Assembly: GCA_963971225.1 (NCBI GenBank)
Contig: OZ020269.1
Span: forward strand, 44,599,264 to 44,663,263
From: Melieria omissa
Lineage: Eukaryota > Arthropoda > Insecta > Diptera > Ulidiidae
Direction of reading: 5' to 3'
Length of the DNA stretch: 64,000 nt
The position numbers and the translations under genes are program-made. Every line of letters starts with the position of its first letter. The stretch's first letter is position 1. The notes beneath the pieces were generated by a model that was not told the origin of the DNA, did no database searches, and saw nothing but the letters and a program-made list of their open reading frames with translations. This document shows positions 1 to 64,000 of this stretch, piece after piece.

Positions 1-111
1 TTTATGTTTGTTGTTTTATTTATTTTATTGCTAAAGTTGCGTAAGATTTATTAAATTTCCACTTAAAACGATTACTAATGTCTTACTTATTTAAATTTAT
101 TTTCAATACAG

Positions 112-270
112 TATGCACTTGCAGCTATTTCGCGTGGTTTTGAGGTAACCGCATTGGATTTATGTCCTCCACGAATTCTGAAGCGTCATTCCAAGTTTAA
201 AAGTCACTTGAATTTATTCTCAACGGCTACGCGTTGTGTAGTTTACGTACTACTGTCGAGGCTTTATTAA
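112..270 (+). CDS. Possible terminal exon of an unidentified host gene
   Basis: A 52-codon open frame follows a good splice acceptor (pyrimidine-rich tract ending in ACAG at 108-111) and ends with TAA at 268-270. A polyadenylation hexamer AATAAA lies 34 bases downstream at 304-309. The peptide begins YALAAISRGFEVTALDLCPP; I do not recognise the family. The upstream part of the gene would lie outside the window. Chance is a real alternative because the frame is short, so this is a candidate only. Confidence 0.25.
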   Translation, partial: YALAAISRGFEVTALDLCPPRILKRHSKFKSHLNLFSTATRCVVYVLLSRLY

Positions 271-541
271 AACTAAGTACGATTACGACTACGCCAGTAG
301 AAAAATAAATCTCCGTACTTTAAACGTTTAATCTTTTTTATTCGGCATTTGGCTTAGAATTGAACCTTTCTAACATTTAAGCAGCGTTGCCACAACCAAA
401 AGGAAACAAATTACCAAATTTCTAAAAAAAATTACCAAAACTACCAATTTTTTATAAATATGCGTTTATTTCTTTATAAAACAAAAAACAATTACATCTT
501 GTCAGTGACGGTTCAGAACATTTTCGCTTCGCAGCTGCAGA
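271..541. other. Flank left of P-like copy 1
   Basis: AT-rich sequence with the AATAAA at 304-309. A segment reading GCAGCGTTGCC followed by repeated ATTACCAAA-type runs (about 380-450) resembles, in reverse complement, the flank of the second P-like copy at 7380-7490. The two copies may therefore have inserted into related target repeats. No gene seen. Confidence 0.4.
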
Positions 542-1024
542 GCTATGAGCAAAGAATATGAAGTAATATAGAACGCGCATGTGGGCACACAAGTGTTTTC
601 GGTTGCTATGATGCGAGCGGGAAGAGCGAAGCGTAGGCATTTGAAAATGTTAGGTTCATAACATTTTCTGTTAGATTTGCGTAGGACAACAGCAAAAAGC
701 TATGTTATTGTTCGCAACGGCTTCACTCGTGTACATTGAAGTGGTGGTTGTTGCAGCGTAGTGTTCGCTCAATCATTTTTTGCATGCATGTTTCTTGATC
801 TTGTTTGCCGAAGCGCAAGCAAAAAACAAACAACGAACGAAGGCATCGTCATCATCGTTTCAGCGAAGATGACTCGGGATTCGCTAATGTTTTTGTTGTT
901 GTCGTTTATTGTGTGTATGCTTTTTGGTTTTGCTGTAATGTCACTATCAATCGAAGATTTGTGGTGTATGGCTGTTTGCTCAAATGCTGCGCTTTGATTG
1001 ATTTTTAAAACCTGCAAATATTTA

Positions 1025-1890
1025 GACGTGGTTGAATCCAATTTGAAATTTTCACAAATATTTTTACGTGGCGAGTTCCAAGTAAAATCATTTGTTTATA
1101 TTTTGACGTGGTTGATACCAATTTTGAACCTTTTGCAGCGGTTTTTTTTTGACGTGGTTGAATCCAATTTGAAATTTTCACAAATATTTTTACGTGGCGA
1201 GTTCCAAGTAAAATCATTTGTTTATATTTTGACGTGGTTGATACCAATTTTGAACCATTTGCAGCGGTTTTTTTTTGACGTGGTTGAATCCAATTTGAAA
1301 TTTTCACAAATATTTTTACGTGGCGAGTTCCAAGTAAAATCATTTGTTTATATTTTGACGTGGTTGATACCAATTTTGAACCTTTTGCAGCGGTTTTTTT
1401 TTGACGTGGTTGAATCCAATTTGAAATTTTCACAAATATTTTTACGTGGCGAGTTCCAAGTAAAATCATTTGTTTATATTTTGACGTGGTTGATACCAAT
1501 TTTGAACCTTTTGCAGCGGTTTTTTTTTGACGTGGTTGAATCCAATTTGAAATTTTCACAAATATTTTTACGTGGCGAGTTCCAAGTAAAATCATTTGTT
1601 TATATTTTGACGTGGTTGATACCAATTTTGAACCTTTTGCAGCGGTTTTTTTTTGACGTGGTTGAATCCAATTTGAAATTTTCACAAATATTTTTACGTG
1701 GCGAGTTCCAAGTAAAATCATTTGTTTATATTTTGACGTGGTTGATACCAATTTTGAACCTTTTGCAGCGTTTTTTTTTTGACGTGGTTGAATCCAATTT
1801 GAAATTTCTACAAATATTTTTACGTGGCGCATTCCAAGTAAAATTATTTGTTTATATTTTGACGTGGTTGATACCAATTTTGAATTTTTT
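1025..1890. repeat. 126-bp tandem repeats (7 copies) in the P-like element
   Basis: Units start at 1025, 1151, 1277, 1403, 1529, 1655 and 1781, exactly 126 bp apart; the last unit is partial. Each unit consists of three subunits of 41, 39 and 46 bp, each opening with ACGTGG (GACGTGGTTGAATCCA, ACGTGGCGAGTTCCA, GACGTGGTTGATACCA). The array sits between the left terminus and the transposase. The inverted second copy carries only three units. Position and motif repetition suggest transposase-binding sites, which is inference. Confidence 0.95.
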
Positions 1891-1955
1891 TAAGAAGTAT
1901 TTTAACGCCATTGTCCAACATTGTAATTCTATTTTGTGTTTCGGTTTGTTACAAT

Positions 1956-4300
1956 ATGGCTACAAATATAAAGACAAATAGAAATTCCTCAACGTCTGGA
2001 ATTCAATGTTGTGTTCGCAGTTGCAAAAAATCGAGACGACAATGCGAGAATCTTAGATTATTTAGATTCCCCGCTGCTGATTTCGTGTTTGGCCAAATTT
2101 GGCGCGAAAAATGCAATATATCTTATGACGACTATAACCGAAAACTGTATATTTGTGAAAATCATTTCTCCAGTACTTATGTAGGAAAAAGGTTTCTAAA
2201 AAAGGATGCGATTCCAACCTTAAACTTAGACGAAGATCATGAGATTTCGGATGAAGAATTTTTAGAACCAGATTCTTCATTGAAACGACCACGTTATGAT
2301 GACATAGTATGCAGTAATTGCGAAAAAAAGTCAAAATAACCCATTATTACAAAAAGAAATACAGCGACCTATTAAAAAAATTCAAAAAAATTAACGAAAA
2401 ATTGCGAAAAGAAAAGCGCTTTATTTTAAAATCCAAGAATTGTTGTTCAAAGACTTTAAAAAATTCAATTGATTCTTTAAAACATATCAACTTGGAATCC
2501 AAAACATTTTGTAAACTTTTACTTAGCACCCGGCCAAAAGAATATTCTGACGAAGTGAAATATTTAGCGCAAAATATTTTTTATATTTCACAATCAACAT
2601 ATTCTTTCCTAAGAGATAAGTTAAATTTCAATTTGCCACATATCAGCACCTTAAATCGGTGGGCTCCAATAAAGTTCCTTCAGCCCGGTATCAACAATGT
2701 GGCTTTTGAATTCATTAAAAAGATGTGCTTAGAGTTGGAGGAAAGAAAATGAAAATAATATGGTTCTTTTAATGGACGAAATGGCAATACGTAGAGAATT
2801 ACGATACAATCAAAAACTAGATTTAATTGACGGATTTGAATGCACAGGCTTCGAAAGAACAAAAAAAATTGGTAAGCAAGTATGTGTATTTATGTTGAAG
2901 TCCATGTTCTCGAGTTGGTGTTCAATTTTAAACTATTTTGTGTCAGAGAATGGATTAACAGCAGATACGTTGTGCAAAATAATTAAAGAAAATCTTAAAA
3001 TTTTAAGCAATTTTGGTATAGTAGTGAACGTTTTGGTTTGTGATCAGGGGTCTTCTAATAGAAAGTGTTTCTCCGACTTAGGCGTATGTATAGAGAAACC
3101 ATACTTTCAATTTCAAAATCAAAAAATTTATTGCATGTTCGATTTCCCACATTTAATCAAGTCATTGCGAAATGGTTGGCTTAAATGCGACTTGAAAACG
3201 CCTGATGGTTTAGTTAGCTTTAAAGTAGTTCAAGAGCTTTGGGAGAGGGAAGAAAATTGTAAAACCAAAATGTGCCCAAAATTCACTAGACAACACATAT
3301 TTCCAAATTCATTTGAAAAAATGCGTGTTAAATTTGCCACGCAAGTGTTCAGTAAAACAGTTGAAGCTGCTATCAGAACAATTTCAGACATAAGTGGATT
3401 TAAAAAAATCACACAAGAGGTAGCGTTATCCACAGCTGATTTTATAGCAAAAATTGATCAAATATTTGATTGCATGAATAGTGGATCTTTGTATGCAGAT
3501 AACTGCTACCGATCTGCTCTTCAGATTAAGAAAGAATCGCACACATTTATTCAAACATTTTTATATTATCTAGAGGAAGTGAAATTTGTTGATGAAAAAA
3601 AACGAGTTTTCTTCCTAGATGGCATGAAACTATCCTTAAAATCGGTCCTTCTACTTGTAGATGAAATATTAAAAGATAATTCGGACAAGTTTTTTATTAT
3701 GACAAAGGCCTTTAACCAGGACAAGTTGGAGAATACGTTTGCTGTGTTAAGGCAAAAAGGAGGTAATAATTGTAACCCCTCTGTAGCTGAACTTAATAAT
3801 ATCTTAGCCAGGTTATTAGCCTTTAAAATAATAAAGTTTAGCTCCTCTACCAATTGTGAAGAGACGCAAGATTCAATGACTAATTTAATTTCAAGCGCTT
3901 CTTTTAATGAGGATGTTTTGCAGGCTAATGGCGATGATAATGACAATGAAATCCTGGAAAATCTTGATCTAAGTAGTGAGATGCACGAGGCGTATTTTGT
4001 AGGTGACACCTTTTGTAATCTGAAAGATATTAACTTAGAGCTGGTTTCCATGAGGTATTTTGTTGGATACGTAGCGTACAAAATCATTCCTAAATTAAAT
4101 TGTGAAAAATGCGGTGACGAATTGAGAAAAAGGGATGAAGTTTTGACTGCTCCAAGTGAAATTTTTATTTTTCACAAAAATTATCAGTCAATTTCTGATT
4201 TTGGTAATCTTTTTGCTCCTTCCAATTCCCTAATGAATGTATGCATAAAACATATTTTAATTTTTCATAAAATCTTCGAAGCAGAACCTGAAAAAATTGG
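1956..4300 (+). pseudogene. P-like transposase with N-terminal THAP domain, frameshifted
   Basis: The start chosen is the ATG at 1956 (MATNIKTN), matching the second copy. The first piece (1956-2339) is a THAP zinc finger: a C-x4-C pair near residue 12-18, a central W and a C-x2-H pair (ICENHF), then LKKDAIPTLNL. This domain is known to bind transposon ends. The second piece (about 2318-2752) has a lysine-rich coiled-coil-like stretch. The third (2760 onward) begins with the catalytic-region motif LMDEM and covers the RNase H-like core and C-terminal part. Breaks occur near 2325 (a base missing after an A-run compared with copy 2) and near 2752. E1 inserts after residues EAEPEKI and ends the frame. 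Not expected to be functional. Confidence 0.9.
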
Positions 4301-4302
4301 TA

Positions 4303-5270
4303 GGGGAAAGTGGGGTAATGACGGCCATGGGGTAATGACGGCCATCACCATTTTTGGTACTTAAAGTTGACGTAGGTCTAAACCGTTTACTGTAACAGAA
4401 AGCTTGTTCCGTAAGCTTGTTTTTAAGTAGAAGCTGAAGTGTGTGGATTTATTATAACTTGTAGTTCCAGACCAGTGCCGATACGTAACTACTCGAAAGT
4501 TTTATAAGGTGTTCAAAATATCGATTATTTCGTCAAAACTTTCAGCTACACAATCAAGGTAAATATGTTAAAATGTTGCTATTGATATTAGCTTTCTAAA
4601 TCAAGTAAAATTTGTCATGTGTCTTGCATAGTTTATTTGTACTGCATGCTTGCGCAAAATGAGGTCAGTGGGGGAATGACGGCCACTAGAGGTGGGGTAA
4701 CGACGGCCATGTCATTAAGAAGTATTTTTGGAATCCGCATGATGATATTTGTTCATCATTGAGGCCTTTAATGCCATTTAAAGAGATCCACTGCTTGTCC
4801 AGTCGTTCTAGACGGTATAGCTATTCTGCACTATACATTCTCACAAGTCCCAGTCGTTGTATTGTAAGTTTGAGGCATTTTTTTCAATATGTTTCAATTT
4901 CGTTTCTCTTCCGCTTTTTGTGAGCTATCAATAAAGTTACGATTACAAAAATGTCAAATTTCCATTTGTTTTTCTTCACGGAGCCTTTATTAAGCATTCA
5001 CAGCGATTTGTGTTGATATTTGTGCGATTTCTGGTCGGTTTTTTTGAGTGGCCGTCATTACCCCACCATTTTTCTAAATGACAAAACCCAACTTTTTTTA
5101 TAGATTCTAATTTTTTATAGTTAAAATCAGAATTTTTGAATTCTGCCGATACACTTTATTAGCATATGTGTTCTAGTTGTGCTCTTAACTCTGATTTGAT
5201 CAAAAATATCAATTTTTGGATATGTTTTGATGCTAAATGAAAACTATGCCGTCATTACCCCACTTTCCCC
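4303..5270. mobile_element. E1: TA-flanked non-coding element with six GGGGTAATGACGGCCA-type motifs
   Basis: The element is 968 bp with 23-bp perfect TIRs (4303-4325 and 5248-5270, beginning GGGGAAAGTGGGGTAATGAC) and flanked by TA (4301-4302, 5271-5272). The second P-like copy preserves the uninterrupted site (about 8566-8585, minus strand), confirming TA duplication. The motif GGGGTAATGACGGCC occurs direct at 4312, 4329, 4668 (one variant base) and 4694 (one variant base), and inverted at 5050 and 5248. No coding capacity. It shares its layout with E2 (20211) and E3 (50804). Confidence 0.9.
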
Positions 5271-5960
5271 TATTAAGGCACATGTTTTACAGTCTTGTAA
5301 AAATGCTACACCTGAATGGTTCCATGGTGAGTGCTGTAACCATAGAGTCCAAATTTTAGATTTTCTTATTTTAGTTCTTCTACGAAAACACTGCATGTGG
5401 GCTGTGCAAAAAGGAAGTTCGAAAGAACGAAAATTGAAAATAATTGTTGGCAAATAAAAAAATTCTTATTAAAAATTACCTTACAATAATATTCTTAATA
5501 AATAACTATAAACGCTCTTGTGCAACATGTTTGCACCCATATTTTACTACACCAAGTTCACGCATTTTTTTGCTAATTGTAATTTGCTTGTGATTATAAA
5601 AAAGAAAGCAGAAATAACGACGCAACAATTACCAACAACATCAATGCTATCCCGCCTGCACGGCACAGCGCAAAAAACAGTATACCGCTAACTTTTTTTT
5701 GTTTGCCAATATTATAATGCTATTCCCCGCGACAACAAAAGCAGCGTTCATCGTCATGTTTATCAAGTGGCGCAACAGCAGCGAGAATACGAATGAGTAC
5801 AGAAGCGACTTCAATTCACATGTTACGCCGAAGTTACAGAGATTTCTGCTGTTAGTAACAGAGATTTCTGCTGTCAATAACAGAGGGTACTACCAGCAGT
5901 ACCCAAGTACAACGCGTTTGCTTGTATGAGATGCGCGTTCTATATTACTTCATATTCTTT
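5271..5960 (+). other. 3' non-coding part of P-like copy 1
   Basis: Matches 7509-8062 plus 8393-8585 of the inverted copy. It holds the end of the transposase region and a segment with two near-repeats of AGAGATTTCTGCTGT (about 5836-5880). Frames here are short and broken. Confidence 0.6.
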
Positions 5961-5968
5961 GCTATGAG

Positions 5969-6120
5969 GCAGTGTAGGCAAGGTGCCACTTGAAGGTCCA
6001 AATTCGATTATTACAGTTTACGTCATATGTAATAATAATCAAATTTACAATCTAATAAGTATTGGCATCATTGTTATTGTCATTTTTTTATGCGAAAGAG
6101 AGAGCAAAATATGCATGTAA
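5969..6120. other. Spacer between P-like copy 1 and a Harbinger-type MITE
   Basis: AT-rich, no gene or repeat recognised, ending with the TAA target duplicate at 6118-6120. Confidence 0.4.
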
Positions 6121-7360
6121 TATCATATTTCCACTGAGCGATTAACTGCAGTGAAGGGCTCTGTTAAATTTGAAAACTGTCAAGCGTTTCCACCGGAATC
6201 GAGTTAAATGCAACAGCTGTTTTTTATTTACATCTTTATTTCGTCAAGCCAAATTCTGCATTTATTTCTGGGCAGCCACAGCTTACCCATCGCCGCCATC
6301 TCCTTGTATACGTATGTTGTAATGATAAGACAGTCTGTCGCTGTGCAAAGCAACCCTGCCGCTTCGCGCCGTGCTATAATTCAATGTGGCAACGACGGCC
6401 GCGATAATAACTTTTAGTCCAATGTGGCAACGATGGTCGCGATCATCATGGAAACTTTTAGTCCACTCCGGAATGCGCGAGAACGAACCGCGCGATGGCC
6501 AGACAGGTATAAAAGGCAGCCGGGTGCGGCGCAGCGAGTCCGTCTGGTTTTGACAAGTGAAGTTGTCACACGGAGTAATTAAGCAAATACTTAAGTGTAC
6601 GAAAAGTAAAGTGTAAAAGTGTGAATAATAAAGTGACTGTTGGTTTATTTTATTGTCTGCGTTTAAGAAACTGACTGTGTTTTATTTTCAAATTACACAA
6701 TCCAGAGATACGTAACAGCCCACTAGACTTAGTATTCGTAACAGTATGTATGGTTTCTTGTAGCCCCTCTACTTATGAAAAACCACTCCGCTTTCCTTCT
6801 CAACAGTCTGGGAATGTCTGCGTTTTCATATTTGTGAAAACTTTTTTCATTTATCAAAATTTATTTCATTTCTTAATGCTTATTTAATTTCTGACAGTTG
6901 TCAGCTGATTGATATCAGAGCTGTCTGAATTTTTAATGTCAAGAGGGTTCATGAGAATTTCCACGTTTTTTATTTTCTTTTTCAGCATTTATTATTATTA
7001 TTATATATTATATAGACAGTATGTATTTTTGCGAAAAATGCAGTAAAAAGTAATTGTGTTGGCAAAAAATCTACCACACCGAACGCAATTCAAACTCCTT
7101 CTTTCGATTGTGTTCGTGCGGCTCTTGCAGCACCTGAAAGCATGCTATCAAAATTTTTACATTTGTGAGTATTGCCCCCTATTTTAACATAACATTTTCT
7201 GTTAGACATCTGTAAATGGCAAAACTGAGTTAACTCAGTTTTGAAAGTGAGTTCACACACTTTGATACAAAAACAATTGTATGGGAATTTGAGAATTTAA
7301 ATGCGATGTCAAACTGCAGTTAAGCGTAATCTGCAGTTAAGGCCCAGTGGAAATAGCCTA
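6121..7360. mobile_element. Harbinger-type MITE (family A/B), copy A, split by a solo LTR
   Basis: The ends are inverted and degenerate (TATCATATTTCCACTGAGCG on the left; complement of TAGGCTATTTCCACTGGGCC on the right), flanked by TAA at 6118-6120 and 7361-7363. It matches copy B (13207-15692) over both halves, including TTTCTGGGCAGCC near 6266 and GGTTTCTTGTAGCC near 6750. Without the LTR it is about 810 bp. No coding region. The 3-bp TWA duplication fits PIF/Harbinger. Confidence 0.75.
6316..6743 (+). mobile_element. Solo LTR of a retrotransposon
   Basis: A 428-bp insertion with flanking GTAT at 6312-6315 and 6744-6747; copy B shows the unoccupied sequence around 13395/15056. It has the layout of an LTR: a repeated U3 block (AATGTGGCAACGAYGGYCGC at about 6383 and 6421), TATAAAA at 6509-6515 and AATAAA at 6627-6632, ending TTCGTAACA. 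No internal retroelement sequence remains, so it arose by LTR-LTR recombination. Exact ends could shift by one base. A gypsy-like origin is possible given the 4-bp TSD. Confidence 0.75.
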
Positions 7361-7363
7361 TAA

Positions 7364-7508
7364 CATACAGGGTGAACCAAGCAAAAAAAACTACCAAATC
7401 GCAGAGTGTGCTACCAAATTACCAAAACAGCAAAACAATTTACCAAGTTTGGTTAAAAATAACCAACACGGCAACGCTGCATTTAAGTCGCTGCGGAGAA
7501 GCTACAGC
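7364..7508. other. Spacer before P-like copy 2
   Basis: Contains repeated ACCAAATTACCAAA-type sequence and GGCAACGCTGC, similar in reverse complement to the left flank of copy 1, then the target duplicate GCTACAGC at 7501-7508. Confidence 0.4.
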
Positions 7509-8062
7509 CAAAGAATATGAAGTAATATAGAACGCGCATCTCATACAAGCAAGCGCGTTGTATGGCGGGTACTGCTGGTAGTACCCTCTGTTATTGACAG
7601 CAGAACCCTCTGTTACTAACAGCAGAAATCTCTGTAACTTCGGCGTAACATGTGAATTGAAGTCGCTTCTGTACTCATTCGTATTCTCGCTGCTGTTGCG
7701 CCACTTGATAAACATGACGATGAACGCTGCTTTTGTTGTCGCGGGGAATAGCATTATATTGGCAAACAAAAAAAAGTTAGCGGTATACTGTTTTTTGCGC
7801 TGTGCCGGCGGGATAGCATTGATGTTGTTGGTAATTATTGCGTCGCTATTTCTGCTTTCTTTTTTATAATCACAAGCAAATTACAATTAGCAAAAAAAAT
7901 GCATGAACTTGGTGTAGTAAAATATGGGTGCAAACATGTTGCACAAGAGCGTTTATAGTTATTTATTAAAAATATTATTGTAAGGTTTTATGTCTATTGT
8001 TTTGCTTTCGTTTTAATTTATCTTTCATAAATAATAATTTTTAATAAGAATTTTTTTATATA

Positions 8063-8392
8063 ATAATTAATAATAATTGATTGGCACGACAGCTCGCTTA
8101 CGCGAGACTAAGGTCTAGCTTCCCGCAACCACCCGTGTTGTGCGTGTGAATTTTGTACGCGAGTGGAAGGGACCTACAGTTTTATGCCGGTTCCGAACGG
8201 CAGGTTGGGAGCTTTTTCATAGGCAATTTTTACTCTCAGAGGTTTGCCATTTCCAGCTGAGAGGACAGCCACCGAAAGAGAAAACGAGTTTCCCGTTATT
8301 TTTTTTTAGGTGTTACTACATGCAGTATTCGATCTTGCGTCGCTCTGCATGCGACTCGGTGGACCGCGCACTAACCAACTGAGCCACGGCGG
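8063..8392 (-). mobile_element. tRNA-derived SINE inside P-like copy 2
   Basis: The tRNA-like head is at the right end on the minus strand: an A box TGGCTCAGTTGG and a B box of the GWTCRANNC type. The body is conserved and the tail is an (AAT/ATT)n run next to TTGATTGGCACGACAG. Copy 1 lacks it at the equivalent point (about 5455). Short T/A-rich sequence (ATTTTTATA-like) flanks both sides. Relatives lie at 27683, 33998, 41174 and 45310. Confidence 0.85.
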
Positions 8393-8570
8393 CATATTTT
8401 TATATGCCAACAATTATTTTCAATTTTCGTTCTTTCGAACTTCCTTTTTGCACAGCCCACGATTTCGTAGAAAAACTAAAATAACAAAATCTAACATTTG
8501 GACTCTATGGTTACAGCACTCACCATGGAACCATTCATTTTTACAAGATTGTAAAACGTATGCCTTAATA

Positions 8571-10622
8571 TCAATTTTTTTCAGGTTCTGCTTCGAAGAT
8601 TTTATGAAAAATTAAAATATGTTTTATGCATACATTCATTAGGGAATTGGAAGGAGCAAAAAGATTACCAAAATCAGAAATTGACTGATAATTTTTGTGA
8701 AAAATAAAAATTTCACTTGGAGCAGTCAAAACTTCATCCCTTTTTCTCAATTCGTCACCGCATTTTTCACCATTTAATTTAGAAATAATTTTGTACGCTA
8801 AGTATCCAACAAAATACCTCATGGAACCAGCTCTAAGTTAATATCGTTCGGATTACAAAAGGTGTCACCTACAAAATACACCTCGTGCATCTCACTACTT
8901 CAGATCAAGATTTTCCAGGATTTCATTGTCATTATCATCACCATTAGCCTGCAAAACATCCTCATTAAAAGAAGCGCTTGAAATTAAATTAGGCATTGAA
9001 TCTTGCGTCCCTTCACAATTGGTAGAGGAGCTAAACTTTATTATTTTAAAGGCTAATAACCTGGCTAAGATATTATTAAGTTCGGCTACAGAGGGGTTAC
9101 AGTTATTACTCCTTTTTGCCGTAACACAGCAAACGTATTCTCCAACTTGTCCTGGTTAAAGGCCTTTGTCATAATAAAAAACTTGTCCGAATTATCTTTT
9201 AATATTTCATCTACAAGTAGAAGGTCCGATTTTAAGGATAGTTTCATGCCATCTAGGAAGAAAACTCGTTTTTTCATCAACAAATTTCACTTCCTCTAGA
9301 TAATATAAAAATGTTTGAATAAATGTGTGCGATTCTTTCTTAATCTGAAGAGCAGATCGGTAGCAGTTATCTGCATACAAAGATCCACTATTCATACAAT
9401 CAAATATGTGATCAACTTTTGCTCTAAAATCAGCTGTGGATAACGCTACCTCTTGTGAGATTTTTTTAAATCCACTTATGTCTGAAATTGTTCGTATAGC
9501 AGCTTCAACTGTTTTACTGAACACTTGAGTGGACAATTTAACACGCATTTTTTCAAATGAATTTGGAAATATGTGTTGTCTAGTGAATTTTGGGCACATT
9601 TTGGTTTTACAATTTTCTTCCCTCTCCCAAAGCTCTTGAACTACTTTAAAGCTAACTAAACCATCAGGCGTTTTCAAGTCGCATTTAAGCCAACCATTTC
9701 GCAATGACTTGATTACATGCAATTTCGAAGCCTGTGCATTCAAAAACGTCAATTAAATCTAGTTTTTGCTTGTATCGTAATTCTCTACGTATTGCCATTT
9801 CGTCCATTAAAAGAACCATATTATTTTAATTTTTTTCCTTCAACTCTAAGCACATCTTTTTAATGAATTCAAAAGCCACATTGTTGATACCGGGCTGAAG
9901 GAACTTTATTGGAGCCCACCGATTTAAGGTGCTGATATGTGGCAAATTGAAATTTAACTTATCTCTTAGGAAAGAATATGTTGATTGTGAAATATAAAAA
10001 ATATTTTGCGCTAAATATTTCACTTTGTCAGAATATTCTTTTGGCCGGGTGCTAAGTAAAAGTTTACAAAATGTTTTGGATTCCAAGTTGATATGTTTTA
10101 AAGAATCAATTGAATTTTTAAAGTCTTTGAACAACAATTCTTGGATTTTAAAATAAAGCGCTTTTCTTTTCGCAATTTTTCGTTCGTTTTTTTGAATTTT
10201 TTTAATAGGTCGCTGTATTTCTTTTTGTAATAATGGGTTATTTTGACGTTTTTTTCGCAATTACTGCATACTATGTCATCATAACGTGGTCGTTTCAATG
10301 AAGAATCTGGTTCTAAAAATTCTTCATCCGAAATCTCATGATCTTCGTCTAAGTTTAAGGTTGGAATCGCATCCTTTTTTAGAAACCTTTTTCTTACATA
10401 AGTACTGGAGAAATGATTTTCACAAATATACAGTTTTCGGTTATAGTCGTTATAAGATATATTGCATTTTTCGCGCCAAATTTGGCCAAACACGAAATCA
10501 GCAGCGGGGAATCTAAATAATCTAAGATTCTCGCATTGTCGTCTCGATTTTTTGCAACTGCGCACACAACATTGAATTCCAGACGTTGAGGAATTTCTAT
10601 TTGTCTTTATATTTGTAGCCAT
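8571..10622 (-). pseudogene. P-like transposase (copy 2), multiply broken
   Basis: Starts at the ATG complementary to 10620-10622. The THAP part and the following lysine-rich region are in one frame to about 10098 (the first frameshift of copy 1 is absent). Further pieces are 10260-9826, 9752-9207, 9283-9086 and 8822-8571. Part of the LMDEM-to-RNase-H region near 9752-9800 is deleted: FECTGFE is followed directly by IKSLRNGWLKCDLK. Several frameshifts separate the rest. Together with copy 1 this shows the family protein, but neither copy is intact. Confidence 0.88.
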
Positions 10623-10689
10623 ATTGTAACAAGCCGAAACACAAAATAGAATTACAATGTTGGACAATGGCGTTAAAATACTTCTTAAA

Positions 10690-11051
10690 AAAATTCAAAA
10701 TTGGTATCAACTACGTCAAAATATAAACAAATAATTTTTCTTGGAATACACCACGTAAAAATATTTCTAGAAATTTCAAATTGGATTCAACCACGTCAAA
10801 AAAAAACCGCTGCAAAAGGTTCAAAATTGGTATCAACCACGTCAAAATATAAAAAAATGATTTTACTTGGAACTCGCCACGAAAAAATATTTGTGAAAAT
10901 TTCAAATTGGATTCAACCACGTCAAAAAAAAAACCGCTGCAAAAGGTTCAAAATTGGTATCAACCACGTCAAAATATAAACAAATGATTTTACTTGGAAC
11001 TCGCCACGTAAAAATATTTGTGAAAATTTCAAATTGGATTCAAGCACGTCT
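10690..11051. repeat. 126-bp repeats (3 units) in P-like copy 2
   Basis: Reverse-complement counterpart of the array at 1025-1890. Units run 11051-10926, 10925-10800 and 10799-10690. Each has the same three ACGTGG-headed subunits, with a few substitutions. Confidence 0.9.
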
Positions 11052-11536
11052 AAATATTTGCACGTTTTAAAAATCAATCAAAGCGCAGCATTTGAGCAAA
11101 CAGCCATACACCACAAAGCTTCGATTGATAGTGACATTACAGAAATTTGTGCAGCAAAACCAAAAAAGCATACACACAATAAACGACAACAACAAAAACA
11201 TTAACGAATCCCGAGTCATCTTCGCTGAAACGATGATGACGATGCTTTGGTTCGTTGTTTGCTCTTTGCTTGCGCTTCGGCAAACAAGATCAAGAGACAT
11301 ACATGCAAAAACTGATTGAGCGAACACTACGCTGCAACAACCACCATTTCAATGTACACGAGTGAAGCCGTTGCGAACAATAACATTGCTTTTTGCTGTT
11401 GTCCAACGAAAATCTAACAGAAAATATTATGAACATGAACATTAACATTCTCAAATGCCTACGCTTCGCTTTTCCCGTTAGCATCATAACAGCCGAACAT
11501 GCGCGTTTTATATTACTTCATATTCTTTTCTACAGT

Positions 11537-11750
11537 CAAAGACTAATAAGACATAACAATTTTGCCAAAAACAGCTGAAATTTCCTATACGTGTGAGTAT
11601 CTAGATAACCAAGATAAAAACTCCTTGAGAGCAAAGAAATCAGCTGTTTGCAATTTGGTTGACGGGAAAAATTTAAAGCATTGGGTTTTATATGAAAAGG
11701 ATTGCCGGAATAAATGTTTTTCACTCTGAACGTCTCAGATAGTGCATATA
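11537..11750. other. Spacer
   Basis: No gene or recognisable repeat. It ends with the TA duplicate (11749-11750) of the following Tc1-like element. Confidence 0.4.
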
Positions 11751-12099
11751 CACTAGTCAGAATAAGTTTGCGTACAAGGGGTACGTAGTTTTTTCATATG
11801 AAAAATAAATCACTTAAAGTAATTTTTCAAAATCAAAATATTTTTTATTTTTTCCGTAAACTTAGTTCTTTTATTCCATTAAGGTAATAATATCAAAAAC
11901 TTGACCTAACTGTAAAAGGAGGGCCAAAACCAAATATGTTATGAATTCGCCTCAAAAAAAGTTTGCGTAAATGATGAGATTATGTAGTTAAATTCAATTG
12001 AAATTAAGTTTTGTCCAAAAATTAATAACTTTGTGAATTTTCTTTTCTCGCTTGAACTCCCTGCAGAAGTTTCGGCGCAAATTTGTTTAAATTCGGTGT

Positions 12100-12960
12100 T
12101 TTTTCAGCGGTTATTTTTTTATATCCTTGAATTGTTGTATTGGTTAACTATATCTTAGAAGATGGAGTGTTGTTAGGCTCAGGGTTTAACTGAACCCCTT
12201 ATATACTCAATTGGATGCACGTTAGGTGACTAGGGAGGGACTTTTGCAACTTTGTTGAGCCAGTTAATAGCAAACATAGCTTCGCATCGTATGCATTGCG
12301 CGCTGAGGTTGAAAAGATGTGTTGGAATCTGATCCAAAGTTTTGAAACCTTGGCTTACATAAGCTTTTAGAATATGTAAATAACCCCCCGGAAGCATTTC
12401 TGAATAAAACAACACAGCCTGCTCACTCCTTTTCCTGACATGCAGCCCCATACCATATCTCCACATATGCTATTTTTCACTGTTAATTTCAGATTTTTGT
12501 TATTAACAGGATCCTGTTCAAATTAGTTGATGCCTTTTAATGCCAAATATGCCAAACCATTATCAGATAATAATGAAACGTCCCAATTTCTATAGATAAC
12601 AACATTTCGTCCCGGAAATCCGATTTTCTAGACTCCTTGATGGACTCTTTTACGAAAGCAATTCTGTGCTCCTTGTAAGTAAGCTAAATATGGGCTTCTT
12701 ACATGCTGTTATGTAGGGGAAGTATGTTTTTTTCAGAACTTTTCTTATAAAGTCACTGCTAATGGGGTTTATAAAATATTTCTGTACATTTCTGAAGATA
12801 TTGGATGCAACTAGCCTTCGATTGTGATGCACTGATCGCAAAAAATCTAATCCTCTTGCTCGGGTAGCTTAAGAAAATGGTCAGATCGTAGTAACGAAAC
12901 AAGATTTTTTGTTTTTTTTTTTTAGATTTAGGATGGCTTTTTGAAATGACGAATGTGCTC
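12100..12960 (-). pseudogene. Tc1-like transposase remains (element D)
   Basis: Minus-strand pieces include 12841-12650 (MRSVHHNRRLVASNIF) and 12466-12230 (MWRYGMGLHVRK, then AMFAINWLNKVAKVPP). They align with 36000-36540 of element C, where the MVWGCMSGKG block typical of Tc1 transposases can still be read. Stops and frameshifts in both copies exclude function. Confidence 0.7.
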
Positions 12961-13401
12961 TCCCAAAAGTTTCCCTATTTCATGAAATTTTTTGTCAATT
13001 TTGCAAAGTTTTAGTAAGATTATCCTTTTATCCATTTTTAATTTTTTTTGTGTTGGATTCTATTGCTTTCTATAACATTTCAAGCACACATACGGTTTAA
13101 AATAATTTACAAGTCCGTTTGCTGTTCAATGGAATAGAAATTTTCAAAAAAAAAAAGTAAAAAGCATAACCTGAAAAACTCGTTATTAGTTTTGTACGCA
13201 AATTTATAGCCTATTTCCACCGAGCGCTTAAATGCATTTAAGGGCTCTGTTAAGTTTGACAACTGTCAAGCATTTCCACCGAAAATGAGTTAACTCCAAA
13301 AGCTTGTTTTTGTTGACATTTTCATTTGGAAAAATCAAATTCTGCATTTATTTCTGGGCAGCCCCAGCTATACCCATCGCCGCCATCTCCTTGTATACGT
13401 A

Positions 13402-15055
13402 AGGTGCGTAACATAATTATAAGACACTCAGAAAATTTCACTTTGCAGCTTCGCCAAATCTAAACAGTAATTTTTTTTAGAAAAGCAAAAACGCAGAATG
13501 ATTTTGTGAAGTGTCAGTTTGAATGTTAGGCATAACTTAATATTCTTAAAAATTTTTGTAAAATATACCGTTAGCTTTTGTGGGAATGAGCAATATTTGA
13601 GGTAGGTGCAATCGTAACAAAATTATAAGACACTTTGAATTAAAAGTATTCACAGTGCGCAGATAAATTTTTTTATTTACGCGTTGATTTCGGGATTTAA
13701 TTCAATTAATTTAAATTAAAATACCTGCCGGTAAATTACTAACTGAAAAGGAACAAGGCGAAATTACTAATTTTAACGTTGCCGGGTTTAGTGTAAGCGA
13801 AATTTTGAAGGAAATCGGTCGTTCTCTGTGTGCTATTGCCGGATTTCTACGCAATCCACATAATTACGGCAAATGACGAAGTACTGGTCGTACACAAAAG
13901 CTGTCTGACCATGACAAGCGCAGAATTTTGTTGAAAGCGAGCAATTCGTTCACCTCTTGTTCGCAGCTCGCAGCCTTTATCAGCCGGCCAGGGTCTAAAA
14001 TGACCATTTGACGTTTGTTAAACAACTCGGAAAATATTGTCCGAGCTGTTATGAAGAGGGCCCCGACACTCCTACCATGCCACAAAGCTGCACGACTCCA
14101 ATTTGCGCGAAATAATCTGGATACTTGCTGGGACATGGTGAACATATTTTAATATGTTAACTAACATGACTATAAATGCATATTTTTTTCCAAAATGTTA
14201 TCTTTTTTGATGAAAAGAAATTTAATTTGGATGGACCAGATGGTTGTCTATGTTACTGGAGGGGTTTCAGTAAGGAACCCCTTAAATTTTCTAAAAGAAA
14301 TTTCGGTGGCGGATCTGTGATGGTGTGGGGCGTATTTCAAAAACATGAATCGGTCGATTTTCGCTTCACGAGCTCAAGAATGGGCAGTACGGGATATACT
14401 GGAGAGTTGGATCGCGGCCTTCTTCTATTTTGATTAGAAAATAGATATAAACCATGTAATTTTATGCAAGATAACGCGGCCATTCATAAAAGTCGGCAAA
14501 CAATAGGATTTTAGAATATTGCTTTGGTCAAACTATGGACCGACCAACTTGTTCGCACGACTTGATCCCGATTGAAAATATGTGCGGAGTACTTGCCAGG
14601 CGTGTCTATGGGAAAATGATAATATAACTCTGTTGGGGACTTAAAAATTACTATTTTAAAGGAGTGGAGCCATCTGGAGCCCCAATTATCGGTTAAGCTT
14701 ATAAATTCCATGTGAAAACAGTTGTTTGATATTGAAAAGAAAGGGGCGGGTACCATTAATTATTGATTCAACGTTTCTAAAAAAAAATTGAAATCTATGT
14801 TAATGTCAACAAAAAAAACCCATGTGTCTTATAATTTTGTTACGCTTGCAGCTACCTCAAATATTGCTCATTCCCACAAAAGCTAACGGTATATTTGACA
14901 GGAATTTCTAGGAATATTAAGTTATGCCTAAACTTAAAACTGAAACTTCACAAAATCATTCTGCGTTTTTGATTTTCTAAAAAAAATTACTGTTTAGATT
15001 TGGCGAAGCTGCAAAGTGAAATTTTCTGAGTGTCTTATAATTATGTTACGCACCT
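13402..15055 (+). mobile_element. Tc1-like element with long TIRs in IR/DR arrangement
   Basis: Flanked by TA (13400-13401, 15056-15057). The TIRs are about 220 bp (13402 onward, and to 15055). Each arm has an outer and an inner copy of a direct repeat ending TTATAAGACAC (13408 and 13614 on the left; mirrored at about 14825 and 15031 on the right), as known for Tc1 elements with two transposase sites per end. Copy A of the host MITE shows the continuous sequence at this point. Confidence 0.88.
13735..14760 (+). pseudogene. Tc1-like transposase, degenerate
   Basis: Pieces in order: a DNA-binding N-terminal region (LSVSEI-type helix-turn-helix with GRSLCAIAGFLRNP), GRTQKLSDHDKRRIL, then NVIFFDEKKFNLDGPD (14176-14433, first catalytic D), SVMVWGVF, MQDNAAIHK (second catalytic D, about 14463) and a C-terminal part to about 14760. 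In-frame stops (for example after NPHNYGK near 13875) and frameshifts mean it is dead. Confidence 0.85.
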
Positions 15056-15816
15056 TATGTGTGGTTTCTTGTAGCCTCTATAGTACATGAAAACCACTCC
15101 GCTTTCCTTCTCAACAGTCTAGGAATGTCTGCGTTTTCATATTTGTGAAAATTTATCAATTGATTTATTTTTTATCAATTTATTTATCATTTGTCAATGT
15201 ATATTTAATTTGTGAAAGTTGTCGGCTGTTTGATATCAGAGCTGTCTGAATTTTTAATGTCAAGAGGGTTCATGTGAAACGTTTTTTATTTTCTTTTTCA
15301 GCATTTATTATTGGCAAATAATAGAAGTTTTGACTTTGATTATGACAGAAAATATGTATTTTTGCGAATAATGCAGTGAAAAGTAATTGTCTTGGCAAAA
15401 AATCTACCACACCGAACGCAATTCAAATCCCTTCTCTCGGTTGTGTTCGTACGGCTCTTGCAGCGCCTGAAAGCATGCTATCAAAATTTGTACATTTGTG
15501 AATATTGCTCCCGCTTTTAACATAAAGTTTTCTGTTAGACGTGTGTAAACGGCAAAACTGAGTCAACTCAGTTTTGAAAGTGAGTTCACCCACTTTGATA
15601 CAAAAACAATTGTATGGGAATTTGAGTATTTAAATGCGATGTTGAATACATTTAAGCGTTAAATGCATTTAAGGCCCGGTGGAAATAGGCTATTATTCTG
15701 CACCGTTTTGTGAGTATATTGTCAATAAATGCGAATACATGGAAAATTATTATTTTAATTCATCATTAATTCATCTAAAACAGAACAAAAAGTTCAGTTA
15801 AGGCATATATGAATAA

Positions 15817-18069
15817 CTAGCTGGGCCCCGCGGCTTCGCACGCAAGCTCTCTTCTTTCACCCGATACATATTTTGAACGCATGGTTGAACCCATTTTGAT
15901 TTAAATAAAAACATATGTCTATTATCTTTGATGCCAAGTGGTTCTAAAAATTGTGAAGTCAAAGGGCCCTTTAAATCATGAGTTTTCACGTTTACTCTAA
16001 ACAAAATCTTAACCCTTAGTTTACCACGGTAGATTTCGATTTTCAAGAATATGAAAAAACATTGTAATTATTTCCCGATTTAAATGCTTTTTGTCCAAGT
16101 TTGAAGTCAAAAGGACCAATAAATCGTGTTTCCATGCAAACTGTTAACCCATTGTTGACCCCGTTACATGTTGATTTTCAAAAAAGTGAAAAACACGTGT
16201 CAAATTATTTCTCACTCAGAGTACTTTCACAAAGTTTGAAGTCAGTGGGCCCGTTAATTCATTTTTTTTGTTACAGTTTCGCCATACAAACTTTTAACCG
16301 GTCGTTGACCCCGTCCGATTTTAATATTTGGAAAAATTAAAAACACGTACCTATCGAGTTATTTTACATTTAAAGTACTTTCACCAAGTTTGAAGTTAAA
16401 AGGCCAAAAAAATTGTTTCCTCATACATACTTTTAACCCGTCGTTGATCCAGTTACATTTCGATTTTGAAAATAATGAGAAACGCGTGTATAATTTTTTT
16501 ATTTCAAGTATTTTTATAATTTTTGAAGTCAATAGGCCTATCGGTTCATGTTTTTTTCGAGTCTACCCTTAAACAAATCTTAACCCATTATTGGTCCAGT
16601 TAAATTTTGATTTTCGAAAAATTATAAAATACGTATCGAATTATTTTTTGTTTAGAGTATTTTCAGGAAGTTCGAAATCAATATGTCTCTTAAATCACTT
16701 TTCTTAATACAACACCTTCACACATGTTTTGCCTCTACACCCTGAATTTAAAAAAATCCCGTCTTAGCGGAGGTTCATTTTTCAAGATGTATCTACAGTT
16801 CAAATTTCATGTTCGTAGCTTCAGCGGTTTGGGCTGAGCGATGATGAATCAATCAATCAATCAATCAGTCAGTCAATTAGGGCAAACAATCTATGTATAT
16901 AAAAAGAGAGGCGGTACCACACCCTCTTGTCCAGTGCTCACAACTTTCTTCTAGTCGAATTGTGCTACTAAGTGGAAAGTTCGTATCAAGTTTCACTGAT
17001 GTGTGTGTGTACTGCATAACTGTCTGAGCATAAAAAATTTGCCACGCCCCTTGTTCAACGCCCATAAAATATTATCGGTAGAATGACACTTCTATGGGAC
17101 GATGGCATATTCAATCAATACTGTGCGGCTTACAATTCCGGAGCTATTCCATATAAAAGATTAATATACTGTCCATATAAAAGATCAATACTGTGCGGCT
17201 TACAATTCCGGAGCTATTCCATATAAAAGATTAGAGTTGTATGGACGGAGCCACGCCCTCGTGTTAAATACCCGCTTCATTCCTCTGCCGAAAGATATGA
17301 CTAAATGGTAAATTCGTACTAAGTTTCATTCATGTGCGACTAACAGTTCCAAAATTATGCGGATAGTTTGGGTCAAACAAATGTGCCACGCCCCTTGTCC
17401 AACGTCCATAAAATTTTAACAGTGGAATAACACATCTATGAGGCGACGCCTCACTAATTTTCAATGTTGTGCGACTTACAATTCCGAAGCTATTCCATTT
17501 AAAAGAAATTAATTGTATGGGCGGTGCCACACCCCTTTGTTCAATAGCCACCTTATTCCCTCTGCCGAAAGATATGATTAATTGGTAGGTTCATACCAAG
17601 TTTCATTGATGTAGGACTTACAATTCTGCTGCATAAAAAAATGTGCCACGCCCCTTGTTCAACGCCCATAAAATTTTAACAGTAGAATGACACATCTATG
17701 AAACGACGGTACACCAAATTTCAATATTGTGCGACTTACAATTCCGAAGCTATTCCATTTAAAAGAAATGAATTGTATGGGCGGTGCCACACCCCCTTGT
17801 CCAATACCTACCCCATTCCGTCGGTCAAAGGACATGATTAAATAGTAAGTGTGAACTAAATTTAATTGATGTGTGACTTATGGTTCCAAAGTTATTGTCT
17901 AAAAATGTATTCTGGTGGCGCCACGCCCCGTTTTCCCGACTTTTCTTTTTTTATAAACCTTCACGTAACAATTTCGAACAAACCCGCCGAAGGAAGTATC
18001 CAAGTTGGTCCAGCCGTTCTCGAGTGATACGCAGTCGAATGGACCACGATTCATTTTTATATATATAGA
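15817..18069 (-). mobile_element. Non-autonomous Helitron
   Basis: Read on the minus strand it begins TCTATATATATAAAAATGAA (18069) and ends with CTAG at 15817-15820, preceded by a GC-rich hairpin-like GAAGCCGCGGGGCCCAGCTAG-type end. It lies between host A (complement of 18070) and T (complement of 15816). Element C has the unbroken site CCCA/TTATTC at about 35570, so insertion was between A and T without duplication, as known for Helitrons. Internally there are two families of imperfect tandem repeats: about 150 bp (15880-16700) and about 200 bp with GTGCCACGCCCC (16900-17930). No Rep/helicase. Confidence 0.88.
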
Positions 18070-18170
18070 TGTGGATACGTTTTTATAAACAGAGAACCCA
18101 TTTTTGAGGTCAAAATTAATCATAAAATATTTTTGGCTTGCCTGTACGCAAACTTATTCTGACTAGTGTA

Positions 18171-18413
18171 TGTGGTTCGCGTGCCCTACAATGTCTTAGA
18201 ATGCGTCGACTGTCTATTATTTTACGTTAAACTTTCGCCTGCCTTCTGCCATAAAAATTTCCGTTTTATTTTGCATTCACTTCATGGTGAATTGGTGCTC
18301 AGTTGGTTTTTCTATTTATCTATTGTCCGCAACAGCTCGCGGATTTATTTTGCTGCCGGAAAATGATAATTAGTTTTCCAATAAAACAGCAATCGGAAGC
18401 ATCTTACTGTATA
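18171..18413. other. Unassigned sequence
   Basis: No gene or repeat recognised. Confidence 0.35.
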
Positions 18414-18417
18414 TTAA

Positions 18418-18912
18418 CCCATTAAGCCCTGAGCGTTGCGTTTGCGCAACGTTTGGGAATTTCGCTACATTAAGTAATTCATAAAGATATAAGACTTGAA
18501 AATGGGTAGAATTGAATTCGAATTGATCGTTTTAGATTCTGCCATACCCAAATTTCAAATTTTTTAAATATTCATATCTTTTTTTCGATCTAAAGTCAAA
18601 GGTTTTTTTTGGGGAATTTTTGAAATTCAATTAAAAATACTTATTCTTCAAACCTATCAAAATCCCTTTGTGGGCTGCATTTTGTAATGCTAAACTATTT
18701 AAACATAAGTTTTAAAAAAATTTTTTTTTTTAAATTTTATGTTTTGTATGTGACTAAGGCCCAAATTGCGTTTGCGCAACGTACCCTCCTGGTTCAGGGG
18801 GTGGGGGTATGAATTATTTGCTTGATTTTTTTTCTTGATTAGGTCAATTAATAAGATTGTGTAAAATTTTATGGAAATCGCACAAGCCCTTCTGGGGTCA
18901 GGTTTTAATGGG
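18418..18912. mobile_element. TTAA-flanked MITE (piggyBac type)
   Basis: A 495-bp element with TTAA at 18414-18417 and 18913-18916 and ends CCCATTAAGCCCTGA / complement of CCCATTAAAACCTGACCCC. Inside, the palindrome-like GCGTTTGCGCAACGT occurs near both ends (about 18436 and 18767). TTAA plus CCC ends fit piggyBac mobilisation. Non-coding. Confidence 0.8.
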
Positions 18913-18916
18913 TTAA

Positions 18917-20084
18917 TCAATAAATTATTTATAACTAAGAAAAGCGCGATCATAAAATTGCTTATAGCTCATTCAAGTTTGCTGTTATTTTGCATTGCTT
19001 GTTGGCTATTTTTCATACAAGTTTCAATTTAGCAATGCGTTTACAATTCGTGGTGAAACCCAATCAGCTGTTTCTTGTTTGGAAATGTGTCGCGAATGGA
19101 AGTTTGTGAACAGAATCAAGATTCACTTTTAAATCGCTGCCGGAACAGGAATTTGTACTGCCTCTGTAATCTAAATGTGATTCCAATAAATTTGCCAGTT
19201 ATCAAAATTGTTCTGGTTTGTTCATGTTGCTATAGTTTTGCATTGTTCTGCCACCACTTCGCATACAAATTTTATGATGCTATTAACTACATATTGTGGT
19301 GACAAAATACCAGCTGTTGCATTTGGTGCTTCATGTTGAACCTGATATTGCTCGGGACAATTTTAAAATGACAAATTTAATCATTTTTACAAATTAACAA
19401 AAGAATTCTTTTAAGTAAGCATAGCGGCACGCATTACTACATGTAGTTTTATTTGCAATAGTGTTGTGCACCCACAGTTTTATGACGACTTCAAACTCGT
19501 CATTTGAGGCTTTTTGCTTTAAGTTATGTAGTAGTACAAATTATTAATGATTTGATATGTATACCTCTTGCATTTTCATCCAATGGTTTTTTCAAAAAAT
19601 TTAGCAACAATTGTTTAAAAGAAATTTAAAAATGTTGTTGTTAGTAACAATCGTATAAGAACAGTCAGAATATGCAGAAAGATAAAACTCAAAAACTATG
19701 TATTACGTACATATTATAGAGTTAAGTTGATAAAAAGTTAAATAGTCGCACAAACATATCTATAATTTTGATATTGTTGATAGTCTTCTTGTTTGCTTAT
19801 CTTCAAAACGAAAAAATATCGACAGCAATTCCAAGCCTATTCCACCACCAAGCATGGTGAAGCGATCATTTCAGTAGTCCCAGTAAAGGAATGTTGTATG
19901 TGTCATTGTTTTGTATGACGGATATGACATACATTTTTCGGCTACGCATGGGTACTAATTTACACACTACGAAATGTATCTATAAGGCTCGGGTATTTAT
20001 GTGACAGCGGGTATTTATTTGACAGCAAGAAATGAGTCTGTATAAGTGAGAACAACACGAAGTGTCAAGTCTTTATTGTCTCTG
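18917..20084. other. Gene-poor AT-rich stretch
   Basis: No convincing coding sequence or known repeat. Short frames (for example 19075-19302) lack codon structure or homology I recognise. Confidence 0.4.
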
Positions 20085-20208
20085 CATGATCTGAGTTCAG
20101 ACCGCGGCGTAAGCCAGGTTGGTTTCTAGCTTTGATAAGTTCTAATATTTTAGTGCGAAAGGACCAAATATTAGAATTATTTAATTTTTTGTTAAGAATA
20201 TGATTAAT
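20085..20208 (+). pseudogene. rrnL: Mitochondrial 16S rRNA 3' end (NUMT)
   Basis: Carries the conserved 3' domain: GATCTGAGTTCAGACC, then GGCGTAAGCCAGGTTGGTTTC and ACGAAAGGACCAAATA-like blocks. A CG insertion after GACC and other changes mark it as a nuclear copy. It stops at the E2 insertion. Confidence 0.9.
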
Positions 20209-20210
20209 TA

Positions 20211-21185
20211 AGGGAGAGGGCTGGGTTGTGAACCAGGCTGGGGTGTGAACCATTGCCGTTTTTTCTTTCCCTAATTGACATATCGCCAATCTTTCAACTG
20301 TCAATTTTGTCTTATGATATGACTCTGCTCTGTGGTTACACCGAAGTACAAACACGTATTGCTTGTGGCAGCAATCGAGTTTGAAAGACATCGTGTTTGA
20401 AAATCGACTGCGAAAACTTGTTGGCTTTTTTTTAAAGTGCTATCTTAGTGACTGAGCTTATTGCAAAAAGGTCAGTGTAATACATGTTTATTTAGTGTTT
20501 TGATTCTATTTTACGATGCAATATTTGTTTATGTCGAATTATGATTGGAAGTGTCGTTTATTTTAAAGTTTCCAAAATGGCATCGTGGTTGGGCTGTGAA
20601 CCACTGAGGTGGCTGGGTTATGAACCACCTGTTTTTCGTACTACATTTGTTCTAACACTGTCAAATATGGACGGATATATTAAAATAAAGTCATTTTATA
20701 TAATTTAACTCGATTTCGTTGTGTTCACTTGAAGTGAGCCAATACGAGAACACGTTCGTATTTCACATGCAAACATTCCGACACAGATTAGGATGAAAAT
20801 TTAAAAAATTGAGCAGTTTCATTCATTGCGATTTTTTGGCCTAAGAGGCGTCATTATAACTTTTTTTCACCTCTTGAGGCTTCCTGATTAAATAAATTCT
20901 CAATGTACTTAAAAATTATGGGTGTTTTCTTCGTATTTTCTGACTTTAATAGGGATTTTCCAGATGGTTCACAACCCAGCCACTTTTTTGAAAAAGCGAA
21001 AAATCACGTTCTTAGAAAATTGGACGTAGAGAGTTAAATTTCAATCAAAACGGTAATCTGTCTTCATAACAAAGTTGCGTTATATATTCACCTTTCCAAC
21101 GGTATCTTCGATTTTTCGATATCTTTATTCTGAGAAAAGTTAGAGCCGAAAAACAAAACCCGGTTCACACCCCAGCCCTCTCCCT
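20211..21185. mobile_element. E2: TA-flanked non-coding element with six GGCTGGGTTGTGAACCA-type motifs
   Basis: A 975-bp element with ends AGGGAGAGGGCTGGG on both sides, flanked by TA (20209-20210, 21186-21187). It lies exactly at the rrnL/trnL1 border of the NUMT. Motif copies are direct at 20221, 20239, 20588 and 20611, and inverted at 20966 and 21163. No coding capacity. Same layout as E1 and E3. The segment before the right tip (about 21134-21160, GTTAGAGCCGAAAAACAAAA) resembles the same place in E3. Confidence 0.88.
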
Positions 21186-21186
21186 T

Positions 21187-21251
21187 ACTATTTTGGCAGA
21201 TTAGTGCAATAAATTTAGAATTTATAGATATAATTTATATTACAAATAGTA
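21187..21251 (+). pseudogene. trnL1: Mitochondrial tRNA-Leu(UAG) (NUMT)
   Basis: A full-length cloverleaf-like sequence: acceptor ACTATTT/AAATAGT and anticodon loop TTTAGAA with TAG. The first base is part of the TA duplicated by E2. Intact in shape, but nuclear and not expected to be used. Confidence 0.9.
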
Positions 21252-21284
21252 CTTGATTTTTATAGAAGGGAGCTTAATTTTAGT

Positions 21285-21396
21285 TGTTTGTTACTGTTAT
21301 ACTAGCTGGTTTATCTTCTAACTCAAATTACGCTTTATTAGGAGGTTTACGAGCTGTTGCTCAAACCATTTTTTGTGAAGTTAGAATTCGCTCACT
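21285..21396 (+). pseudogene. nad1: nad1 fragment (NUMT)
   Basis: Reads [17 protein letters not shown], a core part of NADH dehydrogenase subunit 1. The gene start and most of the C-terminal half are missing. Confidence 0.88.
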
Positions 21397-21758
21397 TTGT
21401 AGGGGCTGAAACCCCATTCATCCCTTATCCCCTTTCCACATGTGAACCTAAAATCTCTTTAGCACAGTCCATTTTATGTTTTTGCTTACCAACTTAGCTC
21501 AAAACATGAAAACTGTCTTTATAAAACGGATGAGAAGAAAAATATTAACATATGTTAATATGTAACCAAAATAGGGGTAAACATTTTCATTTGTAAAAAA
21601 AATATGGAAAAAATTAAATTTTTAGTTTTCTGATTAAATATATAGAAAGAGGTTGACAAATTGAGCCGAAGCCGCATGAAAATCAGACTTAAACCCAAAA
21701 AGTTATAGCAAAATCAAAATTGAAATATTAACATATGTTAATAGTGACAGTGTGAAGG
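21397..21758. mobile_element. TTAA-associated MITE, left-truncated (NUMT copy)
   Basis: Reverse-complement match to 33497-33890. The right end ...GACAGTGTGAAGG abuts TTAA (21759-21762). The palindrome ATTAACATATGTTAAT occurs twice (about 21546 and 21727). The left end has no TTAA and joins nad1 directly, coinciding with the nad1 deletion. Confidence 0.7.
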
Positions 21759-21762
21759 TTAA

Positions 21763-21831
21763 GTTCTTTATTATTTTTTAATGGATTGAAGGCGTTGTTA
21801 ATTTTTTTGATGTTATGAATTTATTTTAGCA
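21763..21831 (+). pseudogene. nad1: nad1 C-terminal fragment (NUMT)
   Basis: Reads LLFFNGLKALLIFLMLWIYF, similar to the end of nad1 and placed directly before trnS2, as in insect mtDNA. Confidence 0.7.
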
Positions 21832-21833
21832 AA

Positions 21834-21898
21834 GTTTATAGAAAGGGATTTTTTCTATCTCATGTTTTCAAAACATGTGTTTATTCAAGCTCATAAAC
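21834..21898 (-). pseudogene. trnS2: Mitochondrial tRNA-Ser(UGA) (NUMT)
   Basis: Minus strand: TATGAGCTTGAATAA D-arm region and anticodon arm ACATGTTTTGAAAACATG with TGA. Position between nad1 and cob agrees with the NUMT order. Confidence 0.88.
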
Positions 21899-21902
21899 GA
21901 AT

Positions 21903-22115
21903 TAATTAATTTATCTCATCATTTGATTACTAGTGGGTTAAGTAGGTAACAAAGAAAGTAAACAACAGTTAAAATTTGTCCAATAAGAATATAAGGTTCT
22001 TCTATTGGTCGTGCTCCAATTCATGTTAGTAAAATTGGATTCCTAGTAATTTTCTTAGGTGATAGAATGGAAGAATTAGAACTGATAAGACTAATGCAAT
22101 TACTCCTCCTAATTT
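21903..22115 (-). pseudogene. cob: Cytochrome b C-terminal part (NUMT)
   Basis: Minus strand reads KLGGVIALVLSVLILPF, then after a deletion [19 protein letters not shown] and a C-terminus ending near trnS2. It is separated from the rest of cob by the LINE at 22116-24343. Confidence 0.92.
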
Positions 22116-22250
22116 TTCATTTCATTTTCATTTCATTTCATTTATTTCAAGTCTACAGTAATGAACTTACAGACTAAGCAAACAACAATAAAAGAACTTA
22201 AAAATAGAATAACAATTGGAATAAAACTTAAAACAACAATGAGAATAACG

Positions 22251-24343
22251 TTATTTATAAAAGGAATTCAGACGTGATTTTAATTCATGTTTGGAAATCG
22301 AAAGATCGAGGTTAAGAGAGCCACAAAGGCCGAAATTCAAGAAGCATTTTTGAATTCGTTCAATACGATTAGAATGAGAAGAATAATATGGATTCCAGAC
22401 AAAAGATGCATACTCCAGACTCCAGAGAAAAGAAGTGTATAGGAGCTTGAGGGTGTAGGGATCAGAGAATTCGAAACTATTACGACGGACAAATGCTAGC
22501 AGAGAGTAGGATTTAGAGATAATAAAGTTCACATGATTAATAAATGACAGTTTGGGGTCAAAGATTACGCCAAGGTCTGTGAAGACGCTTAGCCTCTCGA
22601 GAGGCGTACTAGCAATACGATATGAGGACTGGATAAAAGTTGACGATTTACAGAATGTCATATAATAGCATTTTTTTAGATTAAATGAGAGCTGGTTTCT
22701 ATTGCACCACTGGTTGACGCTGTCCAAATCAGACTGTAGATCGTCGGCATCGCGGGGACTGCGGACAGCAGTGTAGATTTTTAGATCATCCGCATACAGC
22801 AGGAACTTACATTTGGAAAAGCAGTTACTAATATCATTGATAAACAGTACAAAGAACAGAGGACCAAGGATGCTGCCCTGAGGAACCCCGGAAGTAGCAG
22901 TGAATGGCTCAGAGTGAGAGCCATCAACAACAACAATGCATTGCCTATTACTAAGATAAGATTGGATCCATTCGAGGAAGACGGAATGGAACCCAAGCTG
23001 GGCTAGTTTAAGAACCAAAATGCGATGAGAAACCCTGTCAAATGCCTTTGAGAAATCCGTGTAAATGGTATCAACTTGAAATCCGGCGTTAAAGGCCGAG
23101 ATACAGTCATGCGCAAAAGTCGCGAGATTAGAAACGGTCGAGCGACCCGGAACGAAGCCATGCTGATTTAGACAAATCAGACTTTTAACTGCGAAATATA
23201 CTTTCTCCTTAACAATGCATTCAAACAGTTTAGATACACTTGACAATTTGGAGATAGGCCTGTAGTTATTAACATCATTCTTATTCCCAGATTTAAAAAT
23301 TGGCGTGATAAATGCAACCTTCCACGCGTAAATAAAAACACCTGTAGAAAGGGATTTATTAAACAAACATTTCAATGGATATGCCAGCGACGAGGAGAAC
23401 TTTTTTAACAGAAGGGAAGAGAGGCCATCCACATCTGATTGAGAGGAAGCCTTTAATGACGAAATACCACGCAGCACATCATCTGTACTTAAGGTCAAGG
23501 CACCAAAGTCAAGAAAAGTATCTTGAGCATAATTCGGTGCTACGGATGGGAGTGGATCAACAGGGAGGAAGTTAGATTTAAAAAACTGAGCAAAAAGATT
23601 AACTGCTTCAAGAGAAGAATTGGCAGTGGTGCCGTTGTAGGACAGAGCAGAGGGAATACTAGAGTTCACTTTTTTGGATTTAATAAATCGCCAAAAAGCT
23701 TTAGGGTTAGACTTGATGCTCGCCTCGAAAGATGATATATAATTCCTGTAAAGACGGCTATTAAGAGTATTAAATTCACTCTTATAAAATAAAAATTTTT
23801 GATTATGAGAGTATGAACCCGTGGTTTTAAACTTTATGTGAAACTTGTTCCGCAAATTTTTCAATCTTTTTAAACGAGGAGTGAACCAAGGGAGTTTATG
23901 CACTTTCTTAGGGAGCAAGGGAATGTTTAACCCTCCGATGCCCAACAAGGTCCGTAGGGACCTATGGCGTTTTTAAAAGCAATTATTTTGTATTGTATAC
24001 GTTTTTGCCTATCTGTCTGTAGTAAAAAATACATATATGTTTACTAAAAAATATACGCGATATTTAGCTTTTTGGCTTTCCAAATTCATCTACACACATT
24101 ATGTAACACTACATTATACAATTACACGCCTTATATGCAATATTACAAAAGAGGTCCCTGGGGACCTTGTTGGGCTTTGGCCGTTAAAAAATTAGCGGTT
24201 ATCGGAGTGTTAAGCGACAAATATCCGCAATTCTTAACTTAAATTCATTAAAACAAGTGGAGACATCAGCGGAAGAAAACAAGAGATCCCAATTGATTTC
24301 CGAAAAGAGCCGGTCAAGAAGGTTAAAGTTGCACAAGTTGAAG
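22251..24343 (-). pseudogene. LINE reverse transcriptase (ORF2 fragment)
   Basis: From 23926 to 22251 the frame is open for about 560 codons. It contains, in order, PWFTPRLKRLKNLRNK, the fingers motif ITPIFKSGNKNDVNNYRPIS, HGFVPGRST, DFSKAFDRVSH, SGVPQGSILGPLFF and the catalytic YADDLKIY, followed by the thumb and a C-terminal WNPYYSSHSNRIERIQKCF region. The extra 5' residues MLGIGGLN of the long frame come from the inserted MITE; the true upstream part resumes at 24210-24343. It lacks an endonuclease, so this copy is dead on arrival, but its RT is unusually intact. Confidence 0.9.
23931..24209. mobile_element. TTAA-flanked MITE inside the LINE
   Basis: A 279-bp piece with TTAA at 23927-23930 and 24210-24213, ends CCCTCCGAT / complement of CACTCCGAT, and an inner inverted pair GCCCAACAAGGTCC (23940 and, inverted, about 24160). 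piggyBac-type by target site. Non-coding. Confidence 0.8.
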
Positions 24344-25450
24344 TAATTTGTTAGGAATAGATCGTAGAATAGCATATGCAAATAAAAAATATCATTCTAG
24401 TTGGATGTGGAGAGGGGTTACCAGTGGATTAGCTGGGATGAAATTTACTGGGTCTTCCAGTAGGTAAGGATTTATTAGGGTTAATATGCTGCAATTGTGA
24501 TTACAAATCCTACAATATCCTTATATGTGATGTATGGATGGCATGGAATTTTATCTAAATTAAAGTTTACTCCTATTGAGTTATTAGACCCTGTTTGGTG
24601 AAGAAATAGAATGTGAATTAGTGTTATTGCAATATATATATATAGTACAATAAATGGGAGGATGAAGTGAAATGCAAAAAATCGTGTTAGAGTTGCATTG
24701 TCTACTGCGAATCCTCCTCAGACTCATTTTACTAAATCAACTCCTAAGAAAGGGATAGCTGATAATAAGTTTGTAATTACTGCTGCTCCTCAGAAAGATA
24801 TTTGTCCTCAAGGTAATACTTCTTCTTCTTCTTCTCGACTGGCACGACAGCCCGATTACGAGACTAAGGCCTAGCTACCCGCAACCGCCGGAGGACAGCT
24901 GCCGAAAGAAAAATTGTTTTTCTCTTTTTTTTCGGTGTTAGCAGCAACGGAGTCTTGAACCTGGGTTCGAGCGTCGCATTTGACTCGCGGTCCAATGCAC
25001 TAGCCAGCTGAGCTACGGAGGCTGCTCAAGGTAATACATATCCTATAAATGCTGTTGCTACTATTACTGCTGTTACTATTACTTAAAATAGAATAATAAT
25101 ACCATTAAATCATGTAGGTGTAAACAAGTAAGATCCGTAGTAGATCCCTCGTCCTACATGTAAATAAATGCAAATGAAGAAGAATGATGCTCTATTAGCA
25201 TGTAAAGTTCGCAATAATCATCCATAGTTTACGTCTCGACAGATGTGATTTACTCTATTAAATGGCATATTGATATCTGCTGTATAGTGCATGGCTAAGA
25301 ATAATCCAGTTAAAATTTGAGTAATTAAACATAATCCTAATAATGACCCAAACATCATCAGGCTGAAATATTAATAGGTACGAGTAAGTCAACTAATGCA
25401 TTATTTGCAATGTTGATTAAGGGATGCTGGGTTCGTAAAGGTTTGTTCAT
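24344..25450 (-). pseudogene. cob: Cytochrome b N-terminal and central part (NUMT)
   Basis: Begins at the ATG complementary to 25448-25450 (MNKPLRTQHPLINIANNALV) and continues through the heme-binding region to RSIPNKL at the LINE border. A SINE interrupts at 24820-25024. Frame changes occur, for example near the GSLLG region. Confidence 0.93.
24820..25024 (-). mobile_element. tRNA-derived SINE (second family) in NUMT cob
   Basis: Flanked by the 13-bp duplication CTCAAGGTAATAC (24807-24819 and 25025-25037). The minus-strand head GCCTCCGTAGCTCAGCTGGC has A box TAGCTCAGCTGG and a B box GGTTCAAGACTC; the tail is (GAA)n, seen as TTC repeats. The body shares CACGACAGCCCG...AGACTAAGGCCTAGCT with the other SINEs, but it is shorter with a different head. 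Confidence 0.9.
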
Positions 25451-25537
25451 TAGTTGTAAAGGACAATAGATTAGTTTAGTAATTGTTACGATTGCAATTA
25501 GGGTTACTAATAGATAATTTATTAACAGCAGTGGCGT
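25451..25537 (-). pseudogene. nad6: nad6 3' end (NUMT)
   Basis: Minus strand, directly upstream of cob as in mtDNA, reading a hydrophobic VTLIAIVTITKL-type end. Broken off by the insertion at 25538. Confidence 0.75.
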
Positions 25538-27588
25538 CCCCAGAGGGGGATTAGGGGGATGGATCCCCCCCCTTGGTCGAAGAATTCATTTATGCAATTT
25601 GATATAACAATATGGAATTCTGAAACATTTTTACTATTTGCTTTATCTCTTCTGTAATCACCCACTTAAAACCTAATAATTGAACCTCCCATGATCTGGC
25701 CAGACCATGATGTGAGCAAGAGGATTGTCAAGGATTGTTGTTAAGATATACAAAAATCAGAAAGTGTGAACACAATAATTTCTTTTGCTTGCCTACATTA
25801 TTTTTACGTAAAACGGTGAAAATATACTAGAATAATTAAGTAAATAGCGAGTTTCAACTTCAATGAATTAATTTTGAAATAAAAAAAAAAACGATAGTAA
25901 AGCAAGAAAATAAAAAAAATGTATTAATGTAAAATACGTTACTTATGGATCTACTTCAACTGCTTGACCAATGCAATTATTTCAACGATGTAATGCAGTA
26001 TCATGACTAAACCACATTGAGATTTTACATTCGACACATACAAATCGTGTTTTGATATATCTATTTCTGGATTCCTGCATTGTCAATAATTCTGAACTGC
26101 TTTGCAAAAGAAAAATATGCAAAACATGCTCAACATGGCCGGATATCTTTCTCCTTTTCGCCTTCGGTGTCGCTATCTTCACATTGAACTATCTAAACGA
26201 CCATTTTTTCTATCAGTATCAGAAGCTTGGTTTTTTTCAGGGCCAAATGAAAGCGTGAAACTGGCAGCACCGTTATTAGTACCTCTAGCAGCAAATTATT
26301 TAATATCTTAAATTCGTTGCTCTAAAGCATTAGTTTCCGCTATTGCTTAGACAATTTTTTTAGAGAAATTTTCTTCTCTGATTTAACTCCAGCGTCGAAG
26401 TTCAAAAACAATGTCCACCTGATCCTCAAAATAGCATTTCCTTCCTTTCATCTCTGCCACAGAAAACACCCAATCGAATTGATAAAAAACCAGACTCGAC
26501 AAGACCACAAATGCTTCCTTCACTTCAGGATTGTAATTGAATTGACACCAAAACACGGACATAACCATGAATACAATGGATAAGTATTAATTTTGAATAT
26601 GTTCCAATATTATTTTCCAAGAAAAATTCAAATTTATTAACCCAAAGAAAATAAAAGCCAAGGTGAATGACACTTGAACCAGGTACATTTTGCGTCAGCT
26701 AATTTATGTCACTATTAACGGGATGGCACGAAAAAAATGCTTCAAATCGGGTCAGATGGGAAAGCCTAGTTGAAAATATATATATAAAATAAAAAACATA
26801 TTTATAAACAATTCTGACAATAATTACGTCGAAACTAACAAAAAAAAACTGAAAATAACTGGCAATTTTGTATGAAAATGCACCATGGTCTGGCCAAGCC
26901 ATGGTTTTGGGTTTTGTGCTTAGAAAGGATCAGTTAAGGATATCATGAAATATTAGCTCGATACCTTAATTACAACATTACTAAAGTGGATCCAAAGTTC
27001 AATATGGTCTGGCCAGAACCGGATGCCCGCAGAAGTGTTAAGAATAAATGATGATAAATAAATAAATAAATAAATGATAAATGAAAAAATCAGCATTGCA
27101 TTTGTTCTTGCAGAATAGTTGTATTTTCAGTTTTCCCAAAAGTATCGACTATTTACCAAGGTAGTAATCAAACGCAGGCTTCATGCAAACCCTGCATCAG
27201 CTGTTGAAATTTGAAAAAAAATTCACTTACATTTTTTTGGTGAATTGTGTGTAAACATGGAAACATGGTCACCTCTATCATAATTAAATTTCATGGTTTT
27301 CAGACAAATTTTGAATCGCACACTTAAAATTTTCAAACGTTAATTCTTTTTTTGGTCGACATGAAAATACGTTCACATAAAGGCAAAGAAAAAATAAAAT
27401 TGGTTTGTGAATTATCTGGGTGTCATTATGCGAGTTCTAGATAAGTCTCGAATCTGTGTTGCGTGTACGCAACGTTGGCGCCACGTCGACAAATGAATTT
27501 AAATTAAAATGAAATTATATAAAATAAGTTTTTTAAGAATAACTGATAGCATATATGTATCTCGCAAAAACGGCGAAGCACTATCCCC
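25538..27588. mobile_element. Composite insertion in NUMT nad6, family unresolved
   Basis: The left end CAGTGGCGTCCCCAG is hAT-like, but I find no matching right end. Inside are two near-palindromes, CATGATCTGGCCAGACCATG (25690-25709) and CCATGGTCTGGCCAAGCCATGG-like (26883-26904), a third half-copy at 27003, an AAAT microsatellite (27054-27078) and GTTGCGTGTACGCAACGT (about 27463). Minus-strand frame 26182-25982 has a possible zinc-binding CVECKISMW segment, weakly like a piggyBac C-terminus. Probably more than one event. Confidence 0.4.
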
Positions 27589-27682
27589 ACTTATAATAAT
27601 AATAAAGTGATGAACAATAGAGTTGAAATAGTTGTTAATTTTATTCATAAAGAAAATATTTTATTTGAAGCTAGGGAGGTTA
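27589..27682 (-). pseudogene. nad6: nad6 central part (NUMT)
   Basis: Minus strand reads TSLASNKMFSLSMKLTTIST with mitochondrial code, joined to the next nad6 piece once the SINE at 27683-28018 is removed. Confidence 0.82.
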
Positions 27683-28018
27683 ATAATAATTTAATTCATT
27701 GGCGCGACAGCCCGCTTACGCGAGACTAAGGCCTAGCTTCCCGCAACCACCCGTGTTGTGCGTGTGAATTTTGTACGCGGGTGGAAGGGACCTACAGTTT
27801 TATGCCGGTTCTGAACGGCAGGTTGGGAGCTTTTTCATAGGCAATTTTTACTCTCAGAGGTTTGCCATTTCCAGCTGAGAGGACAGCCACCGAAAGAGAA
27901 AACGAGTTTCCCGTTATTTTTTTTAGGTGTTACTACATGCAGAATTCGAACATGCGTCGCTCTGCATGCGACTCGCTGGACCGCGCACTAACCAACTGAG
28001 CCACGGCGGCTGCCAGGG
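27683..28018 (-). mobile_element. tRNA-derived SINE in NUMT nad6
   Basis: Flanked by the 14-bp duplication AGCTAGGGAGGTTA (27669-27682, 28019-28032), which is a single sequence in nad6. tRNA-like head at the right end on the minus strand (CCGCCGTGGCTCAGTTGG), ATT-rich tail at the left. Same family as 8063, 33998, 41174 and 45310. Confidence 0.92.
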
Positions 28019-28032
28019 AGCTAGGGAGGTTA

Positions 28033-28150
28033 CATAGATAAATAAGACTAGTATTCCTCCTAGGAAAATTAAGAATAGAATACACGGGAATCAGAAGCTG
28101 CTAGCTGTTAATCCTGTCAGCAAACAAATTATTAGGGTTTGTACTAGAAG
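28033..28150 (-). pseudogene. nad6: nad6 piece (NUMT)
   Basis: Minus strand reads LLVQTLIICLLTGLTASSFW and FLGGMLVLFIYVTS with mitochondrial code. Broken by the hAT element. Confidence 0.88.
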
Positions 28151-29082
28151 CAGTGGCGCACGCAGGATTTTGTTGGTGGGGTTTTGTGTAACTTTGTTGA
28201 GAACTTTGAAGTAAGATAAAACTTAGATGTATGACAGACTGGGATCCAAAACATGTATGTTTTCCGTACCTGACATATTTTGGTCTTGAAAGTTCAAAAT
28301 ATAAAATTTAGCTAAAAGGAAACAATTTTTCTCTTTCATTTGATACCCATATCTTCATCATTGCACAACCGCAAATATAAAAAAAAAAAAAATTTGAAAT
28401 GTGTATCTCCTTAAAATTTTAAAGTCCTTTTAAAAGGACTTTGGGCCAGAAAATAAAAAGTGACTCTGCCAGGTTACGATAAATGACCTCTAGTTCCACG
28501 CTTTTATCAACATTAGGAAAAAAATGTACGAACCCTGCGAAAAAAAATGTTTGCAATAAATTAAAAAGTGGTGTTTCACTCAGTTCATCATAACTTTGTC
28601 ATTTTTCTTTCGATTCTATTGATGTTAGGCACAAATAAAAAAATATTTGCTATCTATCTATAAAAAAAACATTCCAAAATTTATGATTTTTGAAAATTGT
28701 CGAAAAATTCACTTTTTTACAACTTTCACCGTCCAAATCTTATCTGATTTGGACAATCTGTACATCTCTGGAAAGACTAAGGTATCATCTGACCGACGGA
28801 CAGCTTGTGTTAGGCGAATTATTCGTATTATTATGTATGTGCTCAAAACTGAAAAAACGGGTTTTTCGAAGATTTTTTCGATTTTTTATCTTCAGTTTGT
28901 GTTCAGCGGCCGGCCCAAAGTTAGACTAGAAAACACTTATTTTTCGGTGCATTTTGTGTGTCGAGTAGTGTAATTGATAATTGAATATATATGCAACGGT
29001 TATAAATTAAATGTCTGTACTAACTTAAGGATACTTCGGGGAGGGTTTAAACCCCAAAAACCTTCCCCTGTGTGCGCCACTG
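28151..29082. mobile_element. Non-autonomous hAT element in NUMT nad6
   Basis: A 932-bp element with TIR CAGTGGCGCACGCAGG / complement of CAGTGGCGCACACAGG and 8-bp TSD ACTAGAAG (28143-28150, 29083-29090). TSD length and CAG ends fit hAT. No transposase; the frame at 28647-28973 has no recognisable domain. Confidence 0.9.
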
Positions 29083-29090
29083 ACTAGAAG

Positions 29091-29200
29091 TATAAGTCCT
29101 ATAGCTAAGGGGTGGTTTATTTGCATGAAGATTAATCTGAAGATAAAAGGTAAAATATATAGAGTTATTTGTAAAATATCAAGAGGTAGTTTGTAAAAAT
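29091..29200 (-). pseudogene. nad6: nad6 5' part (NUMT)
   Basis: Minus strand reads QITLYILPFIFRLIFMQINH with MHPLA-like continuation typical of the insect nad6 N-terminus. trnP expected between here and trnT is missing or reduced. Confidence 0.8.
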
Positions 29201-29234
29201 TAATTAATTAAAGGAAATGTTTCTTTCTCTTAAA

Positions 29235-29298
29235 GTTTTAAAAGATAGTTTCTTATTTTCGATTAACAAGACCAATGTTTTTGTTAAACTATTAAGAC
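29235..29298 (-). pseudogene. trnT: Mitochondrial tRNA-Thr (NUMT)
   Basis: 64 nt on the minus strand: GTCTTAATAGTTTAACAAAA start, CATTGGTCTTGT anticodon region and ...TTTTAAAAC end. In the expected place before nad4L. Confidence 0.85.
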
Positions 29299-29300
29299 TA

Positions 29301-29336
29301 ATGTTAATAATTTTGTATTGAGGATTACCTAGTATT
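29301..29336 (+). pseudogene. nad4L: nad4L start (NUMT right end)
   Basis: Plus strand with mitochondrial code: MLMILYWGLPSI, the usual nad4L N-terminus. Homology ends here, marking the right NUMT border. Confidence 0.8.
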
Positions 29337-29730
29337 GTTTTTTTCTAATAGGTATTTTTGTTTTTGTGTCTAACCGTAAGCATTTATTATATCGCTTTAC
29401 TGTCTTCGGCAAGTTTGTAGATATTTTAACGACCAACAAATTTGCTTAAGACACCAACACAAAAAAAAAATACATTCAAACTGTGTTTTCGACAAAAATG
29501 TCCCAAAAACCCCACTTTCGTCGAGGCATAAAAACAGTATAGCGAACCCTAGTGAAAAAAATAAATGGGTATGCTTTTATATAGACGGCTCGCGTATGAA
29601 CTGACTGTAGGCAGCATTGTTCGCTGTAATGGCTGCGCGACAATCTTCGTCGCCATTGGTGTCTTAGTGGTGGACAGGAAAGGAAATTTTCTGTGGCGGC
29701 GTGCATAGAGTGGGATATGTAAGCCCATAA
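29337..29730. repeat. Diverged repeat fragments
   Basis: The stretch at 29395-29460 resembles the inner arm of the inverted-repeat element that follows (CTGTCTTCGGCAAGTTTG versus CTGTCTTCAGCAAACTTG). The stretch 29530-29585 (AGCGAACCCTAGTGAAAAAA) resembles the terminus of the element at 54865-56169. No gene. Confidence 0.5.
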
Positions 29731-31651
29731 CACTGTGCGACAATTTTGGGGTCATGGAATCTAACCCGGAACCGACCAAGATTAATCGATAGTACTCTTA
29801 TAGAGTAACAAAACACTAGTTGGGTTTTGCAAAGTTAGTTGCCGTTTACAAGTTACAGCCGTGTGAAGTTTGTGTGTGTTAGTATTTTTTCAACCAGGTT
29901 TTTCTTTATAAGTCTTAAGATATTCAAAATATTGAATTGCTGTCTTCAGCAAACTTGCTGCTAATTCTTAGATGAACAAATTCTCTGAAGACTGTGTAAC
30001 AAAATTATTACACCTTATCGAAATTTTGGGGGTCAATGTTAAAGAAATCGACTTTTTTTATTGTAATAGAAAAAAACGTGTTTTTTATTCTATTAATATT
30101 AATGCAAAATCGCATTTGTGTTGCCAAAAATAAAAAAGTATGCTTAACCCTCTAACTTCACAAAGAGATGTTTTTTTTGCAAAATAAAGTGAAAAATTTT
30201 TCAAGTCTAAATTTATTTTAGTCTGTTCGTTTTCTCCTAAAAATCCTCCGGGTACGTTTGCTGACAACACCAACTAATTTCGATGTACGGGCCAGAAACG
30301 AACTTTATCTGTACGCTGAGACATCGTTTCAACGTGGAATGCATGGGCGCCAGTGTTCAAAAGGGTTGCCCGGGGAATACCCGAAGTGACGGCAGCAAGC
30401 TGCTCATCTTAACTGAGCAATTACCGAAAAAGTATCGGTAAAATAACACCACACATGCCATAATTCGACGAAGTTCTAAGGAGTCAATAGAGCTGGATGC
30501 CCTACTGTCCCCTATAAGCTTGATCACTCGGTTTTGCACCCGGTCCAGGAGCTCCAAATGGGTTTTTGAAGCCCCCGCCCATAGGTGCGAATTAAACTCC
30601 ATTTTAGGTCGGATATAGGTAGTGTAAATAATGCGGAGATCAGACGGAGTGAAATATTTTTTGCACCGCTTTAGGAAGCCGAGGCACTTGGCTGCTTCTT
30701 TCGACACGCCAAAAATATGATCGTTCCAACGAAGTTCGTTCTTAATGAACATTCCCAGAACATCAAGAGCTGCCGATTCCGCAATACTCACACCACCCAT
30801 AACCAGGGATGTTGGGAGACTCGTTTGTGGGATAACAGGCAACATTGGGTCTTGCGAGGATTAAAATTTACCTGTTCGCTTGACCCCACTTGGAGATTGT
30901 TTGCTATTGAGTGTGTCATTCATACTGCGCCGTTCTCTCTCAATCTTTTCATACGCTGTACTGAACCCTTATAAATTTCAGAACGATATTTGCCCAAAAA
31001 TCCATTAATAACTTTTTTATCGATTGCCATGCTTTCAATTCATCACCAACTAACACCACATCAAATGTCTCTGTTTTCATTCATTTCCGTATATCTGTAC
31101 CATTAACAACTCCAGGTATAAAAGACACTTATCACAAAACTTTTCAAACATACTAAAATATATGTACAATAAAATTTCAAATTTAGACTTGAAAATTTTT
31201 TCACTTTATTTTGCAAAAAAACATCTCTTTGTGAAGTTAGAGGGTTAAGCATACTTTTTTATTTTTGGCAACACAAATGCGATTTTGCATTAATATTAAT
31301 AGAATAAAAAACACGTTTTTTTTATTACAATAAAAAAAAGTCGATTTCTTTAACATTGACCCCCAAAATTTCGATAAGGTGTAATAATTTTGTTACACAG
31401 TCTTCAGAGAATTTGTTCATCTAAGAATTAGCAGCAAGTTTGCTGAAGACAGCAATTCAATATTTTGAATATCTTAAGACTTATAAAGAAAAACCTGGTT
31501 GAAAAAATACTAACACACACAAACTTCACACGGCTGTAACTTGTAAACGGCAACTAACTTTGCAAAACCCAACTAGTGTTTTGTTACTCTATAAGAGTAC
31601 TATCGATTAATCTTGGTCGGTTCTGGGTTAGAAAAAGCTGTCGCACAGTGT
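29731..31651. mobile_element. Long inverted-repeat (foldback-like) element with captured LINE fragment
   Basis: Arms of about 490 bp (29731-30220 and 31185-31651), inverted and closely matching; tips CACTGTGCGACA. Flanked by TAA (29728-29730, 31652-31654). The left arm has an extra block after the tip. The central 960 bp contains a LINE RT C-terminal fragment (30357-30960, minus). The superfamily is uncertain; CACTG tips would allow CACTA/Chapaev-like. Confidence 0.75.
30357..30960 (-). pseudogene. LINE reverse transcriptase C-terminal fragment
   Basis: The 162-codon frame contains YTTYIRPKMEFNSHLWAGAS and LLDRVQNRVIKLIGD, blocks found C-terminal to the RT domain in CR1/Jockey-group LINEs. 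Weak upstream similarity extends to about 30960. It lies between the two arms of the inverted-repeat element. Confidence 0.7.
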
Positions 31652-31654
31652 AAT

Positions 31655-32024
31655 CAGCCGGAGAGTTTGCGGAGTAGGCTTCGGCTACCCCTTGTGATCG
31701 CAACTTACTGATGTCAAGCTTTCTTCGCAACCTAGGCTGTGCGGTCTTCGCTGCGCAAAGACGCATACGTTGGCTGCAACAAGGTAGTGGTCCGACGTTC
31801 GGCCCTCGGAACGTGCGCATAACTAGAATGCTAGACGCATGGTATCCATCAATCGCAATGTGATCAATCTGGTTGCGAGTGGATTGATCGGGGGATAACC
31901 CTGTGGCCTTGTGGATGTTGAGGTGGTGGAAACTCCCGAGCCGAAATCGATCAACCTCAGACCGTTGTTCGAAGTGGTCGCATGGAGGCTGAACTGCCCG
32001 ACTCACTATGGCCTGGTTTGCCAT
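31655..32024 (-). pseudogene. RTE-clade LINE endonuclease fragment (inverted part)
   Basis: The minus-strand frame includes FHHLNIHKATGLSPDQSTRN, QIDHIAIDGYHASSILVMRT and FRGPN, typical of the C-terminal half of an RTE apurinic endonuclease. The SDHYL catalytic block is degenerate. It points opposite to the RT that follows, suggesting a 5' inversion of one RTE insertion. Confidence 0.75.
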
Positions 32025-32489
32025 TTTTCGTTGTAAAAATCATAACTTCTGAACCAATAAAGATATTTAAAAAATTTAAACTGCATCTGCAAACAGGGTG
32101 CCACAGTAACAGGGGGCTTTAAAATTCGTTGCCAAAGTTAAGATTTACTAAATCTTCATACTACAATGAAATTACTTTTTTGTTTGCATTAAAAAATGCA
32201 TTTTTAATGTATTTTTAAGGTAAGGAATGTCTAATAATGAAACCATTTCTAAGCTGTAAGTATGGAAAAATACCGGAATGCGAAATGCAGAAACGACGCC
32301 CGAAAATTTTTCCAGAAAGTCTTGCTCCTGCAGAGACGAAACCGGGGATCTGTTTACAGATTCGCAGGGTGTAGTGAGGTTGTGAAAGCAGCACTTCATC
32401 CAGCTGCTCGCAGGCGACGAAGGGAATAATACCAACAGCGGTGAAGTTGTACAAACGGCACCAATTGATGACGACGATTTGGACGTGCC
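32025..32489. other. Sequence between RTE endonuclease and RT parts
   Basis: Plus strand 32395-32530 reads a degenerate endonuclease-RT linker (HPAARRRRREGNNTNSGEVV); the remainder is unassigned. Confidence 0.45.
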
Positions 32490-33492
32490 ACTGCCCAGCT
32501 TTTAAGAGGTCCGGAAAAATTAAGTTCAAGGGCTAGACGGGCTAACAGCAGAATTGTTCAAGGGCGGTGGCGGTGAGCTGATTAGGTGCATGCATCAGCT
32601 CATCTCTAAAATATGGTTAGAGAAATGTATGTCCAGCGATTGGAATCTCAGTGCCCTTTGTCCTGTGTTGAAGAAAGGCGATCTAACAATATGCGCCAAC
32701 TACAGGGGTATAAGCCTACTTCCTATCGCGTGTTTCGCAGTTTCGCGCGTAGTACGTGAAAGACTGAAGCCACTCGCCAAGGCGCTGATTGGACCTTATT
32801 AGTGCGGCTTTAAACATGGTAAGTCCACCATTGACCAGATATTTACATTACGCCTAATCCTAAAGAAAACCCATGAAAGTCAAATCGATACACACCATCT
32901 CTTTATCGCCCGATAAGGGATCGCCTTTATGCCTCATTGTCTGAACTTGGTATCCTCTCAGCTAAGTCAAAGTATGAAGTGACCTCTCCGACCCATTCGA
33001 TACCGTTCGAAGATTCAGACAGGGCGATTCTTTGTCCTGCGACCTCTTCAACTTCACTATGGAGAGTGTTCTGCGCAAGGCCGGTGTACATCGTAATGGC
33101 ACAATTTTCAATAAAGGTGTCCAGATCCTTGCCTACGCTGATGACATTGATGTCATCGGGCGTAACAAGCGAGATGTCACCGCTGCCTTTGCGACTATCG
33201 AAAGAGAATCTGCCAAAATGGGTCCGGTGGTAAATGAGGACAAGACGAAGTATATGCATTATAGAGACGCAGAGACTCATAGCGACTAGGGTGTCATGTC
33301 GAGGCCGGCAGGTATACCTCTAAAGATGTCAAGGAATTCGCCTATATGGCACCGTCATCAACAGCAACAATGATGTCACCCTAGAGATATAGCCAAGGAT
33401 TACTCTTGCCAATAGGTACTACTATGGTCTCGATAGGCAACTGAGTAGCAGAGACCTCTCTCTATATAAGACGCTTATTGGGCCCGTGCTCC
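32490..33492 (+). pseudogene. RTE-clade LINE reverse transcriptase, degenerate
   Basis: Pieces in order: GLTAELFKGGG, WLEKCMSSDWNLSALCPVLK, KGDLTICANYRGISLLPIAC, then after stops the palm part DLFNFTMESVLRKAGVHRNG and ILAYADDIDVIGRNKRDVTA, SAKMGPVVNEDKTKYM, with a C-terminal stretch to about 33490 (ALYKTLIGPVLL-type). Frameshifts near 32800, 32920 and 33020. Cut on the right by a TTAA MITE. Confidence 0.85.
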
Positions 33493-33496
33493 TTAA

Positions 33497-33895
33497 CCTT
33501 CACACTGTCACTATTAACATATGTTAATATTTCAATTTTGATTTTGCTATAACTTTTTGGGTTTAAGTCCGATTTTCATGCGGCTTCGGCTCAGTGGCCA
33601 ATTTGTCAACCTCTTTCTATATATTTAATCAGAAAACTAAAAATTTAATTGTTTCCATCTTTTTTTTACAAATGAAATTTTTACCCCTATTTTGGTTACA
33701 TATTAACATATGTTAATATTTTTCTTCTCATACGTTTTATTAAGACAGTTTTCATTTTTTGAGGTAATTTGGTAAGCAAAAACATAAAATGGACTGTGCT
33801 AAAGAGATTTTAGGTTCACATGTGGAAGGGGGAAAAGGGATGAATGGGGTTTCAGCCCCTACAAAGTGGGTGAACTTGTTGCTTTTTTTAAAGAA
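33497..33895. mobile_element. TTAA-associated MITE in the RTE LINE
   Basis: The left end CCTTCACACTGTCACT follows TTAA (33493-33496). Matches 21397-21758 in reverse complement. The palindrome ATTAACATATGTTAAT is at about 33512 and 33703. The right end is unclear. Confidence 0.65.
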
Positions 33896-33997
33896 ATGCC
33901 ATAAATTCTTTTTCAAATATATTTTCATCAGATTTCGTATTTAAGACTTTTAGGTAATACTACATCACATAGCCAAATTTGAACGAGATCATAATAT

Positions 33998-34334
33998 ACC
34001 AGCCGCCGTGGCTCAGTTGGTTAGTGTGCGGTCCAACGAGTCGCATGCAGAGCGACGCAAGATCGAATACTGCATGTAGTAACACCTAAAAAAAATAACG
34101 GGAAACTCGTTTTCTCTTTCGGTGGCTGTCCTCTCAGCTGGAAATGGCAAACCTCTGAGAGTAAAAATTGCCTATGAAAAAGCTCCCAATCTGCCGTTCG
34201 GAACCGGCATAGAACTGTAGGTCCCTTCCACCCGCGTACAAAATTCACACGCACAACACGGGTGGTTGCGGGAAGCTAGGCCTTAGTCTCGCGTAAGCGG
34301 GCTGTCGTGCCAATCAATTATTACTATTATTATT
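33998..34334 (+). mobile_element. tRNA-derived SINE
   Basis: Plus-strand copy flanked by TCATAATAT (33989-33997, 34335-34343). Head CCGCCGTGGCTCAGTTGG with A box; degenerate B box AAGATCGAATAC at about 34069; body; (ATT)n tail. Confidence 0.92.
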
Positions 34335-34343
34335 TCATAATAT

Positions 34344-34590
34344 TCCCTGAATGTGCTTATTTTTTGCAGATTTTATGCATAACGACTTAGTTTTGAATTG
34401 ACCAGTTATTTTATAAGGCAACTGCAACTACAATAACTACTATTGTGACGAAAATGACTCGCGATGATACTGGAAATTTTGAGGTGACCAAACTAATTTT
34501 CGTAACACTATGTGCAATATGTTCGCAAACTACTTACTCTTTTGTTACGGATAAATAAATTGAATGAATTGAATTTATATTTTTAAAGCA
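34344..34590. other. Downstream flank of the sxc-like exon
   Basis: AT-rich, no repeat recognised. It lies beyond the polyadenylation signal of the minus-strand gene. Confidence 0.4.
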
Positions 34591-34596
34591 TTTATT
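34591..34596 (-). terminator. Polyadenylation signal of the sxc-like gene
   Basis: AATAAA on the minus strand, 56 bases beyond the stop codon at 34652-34654. Confidence 0.6.
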
Positions 34597-34651
34597 AACG
34601 TATTTTTTACTATGCATAACATTTAAGTAATAAATATGACAAATTAGTTAA

Positions 34652-34919
34652 TTACTTGTTCACTGCGGCAGAAATGTGATCTGGATATTCATGGCGTGAA
34701 AATTGTTCCCACATTCGACTGAATAGCATTTCCAAGCCTCTTGTATAAAGTGAACAATCAAATAGAGGACTATCTACTCGCGCTTTCCATACCTTGGCAC
34801 GCATAGCTTTTAAATATTCTCTGTCTGTGCCTAATTTAATAGCAATTTCTTGATATTCTTGCCTGGTGCGTGCTATAAGCTCCGGACATCCCAACGTTGC
34901 TAATTGTGACGCTGCGACC
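34652..34919 (-). CDS. sxc: O-GlcNAc transferase (sxc/Ogt), last coding exon
   Basis: The minus-strand exon starts after a clear acceptor (TTTTGTAG, ending 34920) and encodes about 89 residues ending at a TAA (34652-34654). The peptide (R)VAASQLATLGCPELIARTRQ ... LGTDREYLKAMRAKVWKARV ... SPLFDCS ... MWEQF ... PDHISAAV is the C-terminal end of the glycosyltransferase domain of UDP-GlcNAc:protein O-GlcNAc transferase, the nuclear/cytoplasmic enzyme that modifies Ser/Thr of many chromatin proteins and mediates Polycomb silencing in flies. The exon joins in phase after one base of an Arg codon. No upstream exon is recognisable on the minus strand up to 64000, so the preceding intron may exceed 29 kb and be filled with transposons, or the exon may be a stray copy. 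Codon use and intact frame favour a real exon. Confidence 0.85.
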
Positions 34920-34921
34920 CT

Positions 34922-35217
34922 ACAAAATACAATAAAATTCAAATATATTATTGTTATATAAGAAGATATGGAAAAACTGAAGTATAGCAAAGCCTCATAA
35001 AAACATAAAATTTGGCTGTATAGACCTTATCGTCGTGAGTCTAACGTACTACAAATTTCTTCTAGGAAACGCCTTCAAAAGGCGTGGCTATTTATGAAAA
35101 TAACTCAATTTCCAATTGATTTACACGATATGGGCGTCAAACGATGATGTACAAGATTAGATATGTAATGTGTACTAATAAGAAGTTAAAGCGAAATAAT
35201 TGTTTTCTATATAAAAC
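34922..35217. other. Start of sxc intron; diverged repeat
   Basis: The part 35035-35215 resembles the arms of the element at 54865-56169 (GGAAACGCCTTCAAAAGGCG and CACGATATGGGCGTCAAACG), indicating an old fragment of that family. Confidence 0.5.
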
Positions 35218-35467
35218 TAGCTGATCGGGAAAACTTCGTCTCGCACAAGATTTGTTTTTTTGTGATAATGAAATATGCGATTGAAATGGCGAATCTATGA
35301 CGATGCAACTTAACGAAGAAAACCAACTAAAATAAGAGAAAGAGCTACTGAGAAATGGACTGCGCTTGAACCAAATTTAAGTTATATGGGCAGTGCCACG
35401 CCCCCTTATTAAATGCCCGCACCATTCCCTCTGTCGAAAGGGATAATACGTATAGTTCAGCGAAATA

Positions 35468-36960
35468 CACTAGTCAGAATAAGTTTGCGTACATGCAAGT
35501 CAAAATTATGTTATGATTAATTTTGACCTCAAATTGGTTCTCTGTTTTTAAAAACCTATCCCCATTATTCATATATGTCTTAACTGCACTTTTTGTTCTG
35601 TTCACAAAACGGTGCAAAATAAGTTTGCGTACCAAACTAATAACGGTAATTCCCGGCTATGCTTTTTATTTTTTTTTTTTGGAAAATTTTTATTCCATTG
35701 AGCAGTAAACGGACTTGTAAATAATTTTTAAACGTATATGGGCTTGAAATTACGTATATAAGCAATAGAACCCAATAAAGCAATAGAACCCAAGCGAAAA
35801 AAAAATAAAAACCGATTAAAGGTTAATCTTACTAAATCTTTCCCAAATTGAAAACTAATTTCATAAAATTAGGGAAACTTTTGGGAGAGCACATTCGTAA
35901 TTTCAAAAAGCGATCTTAAATCTCGAAAAAATAGAAAATCTTGCTTCGTTACTTCGATCTGACCATTTTCTTAAGCTACCCGAGCAAGAGGATTAAAATG
36001 TTTTGCGCTCAGTGCATCATATTCTAAGGCTAGTTGCATCCAATTTCTTCAGAAATGAACAGACATATGGCTTGTGACTTTGTATGTGACATGTGACTTT
36101 ATAAGAAAAGTCCTGAAAAAAACATATTTCTCCTACATAATAGCATATAAGAAGCCCATATTTGGCTTACTTACAAGGAGCACAGAATTGCTTTCGTAAA
36201 AGAGTCTATCAAAGAGTCTAGAAAACCGGATTTCCGGGACGATATGTTGTTATATATAGAAAGTGGGACGATTCATTATTATCTGATAATGGTTTTGCAT
36301 ATTTGACATTAAAAGTCATGAACTATTTTGACGAGGATCCTGTGAATAACAAAAATCTGAAATTAACAGTGAAGCATAGTGGGGGTATGGTATGGGGCTG
36401 CATGTCAGGAAAAGGAGTGAGCAGGTTGTTTTTTTATAAATCAGAAATGCAAAGCTATGTTTGCTATGAATTGGCTCAACAAAGTTGAAAAAGTTCCTCC
36501 CTAGTCACCTAACTTGTATCTAATTGAGTATATAAGGGGTTTACTTGAACCTTAAGCCCAACAACACTCCATCTTCAAAGATATAGTAAACCAATATAAC
36601 AATTTAAGGATACCGAATTTAATAAAATCTACCCCGAAACTTTTGCAGGAAGTTCAAGCGAGAAAAGCATATTCACAAAGTTATTTATTTTTGGACAAAA
36701 CTTAGTTTCAATTAAATTTTAACTGCATAACCTTATCTTGTACGCAAAATTTTTCTGAGGTGAATTCATAACATATTTCGTTTTTGGCTCTTCTTTTACA
36801 GTTTGGTAAAGATTTTGTAATTATCATCTTAATAGAATAAAAGAACTAAGTTTACGGAAGAAATCAAAAAGATTTTGTTTTTGAAAAATTACTTTAAGGG
36901 ATTTATTTTTTATATGAAAAAACTACGTACCCCTTGTACGCAAACTTATTCTGACTAGTA
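35468..36960 (+). mobile_element. Tc1-like element C (uninterrupted relative of D)
   Basis: A 1493-bp element with TIR CACTAGTCAGAATAAGTTTG, TA duplicate at 35466-35467 and 36961-36962. An inner repeat ATAAGTTTGCGTAC recurs at about 35619. It preserves the empty sites of the MITE and Helitron found in D. Confidence 0.88.
35880..36560 (+). pseudogene. Tc1-like transposase remains (element C)
   Basis: Plus-strand pieces: RSVHHILRLVASNFFRNE, then FDEDPVNNKNLKLTVKHSGG with MVWGCMSGKGVSRLFFY (36303-36488) and NWLNKVEKVPP. These correspond to the middle and C-terminal parts of a Tc1 transposase; catalytic D residues are not all readable. Many stops. Confidence 0.75.
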
Positions 36961-37100
36961 TATTTGGGTCACAAAAAATCATCAAATCTGATCAGCAGAA
37001 TGACTCATCTATGGTACTATTTCAAAGATATTCCAATATCAGTATTTTGTTTATATGGGTGGTGCCACGCCCCATAGTGGGTGTAAACGTGGTTTAATTT

Positions 37101-37660
37101 TCACGAAATTTGGCATCCGCCCATTATTTAGCCTAATTAAGGAAAATTACCACGCCAGTTACGTTGCCGTTGCCGCAAACGTCAACGCCAACAGACTACC
37201 TCATGGGCTTCACAATAGATTGGTCAGCATAAACTCGCTACAAAATAAGCCGACTAATAAAATAAACACTCGCCCGATGTCAATCAACCCGGAATCACTT
37301 TTGAGTTTTCCAGTTACGATCATAAATTCAGTCAAGCGATCATTTTTCATAAACACACTTAAGAGAATTACGCCAATGTTGTGCAAAGCATCCAATCGCG
37401 GCGATCAGGTTTCAATGGTCGTAAATTCATTCAATCGATGCCACAGTAGCAAAACAATAGCCCAAACATTTTCACTATCTCTCTCCTCCATTCCCTTCGC
37501 CTTCTCGATGGTCATATTTCCAAATATGTACATAAGAAGAATTTTGTACATAGAAATAAGAGTTTAGCATAAGAAAATTTGAATAAAGTGCATTCTTGTT
37601 TAAACCTTGAACCAATCCGTCGTATTTTGGTTTTAAGGTCTAAAATGAAATAAACATATA
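37101..37660. other. Unassigned stretch, possible LTR remnant
   Basis: A 170-codon plus-strand frame (37055-37567) has no recognisable domain and starts inside Helitron sequence. AATAAA at about 37582 followed by GTGCATTCTTG could be the R/U5 part of an LTR, but no paired LTR or TSD is visible. Confidence 0.3.
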
Positions 37661-38964
37661 CAGTGTGACCAGTATATCTTCATACAAAACTTGTGAATCA
37701 AATATCTTTAAATCAACTTAGTAGTCCGGAGAATTTTTTTTTAAAGTAACCTCTGAGAATGTTAATTAATCAATAACATACATTTGTGTTATACCGATAA
37801 GTTAGTTTTATCTATATCTTCATTTTAGACATACGCTCTATAACTGTAAAAAAATTCAAAAGCGGTTTGAAGTGTGGTGCTATATTCCCCGACTTGAAAC
37901 CACTTAGTATGAAACGGAACTACGTGTATTATACCGTCAAACGATATGTGGATAGAGGTTCTATACAAAACCGCAAAAAAAAGTGGCCGTAAGCGAGCTC
38001 TTAGAACTGCTGCGACAATAAAGGTCGTGAGAGAACGGATTCGAAGAAATTGCGATAGACCAGCACGAAGTATGGCCAAAAATATCAATATGTCACGCGA
38101 ATCATTAAGAATGACTTTACATGACAACTTGAATATGAAAGCTTTCCAGAAGAAGAAAATCCACGGACTTACTACCGATACAATAAAGAAGCGAAGGGGT
38201 AGATCAAAGCTACTGCTATCCTGGCACGCTGGTGATGACATAATTTTTTCTGATGAAAAACTCTTTGTGCTCAAAGCTCCTCACCATGTGCAAAATGATC
38301 GATTGTGGGCGGTATCTTACCACGACATCCCCAATGACAAGAAGAATGTCCCAAGGTACCAAAATTCCTCATCTGTTATGGTTTGGGGTGCTATATCTCG
38401 AAAAGGGGTCTTGCTGCTCGTCTTTATTGACAAAGGGGTGAAAATTAACGCGGATTACTATTTGAAGGAAGTAGTGAGAACCATTTCAAGCCTAATGCTG
38501 CGAAAATGTATGGAAATTACTATTATTGTTTCCAGCAAGATGGTGCACCCGCGCACACCGCAAAAATTGTTGAAGACTGGTGTAAACAAAATTTAGTTGA
38601 TTTTATTCCAAAGGATGAATGGACCCCGAGCTCACCTGACTGTAATCCCTCGGACTTTTGCATTTGGGGTTATATGTTGCAGAAACTTAGGGATTACAAA
38701 TACACCAATTTGGTGGATTTTAAATAAGCCATTCTCAACGTATGGGACAATAGACCGGTGGACGTGGTGCGTGCCGCATGCAATAGTTTTAAACAGAGAC
38801 TTGCGCGTGTTGTGGCAAGCAAAGGCCAAACAATAGAGACATTTTCTTTTAAATCAAATCTTGATACTTCAAGTTATAATTGTTAACCGTTTCAACTTTT
38901 CCAACTACTATTTTGATCAATAAAAACTACTTTGTTTTTGTATGAACATATACTGGTCACACTG
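37661..38964 (+). mobile_element. maT-type (DD37D) mariner-like element
   Basis: A 1304-bp element with TIR CAGTGTGACCAGTATAT, the right end matching closely, and TA duplicates at 37659-37660 and 38965-38966. Near full length, but the transposase carries frameshifts. Confidence 0.9.
37815..38727 (+). pseudogene. DD37D transposase, few frameshifts
   Basis: N-terminal helix-turn-helix part (KFKSGLKCGAIFPDLKPLSM) then, from 37946, VRERIRRNCDRPARSMAKNI and HGLTTDTIKKRRGRSKLLL. First catalytic D in IIFSDEKLF; SVMVWGAISRKG; second D in FQQDGAPAHTA; third D in PDCNPSDF. The last two are separated by 37 residues, the spacing of the maT group. Frame changes occur near 37965 and 38495, so the copy is probably inactive but young-looking. 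Confidence 0.88.
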
Positions 38965-39544
38965 TAATTCGCGTACTTCGAATAGTTCATATAAGCCTCA
39001 AATTAATTAAACCTTTTTTGTTAGTTTTCGAACTTTTGCATGTTCACCCCTCTTCAATTCGCTCCTAAGTTTATTTTCCACAAATATTTGCATGCATTTG
39101 TAATGCCAGCCGGTCGAGTTAAATTACGTGAAGGTAGCTAAACATAAAACAGCAAGGGGTGCCACTACAAAAAAATGAATTACATGTGGATTTGCAAGCG
39201 ACGGTGTATTTGTGCGTAGCTACGTAAGTATATATGAACATAATTTGTATATATAGTATATACTTACATACGTTACCTACTATATAAACATAATAAACTT
39301 ATTCTGCCATTTCGCTTTGTCTTTGTTAAAAGCCTCACCCAGATTTCGTCTGGCCAGACGACAAAGTGCAGATGTGTGTTAAACGTTATTCGCTTATTCG
39401 GTTAGCTTTTAAGAAAACATTTAACGGTTCTGTTTTTCCATAAGCGCACGTTGTTGCGGTTGTCGACGCATAAATTTTAATCAATTCTATTTGTACTTTT
39501 CGCTGCGACATTGGTAACCAAAATGAGTGTGCTATTTAAAAATA

Positions 39545-40060
39545 TTTCGAATCAAGCTTTTTGACAAAGTATCCTAAGGGGCCTAAATGGTCAGTTAAAA
39601 CCACTTCCACGTTTGCTAAGAGGTGGTCTGAACGCTATGCAGAAACAGGAAACGTTGACGACGAACCAGAAAGAGGCCGAAACCACGCCACTTCCAAGCT
39701 GCAGGATAAAGTCATCGTTGGGCTTTTTGAAAGAAACCCAACGGTCAGTCTGAGAGAAGCCAAAAAATACTATCGGAGAAGGGCCTGGATATATCCTGAA
39801 ATACGATTCGTGACAGGATTCAGCAATCAAGCATAAAACGTAGCGGTACTTTGTCAAAACCGTTGCTTTCAAAAAAGCATATTGAAAAGCGTCTTCACTG
39901 GGCTTACACATATATCGATCGTGATTGGACCAAAGTAATATTTACAGATGAATCAACTTTTGTGTTGTTTAATCAAATAAGACATGTTTGATTGAAACAA
40001 GGTGACAAATTTGTTTAACGAAGTGAAAAGCATCCCAGAAGAGTCATGTGTATTAGTGTC
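39545..40060 (+). pseudogene. Tc1-like transposase fragment (duplication copy 1)
   Basis: N-terminal part FAKRWSERYAETGNVDDEPERG (39591-39660) then LSKKHIEKRLHWAYTYIDRD and WTKVIFTDESTF, the first catalytic block. The second and third catalytic blocks are absent. No TIRs found. Confidence 0.75.
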
Positions 40061-40763
40061 CCAGTCTATAAGGACACATTTTTTTGGCGAATGGTGTTAA
40101 GCATACACCTTATTTTTTTCCATTTGACCCTAATGACTTAAATAATAAATATTATGGCGATCGGATAACGATAACCCGTGCCGACTTGATATCAAACTTT
40201 AGCATGAAAAGTTAGTATAGAAGCCGTAGAGATATACACCGTCGGTATAGAAGTTGATGGAGTCGTCGGTCGATAACTCGGTATCTATCCATTCATCCCT
40301 GCGAGGGATGCGGATAGTGAACCCGTGATCAAGCTTAGTGGGGGTGCTGATGTGATCGATGCCGGTAGACATTCAATTAAACTTTAAGTGGTTGGAAAAC
40401 TAACCCATATTAAACTAGTTTCCAAACTACTTTCTTTACAACTGGTCTATAAACTGTTTTACTTAGGACTAACTTTGGACTAGTTGCAATCCCCCGTCCG
40501 CAAATGGATGCAGACGGAGACAGTTGACTGTCGCATAGGACAGGACCATGTTAAAAGGGTGAGTTCGCTCCAAGGAAGCGAATCGGTACTAAAGTCAGCT
40601 ATGACCGACAAGCAACCAGTTGAAAAACTATATTTGGACCAGTCCGAATTCCTAAAGGGTATCTTTCTATTACATGGAGGGTGGTAGTAAACTGCAGTTT
40701 TTCTGCTCTTAACCATCGTGGGAGTAACAAGGGCATCGGGATCAGAATAGTGCTTACAGTATT
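40061..40763. other. Unassigned spacer (also 44197-44899 in copy 2)
   Basis: Holds a GC-richer segment (40170-40380) reading like part of an old retroelement, but no domain is recognisable. Ends at the TATA target site of the Sola-like element. Confidence 0.35.
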
Positions 40764-40767
40764 TATA

Positions 40768-43181
40768 TCGAGCCTTAGTCGCCAAAATATCGTAAGCGCC
40801 ATTTTTTCGAAATTTTTGTTTTTATTGAAAATAAAAGTTTCACATCAGACGGACCTGTCTGCAAAATTACAAATCTCAGTAATGAATAACCCCCGAGAAA
40901 ACGAGTCGTCAATTTTATCGTTTGAATTGTTTACTTGTTTGCATGGTTGCCAAATTATCGTAAGCGCCACTATGAACACAAGCAACTTCCAACTGCAACC
41001 TTGTCAAGACGAACAGCTCCGCAAGTGATATGGAAATAACTAACTGTAATTTTTTATTTCTTGTTACACATTCTGTTTTGTGCGTGATTACAAACGTTTG
41101 GTTAATTTTGGTAGAGAAAACATCCACGTAAATCATGGAATCTTTGGCTGCAAAGGTACAATGTTTTTAAATATTTAATTAATAATAATAATTGATTGGC
41201 ACGACAGCCCGCTTACGCGAGACTGAGGCCTAGCTTCCCGCAACCACCCTTGTTGTGCGTGTGAATTTTGTACGCGGGTTGAAGGGACCTACAGTTTTAT
41301 GCCGGTTCCGAACAGCAGGTTGGGAGCTTTTTCATAGGCAATTTTTACTCTCAGAGGTTTGCCATTTCCAGCTGAGAGGACAGCCACCGAAAGAGAAAAC
41401 GAGTTTCCCGTTATTTTTTTTAGGTGTTACTACATGCAGAATTCGAACTTGCGTCGCTCTGCATGCGACTCGCTGGACCGCGCACTAACCAACTGAGCCA
41501 CGGCGGCTGTCTGTCAATGTTTTTAAATACTTATCTATAATATGAGTTACAAATATTACAAGATATCATATTTTGTAGGAAGCTGGCATGGGAATAAGAA
41601 AAATTGTTGATTACGAAGATATGGATTTTGAAGGATCAACATTAATGGAATTCGATGGGGAAAACTGTGTTGGAACACGAGGGAAAAAAACACGAAAATA
41701 CTCACACAAAAAAATACTGGGAAGGAGTGAAAATTGCACTGGTGTAAATAAGTCGGTGAAACCTAATCCATGTCAGGGTAAAAAATGCGGAAATATGTGT
41801 TCAGAATATTTTTCGGAAGTAGATCGCATCAACATTCACAATCATTATTGGGGGATGGCAAGTTCTCAACGACAAAAAGATTGGCTTCTTTCATGCAGCA
41901 AGTGCAAGAACATTGGGAGAAGAAGAGTGCACCTCTGACAAAAAAAGAAAATATCTTATGATTATTACATTCGTTTCCAAGGAAAGCAAATCAAAGTTTG
42001 TCAACAGTTTTTATTACAAACTCTTGAGATTTCGCAAATGACTCTGCGTTCTGCCAGAGCTAAATCAAAAGTCATAAACACCTGTGCCGCTACTAAACGA
42101 AAACGTTCGGCTCATAATAAATCCGATGCCACCAAAGTAGAACTTTTAAGAAAATATATTCAGGATTTGCCGGCCGTCCCGTCACACTATTGCCGCAACA
42201 AAAGTAGGAAACTTTATTTACCGCAAGAGTTTCGAAATATATCTACTTTTTACAAGTTATATAAGCAAAGTTTAGAGACGAGTGGTGAGGCATCTAACAC
42301 TTTGTCTATACATGTGTTTCGAAAATTTTTTCATAAAGATTTCCATTTGGGGTTTCATATTCCAAAGAAGGACAAATGCAATTTGTGTGAGAAATTTACT
42401 CACATGAACAGAGACGAGCAGATCAGATTTCAGCAAAATGACGTTTACAAAAATCATATTAAAGATAAAGAAAGGTCAAAACAACTTTTTTTACCTGACC
42501 AAGCAACAAGCAAAACAGAAAACCCAAAGTTTTTATGTGCAAGCTTTGATTTGCAAAAAGTGCTGAACACTCCTCATGGTAATAGCGTTAACCTTTATTA
42601 TTCCCGAAAATATGCATACTACAACGTAAGCATTTATAAAAGTGGAACGAGATCTGGTTATTGTTTTCTGTGGGGTGAAATTGATGGTCGACGGGGGTGT
42701 AATGAGATTTGTTCTGTAATGTTTAGATATTTAAAAATAGTAGATGAAAGAAAAATGTACAGCACAGTGAGTCTTTACAGCGACAGCTGTGCAGGTCAAA
42801 ATCGCAACAGAGCTTTCTTATCTATGCTTGCTTCTTTCCTTAAAACTTCTGGTTTCATTAAAAATATTACAATAATTTATTTATTGCCAGGGCACACAAT
42901 GATGCCAGTAGATTCCATACACAGTACAATTGAATCCTTTACCAAAGCAAGAAAAGGTTGGGCTCCCTCAGAGTGGCCAACAATTATTTCTAATTCTCGA
43001 ACAAATCCGAGATGCTATGAAAGCATTGTAATGACTCACAAAGATTTCATGGATTGGAAAACCTTTTCGCAAACATTATTACCACCGACTAGAAAAATAA
43101 AATTTAAAAGTTTGCGATCGGCATACTTTGATAAAACAAGTTCTAATATAAAAATTAAGTACGGATATTTTGACGATAGCG
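40768..43181 (+). mobile_element. Sola-like element, left half only (duplication copy 1)
   Basis: Starts TCGAGCCTTAGTCGCC after TATA (40764-40767). It carries the subterminal motif ATCGTAAGCGCCA at about 40787 and 40959, a SINE (41174-41514) and most of the reading frames. The duplication breakpoint removes the C-terminus and right TIR, so this copy cannot be mobile by itself. Confidence 0.85.
41174..41514 (-). mobile_element. tRNA-derived SINE (duplication copy 1)
   Basis: Flanked by the 15-bp TSD CAATGTTTTTAAATA (41159-41173 and 41515-41529). Minus-strand head with A box TGGCTCAGTTGG and B box AAGTTCGAATTC; ATT-rich tail. Confidence 0.93.
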
Positions 43182-43204
43182 ACCCCTCTTCAATTCGCTC
43201 CTAA
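41588..43204 (+). pseudogene. Sola-like (DUF7869-type) transposase, truncated copy
   Basis: Same as 45724-47514 up to residue KYGYFDDS, after which the duplication joint adds a short unrelated tail and a stop. Confidence 0.8.
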
Positions 43205-43680
43205 GTTTATTTTCCACAAATATTTGCATGCATTTGTAATGCCAGCCGGTCGAGTTAAATTACGTGAAGGTAGCTAAACATAAAACAGCAAGGGGTGCCA
43301 CTACAAAAAAATGAATTACATGTGGATTTGCAAGCGACGGTGTATTTGTGCGTAGCTACGTAAGTATATATGAACATAATTTGTATATATAGTATATACT
43401 TACATACGTTACCTACTATATAAACATAATAAACTTATTCTGCCATTTCGCTTTGTCTTTGTTAAAAGCCTCACCCAGATTTCGTCTGGCCAGACGACAA
43501 AGTGCAGATGTGTGTTAAACGTTATTCGCTTATTCGGTTAGCTTTTAAGAAAACATTTAACGGTTCTGTTTTTCCATAAGCGCACGTTGTTGCGGTTGTC
43601 GACGCATAAATTTTAATCAATTCTATTTGTACTTTTCGCTGCGACATTGGTAACCAAAATGAGTGTGCTATTTAAAAATA

Positions 43681-44196
43681 TTTCGAATCAAGCTTTTTGA
43701 CAAAGTATCCTAAGGGGCCTAAATGGTCAGTTAAAACCACTTCCACGTTTGCTAAGAGGTGGTCTGAACGCTATGCAGAAACAGGAAACGTTGACGACGA
43801 ACCAGAAAGAGGCCGAAACCACGCCACTTCCAAGCTGCAGGATAAAGTCATCGTTGGGCTTTTTGAAAGAAACCCAACGGTCAGTCTGAGAGAAGCCAAA
43901 AAATACTATCGGAGAAGGGCCTGGATATATCCTGAAATACGATTCGTGACAGGATTCAGCAATCAAGCATAAAACGTAGCGGTACTTTGTCAAAACCGTT
44001 GCTTTCAAAAAAGCATATTGAAAAGCGTCTTCACTGGGCTTACACATATATCGATCGTGATTGGACCAAAGTAATATTTACAGATGAATCAACTTTTGTG
44101 TTGTTTAATCAAATAAGACATGTTTGATTGAAACAAGGTGACAAATTTGTTTAACGAAGTGAAAAGCATCCCAGAAGAGTCATGTGTATTAGTGTC
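43681..44196 (+). pseudogene. Tc1-like transposase fragment (duplication copy 2)
   Basis: Identical to the fragment at 39545-40060 as far as I can see. Present only because of the tandem duplication. Confidence 0.75.
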
Positions 44197-45309
44197 CCAG
44201 TCTATAAGGACACATTTTTTTGGCGAATGGTGTTAAGCATACACCTTATTTTTTTCCATTTGACCCTAATGACTTAAATAATAAATATTATGGCGATCGG
44301 ATAACGATAACCCGTGCCGACTTGATATCAAACTTTAGCATGAAAAGTTAGTATAGAAGCCGTAGAGATATACACCGTCGGTATAGAAGTTGATGGAGTC
44401 GTCGGTCGATAACTCGGTATCTATCCATTCATCCCTGCGAGGGATGCGGATAGTGAACCCGTGATCAAGCTTAGTGGGGGTGCTGATGTGATCGATGCCG
44501 GTAGACATTCAATTAAACTTTAAGTGGTTGGAAAACTAACCCATATTAAACTAGTTTCCAAACTACTTTCTTTACAACTGGTCTATAAACTGTTTTACTT
44601 AGGACTAACTTTGGACTAGTTGCAATCCCCCGTCCGCAAATGGATGCAGACGGAGACAGTTGACTGTCGCATAGGACAGGACCATGTTAAAAGGGTGAGT
44701 TCGCTCCAAGGAAGCGAATCGGTACTAAAGTCAGCTATGACCGACAAGCAACCAGTTGAAAAACTATATTTGGACCAGTCCGAATTCCTAAAGGGTATCT
44801 TTCTATTACATGGAGGGTGGTAGTAAACTGCAGTTTTTCTGCTCTTAACCATCGTGGGAGTAACAAGGGCATCGGGATCAGAATAGTGCTTACAGTATTT
44901 ATATCGAGCCTTAGTCGCCAAAATATCGTAAGCGCCATTTTTTCGAAATTTTTGTTTTTATTGAAAATAAAAGTTTCACATCAGACGGACCTGTCTGCAA
45001 AATTACAAATCTCAGTAATGAATAACCCCCGAGAAAACGAGTCGTCAATTTTATCGTTTGAATTGTTTACTTGTTTGCATGGTTGCCAAATTATCGTAAG
45101 CGCCACTATGAACACAAGCAACTTCCAACTGCAACCTTGTCAAGACGAACAGCTCCGCAAGTGATATGGAAATAACTAACTGTAATTTTTTATTTCTTGT
45201 TACACATTCTGTTTTGTGCGTGATTACAAACGTTTGGTTAATTTTGGTAGAGAAAACATCCACGTAAATCATGGAATCTTTGGCTGCAAAGGTACAATGT
45301 TTTTAAATA

Positions 45310-45650
45310 TTTAATTAATAATAATAATTGATTGGCACGACAGCCCGCTTACGCGAGACTGAGGCCTAGCTTCCCGCAACCACCCTTGTTGTGCGTGTGA
45401 ATTTTGTACGCGGGTTGAAGGGACCTACAGTTTTATGCCGGTTCCGAACGGCAGGTTGGGAGCTTTTTCATAGGCAATTTTTACTCTCAGAGGTTTGCCA
45501 TTTCCAGCTGAGAGGACAGCCACCGAAAGAGAAAACGAGTTTCCCGTTATTTTTTTTAGGTGTTACTACATGCAGAATTCGAACTTGCGTCGCTCTGCAT
45601 GCGACTCGCTGGACCGCGCACTAACCAACTGAGCCACGGCGGCTGTCTGT
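45310..45650 (-). mobile_element. tRNA-derived SINE (duplication copy 2)
   Basis: Duplicate of the SINE at 41174-41514, with the same TSD at 45295-45309 and 45651-45665. Confidence 0.93.
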
Positions 45651-45723
45651 CAATGTTTTTAAATACTTATCTATAATATGAATTACAAATATTACAAGAT
45701 ATCATATTTTGTAGGAAGCTGGC

Positions 45724-47514
45724 ATGGGAATAAGAAAAATTGTTGATTACGAAGATATGGATTTTGAAGGATCAACATTAATGGAATTCGATGGGGAAAA
45801 CTGTGTTGGAACACGAGGGAAAAAAACACGAAAATACTCACACAAAAAAATACTGGGAAGGAGTGAAAATTGCACTGGTGTAAATAAGTCGGTGAAACCT
45901 AATCCATGTCAGGGTAAAAAATGCGGAAATATGTGTTCAGAATATTTTTCGGAAGTAGATCGCATCAACATTCACAATCATTATTGGGGGATGGCAAGTT
46001 CTCAACGACAAAAAGATTGGCTTCTTTCATGCAGCAAGTGCAAGAACATTGGGAGAAGAAGAGTGCACCTCTGACAAAAAAAGAAAATATCTTATGATTA
46101 TTACATTCGTTTCCAAGGAAAGCAAATCAAAGTTTGTCAACAGTTTTTATTACAAACTCTTGAGATTTCGCAAATGACTCTGCGTTCTGCCAGAGCTAAA
46201 TCAAAAGTCATAAACACCTGTGCCGCTACTAAACGAAAACGTTCGGCTCATAATAAATCCGATGCCACCAAAGTAGAACTTTTAAGAAAATATATTCAGG
46301 ATTTGCCGGCCGTCCCGTCACACTATTGCCGCAACAAAAGTAGGAAACTTTATTTACCGCAAGAGTTTCGAAATATATCTACTTTTTACAAGTTATATAA
46401 GCAAAGTTTAGAGACGAGTGGTGAGGCATCTAACACTTTGTCTATACATGTGTTTCGAAAATTTTTTCATAAAGATTTCCATTTGGGGTTTCATATTCCA
46501 AAGAAGGACAAATGCAATTTGTGTGAGAAATTTACTCACATGAACAGAGACGAGCAGATCAGATTTCAGCAAAATGACGTTTACAAAAATCATATTAAAG
46601 ATAAAGAAAGGTCAAAACAACTTTTTTTACCTGACCAAGCAACAAGCAAAACAGAAAACCCAAAGTTTTTATGTGCAAGCTTTGATTTGCAAAAAGTGCT
46701 GAACACTCCTCATGGTAATAGCGTTAACCTTTATTATTCCCGAAAATATGCATACTACAACGTAAGCATTTATAAAAGTGGAACGAGATCTGGTTATTGT
46801 TTTCTGTGGGGTGAAATTGATGGTCGACGGGGGTGTAATGAGATTTGTTCTGTAATGTTTAGATATTTAAAAATAGTAGATGAAAGAAAAATGTACAGCA
46901 CAGTGAGTCTTTACAGCGACAGCTGTGCAGGTCAAAATCGCAACAGAGCTTTCTTATCTATGCTTGCTTCTTTCCTTAAAACTTCTGGTTTCATTAAAAA
47001 TATTACAATAATTTATTTATTGCCAGGGCACACAATGATGCCAGTAGATTCCATACACAGTACAATTGAATCCTTTACCAAAGCAAGAAAAGGTTGGGCT
47101 CCCTCAGAGTGGCCAACAATTATTTCTAATTCTCGAACAAATCCGAGATGCTATGAAAGCATTGTAATGACTCACAAAGATTTCATGGATTGGAAAACCT
47201 TTTCGCAAACATTATTACCACCGACTAGAAAAATAAAATTTAAAAGTTTGCGATCGGCATACTTTGATAAAACAAGTTCTAATATAAAAATTAAGTACGG
47301 ATATTTTGACGATAGCGAAGTTGAAGTGGTTAATATGAAGTTAAACACTCGATTGAGACAGAACTCAAAGGTTGTCGCAAATGGCCCTACTCCACTCTAT
47401 AACAATCGTTTGTACATCTCTGAACTTAAGTACAAGGATTTGAAAAGTATATGTGAAAAGGTACCCGAAAGGTATCATAAAGAATACCTGGATATGAGTT
47501 GTAATGCACAATAG
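45724..47514 (+). pseudogene. Sola-like (DUF7869-type) transposase
   Basis: The first frame (45724-46074) has an acidic/basic N-terminus and a Cys-rich stretch (CQGKKCGNMCSEYFSEVDRI). After frame changes near 46050 and 46095 comes the long frame to 47514. It contains a zinc-binding-like CNLCEKFTHM, FLCASFDLQKVL, VSLYSDSCAGQNRNRAFLSM and YLLPGHTMMPVDSIHSTIES, the D..C.GQN.N and PGH.xMPxD blocks I associate with arthropod DUF7869 proteins of Sola-like transposons. The stop at 47512-47514 is TAG from the inserted element; the frame continues after it at 49881 (VQDTLAETDVEN, stop about 49921). Attribution to Sola rests on recall plus the 4-bp TSD. Confidence 0.78.
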
Positions 47515-49872
47515 GCTGGAGTGAAAATGGCCAAAAAAAATTTTTTTTGGAATATCAATTAGCTAGATATCTCAAAATGTGCCAATACATCAATATAAAG
47601 CTGTGTAAAAATTAAAAAGAAATTAAACAATTTTTTGATCTCCCATCGCAACTTTTAATTTCACAGTATTACGCGACATTAAAGATAGTCATCTTAAAAT
47701 TCAATTAAAAATCAAATACGCTTCTAATTACAATATTTAATGATGTCAAAGTTATAAACACATGGTTACAGGGTGAAGTGACAAAAATCACGTTTCGACT
47801 CGAACGTCGGCATTTGCTGACGAGAAGCAATGCGTGCACGGATGTCGCGTCGAAGTTAAGTTTTGCAGGAACCTTGAACCTCCGTATTTGTCCACTGGGG
47901 ACTGCTGTAGCTCTGGCCTTCATCACTCGTCGTAAGCCCAGTTCACGTATATGTGGTCGATGGTCCGTCATCATGGCCAGGAGCACATTCTCCGGGTGAG
48001 CAAAGTACGCGTTACGGTGAATAACGGGGTCAACGATTCCCTTGAGTTTGGAGCTGAGGTAACGTGACTTGACAAGCATCTGGTGAATCCAGAGAATCCG
48101 TGTGGGTCTGTCGTCCCGCCATCGAGTGACTGGAATAGATTAAGTCGCCGGATAACGCCCGATTTTTGTCCCGTGTTTACGTTTGTGCCGTCACACCCGA
48201 CAACTTTAATATTATCTGTCTTCGCATTTTGCTCTTTGATACTAGCGACTAAGTACTCAGCTATGTCTTTGCTGCAGCCTGATGACGGAGACGTATGGTT
48301 GAAGTACGAAGAACCCGGCTCTGCGATGATGGTTATGTGTTCTTCCGATATGGTTTTTCTGTGGTACTTGTTGTCGACGGCGAGGACTTGTGTTAAAGTT
48401 TTATCCTTGCGGCCATCAAAAAATAGTCCATCTATGCCCTTGTGAGTGTGGTCGTCTTCATTCTGCCTCAGTTCCTTTCGAATTTTACTGCGTTTTCGAC
48501 GGATTTTGCTTCGGTCGATTACTTTGGATCGGTCGTTGAGTGATACGAGACCAAGATCATGCAGAACTGTTGTTGCTAATACAGCAGCTGATCTGTCCGA
48601 AACTCCGGTCCGATCGCAAGCTATAGCGAGGGAAGGCAGAGAGATAGTAATTTTTTGGCACTCTCGATCCTGATTTCGCTTAGTTTTGAGTGATTCTCTA
48701 TCTGGGATGTACTCATAGACAGTGGGACTGTCAGACGAGTCCGTGTCGTATTCGGAACTTTCGGCAGAATAGGGTTGACTTTTGCTCGCATCGTCATCGA
48801 TCTTCTTAATCTTCATTCGTTTGAGATTTGCTTCCTCTCTTTCAGCTTTTCTCTTCAATTTTGATGTTACCACTTGATCTGTACCACCGATTATCATCTT
48901 TCTTGGCCCTCTCTGGTCTTGAAGGAACTGCCGTTCGTTTGCCGGAATTTTGTTGTGTTTCGTACATTTGCAATTGGCCACCATATCGGAGCACTTGCAT
49001 TTGCTGAGATCAAACAGAGTGTTAGCTTTGTCACGAAAGTCCGATAATCTCCGTTGGTAGTTTGGTTGATTCCTTTTACATTTGTTGACTTTTAGCATTG
49101 TGTTGTATTTGTCGTGGAACGATCTAAGTTTTTCTATCGCTTGTGCATGCGTTACTGTTGGAAGTGAGGCCCTTTGCCATATCTCTTCGACTTCATAGCA
49201 CAGTTTTTGAGATATGTCAAAAAATTATGGGTATTTACCATTGTCCGTCTTCAGATCTTGTCAAAGTTGAATATATTTCTTCATGAGATCGGTGTAGGTC
49301 GGCAGAGTATTGGTCGGCAGGTTTCGTGGAGCGCCAAATATCACGCACGAAACTTTGTCTCTTGTAACTGTCATCTCTTTAAAAATATAAAGAAATAACT
49401 AGTAACCCTTCACTGCCCTACCTTTTTGCGCACAAGTTCAGGTACTCACCTTTTTTTTGTTTTTTTCGGTCACTCGGTCACTTCACAAGGAAATCGTGAA
49501 CATTCAACAATCATAAACAGAATTAAACTAGCGGGGTTTGCCACATTCCAACGATTAAAACACGAATTGTAATTTGTAATATTTTATTCGCTCAAACAGG
49601 ACTGCTACAATAAATAACTTAAAACCCGCAAACCTAAAGCAAAGGCTACTGAGATTTATTTTGAATCCTTAACTGAGTTGAAATTACGACTTTCACTTCT
49701 TTCGGCGAAAGTGAAAAAAGTATTAAAAAAAATTATTTCAATTAGGTGATGGGCGATCAAGGAGTTGTTAGAAACTAATATAATTTTGCAGGATTGGTAC
49801 CATGGACATTTGGCACATTTACAATATACTAGCTTCTTAAAATTTTAAAATCAATTTTTTCACTCCACCCTA
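47512..49872 (-). mobile_element. 8-bp-TSD DNA transposon of unrecognised superfamily
   Basis: A 2361-bp element with TIR TAGGCTGGAGTGAAAA / complement of TAGGGTGGAGTGAAAA. The duplicated host sequence ATGCACAA is at 47504-47511 and 49873-49880; a further two bases TA also match on both sides, so the TSD could be 8 to 10 bp. It carries one minus-strand gene (next entry). It sits in the last codons of the Sola-like frame. Confidence 0.85.
47705..49098 (-). pseudogene. Protein of the 8-bp-TSD element, one frameshift
   Basis: The first 375-codon frame (49098-47971) has a Cys-rich N-terminus (SKCKCSDMVANCKCTKHNKI), a basic, nuclear-localisation-like part (KLKRKAEREEANLKRMKIKK), an acidic Ser-rich linker, and a core with DRTGVSDRSAAVLA, DGLFFDGRKD and VVGCDGTNVNTGQKSGVIRR. 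It continues in the 48079-47705 frame with VKSRYLSSKLKGIVDPVIHR, NAYFAHPENVLLAMMTDHRP and LGLRRVMKAR. This recalls a widespread uncharacterised arthropod protein family; I cannot name it. A segment after GVIRRLN seems deleted. The D residues in FFDGR, GCDGT and the C-terminal part could be catalytic, which is speculation. Likely the transposase because it is the only gene between the TIRs. Confidence 0.65.
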
Positions 49873-49880
49873 ATGCACAA

Positions 49881-50484
49881 GTCCAGGATACCTTAGCAGA
49901 GACTGACGTTGAAAACTGAAGAGCAAATAATTTATAACTTTTTTGAATAAACTTTTTTTTACTGTGAAATGTTAAATTTTATTCTAAGCTGAAATGTAAT
50001 TTGAAGTTGAAATGTTTTTTTTTGGTATTATTACATTTGTTACTTCTTTTGTAGTTAAATAAATATTGTTGAAACTACAAATTTGTTTTTAATTGTTAAT
50101 TTTAACCCACTATTTTCTGCTAGTTTTCATAATGCTTTTACAATATTTTACAATTCATAATAACTTTTGCGACTATATTATTATAAACATGACAAGAAAA
50201 CAAATTAAAAGGGAAGCCAACGTCAAACATTTTTATCGTAAGCGCCACAGCTTGTGCGTGCTTCACAATATTCGTGGTAGCAAAATTATCGTAAGCGCCA
50301 TTAAATACGCTCCTGTTATGCGAATCCAATTTTTTTTATCGGTATTCCACAAATAACTTTAAACCAGTAATGCATGCACAAAATGGAAGCATTTAATAAC
50401 ATAATATAAAAGAAAAACACAAAAAACCGTTTCCTGTAAAATTACGAATTTGGCGCTTACGATATTTTGGTGACTAAGGCTCGA
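49881..50484 (+). other. Right part of the Sola-like element
   Basis: The last transposase codons to about 49921, then AT-rich 3' non-coding sequence with the ATCGTAAGCGCCA motif twice in direct orientation (about 50236 and 50285) and once inverted in the TIR. Confidence 0.7.
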
Positions 50485-50488
50485 TATA

Positions 50489-50801
50489 TTCAAATTCTAT
50501 GATTGCAATAGATCGCGCCTAAGCATTAACCGTCATACCATAAACACCATCTCAATATTGCGAGCAGACAATTTTTTCTATATCTTATGATCAAAAAAGA
50601 ACGAGAATTAAAATCAAATTCTTTATTATCCCCTTTCAAAACTTTCCTCCTCAAGCGAAGCGCCGCAACGGCTGAAATGTTTTGCTGTCAGCCATGTTGC
50701 AAAAAGGTCCCTATTTATGACTGCATACACCACTGAAAATGTTGAATTTCTTAAAAACGTGCAAGTTTGTGCAGCTAAAGTCTATGGTTTCTCTTAATAC
50801 A
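50489..50801. other. Spacer between Sola-like element and E3
   Basis: Nothing recognised. AGATCGCGCCTAAGCA (about 50511) resembles GCTTAGGCGCGATAT in the repeats at 55492-55745. Confidence 0.35.
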
Positions 50802-50803
50802 TA

Positions 50804-52018
50804 GGGTAAAAGGTTCGGTTGTGGGCATAGTTCGGTTGTGGGCACCCCTTCGTATCTCTTGATAGAAAGCAGGCTGGGTTTTTTTTGACTAAGGCCATTT
50901 GTTCATTATGGAACCACGATCTTTTTGTGCCAAATACTAAGTCGAACAGACACGCCTGCTTTGTGCTGGGACCATATATATCTTTCTGTGCTTAAAAAAT
51001 AAGACAAACATTTTTTTACACATTTTAAATGGTGTCATAAAACGAAGTGAATCCATCGAGAAGGCGAGTAAAATGCATTTTTATTTAGTTAATTTATTAT
51101 ACTTTGTGATCCAATATTGATTACAACCAATATGTTTACCCCGAACAAATTTTTCACTACTTCTCAAAATGGCTGCCAAATTCGGTTGTGGGCACCGCAA
51201 TTAGTTCGGTTGTGGGCACCCGTCTTTTAGTGATTTTGTAAGTTTTGGTAAGTTATTTCATCAAAAATGGTCTTTTAACGCATTTTTTGGTTGTTTTAGC
51301 TATATCTTCCGAGGGTAAATAACAAAAATCCTCCGATATTTTTTTAATGTGTTGGATGTAATTTAACATTGTTCTGCAGATAAGCTAACCACAAAATCGA
51401 CCTGCCGCAGCGTATGCGATTTCCCAACGCTACAAAAAGAAGGTGGAAGAAAATTTCGGAGACATCAAAGCTGTCGACGGTGGTGTTTTCTTCTTTTTCT
51501 TCTTTTCGTGGATGTTATCGAATCAGGTTGACTGGTGTTTTCCACCTTCTTCACGTCACAGCACTTGAAGAGTGTTAATTAATTAGGTTGAATTTCATTT
51601 TACTTTAGGTCTTCTTGACAGCCCAGGAGAATGACTTGGTCACTTACATTTTGAAATGCCCATCCATCTAAAATGTGCCCACATGCGTACCAGCTACTTC
51701 ACATGCGTGCATTGTGCTTCAAATAATTAAAACTTAATATTTTTCTATATTCGTGTTGGTTTTTTTAATATTTCCTCGTTTCCAGCAGATTTTCCAAGGG
51801 TGCCCACAACCGAACCAAAAAAAGTTTTTGTTAAAAATGACTACTTTACAAAATTAAAAAAAAAAATTTTCTATTTGACGGAATCGATTTACTTTTGTCA
51901 TTACTTGTTAGCTAAGGCTTCTAGCTTTCCATAGATGTCCATATGTCCGATTAAGAAGAACTTGGTAAAAAGTTATGAGCCAAAAACAAAAAGGTGCCCA
52001 CAACCGGACCCATTCCCC
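50804..52018. mobile_element. E3: TA-flanked non-coding element with six GGTTCGGTTGTGGGCACC-type motifs
   Basis: A 1215-bp element with ends GGGTAAAAGGTTCGG / complement of GGGGAATGGGTCCGG, flanked by TA (50802-50803, 52019-52020). Motif copies are direct at 50812, 50829, 51181 and 51204, and inverted at about 51799 and 51993. No coding capacity. Left-half spacing equals that of E2 (+377 and +400 from the start). It shares a pre-terminal block with E2 (GTTATGAGCCAAAAACAAAA, about 51971-51990). Confidence 0.85.
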
Positions 52019-52020
52019 TA

Positions 52021-52287
52021 CTTTCAGCTATATCACACTGTAAAATCTCGAAGTTGTAAGTAGTTTTTTGTTTTTAGTTTATCTAAAGTTTGATGACACT
52101 GCACTTTTATTCCTACGAATTTACGTTTCTTCAAGTAATGGTACAAGGAATATAGAAAGCAAAACAAAAAAAGGAAAGCTTCCCAGAGTTGCAAAAATAG
52201 TATATTTATAGAATATATTTACTTAGCATAAGGTTCCATTGGCAATTTGTCAAAAAGAGTCCTCGAACTTACATTCAACAAATTGCA
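52021..52287. other. Spacer
   Basis: No gene or repeat recognised between E3 and the piggyBac element. Confidence 0.35.
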
Positions 52288-52838
52288 TTAACCCTTTACG
52301 GCACCGTGTGACATATCTGTAACAAACCACTAAAATAGCAATAAAATGCAATGTTAACAAGTAATCTCTGTTTTTGTTTTTTCTTTACTTCTTATATACG
52401 GTAGTGCATGTAATATAAAAGTACTACATAGCAATCGTTAAGTTAAAATGTAAAATTTTTCATTTAGTGTTCAGAAATCGTGAGTGTTATAACAGTGCAT
52501 TGTCGTGAATTTTTAATTTATTAAAAAAATTTATCAAAGCGATTTTTAATTACTTTTTTTGTGCAAAATAACAGGTGAATACTTTCTCTTTAAATAATGT
52601 GGTCGAATTCATAAAAACATTTGATGGTTTTTATGAAATCCAGAAATTACTGTTTGTAACATTTCTGTCACATTGCGGAACAAAGGCAACTTTTGCTGTG
52701 TACCGCGCAATGTGACATTTCTGTTACAAACCGTTATAATGATCAGAAAAAAATGAATACAAAACAAATGAATGCAGATCTAAGGAATGTTTTATTCAAT
52801 TTCTTCGTGGTGATTTTTCATGGTTTATAGTTATCACA

Positions 52839-53372
52839 ATGGCTTACCGCAACAGAAAAATTTATGAACTAAATGAAGCAGTTTTTAGAAGTTATGAAGA
52901 AAGTGAGGACGGGTTCGAAGATGAGGATGATGATGATGCACTGGAAAACCTTGTTTTGGGAACCGGAAACGATAATGATTTAGTTGAGGATATGGAGTTC
53001 TCCTTACATGATGAGGAAGATGGCGTAAATATTGAGAATATTATCGACGACTTGGAAAGCGACGACAACATCCCATCGACTTCACAGACTAAGAAAGCGC
53101 GATACTCAAGGTCTATCAGCCAGCCAACCATTTTATCGAAGAAGCAAAATCTTCAATTAAGTGAAGAAACCCTTCGTTTTACGGGCCATGATTCCTTGGA
53201 CCCTGAGATTTTGAATTTAGAGACACCCTTTCAATTTTTCCTACAAGTGTTTCCAGAAGAGTTGATGGAGCACATTGCAGAACAAACTAGTTTATATGTA
53301 GTTCAAAAAGATCCTGAAAACAAATTTCGTGCTTCCAAAATTTGTATACAGCAATTTATTGCTGAGAAGTAA
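52839..53372 (+). pseudogene. piggyBac transposase, N-terminal part
   Basis: A 177-codon frame: acidic N-terminus (YEESEDGFEDEDDDD), Ser/Thr linker, basic stretch KKARYSRSISQPT, then the start of the transposase domain TPFQFFLQVFPEELMEHIAE with QTSLYVVQK. It ends at a stop shortly after, where the catalytic core (with its three Asp) has been deleted. Confidence 0.9.
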
Positions 53373-53499
53373 GCGATGGCAAGTTAGGATGTTCTACCAT
53401 TTCCTTGACCTCACGATGTCGAATGCATGGATTTAGTATAAGAGAGTTCGAAAAGTAAATGGTCAAAAAGATTGTCAGCTATCATCAGCGGATTTCAGG

Positions 53500-53787
53500 A
53501 TGGAAGTCGTAACGGTTCTCTGTAAGATGGGCGCAACTAGCCCCATAAAGCGACAAAGTCTTGAACGCGAGCTCCAAGCTAAAAAACATAAATGGCCAGC
53601 GCAGAGTACTCCACCGATAGCGATAAGACATGATCAAATCAGACATTGGCCGGTATGGACAGAAAAAAGGATTCGGTGCAAGCTCCCTGGATGCGTAGGA
53701 GTCTCGAAAACTTTATCTGAAAAGTGTAGAGTAGACTTATGTTATAACAAACAAAATAATTGCTTTAAAATTTTCCACACTTCATAA
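53500..53787 (+). pseudogene. piggyBac transposase, C-terminal zinc-finger part
   Basis: Ends with IRHWPVWTEKRIRCKLPGCV and CRVDLCYNKQNNCFKIFHTS, the Cys-rich C-terminal domain that binds the element ends in piggyBac transposases. In a different frame from the N-terminal part. Confidence 0.85.
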
Positions 53788-54021
53788 AACATTAAAACTT
53801 TTAAGTTAAAATAGAGTTTTTTGAAATTTTAATGAAGATTTAAGTTTTGTACTCTTTATAGCTCAATGTGACATAAATGTCACAAACCGTTTTTTTCTCC
53901 ACTTATAGACTTTATAATAAAAATTTGAAAACTCGTGGAACAAATGTTTTTTTATTTACAAAAAGCTTTCAATCCAACCAGGTTTCATTAAGTTTGGTGA
54001 TCTTGAGCCGTAAAGGGTTAA

Positions 54022-54420
54022 TTTCTACCCAAGTCCTTCATAAAGTGCATAAATTGATATTTTTTAAATCCGTTTTCACATTTTAGTAAATTGAGGTACC
54101 TATTTACTTCAGTACTACAAAATTATTTTTCTACATTTACGACATTAATTTTTTTGATTTGTGTCCCTACTCGCAACACTGTGGAACGCTGTTTTTGAAT
54201 GAAATTCAGCTTTTTTGGTACCAGCCGAGAAGCGACGCGTTGCATGCCCAAAATATCAGTTAAAATGTGTTCGGGTGAACCAAATGAGATGCTCAACAAC
54301 ACAGCAATCTCTCTAATCTAGAGCTGCAAAACTATCGAGGGCACTATCGATAGTTTTCATTTTCACTTCACTACCGATGGTTTTCAATACTATCGATTCG
54401 CTGCCTTCTATGGTTTAGGG
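54022..54420. promoter_or_regulatory. Gene-poor stretch with DRE-like sites
   Basis: Contains the palindrome CTATCGATAG at about 54345, with related ACTATCGA and CTATCGATTC around it, and CGCAACACTG at about 54172. TATCGATA is the known DREF-binding site of fly promoters, so a promoter remnant is possible, but no gene starts nearby. Confidence 0.3.
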
Positions 54421-54430
54421 ATGCGCACGT

Positions 54431-54600
54431 AAAAAATACATCGATGTTTTTTTCTGATACAATGCCTCGTGAAGTCACATTGATGTTTTGCGATGTATCG
54501 CTTAAAAAATACATCGATGTTTTTTCCGACGCAATGCATCGTGAAGTCACATCGATGTTTTGCGATGTATCGCTTAAAAAATACATCGATGTTTCGATGC
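54431..54600. repeat. Tandem repeat of about 72 bp with ACATCGATGT palindromes
   Basis: Units start at 54431, 54504 and 54575 (spacing 73 and 71 bp), each opening AAAAAATACATCGATGTTTT and ending in GCGATGTATCGCTT. The third unit is partial. ATCGATGT recurs several times per unit. Confidence 0.9.
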
Positions 54601-54864
54601 ATCGTATTCCCTATAATTGCAAAAAAACTACATGAAATTGAAGAAAACAGTTAAGGTGCAATGTATTAATGTATTAATTAACTACACGTTTGATATTTAT
54701 TGTGATATTTGGATCGCGATACATATTGATAGATTGATAGATCGTGCGTAAATGCTACATGCTCAATATTGATCGCGTCAGTATTTAAAAAATTTTAATT
54801 CGAAGTTGTTCGATGCTCCGATTTTACATGCAGCACATACTCGCTTTCAATATCCTGGGCTTAA
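54601..54864. other. Unassigned AT-rich stretch
   Basis: No gene seen; scattered GATCGCG words only. Confidence 0.35.
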
Positions 54865-56169
54865 GTGCAGAATAGCGTACCCTCGTGAAAAAAATTAATA
54901 AGTATGCTTATACAAAGAACTTTCGCTCCTGAGTCTAACAAACTAAAAATTTTGCCTGGGAAACGCCTACAAAAGGCGTGGCACGGTGTCGAAGTTCAAA
55001 ACTTTTATCAAAATAACTCATTTAATTTTCAATCGATTTATATGATATGGGTATCAAACGAAAGATCTTTATTTTGGTGTACCACATTATATACTTTATA
55101 TGTACGAGTAAAAAATTATAAGCAACAACTTTTTTTTTAATATAAAATTTACAAAATCCGATTTTTTTTCTCGAAAAAAAAACCAAAATAAAGATATAAT
55201 AAATTTGTTACCATATATTCTCCACGGAATTCCCTTTACAATGAAATATAGAACATTTGAACTTTTTTTGTTTTTGTTTTTATATTTAAATTTATATTGA
55301 GTTAAAAGAATCTGCCTGCAAGGGGATTCTACGGTTTCCGTGGTGCCGCCATTTGATGATGTTTTTAGATAGATTGATCGAAAATGAAGAATAAAATTTT
55401 TCGATGTCTCGCTTCGTTTTCAAGATATCGAGGTTCAAAGTTTTTATATTTCCATATTGTGCACACCTGAGTGTTGCCTGATGTGGTGGTGACTCCCATG
55501 AGGGTTATTTTTCAAGCGCCCCGGCCGAAGGCCGGCCACACAAAAGGTATTTGAATGCAGAAATTCTTTGCTTAGGCGCGATATTTTCGAATCATAGGAA
55601 TTGAATATAAAAATACTGTACGCTCCTTACTGGACCTGATGCCGTAGTTAACTCCCATGAGGGTTATTTTTCAAGCGCCCCGGCCGAAGGCCGGCCACAC
55701 AAAAGGTACTTGAATGCAGAAATTCTTTGCTTAGGCGCGATATTTAATTAAAACACGCATTGAAAAAAAACAAAACTGTATGTTTTTATATTTCATTGAA
55801 AAGAGAATTCTACACGCTATAATATAGTGTACATTTTTTGTATCTTAATAACGAGATTTTTCGGGTTTTGTAAATTTTATAAAAAAAAAAATAATTGTTT
55901 GCTTATAATTTTTTATTCGTACATATAAAGTATATAATGTGGTACCAAAATGAAGGTATGAAAAAGACCTTTCGTTTGATACCCATATCGAATAAATCGA
56001 TTAAAAATTGACTGAGTTATTATGATAAAAGTTTTGAACTTTGACCCCGTGCCACGCCTTTCGTAGGCGTTTCCCAGGAGAAATTTTTAGTTTGTTATAT
56101 TCACAAAACCAAGCTCTATACAGCTAAATTTTTTTTTTGTTTTTTTCGCGAGGGTACGCTATTCTGCAC
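54865..56169. mobile_element. Long inverted-repeat element with internal direct repeats
   Basis: Ends GTGCAGAATAGCGTACCCTC (54865) and its complement (to 56169). The arms are about 280 bp, inverted and imperfect, each with an AACGCCTACAAAAGGCGTGG-like hairpin and ATATGGGTATCAAACGAAAG. The centre has a 159-bp direct repeat (55492 and 55651 starts) containing the palindromic GGCCGAAGGCCGGCC. TSD not resolved. Non-coding. Fragments of the family lie at 29530, 35035 and 56215. Confidence 0.75.
55492..55745. repeat. 159-bp direct repeat pair
   Basis: ACTCCCATGAGGGTTATTTT starts at 55492 and 55651. About 95 bp are nearly identical, including CGCCCCGGCCGAAGGCCGGC and GCTTAGGCGCGATATTT, separated by a unique 64 bp. 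Confidence 0.9.
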
Positions 56170-56879
56170 TTGTTCCATATCCTGTTCCATTATATAACTA
56201 CATACATAAAACTCAAGGGGGTCAAGTTCAAAGTTTTTATTAAAAAACTCAATTAGTCTCCACCTGATTTACACGATATGGGTAGCAAACGAAAGGTGTT
56301 TATCATACCTTTATATTAATATAAAACAATAGTAGATACATAGTCTGTACTAATAAAAAGTTTAAAGCGAAAAACAATTTGTTTTACAAATTTTTCAAGA
56401 ACGTATTTTTTTTCGAAAAAATTCATTATTAAGTTATAATAACAGCCCTATTCTGGCGAAAGTCTGACAATTGATGTTCTATTCAATTAGATTTTTGATC
56501 AGAATTTTTTGTTAGCCTATTCTTATGCAAATCTGACAAGCAGAAAGCTATAAAATTTCACCAAAGCGCACAGTGATTCGTTCCATAGACTAAATTCAAA
56601 AAAATTTATGGTCTCAGAATTTAACGATTTTGATGTCATTTGAAAGAAAAAACTCCAACTAAGAAAACCCCAAAAAATCTGTGCAAAAAATCAATTAGCG
56701 TCTGAGCAAAAGCGACTCAAAGTTGAAACTTTTTTTTCAAAAAAATTGAAACTCATGTTTTCTTTTTTTTAGTGTATTGAGTAAAAAAATTGTAAAAATA
56801 AATGGTTACCAATAAGTTGCTCAAAATTTTAATATAGAATAAGAAATGGCCATTTTCGTTTTAATAATAATAATAATAT
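56170..56879. other. Diverged repeat and unassigned sequence
   Basis: 56215-56420 resembles the arm of the preceding element (ATATGGGTAGCAAACGAAAG). The rest is AT-rich with no gene. Confidence 0.45.
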
Positions 56880-57163
56880 TAATTTACAGTACCAGATTAG
56901 CACTCAAGGTGAACGGTAGTCCCTTCTAATCGCTCCTCTATACTTTGTGTTCACGCGAGCCAAAACAAAAACAATTAAAACAATATCAAATATAACTATC
57001 CGTTATACAGCACACAACAAAAAAGATAATAATAAAATTGCAAATACACCAACACATCAGCGGTTAAAACAACAACATAACATAAATATAAGCACAAAAG
57101 GAAAAGAAAACTAGCAACACAATATATTGTTCGGTCAAATAAAGAACGTTACCCACATACAAA

Positions 57164-57940
57164 ATGAGTAGTGATCCACCTGACAAAAATAATAAAACAA
57201 ATAAACCGGAATTAAAATGGGACAAAACAATACGACCAATATTTACGACTCCGGGTTCAAAATATCTTTATATCTCCAGAACCAACTCTCCTTATACCCT
57301 CACCAATGTTTCACCTTTTCTACTTAAAAAAGCCATCGACGGCACATGTGAAGGCGAAGTAGAAGAATGTAAAAAATTACGTAATGGCAATGTCCTTATT
57401 AAAACAAAAAACCATATGCAAGCAAATAAACTATTGATATTAACAGCACTTACAAACAATATAACAATATAAATAACGGAACACAAGACACTAAATTACT
57501 CTAAAGGTGGAATATACTGCGATGGCTTGCGTGGTTTACAAGAAAGTGAAATTCTTACTCAACTAAAAACCCAAAACGTACACCAAGTGTCAAAAACTCT
57601 CAAAAAAGTAAACAATGAACTTATAGAAACAGGATTAATTATACTAACTTTTGCATCAATTGATTTACCTACTGAAATTAAAATAGCCTACGAAAAAGTA
57701 AACATACGACCTTACATTCCGCGACCTCTACGTTGTAATAGCTGCTTTCGATATGGTCACTTATCCAAATTTTGCAAAAATAACAAAACCAGTGCTATTT
57801 GCGCTAATGATTTCCATTTGAACATTGATCTCAAAGAACAATGCAAAAACAAAGAAACGTGTATTAATTGCTTAGACCATAAAATTCTACCAAACGATCA
57901 CACAGCGTTCGCTAAAATATGCCCGATTTTCGTTAAATAG
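57164..57940 (+). pseudogene. LINE ORF1 (gag-like, zinc knuckles)
   Basis: Starts at ATG 57164 (MSSDPPDKNNKTNKPELKWD). A stop at 57470-57472 interrupts; the frame continues to 57940. The second half has zinc-knuckle Cys/His clusters CNSCFRYGHLSKFC and CINCLDHKILPNDHTAFAKIC, as in I and Jockey ORF1 proteins, which coat the RNA. Downstream coding (KPAAEYNNKPLREAPAQPSQ) runs to the MITE at 58134 and resumes after 58916 (YIDMITDSESDNELLLSTSK, stop near 59107). Confidence 0.82.
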
Positions 57941-58133
57941 CAAGAGTTACAAGCAATAAAAGTAACATTTAAAGTCGACAACAAATCCGCCTACAAAATC
58001 TATAAAGAACGCCACCAACACGACACCCCCACCTATTCATCTATCACCATAAACAAACCAGCAGCTGAGTACAACAACAAACCATTAAGAGAAGCTCCAG
58101 CACAACCAAGCCAACATTGCTCTACCACCCTAA

Positions 58134-58913
58134 AGATCAAGCTCCATGAAGTGCGTTTCATCCGTTCGGGGTTTGTTGCGTTATTGCGTTTGTTGCGTTA
58201 TTCGCGTTGCAAATGGTCAAACTCCATAAAGTGCGTTTCATGCGTCAGCTTCTTCTTCTTCCGTCAGTTGATGCTAGTTTTTAATTGGCAAACTGCTGAT
58301 TGATTTCGTTGTGAATTGTGAAAAACAACGAAATGAAATTGCTATACGACGTTATAGACTTCATAGAATTTACTGATTTCATTTGAAACACATTAAATGC
58401 ATATCGAACATTGCAAAAAATAAAAAAAAGATTAAGTTGAATTCAATTTGTAGAAATTTTTTTCACAGGGATGAGCAAAATTCGATCGACAACGAATAAG
58501 CTATCGAATTTCCAATACAGCGAAGACTAAGTTTCGTCTGTCAAAGAATTATGCTAATTTTTAGGAATTTCTCCACATTCTATTTTAAAATATTGAATTT
58601 AAAATGTTTCTTAAATGTATTTAATAGCTTTCGTGTAAAATAAATGCATTCGACTTTTGCGATAACACAAGTTTGTTATCGGCATTACCATTTAACCACA
58701 TAATTTATGACATCTTTAGGAGCTCTGTCAGCTGTTTGACGGCGTTAACGCAACAAACGCAAGAGAAAGTTGAAAATAGTTCAACTTTTGGTGCGTTTGT
58801 TGCGTAGTCATGGAGTTTGCTTCATACAAATACACTGATTCAACTTTTTTTTGCAACGCGAGAAACGCAAAAAGCAACGAAACGGATGAAACGCACTTCA
58901 TGGAGTTTGACCT
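58134..58913. mobile_element. Harbinger-type MITE in LINE ORF1
   Basis: A 780-bp element with TIRs of about 35 bp (AGATCAAGCTCCATGAAGTG / complement of AGGTCAAACTCCATGAAGTG), and TAA at 58131-58133 and 58914-58916. The TIR sequence is repeated inside the left end (about 58208). A TWA TSD fits PIF/Harbinger. Non-coding. Confidence 0.85.
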
Positions 58914-59546
58914 TAACAACAACGAACCACCCGCTCACCAGCTATATCGACATGATAACCGACTCGGAATCAGACAATGAGCTTCTCCTATCAACCTCTA
59001 AACCTAAGCTAAAACGCCTGCAGATACCAAACTTAAAATCTACCCAAAAAACACGCCTAAACGACTTATTCAACAGCTCACAAATAAAACAAAGAACAGC
59101 AAAATGAATGTAAAACAAACTAAAAACAATGATCTTGCACTATGATCACGATATTAATATGACCTAAATTTCCTCACCTCCTAACTTCTTACAGTTTATA
59201 TATAGATATGCTTACTTAAATTTACTTATAGATCTATTTATACTTACTTTCTAATTGCTAATTCTATGAAGTTTAAAGTTATCCAATGGAATATTAGAGG
59301 TTATGTAAATAATTAGAACCAGCTCCTTATGCTAATAAAAGAATTTAAACCCAAAGTAATTTCTTTGCAAGAAACCCACATAAAACAGAATTTTCCCGTT
59401 CCTATTGCAATCAATTTTTCCATCTACTCCCAAAACTCTACTAATGCATATGGCGGTGTCACCATCTTTGTACATAATTCAATAGAACACAAAAAAAATA
59501 CTTTAAATAACGACTTCGACGCAATCGGCATATAAATACAATCAAA

Positions 59547-60060
59547 AGCGGCCTTTAGACGGTCGCACATGTCCGCAATCATGTGCGGCGCGACGAGAAG
59601 AATGACCGTGTAAACGCAAGAAATTCGTGTCGTCGGACATGTGCGACGGTTTTCAAAATTTTTTGATTCCTCTGTCGGCGCGACGCACATGTGCGACCGT
59701 GTAAACGGCTGTGTGACACACATAGTGCATTTTTTCATTCGATCGGTGGACAGCGAGCAGTGAGGATGGTGTCGCAAAAAAATGAAATATTATGGAAGGA
59801 GTTCTTTGAGGTGTATAGACACAATCCCGAACTGTGAAAAGTAAAAGGTGAAGAATATAAAAATAAAAATTAAAAGAAACGCAGCATAGAGGTGCTTTTA
59901 TGCAAATTTAAAGAGATTGATGCGAAAGCGCATACCATGTTGCTTCGTTGGCAGCAGCGAGACAACTGAAGTGTGCGCACATGTTTGACCGTGTAAACGC
60001 TCATCGCACATATCCCCCATCGCACATGATTGCAAACATGTGCGACCGTCTAAAGGCCGC
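59547..60060 (+). mobile_element. PIF/Harbinger deletion derivative with MADF remnant
   Basis: A 514-bp element with 25-bp TIRs (GCGGCCTTTAGACGGTCGCA...). CACATGTGCGACCGT-type motifs recur at both ends in several orientations. The interior keeps a broken MADF-domain frame. The right flank begins TAA; the left flank AAA suggests a mutated TWA duplication. Confidence 0.8.
59766..59969 (+). pseudogene. MADF-domain protein remnant
   Basis: MVSQKNEILWKEFFEVYRHN PEL, stop, KVKGEEYKNKN, stop, KKRSIEVLLCKFKEIDAKAH. The W..F...Y...P.LW..K...YKN pattern is that of MADF DNA-binding domains, which accompany the transposase in PIF/Harbinger elements. Two in-frame stops. Confidence 0.72.
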
Positions 60061-60758
60061 TAAAGAAAAAGTTCTTACTGATTTCAGCATACATCCCACC
60101 AACAAACACTTTAATACGAATAATTTACAAAACGTTTTAGGCAACTTCACCCCACCCACCTTAATCACTGGTGATTTTAACAGTAGATATACCAACTGGG
60201 GATCAACCTACAATAATAGTAGAGGCAACACACTCGCTAACTTTATTACCCAGTCAAATTTCATCATCCTCAACGACAGCTCACCCTCTCACTTTAGTAC
60301 ACGCTATATATTGACTAACATTGACCTCACATTTTGCACACCCGACATAGCTATTGATTCGCACTGGAATATTTTAGATGACCTATGTGGAAGTGACCAC
60401 TTCCCCATAATTATATCATTATTTCACTCCCAAGCTCCAAACACCGAAATAATAAAACCGCACTTCATAATCAAAGCAGCAAACTGGCCGCTCTTTGAAG
60501 CAAACTACCTTAACCCTCATCGGTCCCTCGAGAAATACATCTAATCGGTCCCATTGTATGCGCGCGCATACACATATATTTTTAATTGTAAAAAAGCTGA
60601 AAAAAATTAACAACCATTTATGTTTTGTAATTTTTTATGTTTATTATATTGTTTACTATCATATTAATACATTTGAACTTCATAAAGGTAGATTTAGAAT
60701 GAAATTAAAATTAGAATATTACATATATTAGAAAAAAAAATTGAATTTTTAACTTTTG

Positions 60759-62054
60759 TCAATTATTTGTACATTTTTCGCATAAATTGAAATTATGTTC
60801 AGCACAAATGAAATTTATACACTTTTCACAGCGTGTGGCAAAAAGATTTTTGATATTTTTATATGTGCAGATGTAGCATCGGCCTCGTTTTGATGTACTT
60901 GGTAAATGTAAATGGCGAATCCCCCGAATTCTTTGAATAACACTGGAAGCATCATTACTTTGAGGTTGATTTTTACGTTTAGTGATCTGTTTTTCAACGA
61001 GATTCAATCCAAGCTGCTCGATGAAAAGGCGACGGACGAATATTATGGTTCGTCTCGAATTTTTCCAATTCGGGAACAATGCAATGAACGTCACGAATGC
61101 ATTCAACGCACTTACATCAAGCATGTTACAAAATACTGCCATTGGCCACCGATTGACTTTTCATTTGCATGTGTACGTAGCCACCATTTGATCCATAGTA
61201 TCAACTCCACTCTTGGTTTTGTTGTAGTCTTCAATGATGTTAGGTTTCTTCTGTTCACTATTCTCATTTATGCTGACAACATTGTGGTATGTACTGAGCA
61301 ATGTCACAAATCGGTACCGGCGAGGAACATATGACAACATAACTGCTTGCAATTTATGTTCATATACAACTTCTGTATGATAAATTGGCTTTTGACGCAT
61401 GTCGAGTAGAAATGAAGGAATTTCAGTCCTATTTTTCCTTATTGTTCCCAAAATAGTCATGCGATTCTTATGAAAATCTTCTGCCAATTCATACGAAGTG
61501 AAAAAGTTGTCACACGTTACATTTCTGTCAGAAAGTCCTTCCACAAAATCCAAAACAACACGCCGTCCGAGATTGCGTTCAGGAGTGGCATTACGATTCC
61601 GACCAACATAAATTTGTGTGTTGTATGCATACCAGCTTTTTGAGTCGCATAGCACCCAAATTTTGATGCCATATTTCGCCGGCTTGGATGGAATACACTG
61701 ACGAAACGGACATCGCCCACGATACGGAACTAACTGTTCATCTACGGTAATGTTTTTTCCTGGTGTGTATACAGCTTTCGAATTATGATTCCATTCATCG
61801 TATACATTTCGAATCGGTGCCAATTTGTCACGAACAGAAGTACTTGTAGATGCAGTGTTGGCCATACGTTGTTCGCGGTCATCAAATCGAATGCAACCAT
61901 GGACACGCTTGAACATTTTCAAAGACATTGTTGCTCTAAATATTGCCCGACCACTTTCTTCATTCCACAGTTTAGTGACACATTCACCGTATGACCGATA
62001 CACACCAGAAAGCAGCAACAATCCAAAGTATGCGTGCAGCAGGGGCGTAGCCAA
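60759..62054 (-). pseudogene. piggyBac transposase (DDE_Tnp_1_7), N-terminus lost
   Basis: The minus-strand frame from 62040 runs AYFGLLLLSGVYRSYGECVT, then TVDEQLVPYRGRCPF (first catalytic D), KYGIKIWVLCDSKSWYAYNT, VTCDNFFTSYELAEDF (second D) and NKTKSGVDTMDQM (third D region). A break at about 61161 is followed by the C-terminal frame 61142-60759, ending in a Cys/His-rich domain (GRCYICTYKN ... RCEKCINFICAEHNFNLCEK). All three catalytic Asp are kept. About 130-150 N-terminal residues are missing beyond 62040, where unrelated sequence begins. Confidence 0.9.
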
Positions 62055-62219
62055 GGGAGGGGTTTTGGGTGTCAGAACCCCCCCATGGCTTATAATTTGT
62101 CAACATTTTCAATCACTAAGCATCAAATGTACGTTCCCACATTAGCAAAAAGGTCTTTTATCTTCAAACATTTAAAAAATAATAACAAAAAATTGTTTGG
62201 CCAAAACTAATTTGATTTT
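62040..62219. other. Inserted or junction sequence after piggyBac N-terminal break
   Basis: Begins CAGCAGGGGCGTAGCCAAGGG, similar in style to hAT-like tips elsewhere in the window, followed by G/C runs (62050-62090). No partner end found. Confidence 0.4.
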
Positions 62220-63190
62220 TTAATAGTCCCGTTTAGGCTCAATACAGCGAAATGCATGATCTACAAACTTGTATAAAGAGTAGTTTACTTCGTCGACCGG
62301 AAAGCCCTTCAGAATGTCGATACAAGCCTTTCGAATGGTTTCTACGTTCTCAAAACGCTTCTTTCATTGGCAAATGCTTTTTTTGAAAAAGTGAAAGTCG
62401 CACGGTGCCGCATCAGGTGAAGACACGAGGAGTGGTTGATGGTTAAAATTCGACTTTTAGTAAACAAAAACAGTCAAAACAACAGTCAATGAGATGGCAT
62501 TCATCGATAGCCAAATGTTCAGTTAAAATGCGATAAATTTATGCTATTGAGATGCTTAACCTTCGCCTTACCAAAGATTTTTGTATACGTCGTTTATCAA
62601 TCTCGTTCACCTGGATGACTCCAGGCGCTTCCGCCGCTATTTTGAGTAAAACTCAAAAACAATAAAGATAGTATTTTTTTCATACCTCAGTATTTAGTAT
62701 CTTGCTCTGGCGATAGTTCGTTTTCCGAAACAAGGCCTAATTTAATGATTTATTTTGCAACTTTGAAAAATATTTGCAATTTTCTATCCAGAGGTTTTAT
62801 TGGACGCATTATGAGGAACGCAAAAAAATATTTGTTCATGTTATTGAAAAATACCTTCAAATTTGTGCAGTTATTCGAAATCAAGGCTAAATACTCCGGC
62901 AGATATTAAACATGAATATTAAAAAGATCACCCAGGTGGGTATAAGTAAAGCGAAAGTTAAGTCCAATTTCAAGAATTTATGAAGATTTCGGCTAATCTT
63001 TTATGAACTTCCACCCAGTTTTGATGGAAACTACGGTGATCGCAGATGTCAGTTGGCTAACACGTTGGCCATCTCTAATGTCCCGATAATCGATTTTAAG
63101 CGTTTACCACTTATGAACTCCACCACGGTATAAACAATCATTACCATAAACTTGATTCATCAATTTAAATGTTTCGGTTGAAGTTTAAAC
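62220..63190 (-). pseudogene. mariner-like transposase, degenerate
   Basis: The minus strand from 63190 reads LMNQVYGNDCLYRGGVHKW and RDIRDGQRVSQL (N-terminal DNA-binding part), later YRILTEHLAID (about 62520), then SSPDAAPCDFHFFKK (third catalytic D region, about 62400) and KRFENVETIRKACIDILKGF PVDEVNYSLYKFVDHAFRCI to a stop near 62225. Many stops and shifts. Confidence 0.75.
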
Positions 63191-63224
63191 ATTTTTAAAA
63201 CAAAAGTTAAAAGTTTAAACACGA

Positions 63225-63745
63225 TCCAACATGTGCGATGAGGCTGTAACGGTAAATTCTTCTCTTGCGTTCACACGGTCACACTTTTGCTACAACATCA
63301 TTCGTGCACAAGATTTCAAAGAAACATGACCACAAAATTTCTCGCAGCAATCATTGTATACGAACTTTTGGAGGATGAAGAGGAAGAGATTACAAGAAAA
63401 AAAAGGATATGGACAAAGGAATGGTTAAAAAGGATTCCAAAACAATCGCACGCAACTTTATTGCAGGAGCTGAAGTTGACTGCAATACCAGATTACAGGA
63501 ATTTTGTAAGAATGGATGCTGCAGTGTACGAGAAATTATTGGCGATGGTAAAGCCCTATATCGAATGCACTAGGTGCGACGAACAAGCGTTTACATTGGT
63601 TGGATGGTTGGACAAGCACGCAGAAAAATCAAACATTTTTGAAAACCATCCAACATGACGGTCAAGCGGTTGTTTCTTGCGTTCACACGGTCCAACATTG
63701 TTGCAACCGCACTTGTTCGTCGCACATGTTGGACCGTGTAAACCC
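63225..63745 (+). mobile_element. PIF/Harbinger deletion derivative with transposase N-terminus
   Basis: Both sides carry CACATGTTGGACCGTGTAAA / CGTTCACACGGTC-type motifs shared with the element at 59547-60060. The interior holds a 111-codon Harbinger transposase fragment. Exact ends and TSD are unclear. Confidence 0.6.
63326..63658 (+). pseudogene. PIF/Harbinger transposase (HARBI1-like) N-terminal fragment
   Basis: Reads MTTKFLAAIIVYELLEDEEE, then IWTKEWLKRIPKQSHATLLQ, ELKLTAIPDYRNFVRMDAAV and YEKLLAMVKPYIE. This W...WL..R...G....L..EL...D...F.NF.RM pattern is the start of Harbinger nucleases. It breaks off before the catalytic core. Confidence 0.8.
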
Positions 63746-64000
63746 CCCCATTCGTAACTATAACTGCACAGGCAAATACAGTAAGGGTACAAATTCAAAA
63801 ACGGTTTTTTTTTGCTGTTCAGGCAAAATTATTCTACTTTGCAAAATAGGTCATTCCGCTGAACCGTTTTTATTTTATTCAAGGTTAAAGATCAAAATTG
63901 TATGCGTGCGCATACAGGGGACCGATGAGGGTTAAAAATAACATTAATCGTCCCATTTCCTCAAACATTAACCAGGAAGCTGGAAATATAAAAAAAAATA

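Follow-up and report, generated by a model that had tools for sequence, protein, structure and literature searches.

Three families of non-autonomous elements in the fly Melieria omissa, very probably derived from pogo-superfamily transposons with one six-site end design

How can elements that each carry a word of their own come to arrange it by one and the same plan? This question is raised by three elements, E1, E2 and E3, in a stretch of 64,000 nucleotides of the genome of Melieria omissa (contig OZ020269.1, positions 44,599,264 to 44,663,263; here called the window). Each has a private 17-bp word, present in six copies (M1 to M6; Table 1) at nearly equal offsets. With all words read in one common frame of 17 letters, the sites of E1 lie at +9, 26, 367 and 391 from the left tip and at 206 and 9 from the right tip; those of E2 at +9, 26, 377 and 401, and at 205 and 9; and those of E3 at +9, 26, 376 and 400, and at 203 and 9. 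All three elements have 8-bp tips, adjoining M1 and M2, and a gap of 7 bp between M3 and M4. The letters of the sites agree with the consensus of their own element in 98/102 (E1), 96/102 (E2) and 96/102 (E3) cells. E3 has a seventh, weaker inverted match, which lies 328 bp inward of its right tip and differs in 3/17 letters; there is no counterpart in E1 or E2. When the window was scanned blindly for tandem words at 16–18 bp together with two inverted copies, E1, E2 and E3 were the only places found, and 20 first-order Markov randomisations of the window gave 0 matches. The coordinates and motifs that an earlier note had given for the three elements were right on re-reading of the sequence, and its site offsets are within 2 bp of the values in the common frame.

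Table 1. Elements, word copies and coding remnants in the window
Feature	Position	Strand	Remark
E1, 968-bp non-autonomous element	4303..5270	+	TA at 4301-4302 and 5271-5272
E1 sites M1 (4311-4327) and M2 (4328-4344)	4311..4344	+	head to tail
E1 inner left pair M3 (4669-4685) and M4 (4693-4709)	4669..4709	+	gap 7 bp
E1 inner right site M5	5049..5065	-	
E1 right-tip site M6	5246..5262	-	
Second, inverted copy of P-element-like host sequence	8441..8640	-	E1-free, empty site
E2, 975-bp non-autonomous element	20211..21185	+	TA at 20209-20210 and 21186-21187
E2 part matching left end of L207 pogo-type element	20211..20716	+	89.7% (E2 1-506)
E2 sites M1 and M2	20219..20252	+	
E2 inner left pair M3 (20587-20603) and M4 (20611-20627)	20587..20627	+	
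E2 possible remnant of transposase C-terminal zinc finger	20717..20776	+	tblastn E 0.006, one internal stop
E2 part matching right end of L207 pogo-type element	20817..21185	+	88.9% (E2 607-975)
E2 inner right site M5	20965..20981	-	
E2 right-tip site M6	21161..21177	-	
E3, 1,215-bp non-autonomous element	50804..52018	+	TA at 50802-50803 and 52019-52020
E3 sites M1 and M2	50812..50845	+	
E3 inner left pair M3 (51179-51195) and M4 (51203-51219)	51179..51219	+	
E3 stretch like transposase exon 1 end	51428..51532	+	weak, E 0.039, near noise
E3 stretch like transposase exon 2 start	51609..51659	+	10/17 residues as L207, E 0.022
E3 stretch like transposase C-terminal zinc finger	51662..51721	+	13/20 residues as L210, E 4e-6
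E3 inner right site M5	51800..51816	-	
E3 right-tip site M6	51994..52010	-	

E1 interrupts a P-element-like transposase gene, and the empty site in the second copy of this host sequence has one TA only. E2 sits in a stretch resembling mitochondrial DNA, with a tRNA-like gene starting at 21187. The TA flanks are seen in the window and in copies of each family: in 19/20 copies of E1 (the 20th, L196, is short of one tip base), in 12/12 of E3 and in 31/31 of E2, 23/31 of the latter having been selected through an exact left tip with its TA, so that they have M1 and the left TA by construction. The E2 sample comprises 31 of 34 fetched stretches, leaving out L159 and L162, which are one interrupted place, and L178, which is interrupted. 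There are 143 exact left tips of E1 and 985 of E2 in the genome (490 Mb). Because the best 40 scored matches of each family are at 97–100% identity, the three families appear to have spread recently or to be spreading still.

Free variation in the positions of the sites, which would have spoken against a shared plan, was not seen: the step from M3 to M4 is 24 in 31/31 E2-family copies, and that from M5 to M6 is 195–198 in 29/31. Two of these copies lack an intact M4 word: that of L181 contains an insertion, and that of L156 is shortened. Compared with spacer windows, M3 and M5 are among the most conserved (about the 2nd percentile), and M2, M4 and M6 are not clearly above them (33rd, 21st and 37th percentile, respectively).

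The three elements had been described as unrelated-looking, but their spacers indicate that they are related. For the M2–M3 spacer common to E2 and E3, 0/1000 background segments score as high, and for the M5–M6 spacer, which is weakly alike in all three pairs, 4, 2 and 1 per 1000 background segments do so; the M2–M3 spacer of E1 versus E3 is at background level.

From what, then, do the elements derive? The same genome has a pogo-type element of 2,979 bp, L207, which has a DDE_1 transposase and shares the word and the plan of E2. E2 has both ends of this element and the transposase region is absent from it, as in a MITE, and the comparison marks E2 as an internal-deletion derivative of such an element, the strongest of the links to pogo. 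For a meaningless reading frame of E2, a protein search gave no relatives. In E3, the remnants stand in gene order (exon 1 end, exon 2 start, C-terminal finger), with a splice-acceptor-like stretch just before the exon-2-like piece. The match to the finger is solid, and those to exon 1 and exon 2 are modest and not far above noise; other matches to E1, E2 and E3 in this comparison, at E 0.11–0.75, were treated as noise. Thus, E3 appears to be a deletion derivative of a pogo-superfamily transposon, a good link that runs through the coding remnants only. For E1, a tblastn-type comparison with the transposases gave no convincing coding remnant. Its first 49 bp are 77.6% alike to those of L202, its word shares 13/17 letters with that of L202 and 12/17 with that of L206, and its spacers compare with those of L202 at z 3.6 and 3.0. 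Through tips, word and spacers, E1 may be placed in the same pogo-derived group, by a link weaker than those of E2 and E3. The description of the elements as non-coding is to be qualified for E3, which has decayed pieces of a transposase gene. The larger relative with the same ends that the earlier note had proposed to look for exists for E2 (L207); no transposase-bearing partner with the element's own word was found for E1 or E3 among the ten DDE_1 loci read. When the 150 scored DDE_1 matches were compared by eye with 100 listed of the 143 left tips of E1, none lay within 3 kb inward of a tip and two lay 1–1.5 kb outside.

Element D (44900-50488, with a DUF7869 gene), which carries a 14-bp word of its own five times, was for that reason considered as a partner; it was rejected, as its layout and protein differ. 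Three exact site words occurred in 7, 7 and 1 viral contigs, with one match each, and that of element D once per contig among the matches listed; there was no plan in either case and the matches were taken as chance. A Tc1-like protein of the window had no match in viral contigs, and a reverse transcriptase had no relative in the genome contig collection.

The ten pogo loci were chosen as representatives of groups from 150 scored DDE_1 matches (248 candidates). Four transposase-bearing elements (L202, L204, L207 and the second one of L206), each flanked by TA left and right, have the six-site plan, at 9, 26–27, 366–376 and 391–400 from the left tip and at 204–205 and 9 from the right tip. These four have four different words (one being that of E2), which agree with each other in 5–10/17 letters, and the plan is the same within 10 bp; in L206 the steps within the close pairs are 18 and 25, versus the usual 17 and 24. 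The identity between their transposases is 18–30% in exon 1 and 42–57% in the catalytic part. In 6/10 loci the complete plan is not seen: in L203, which belongs to the family of L206, the left end is beyond the stretch read; L205 and L210 have a different right end, and no left tip was found for them; L208 and L209 have other site arrays; and in L211 none was seen. The doubled site at the left tip is not constant, 5/31 E2-family copies having a single site there, and further pogo loci of this genome have other layouts.

The exon-2 frames match DDE_1 (PF03184; cut-off 22) with 64.9 (L202), 66.5 (L203), 65.1 (L204) and 54.4 (L207) bits, and L210 does so with 67.8 bits. A search for the catalytic DDD triad in the alignment of the transposases revealed conserved DET/DES and LLLLDNH stretches. 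HTH_psq is above its cut-off in exon 1 of L203; HTH_Tnp_Tc5 is below it (18.8, cut-off 22.2) in exon 2 of L207. Exon 1 of L202 has sub-threshold helix-turn-helix matches only, exon 1 of L207 has one unrelated sub-threshold match only, and that of L204 had no domain match in the profile search. A search of PDB sequences with the transposase of L204 gave no match. Relatives of the transposase that carry a name come from, among others, Anastrepha, Contarinia, Sitodiplosis, ants and Leptopilina.

Several known systems can be set beside these elements. The pogo transposase of Drosophila melanogaster reportedly binds a 12-bp word, twice per end, with the outer copies near the tips (Wang et al. 1999). 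Pogo-derived MITEs, such as Emigrant with Lemi1, are short, high-copy, TA-flanked and non-coding, and are moved by a pogo-type transposase; unlike Emigrant, the MITEs described here keep long ends with six sites (E2 and L207 share 506 + 369 bp). The pogo superfamily is characterised by a DDE_1 transposase with an N-terminal DNA-binding domain of the CENP-B, psq, ABP1, Brk or Tc5 type, a TA duplication, terminal inverted repeats of up to 40 bp and a length of 1.2–5.2 kb (PMC7386202). The elements here have the DDE_1 domain, putative N-terminal helix-turn-helix regions, the TA and a short inverted repeat (8-bp tip plus 17-bp site), and those with a transposase measure 2.7–3.0 kb, inside that range; the asymmetric plan of four plus two sites has no mention in the portion of that account consulted. 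Tips usually starting with GG, as here, led to consideration of ISL2EU (PHIS superfamily), which was rejected, as it has another transposase and requires duplication of AT within AATT (PMC4482050), whereas the elements here duplicate TA, as the empty site of E1 indicates.

The best explanation is very probably that E1–E3 are non-autonomous, MITE-like families that arose by internal deletion from pogo-superfamily transposons with one end design comprising six transposase sites. They are not a new superfamily, and the statement that no described family fits them gives way to their placement, through E2 versus L207, the remnants in E3 and DDE_1, among derivatives of pogo, the link being weakest for E1. 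The left end has a doubled site next to the 8-bp tip and a further pair at about 367 or 377 bp, the right end one site next to the tip and another at about 205 bp, with the two ends in inverted orientation. The transposase would come from relatives at other places in the genome and comprise an exon with an N-terminal helix-turn-helix, a further DNA-binding region and the DDE_1 catalytic domain; its binding to the six sites would be followed by looping of the spacers, joining and cutting of the ends, and insertion of the element into a TA. Conserved spacing with diverged sequence is best read, as suggested earlier, as pointing to a multi-site transposase complex that evolves together with its site: four transposase-bearing elements keep the plan with four words. 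The transposase probably binds these words, the site words and the DNA-reading part of the protein would diverge together while the geometry is fixed, and selection on the complex would keep the spacing.

It could be argued that the fixed spacing is inheritance only, the families having split too recently for insertions and deletions to accumulate, without selection on geometry. The spacers are weakly alike (M2–M3 and M5–M6) across most family pairs, and the copies of the E2 family are so closely related that their shared spacing is not independent. The faint likeness that persists between spacers in most pairs among the seven elements compared (E1–E3 and the four with a transposase) makes shared descent responsible for part of the conserved spacing. 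As the whole explanation, inheritance is unlikely: the transposases differ at 43–58% of residues in the catalytic part and 70–82% in exon 1; the M2–M3 spacers of E1 and E3 are at background, yet the M5–M6 spacer is 177–180 bp and the M3–M4 spacer 7–8 bp in all seven; and the inner left pair is at either about 367 or about 376–377 bp, about one helical turn apart, rather than scattered.

That the words are read by host proteins (enhancer, insulator or heterochromatin factors) would suit the position of the inner left sites upstream of the transposase gene, where regulatory sites would be, but it is very improbable: the words are private to a family, common to E2 and L207, present at the tip as well and opposite in direction at the two ends, and a single host protein should not have sites that differ from family to family within a genome. 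Still harder to credit is a Tc1-like group with a layout such as that of Bari, in which an 18-bp transposase site is repeated directly several times within about 250 bp of each end and TA is duplicated (PMC4877112). Bari belongs to another transposase family and has three sites per end, and its MITEs mostly one (same source), against four plus two here. The linked transposases are of the DDE_1 type, far above the cut-off, and not of the Tc1 type (DD34E); DDE_3 is above its cut-off in L207 only, and one exon 1 matches HTH_psq.

Returning to selection on the complex, a bolder version may be offered tentatively, with somewhat less than even confidence: one clade of pogo elements would have a frozen synaptic geometry, with left sites at 0, 17, about 358/368 and 382/392 from the first site and right sites 194–197 apart, the inner left pair being permitted only at places one helical turn apart, while the DNA-reading exon and the six sites switch words together. 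The families would then form a set of orthogonal transposase–site pairs on a common chassis. If the spacing is selected, one genome would hold a natural series that separates the recognition code from the architecture, with 17-mers and DNA-binding exons that vary on a common scaffold. Such a series would allow one to ask what role each site has, how a protein and six sites change in step while remaining functional, and whether helix phasing matters. This view of the elements also explains three families of MITEs and gives a simple rule for finding more.

Each of the three elements carries six copies (M1 to M6) of its own 17-bp word, and once their offsets are placed in one common frame, the sites of E1, E2 and E3 nearly match. 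The left copies (the left-tip pair M1/M2 and the inner pair M3/M4) are all forward and the right copies (M5, inner, and M6, at the right tip) are all reversed; the tips are 8 bp long, M1 abuts M2, and 7 bp separate M3 from M4. E3 has one extra inverted match, weaker, 328 bp from the right tip. The plan thus has four direct left sites and two inverted right sites (4+2). A blind scan of the 64-kb window for a word in tandem at 16-18 bp together with two inverted copies returned E1, E2 and E3 only, and no place in 20 randomised windows. Thus, the view of the earlier note that the elements share one motif plan written in private words was borne out.

Features of the window and transposase-bearing relatives from elsewhere in the genome, with offsets of the six sites in bp
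Feature	Position in window	Length	From left tip	From right tip	Flanks
E1	4303-5270		9, 26, 367, 391	206, 9	
E2	20211-21185		9, 26, 377, 401	205, 9	
E3	50804-52018		9, 26, 376, 400	203, 9	
L202 element		2,967 bp	9, 26, 367, 391	204, 9	TA both sides
L204 element		2,727 bp	9, 26, 376, 400	204, 9	TA both sides
L207 element		2,979 bp	9, 26, 368, 392	205, 9	TA both sides
L206, second element		2,910 bp	9, 27, 366, 391	205, 9	TA both sides
P-element-like inverted pair	548-5463; 8394-11531				
Presumed mitochondrial-DNA-like stretch	about 20100-25540				
tRNA-like gene (Rfam)	21187-21251				
4,137-bp tandem repeat	39046-43182; 43182-47318	4,137 bp			
Element with DUF7869 gene	44900-50488	5.6 kb			
Candidate piggyBac-like remnant	52290-54020				
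Repeat, five copies about 96-97% alike	8057-8393; 27680-28012; 34000-34329; 41179-41509; 45315-45645	~330 bp			

The same note had called the three elements unrelated-looking, which has to be given up: E1, E2 and E3 are related to each other. In the M2-M3 spacer, E2 and E3 are clearly homologous (the score exceeds all 1000 background segments), E1 and E2 are weakly alike (reached by 8 of 1000) and E1 and E3 are at background level (reached by 457 of 1000); the M5-M6 spacer is weakly alike in all three pairs (4, 2 and 1 of 1000), and the M4-M5 middle has no likeness among the three. The consensus words differ at 7 of 17 positions between E2 and E3, at 10 between E1 and E2, and at 11 between E1 and E3. 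At these positions the letter is that of the copy's own element in 38-40 of 42, 56-59 of 60 and 61-63 of 66 cells, respectively; thus, the six copies within an element change together.

A stretch in the middle of E3 looked pogo-like, and the genome was therefore searched for DDE_1 (PF03184), which gave 150 scored matches of 248 candidates; ten stretches (L202 to L211) were read. L207 has E2's own word, arranged as in E2, and matches it at both ends (E2 1-506 at 89.7%, 607-975 at 88.9%); E2 is an element of the L207 kind minus the gene. Three further words, with the plan kept, occur in L202, L204 and the second element of L206, the last belonging to the L203 family (98.6% over 2.5 kb). The gene in the transposase-bearing elements runs from the four-site end to the two-site end; the frames are not all intact, with stops in the exon-2 region of L202 and L207, and no claim of activity is made for any copy. 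The complete plan is missing in six of the ten stretches: the left end of L203 lies outside the stretch read, which is hence counted here; L205 and L210 belong to one subfamily, whose right end has a single tip site plus two inner ones and whose left tip was looked for and not found; L208 and L209 fall into different pogo groups and have repeat arrays of another kind (repeated words AACCTCTATAAGCGAG and GTTGCTTATATAGAA); and no plan was found in L211. Thus, the plan is a feature of some pogo elements of this genome, not of all. At the end of the pogo-type transposases of L202, L210 and L211 is a cysteine-rich finger with a weak likeness to PHD or C1 domains; in L202 and L210 this likeness does not reach the Pfam cut-offs, and in L211 the finger was seen by eye.

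Comparison of the transposases with E1, E2 and E3 by tblastn revealed in E3, in gene order, stretches that resemble the end of exon 1 (E 0.039), the start of exon 2 (E 0.022, with 10 of 17 residues shared) and the C-terminal zinc finger (E 4e-6, with 13 of 20 shared); in E2, a possible zinc finger remnant (E 0.006); and in E1, no convincing transposase remnant. Further matches, at E 0.11 or worse, were taken as noise. The nearest to E1 is L202 (first 49 bp 77.6% alike, word 13/17, spacers z 3.6 and 3.0), with L206 nearly as near (word 12/17, z 2.4 and 3.1). When compared by eye, none of the 150 DDE_1 matches lay within 3 kb inward of 100 listed E1 tips. An E1 left tip (G000:C1:90838353) and a full E1 copy (G000:C3:46708378-46709345) lie 1-1.5 kb beside DDE_1 matches, not around them, and the neighbour of the full copy is an L203-family element.

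All three elements are mobile, and in part recently so. E1 interrupts a P-element-like sequence within its transposase gene (TNP-like domains by Pfam); a second, inverted copy of this sequence is without E1 and has a single TA at that site. E2 lies where a tRNA-like gene starts, at its first base (29 bits against a gathering score of 29), in what presumably is mitochondrial DNA copied into the nucleus, with rRNA, tRNA-Leu and ND1. The genome of the window has 490 Mb in 164 contigs, and the nearest named relatives of its proteins are from insects. In it, the best 40 scored matches were at 100% for E2 (1468 first-look candidates), 97-100% for E3 (638) and 99-100% for E1 (183), and older E2-family copies, with identity down to about 80%, are also present. 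Exact 27-base left tips number 985 for E2 and 143 for E1 genome-wide, with 0 for both in a backwards control, and TA was found on both sides of 31/31 copies of E2, 12/12 of E3 and 19/20 of E1 examined.

The P-element-like sequences form a large inverted pair, one copy split by E1, mostly 97-98% alike, with some outer parts at 87-91% and, near each outer end, tandem repeats of 126-127 bp. The mitochondrial-DNA-like stretch, which we take to hold the end of lrRNA, tRNA-Leu, ND1 and cytochrome b (Rfam was applied to the tRNA), is interrupted by several elements including E2. The DUF7869 gene, for which no paper was found in an open-access library, lies on the + strand of an element that is bounded by inverted ends of 38 bp and has another long frame on the - strand. 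TATCGTAAGCGCCA occurs in this element five times: twice close to the left end, at a distance of 168 bp, and on the right twice in forward and once in inverted orientation; the left part of the element is included in the tandem repeat (99.95%). What is perhaps a piggyBac-like remnant, likewise with repeated subterminal words, contains several words like TGTGACATTTCTGTTACAAACC, has TTAA close to each end and includes a frame whose weak likeness to DDE_Tnp_1_7 stays under the cut-off. The ~330-bp repeat looks SINE-like, one end being tRNA-like by eye.

The positions of the sites were followed in 31 E2-family copies (84-100% like the E2 of the window), the 12 E3 and 20 E1 copies being too alike to inform on spacing. 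From M3 to M4 the step is 24 in every one of the 31; from M5 to M6 it is 195-198 in all but two (183 and 209); from M2 to M3 it takes the values 349-352 (20 copies), 340-342 (9), 346 (1) and 321 (1); and the left-tip site is single instead of doubled in 5. Thus, the positions of the sites do not drift freely in this family, whereas free variation is what would have refuted the earlier note; because the copies are related to one another, this is weak evidence for selection. The E2-family sites are not uniformly better conserved than spacer windows: M3 and M5 are better (about the 2nd percentile), with M4 at the 21st, M2 at the 33rd and M6 at the 37th. One E2-family copy (L156, G000:C1:60597435-60599400) has the exact left-tip word at both ends and a single tip site, a more symmetric variant.

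In all seven elements under comparison, 177-180 bp separate M5 from M6, 7-8 bp separate M3 from M4, and either 322-325 or 333-334 bp separate M2 from M3, while the words of the transposase-bearing elements have 5-10 of 17 letters in common. Among L202, L203, L204 and L207, identity is 42-57% in the catalytic part of exon 2, 41-61% in its first 80 residues and 18-30% in exon 1. Conserved spacing with diverged sequence, as proposed earlier, is therefore what these elements have. The two M2-M3 lengths are about 10 bp apart, both from family to family and among copies of the E2 family. With seven elements and an uncertain number of indel events, this no more than hints that the inner pair has to lie on the same face of the helix.

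Sleeping Beauty and pogo itself have several transposase sites per end. Such sites are likewise described for Bari in PMC4877112; pogo elements with TA duplication are known from PMC7386202, and PMC7325037 counts MITE copies for such elements. No 4+2 plan was met in the open-access literature searched, which is no proof of its being unpublished. Beyond the anatomy, descent and target of the elements, which are observed, the best reading is that the transposase would bind, loop and cut: its N-terminal DNA-binding region would bind the six words as putative sites, the bound transposase would loop the spacers of roughly 325-334 bp and 178 bp, and the ends would then be paired, cut at the tips and inserted at TA, with MITEs retaining the cis sequences required. 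Reader and site may co-evolve, and that exon 1 is so little conserved is in keeping with this. The L204 transposase has 1381 protein relatives at E 0.001 or better, and those named among the 120 listed are from insects, including gall midges, Anastrepha, Drosophila willistoni, ants and wasps; thus, the plan is widely testable.
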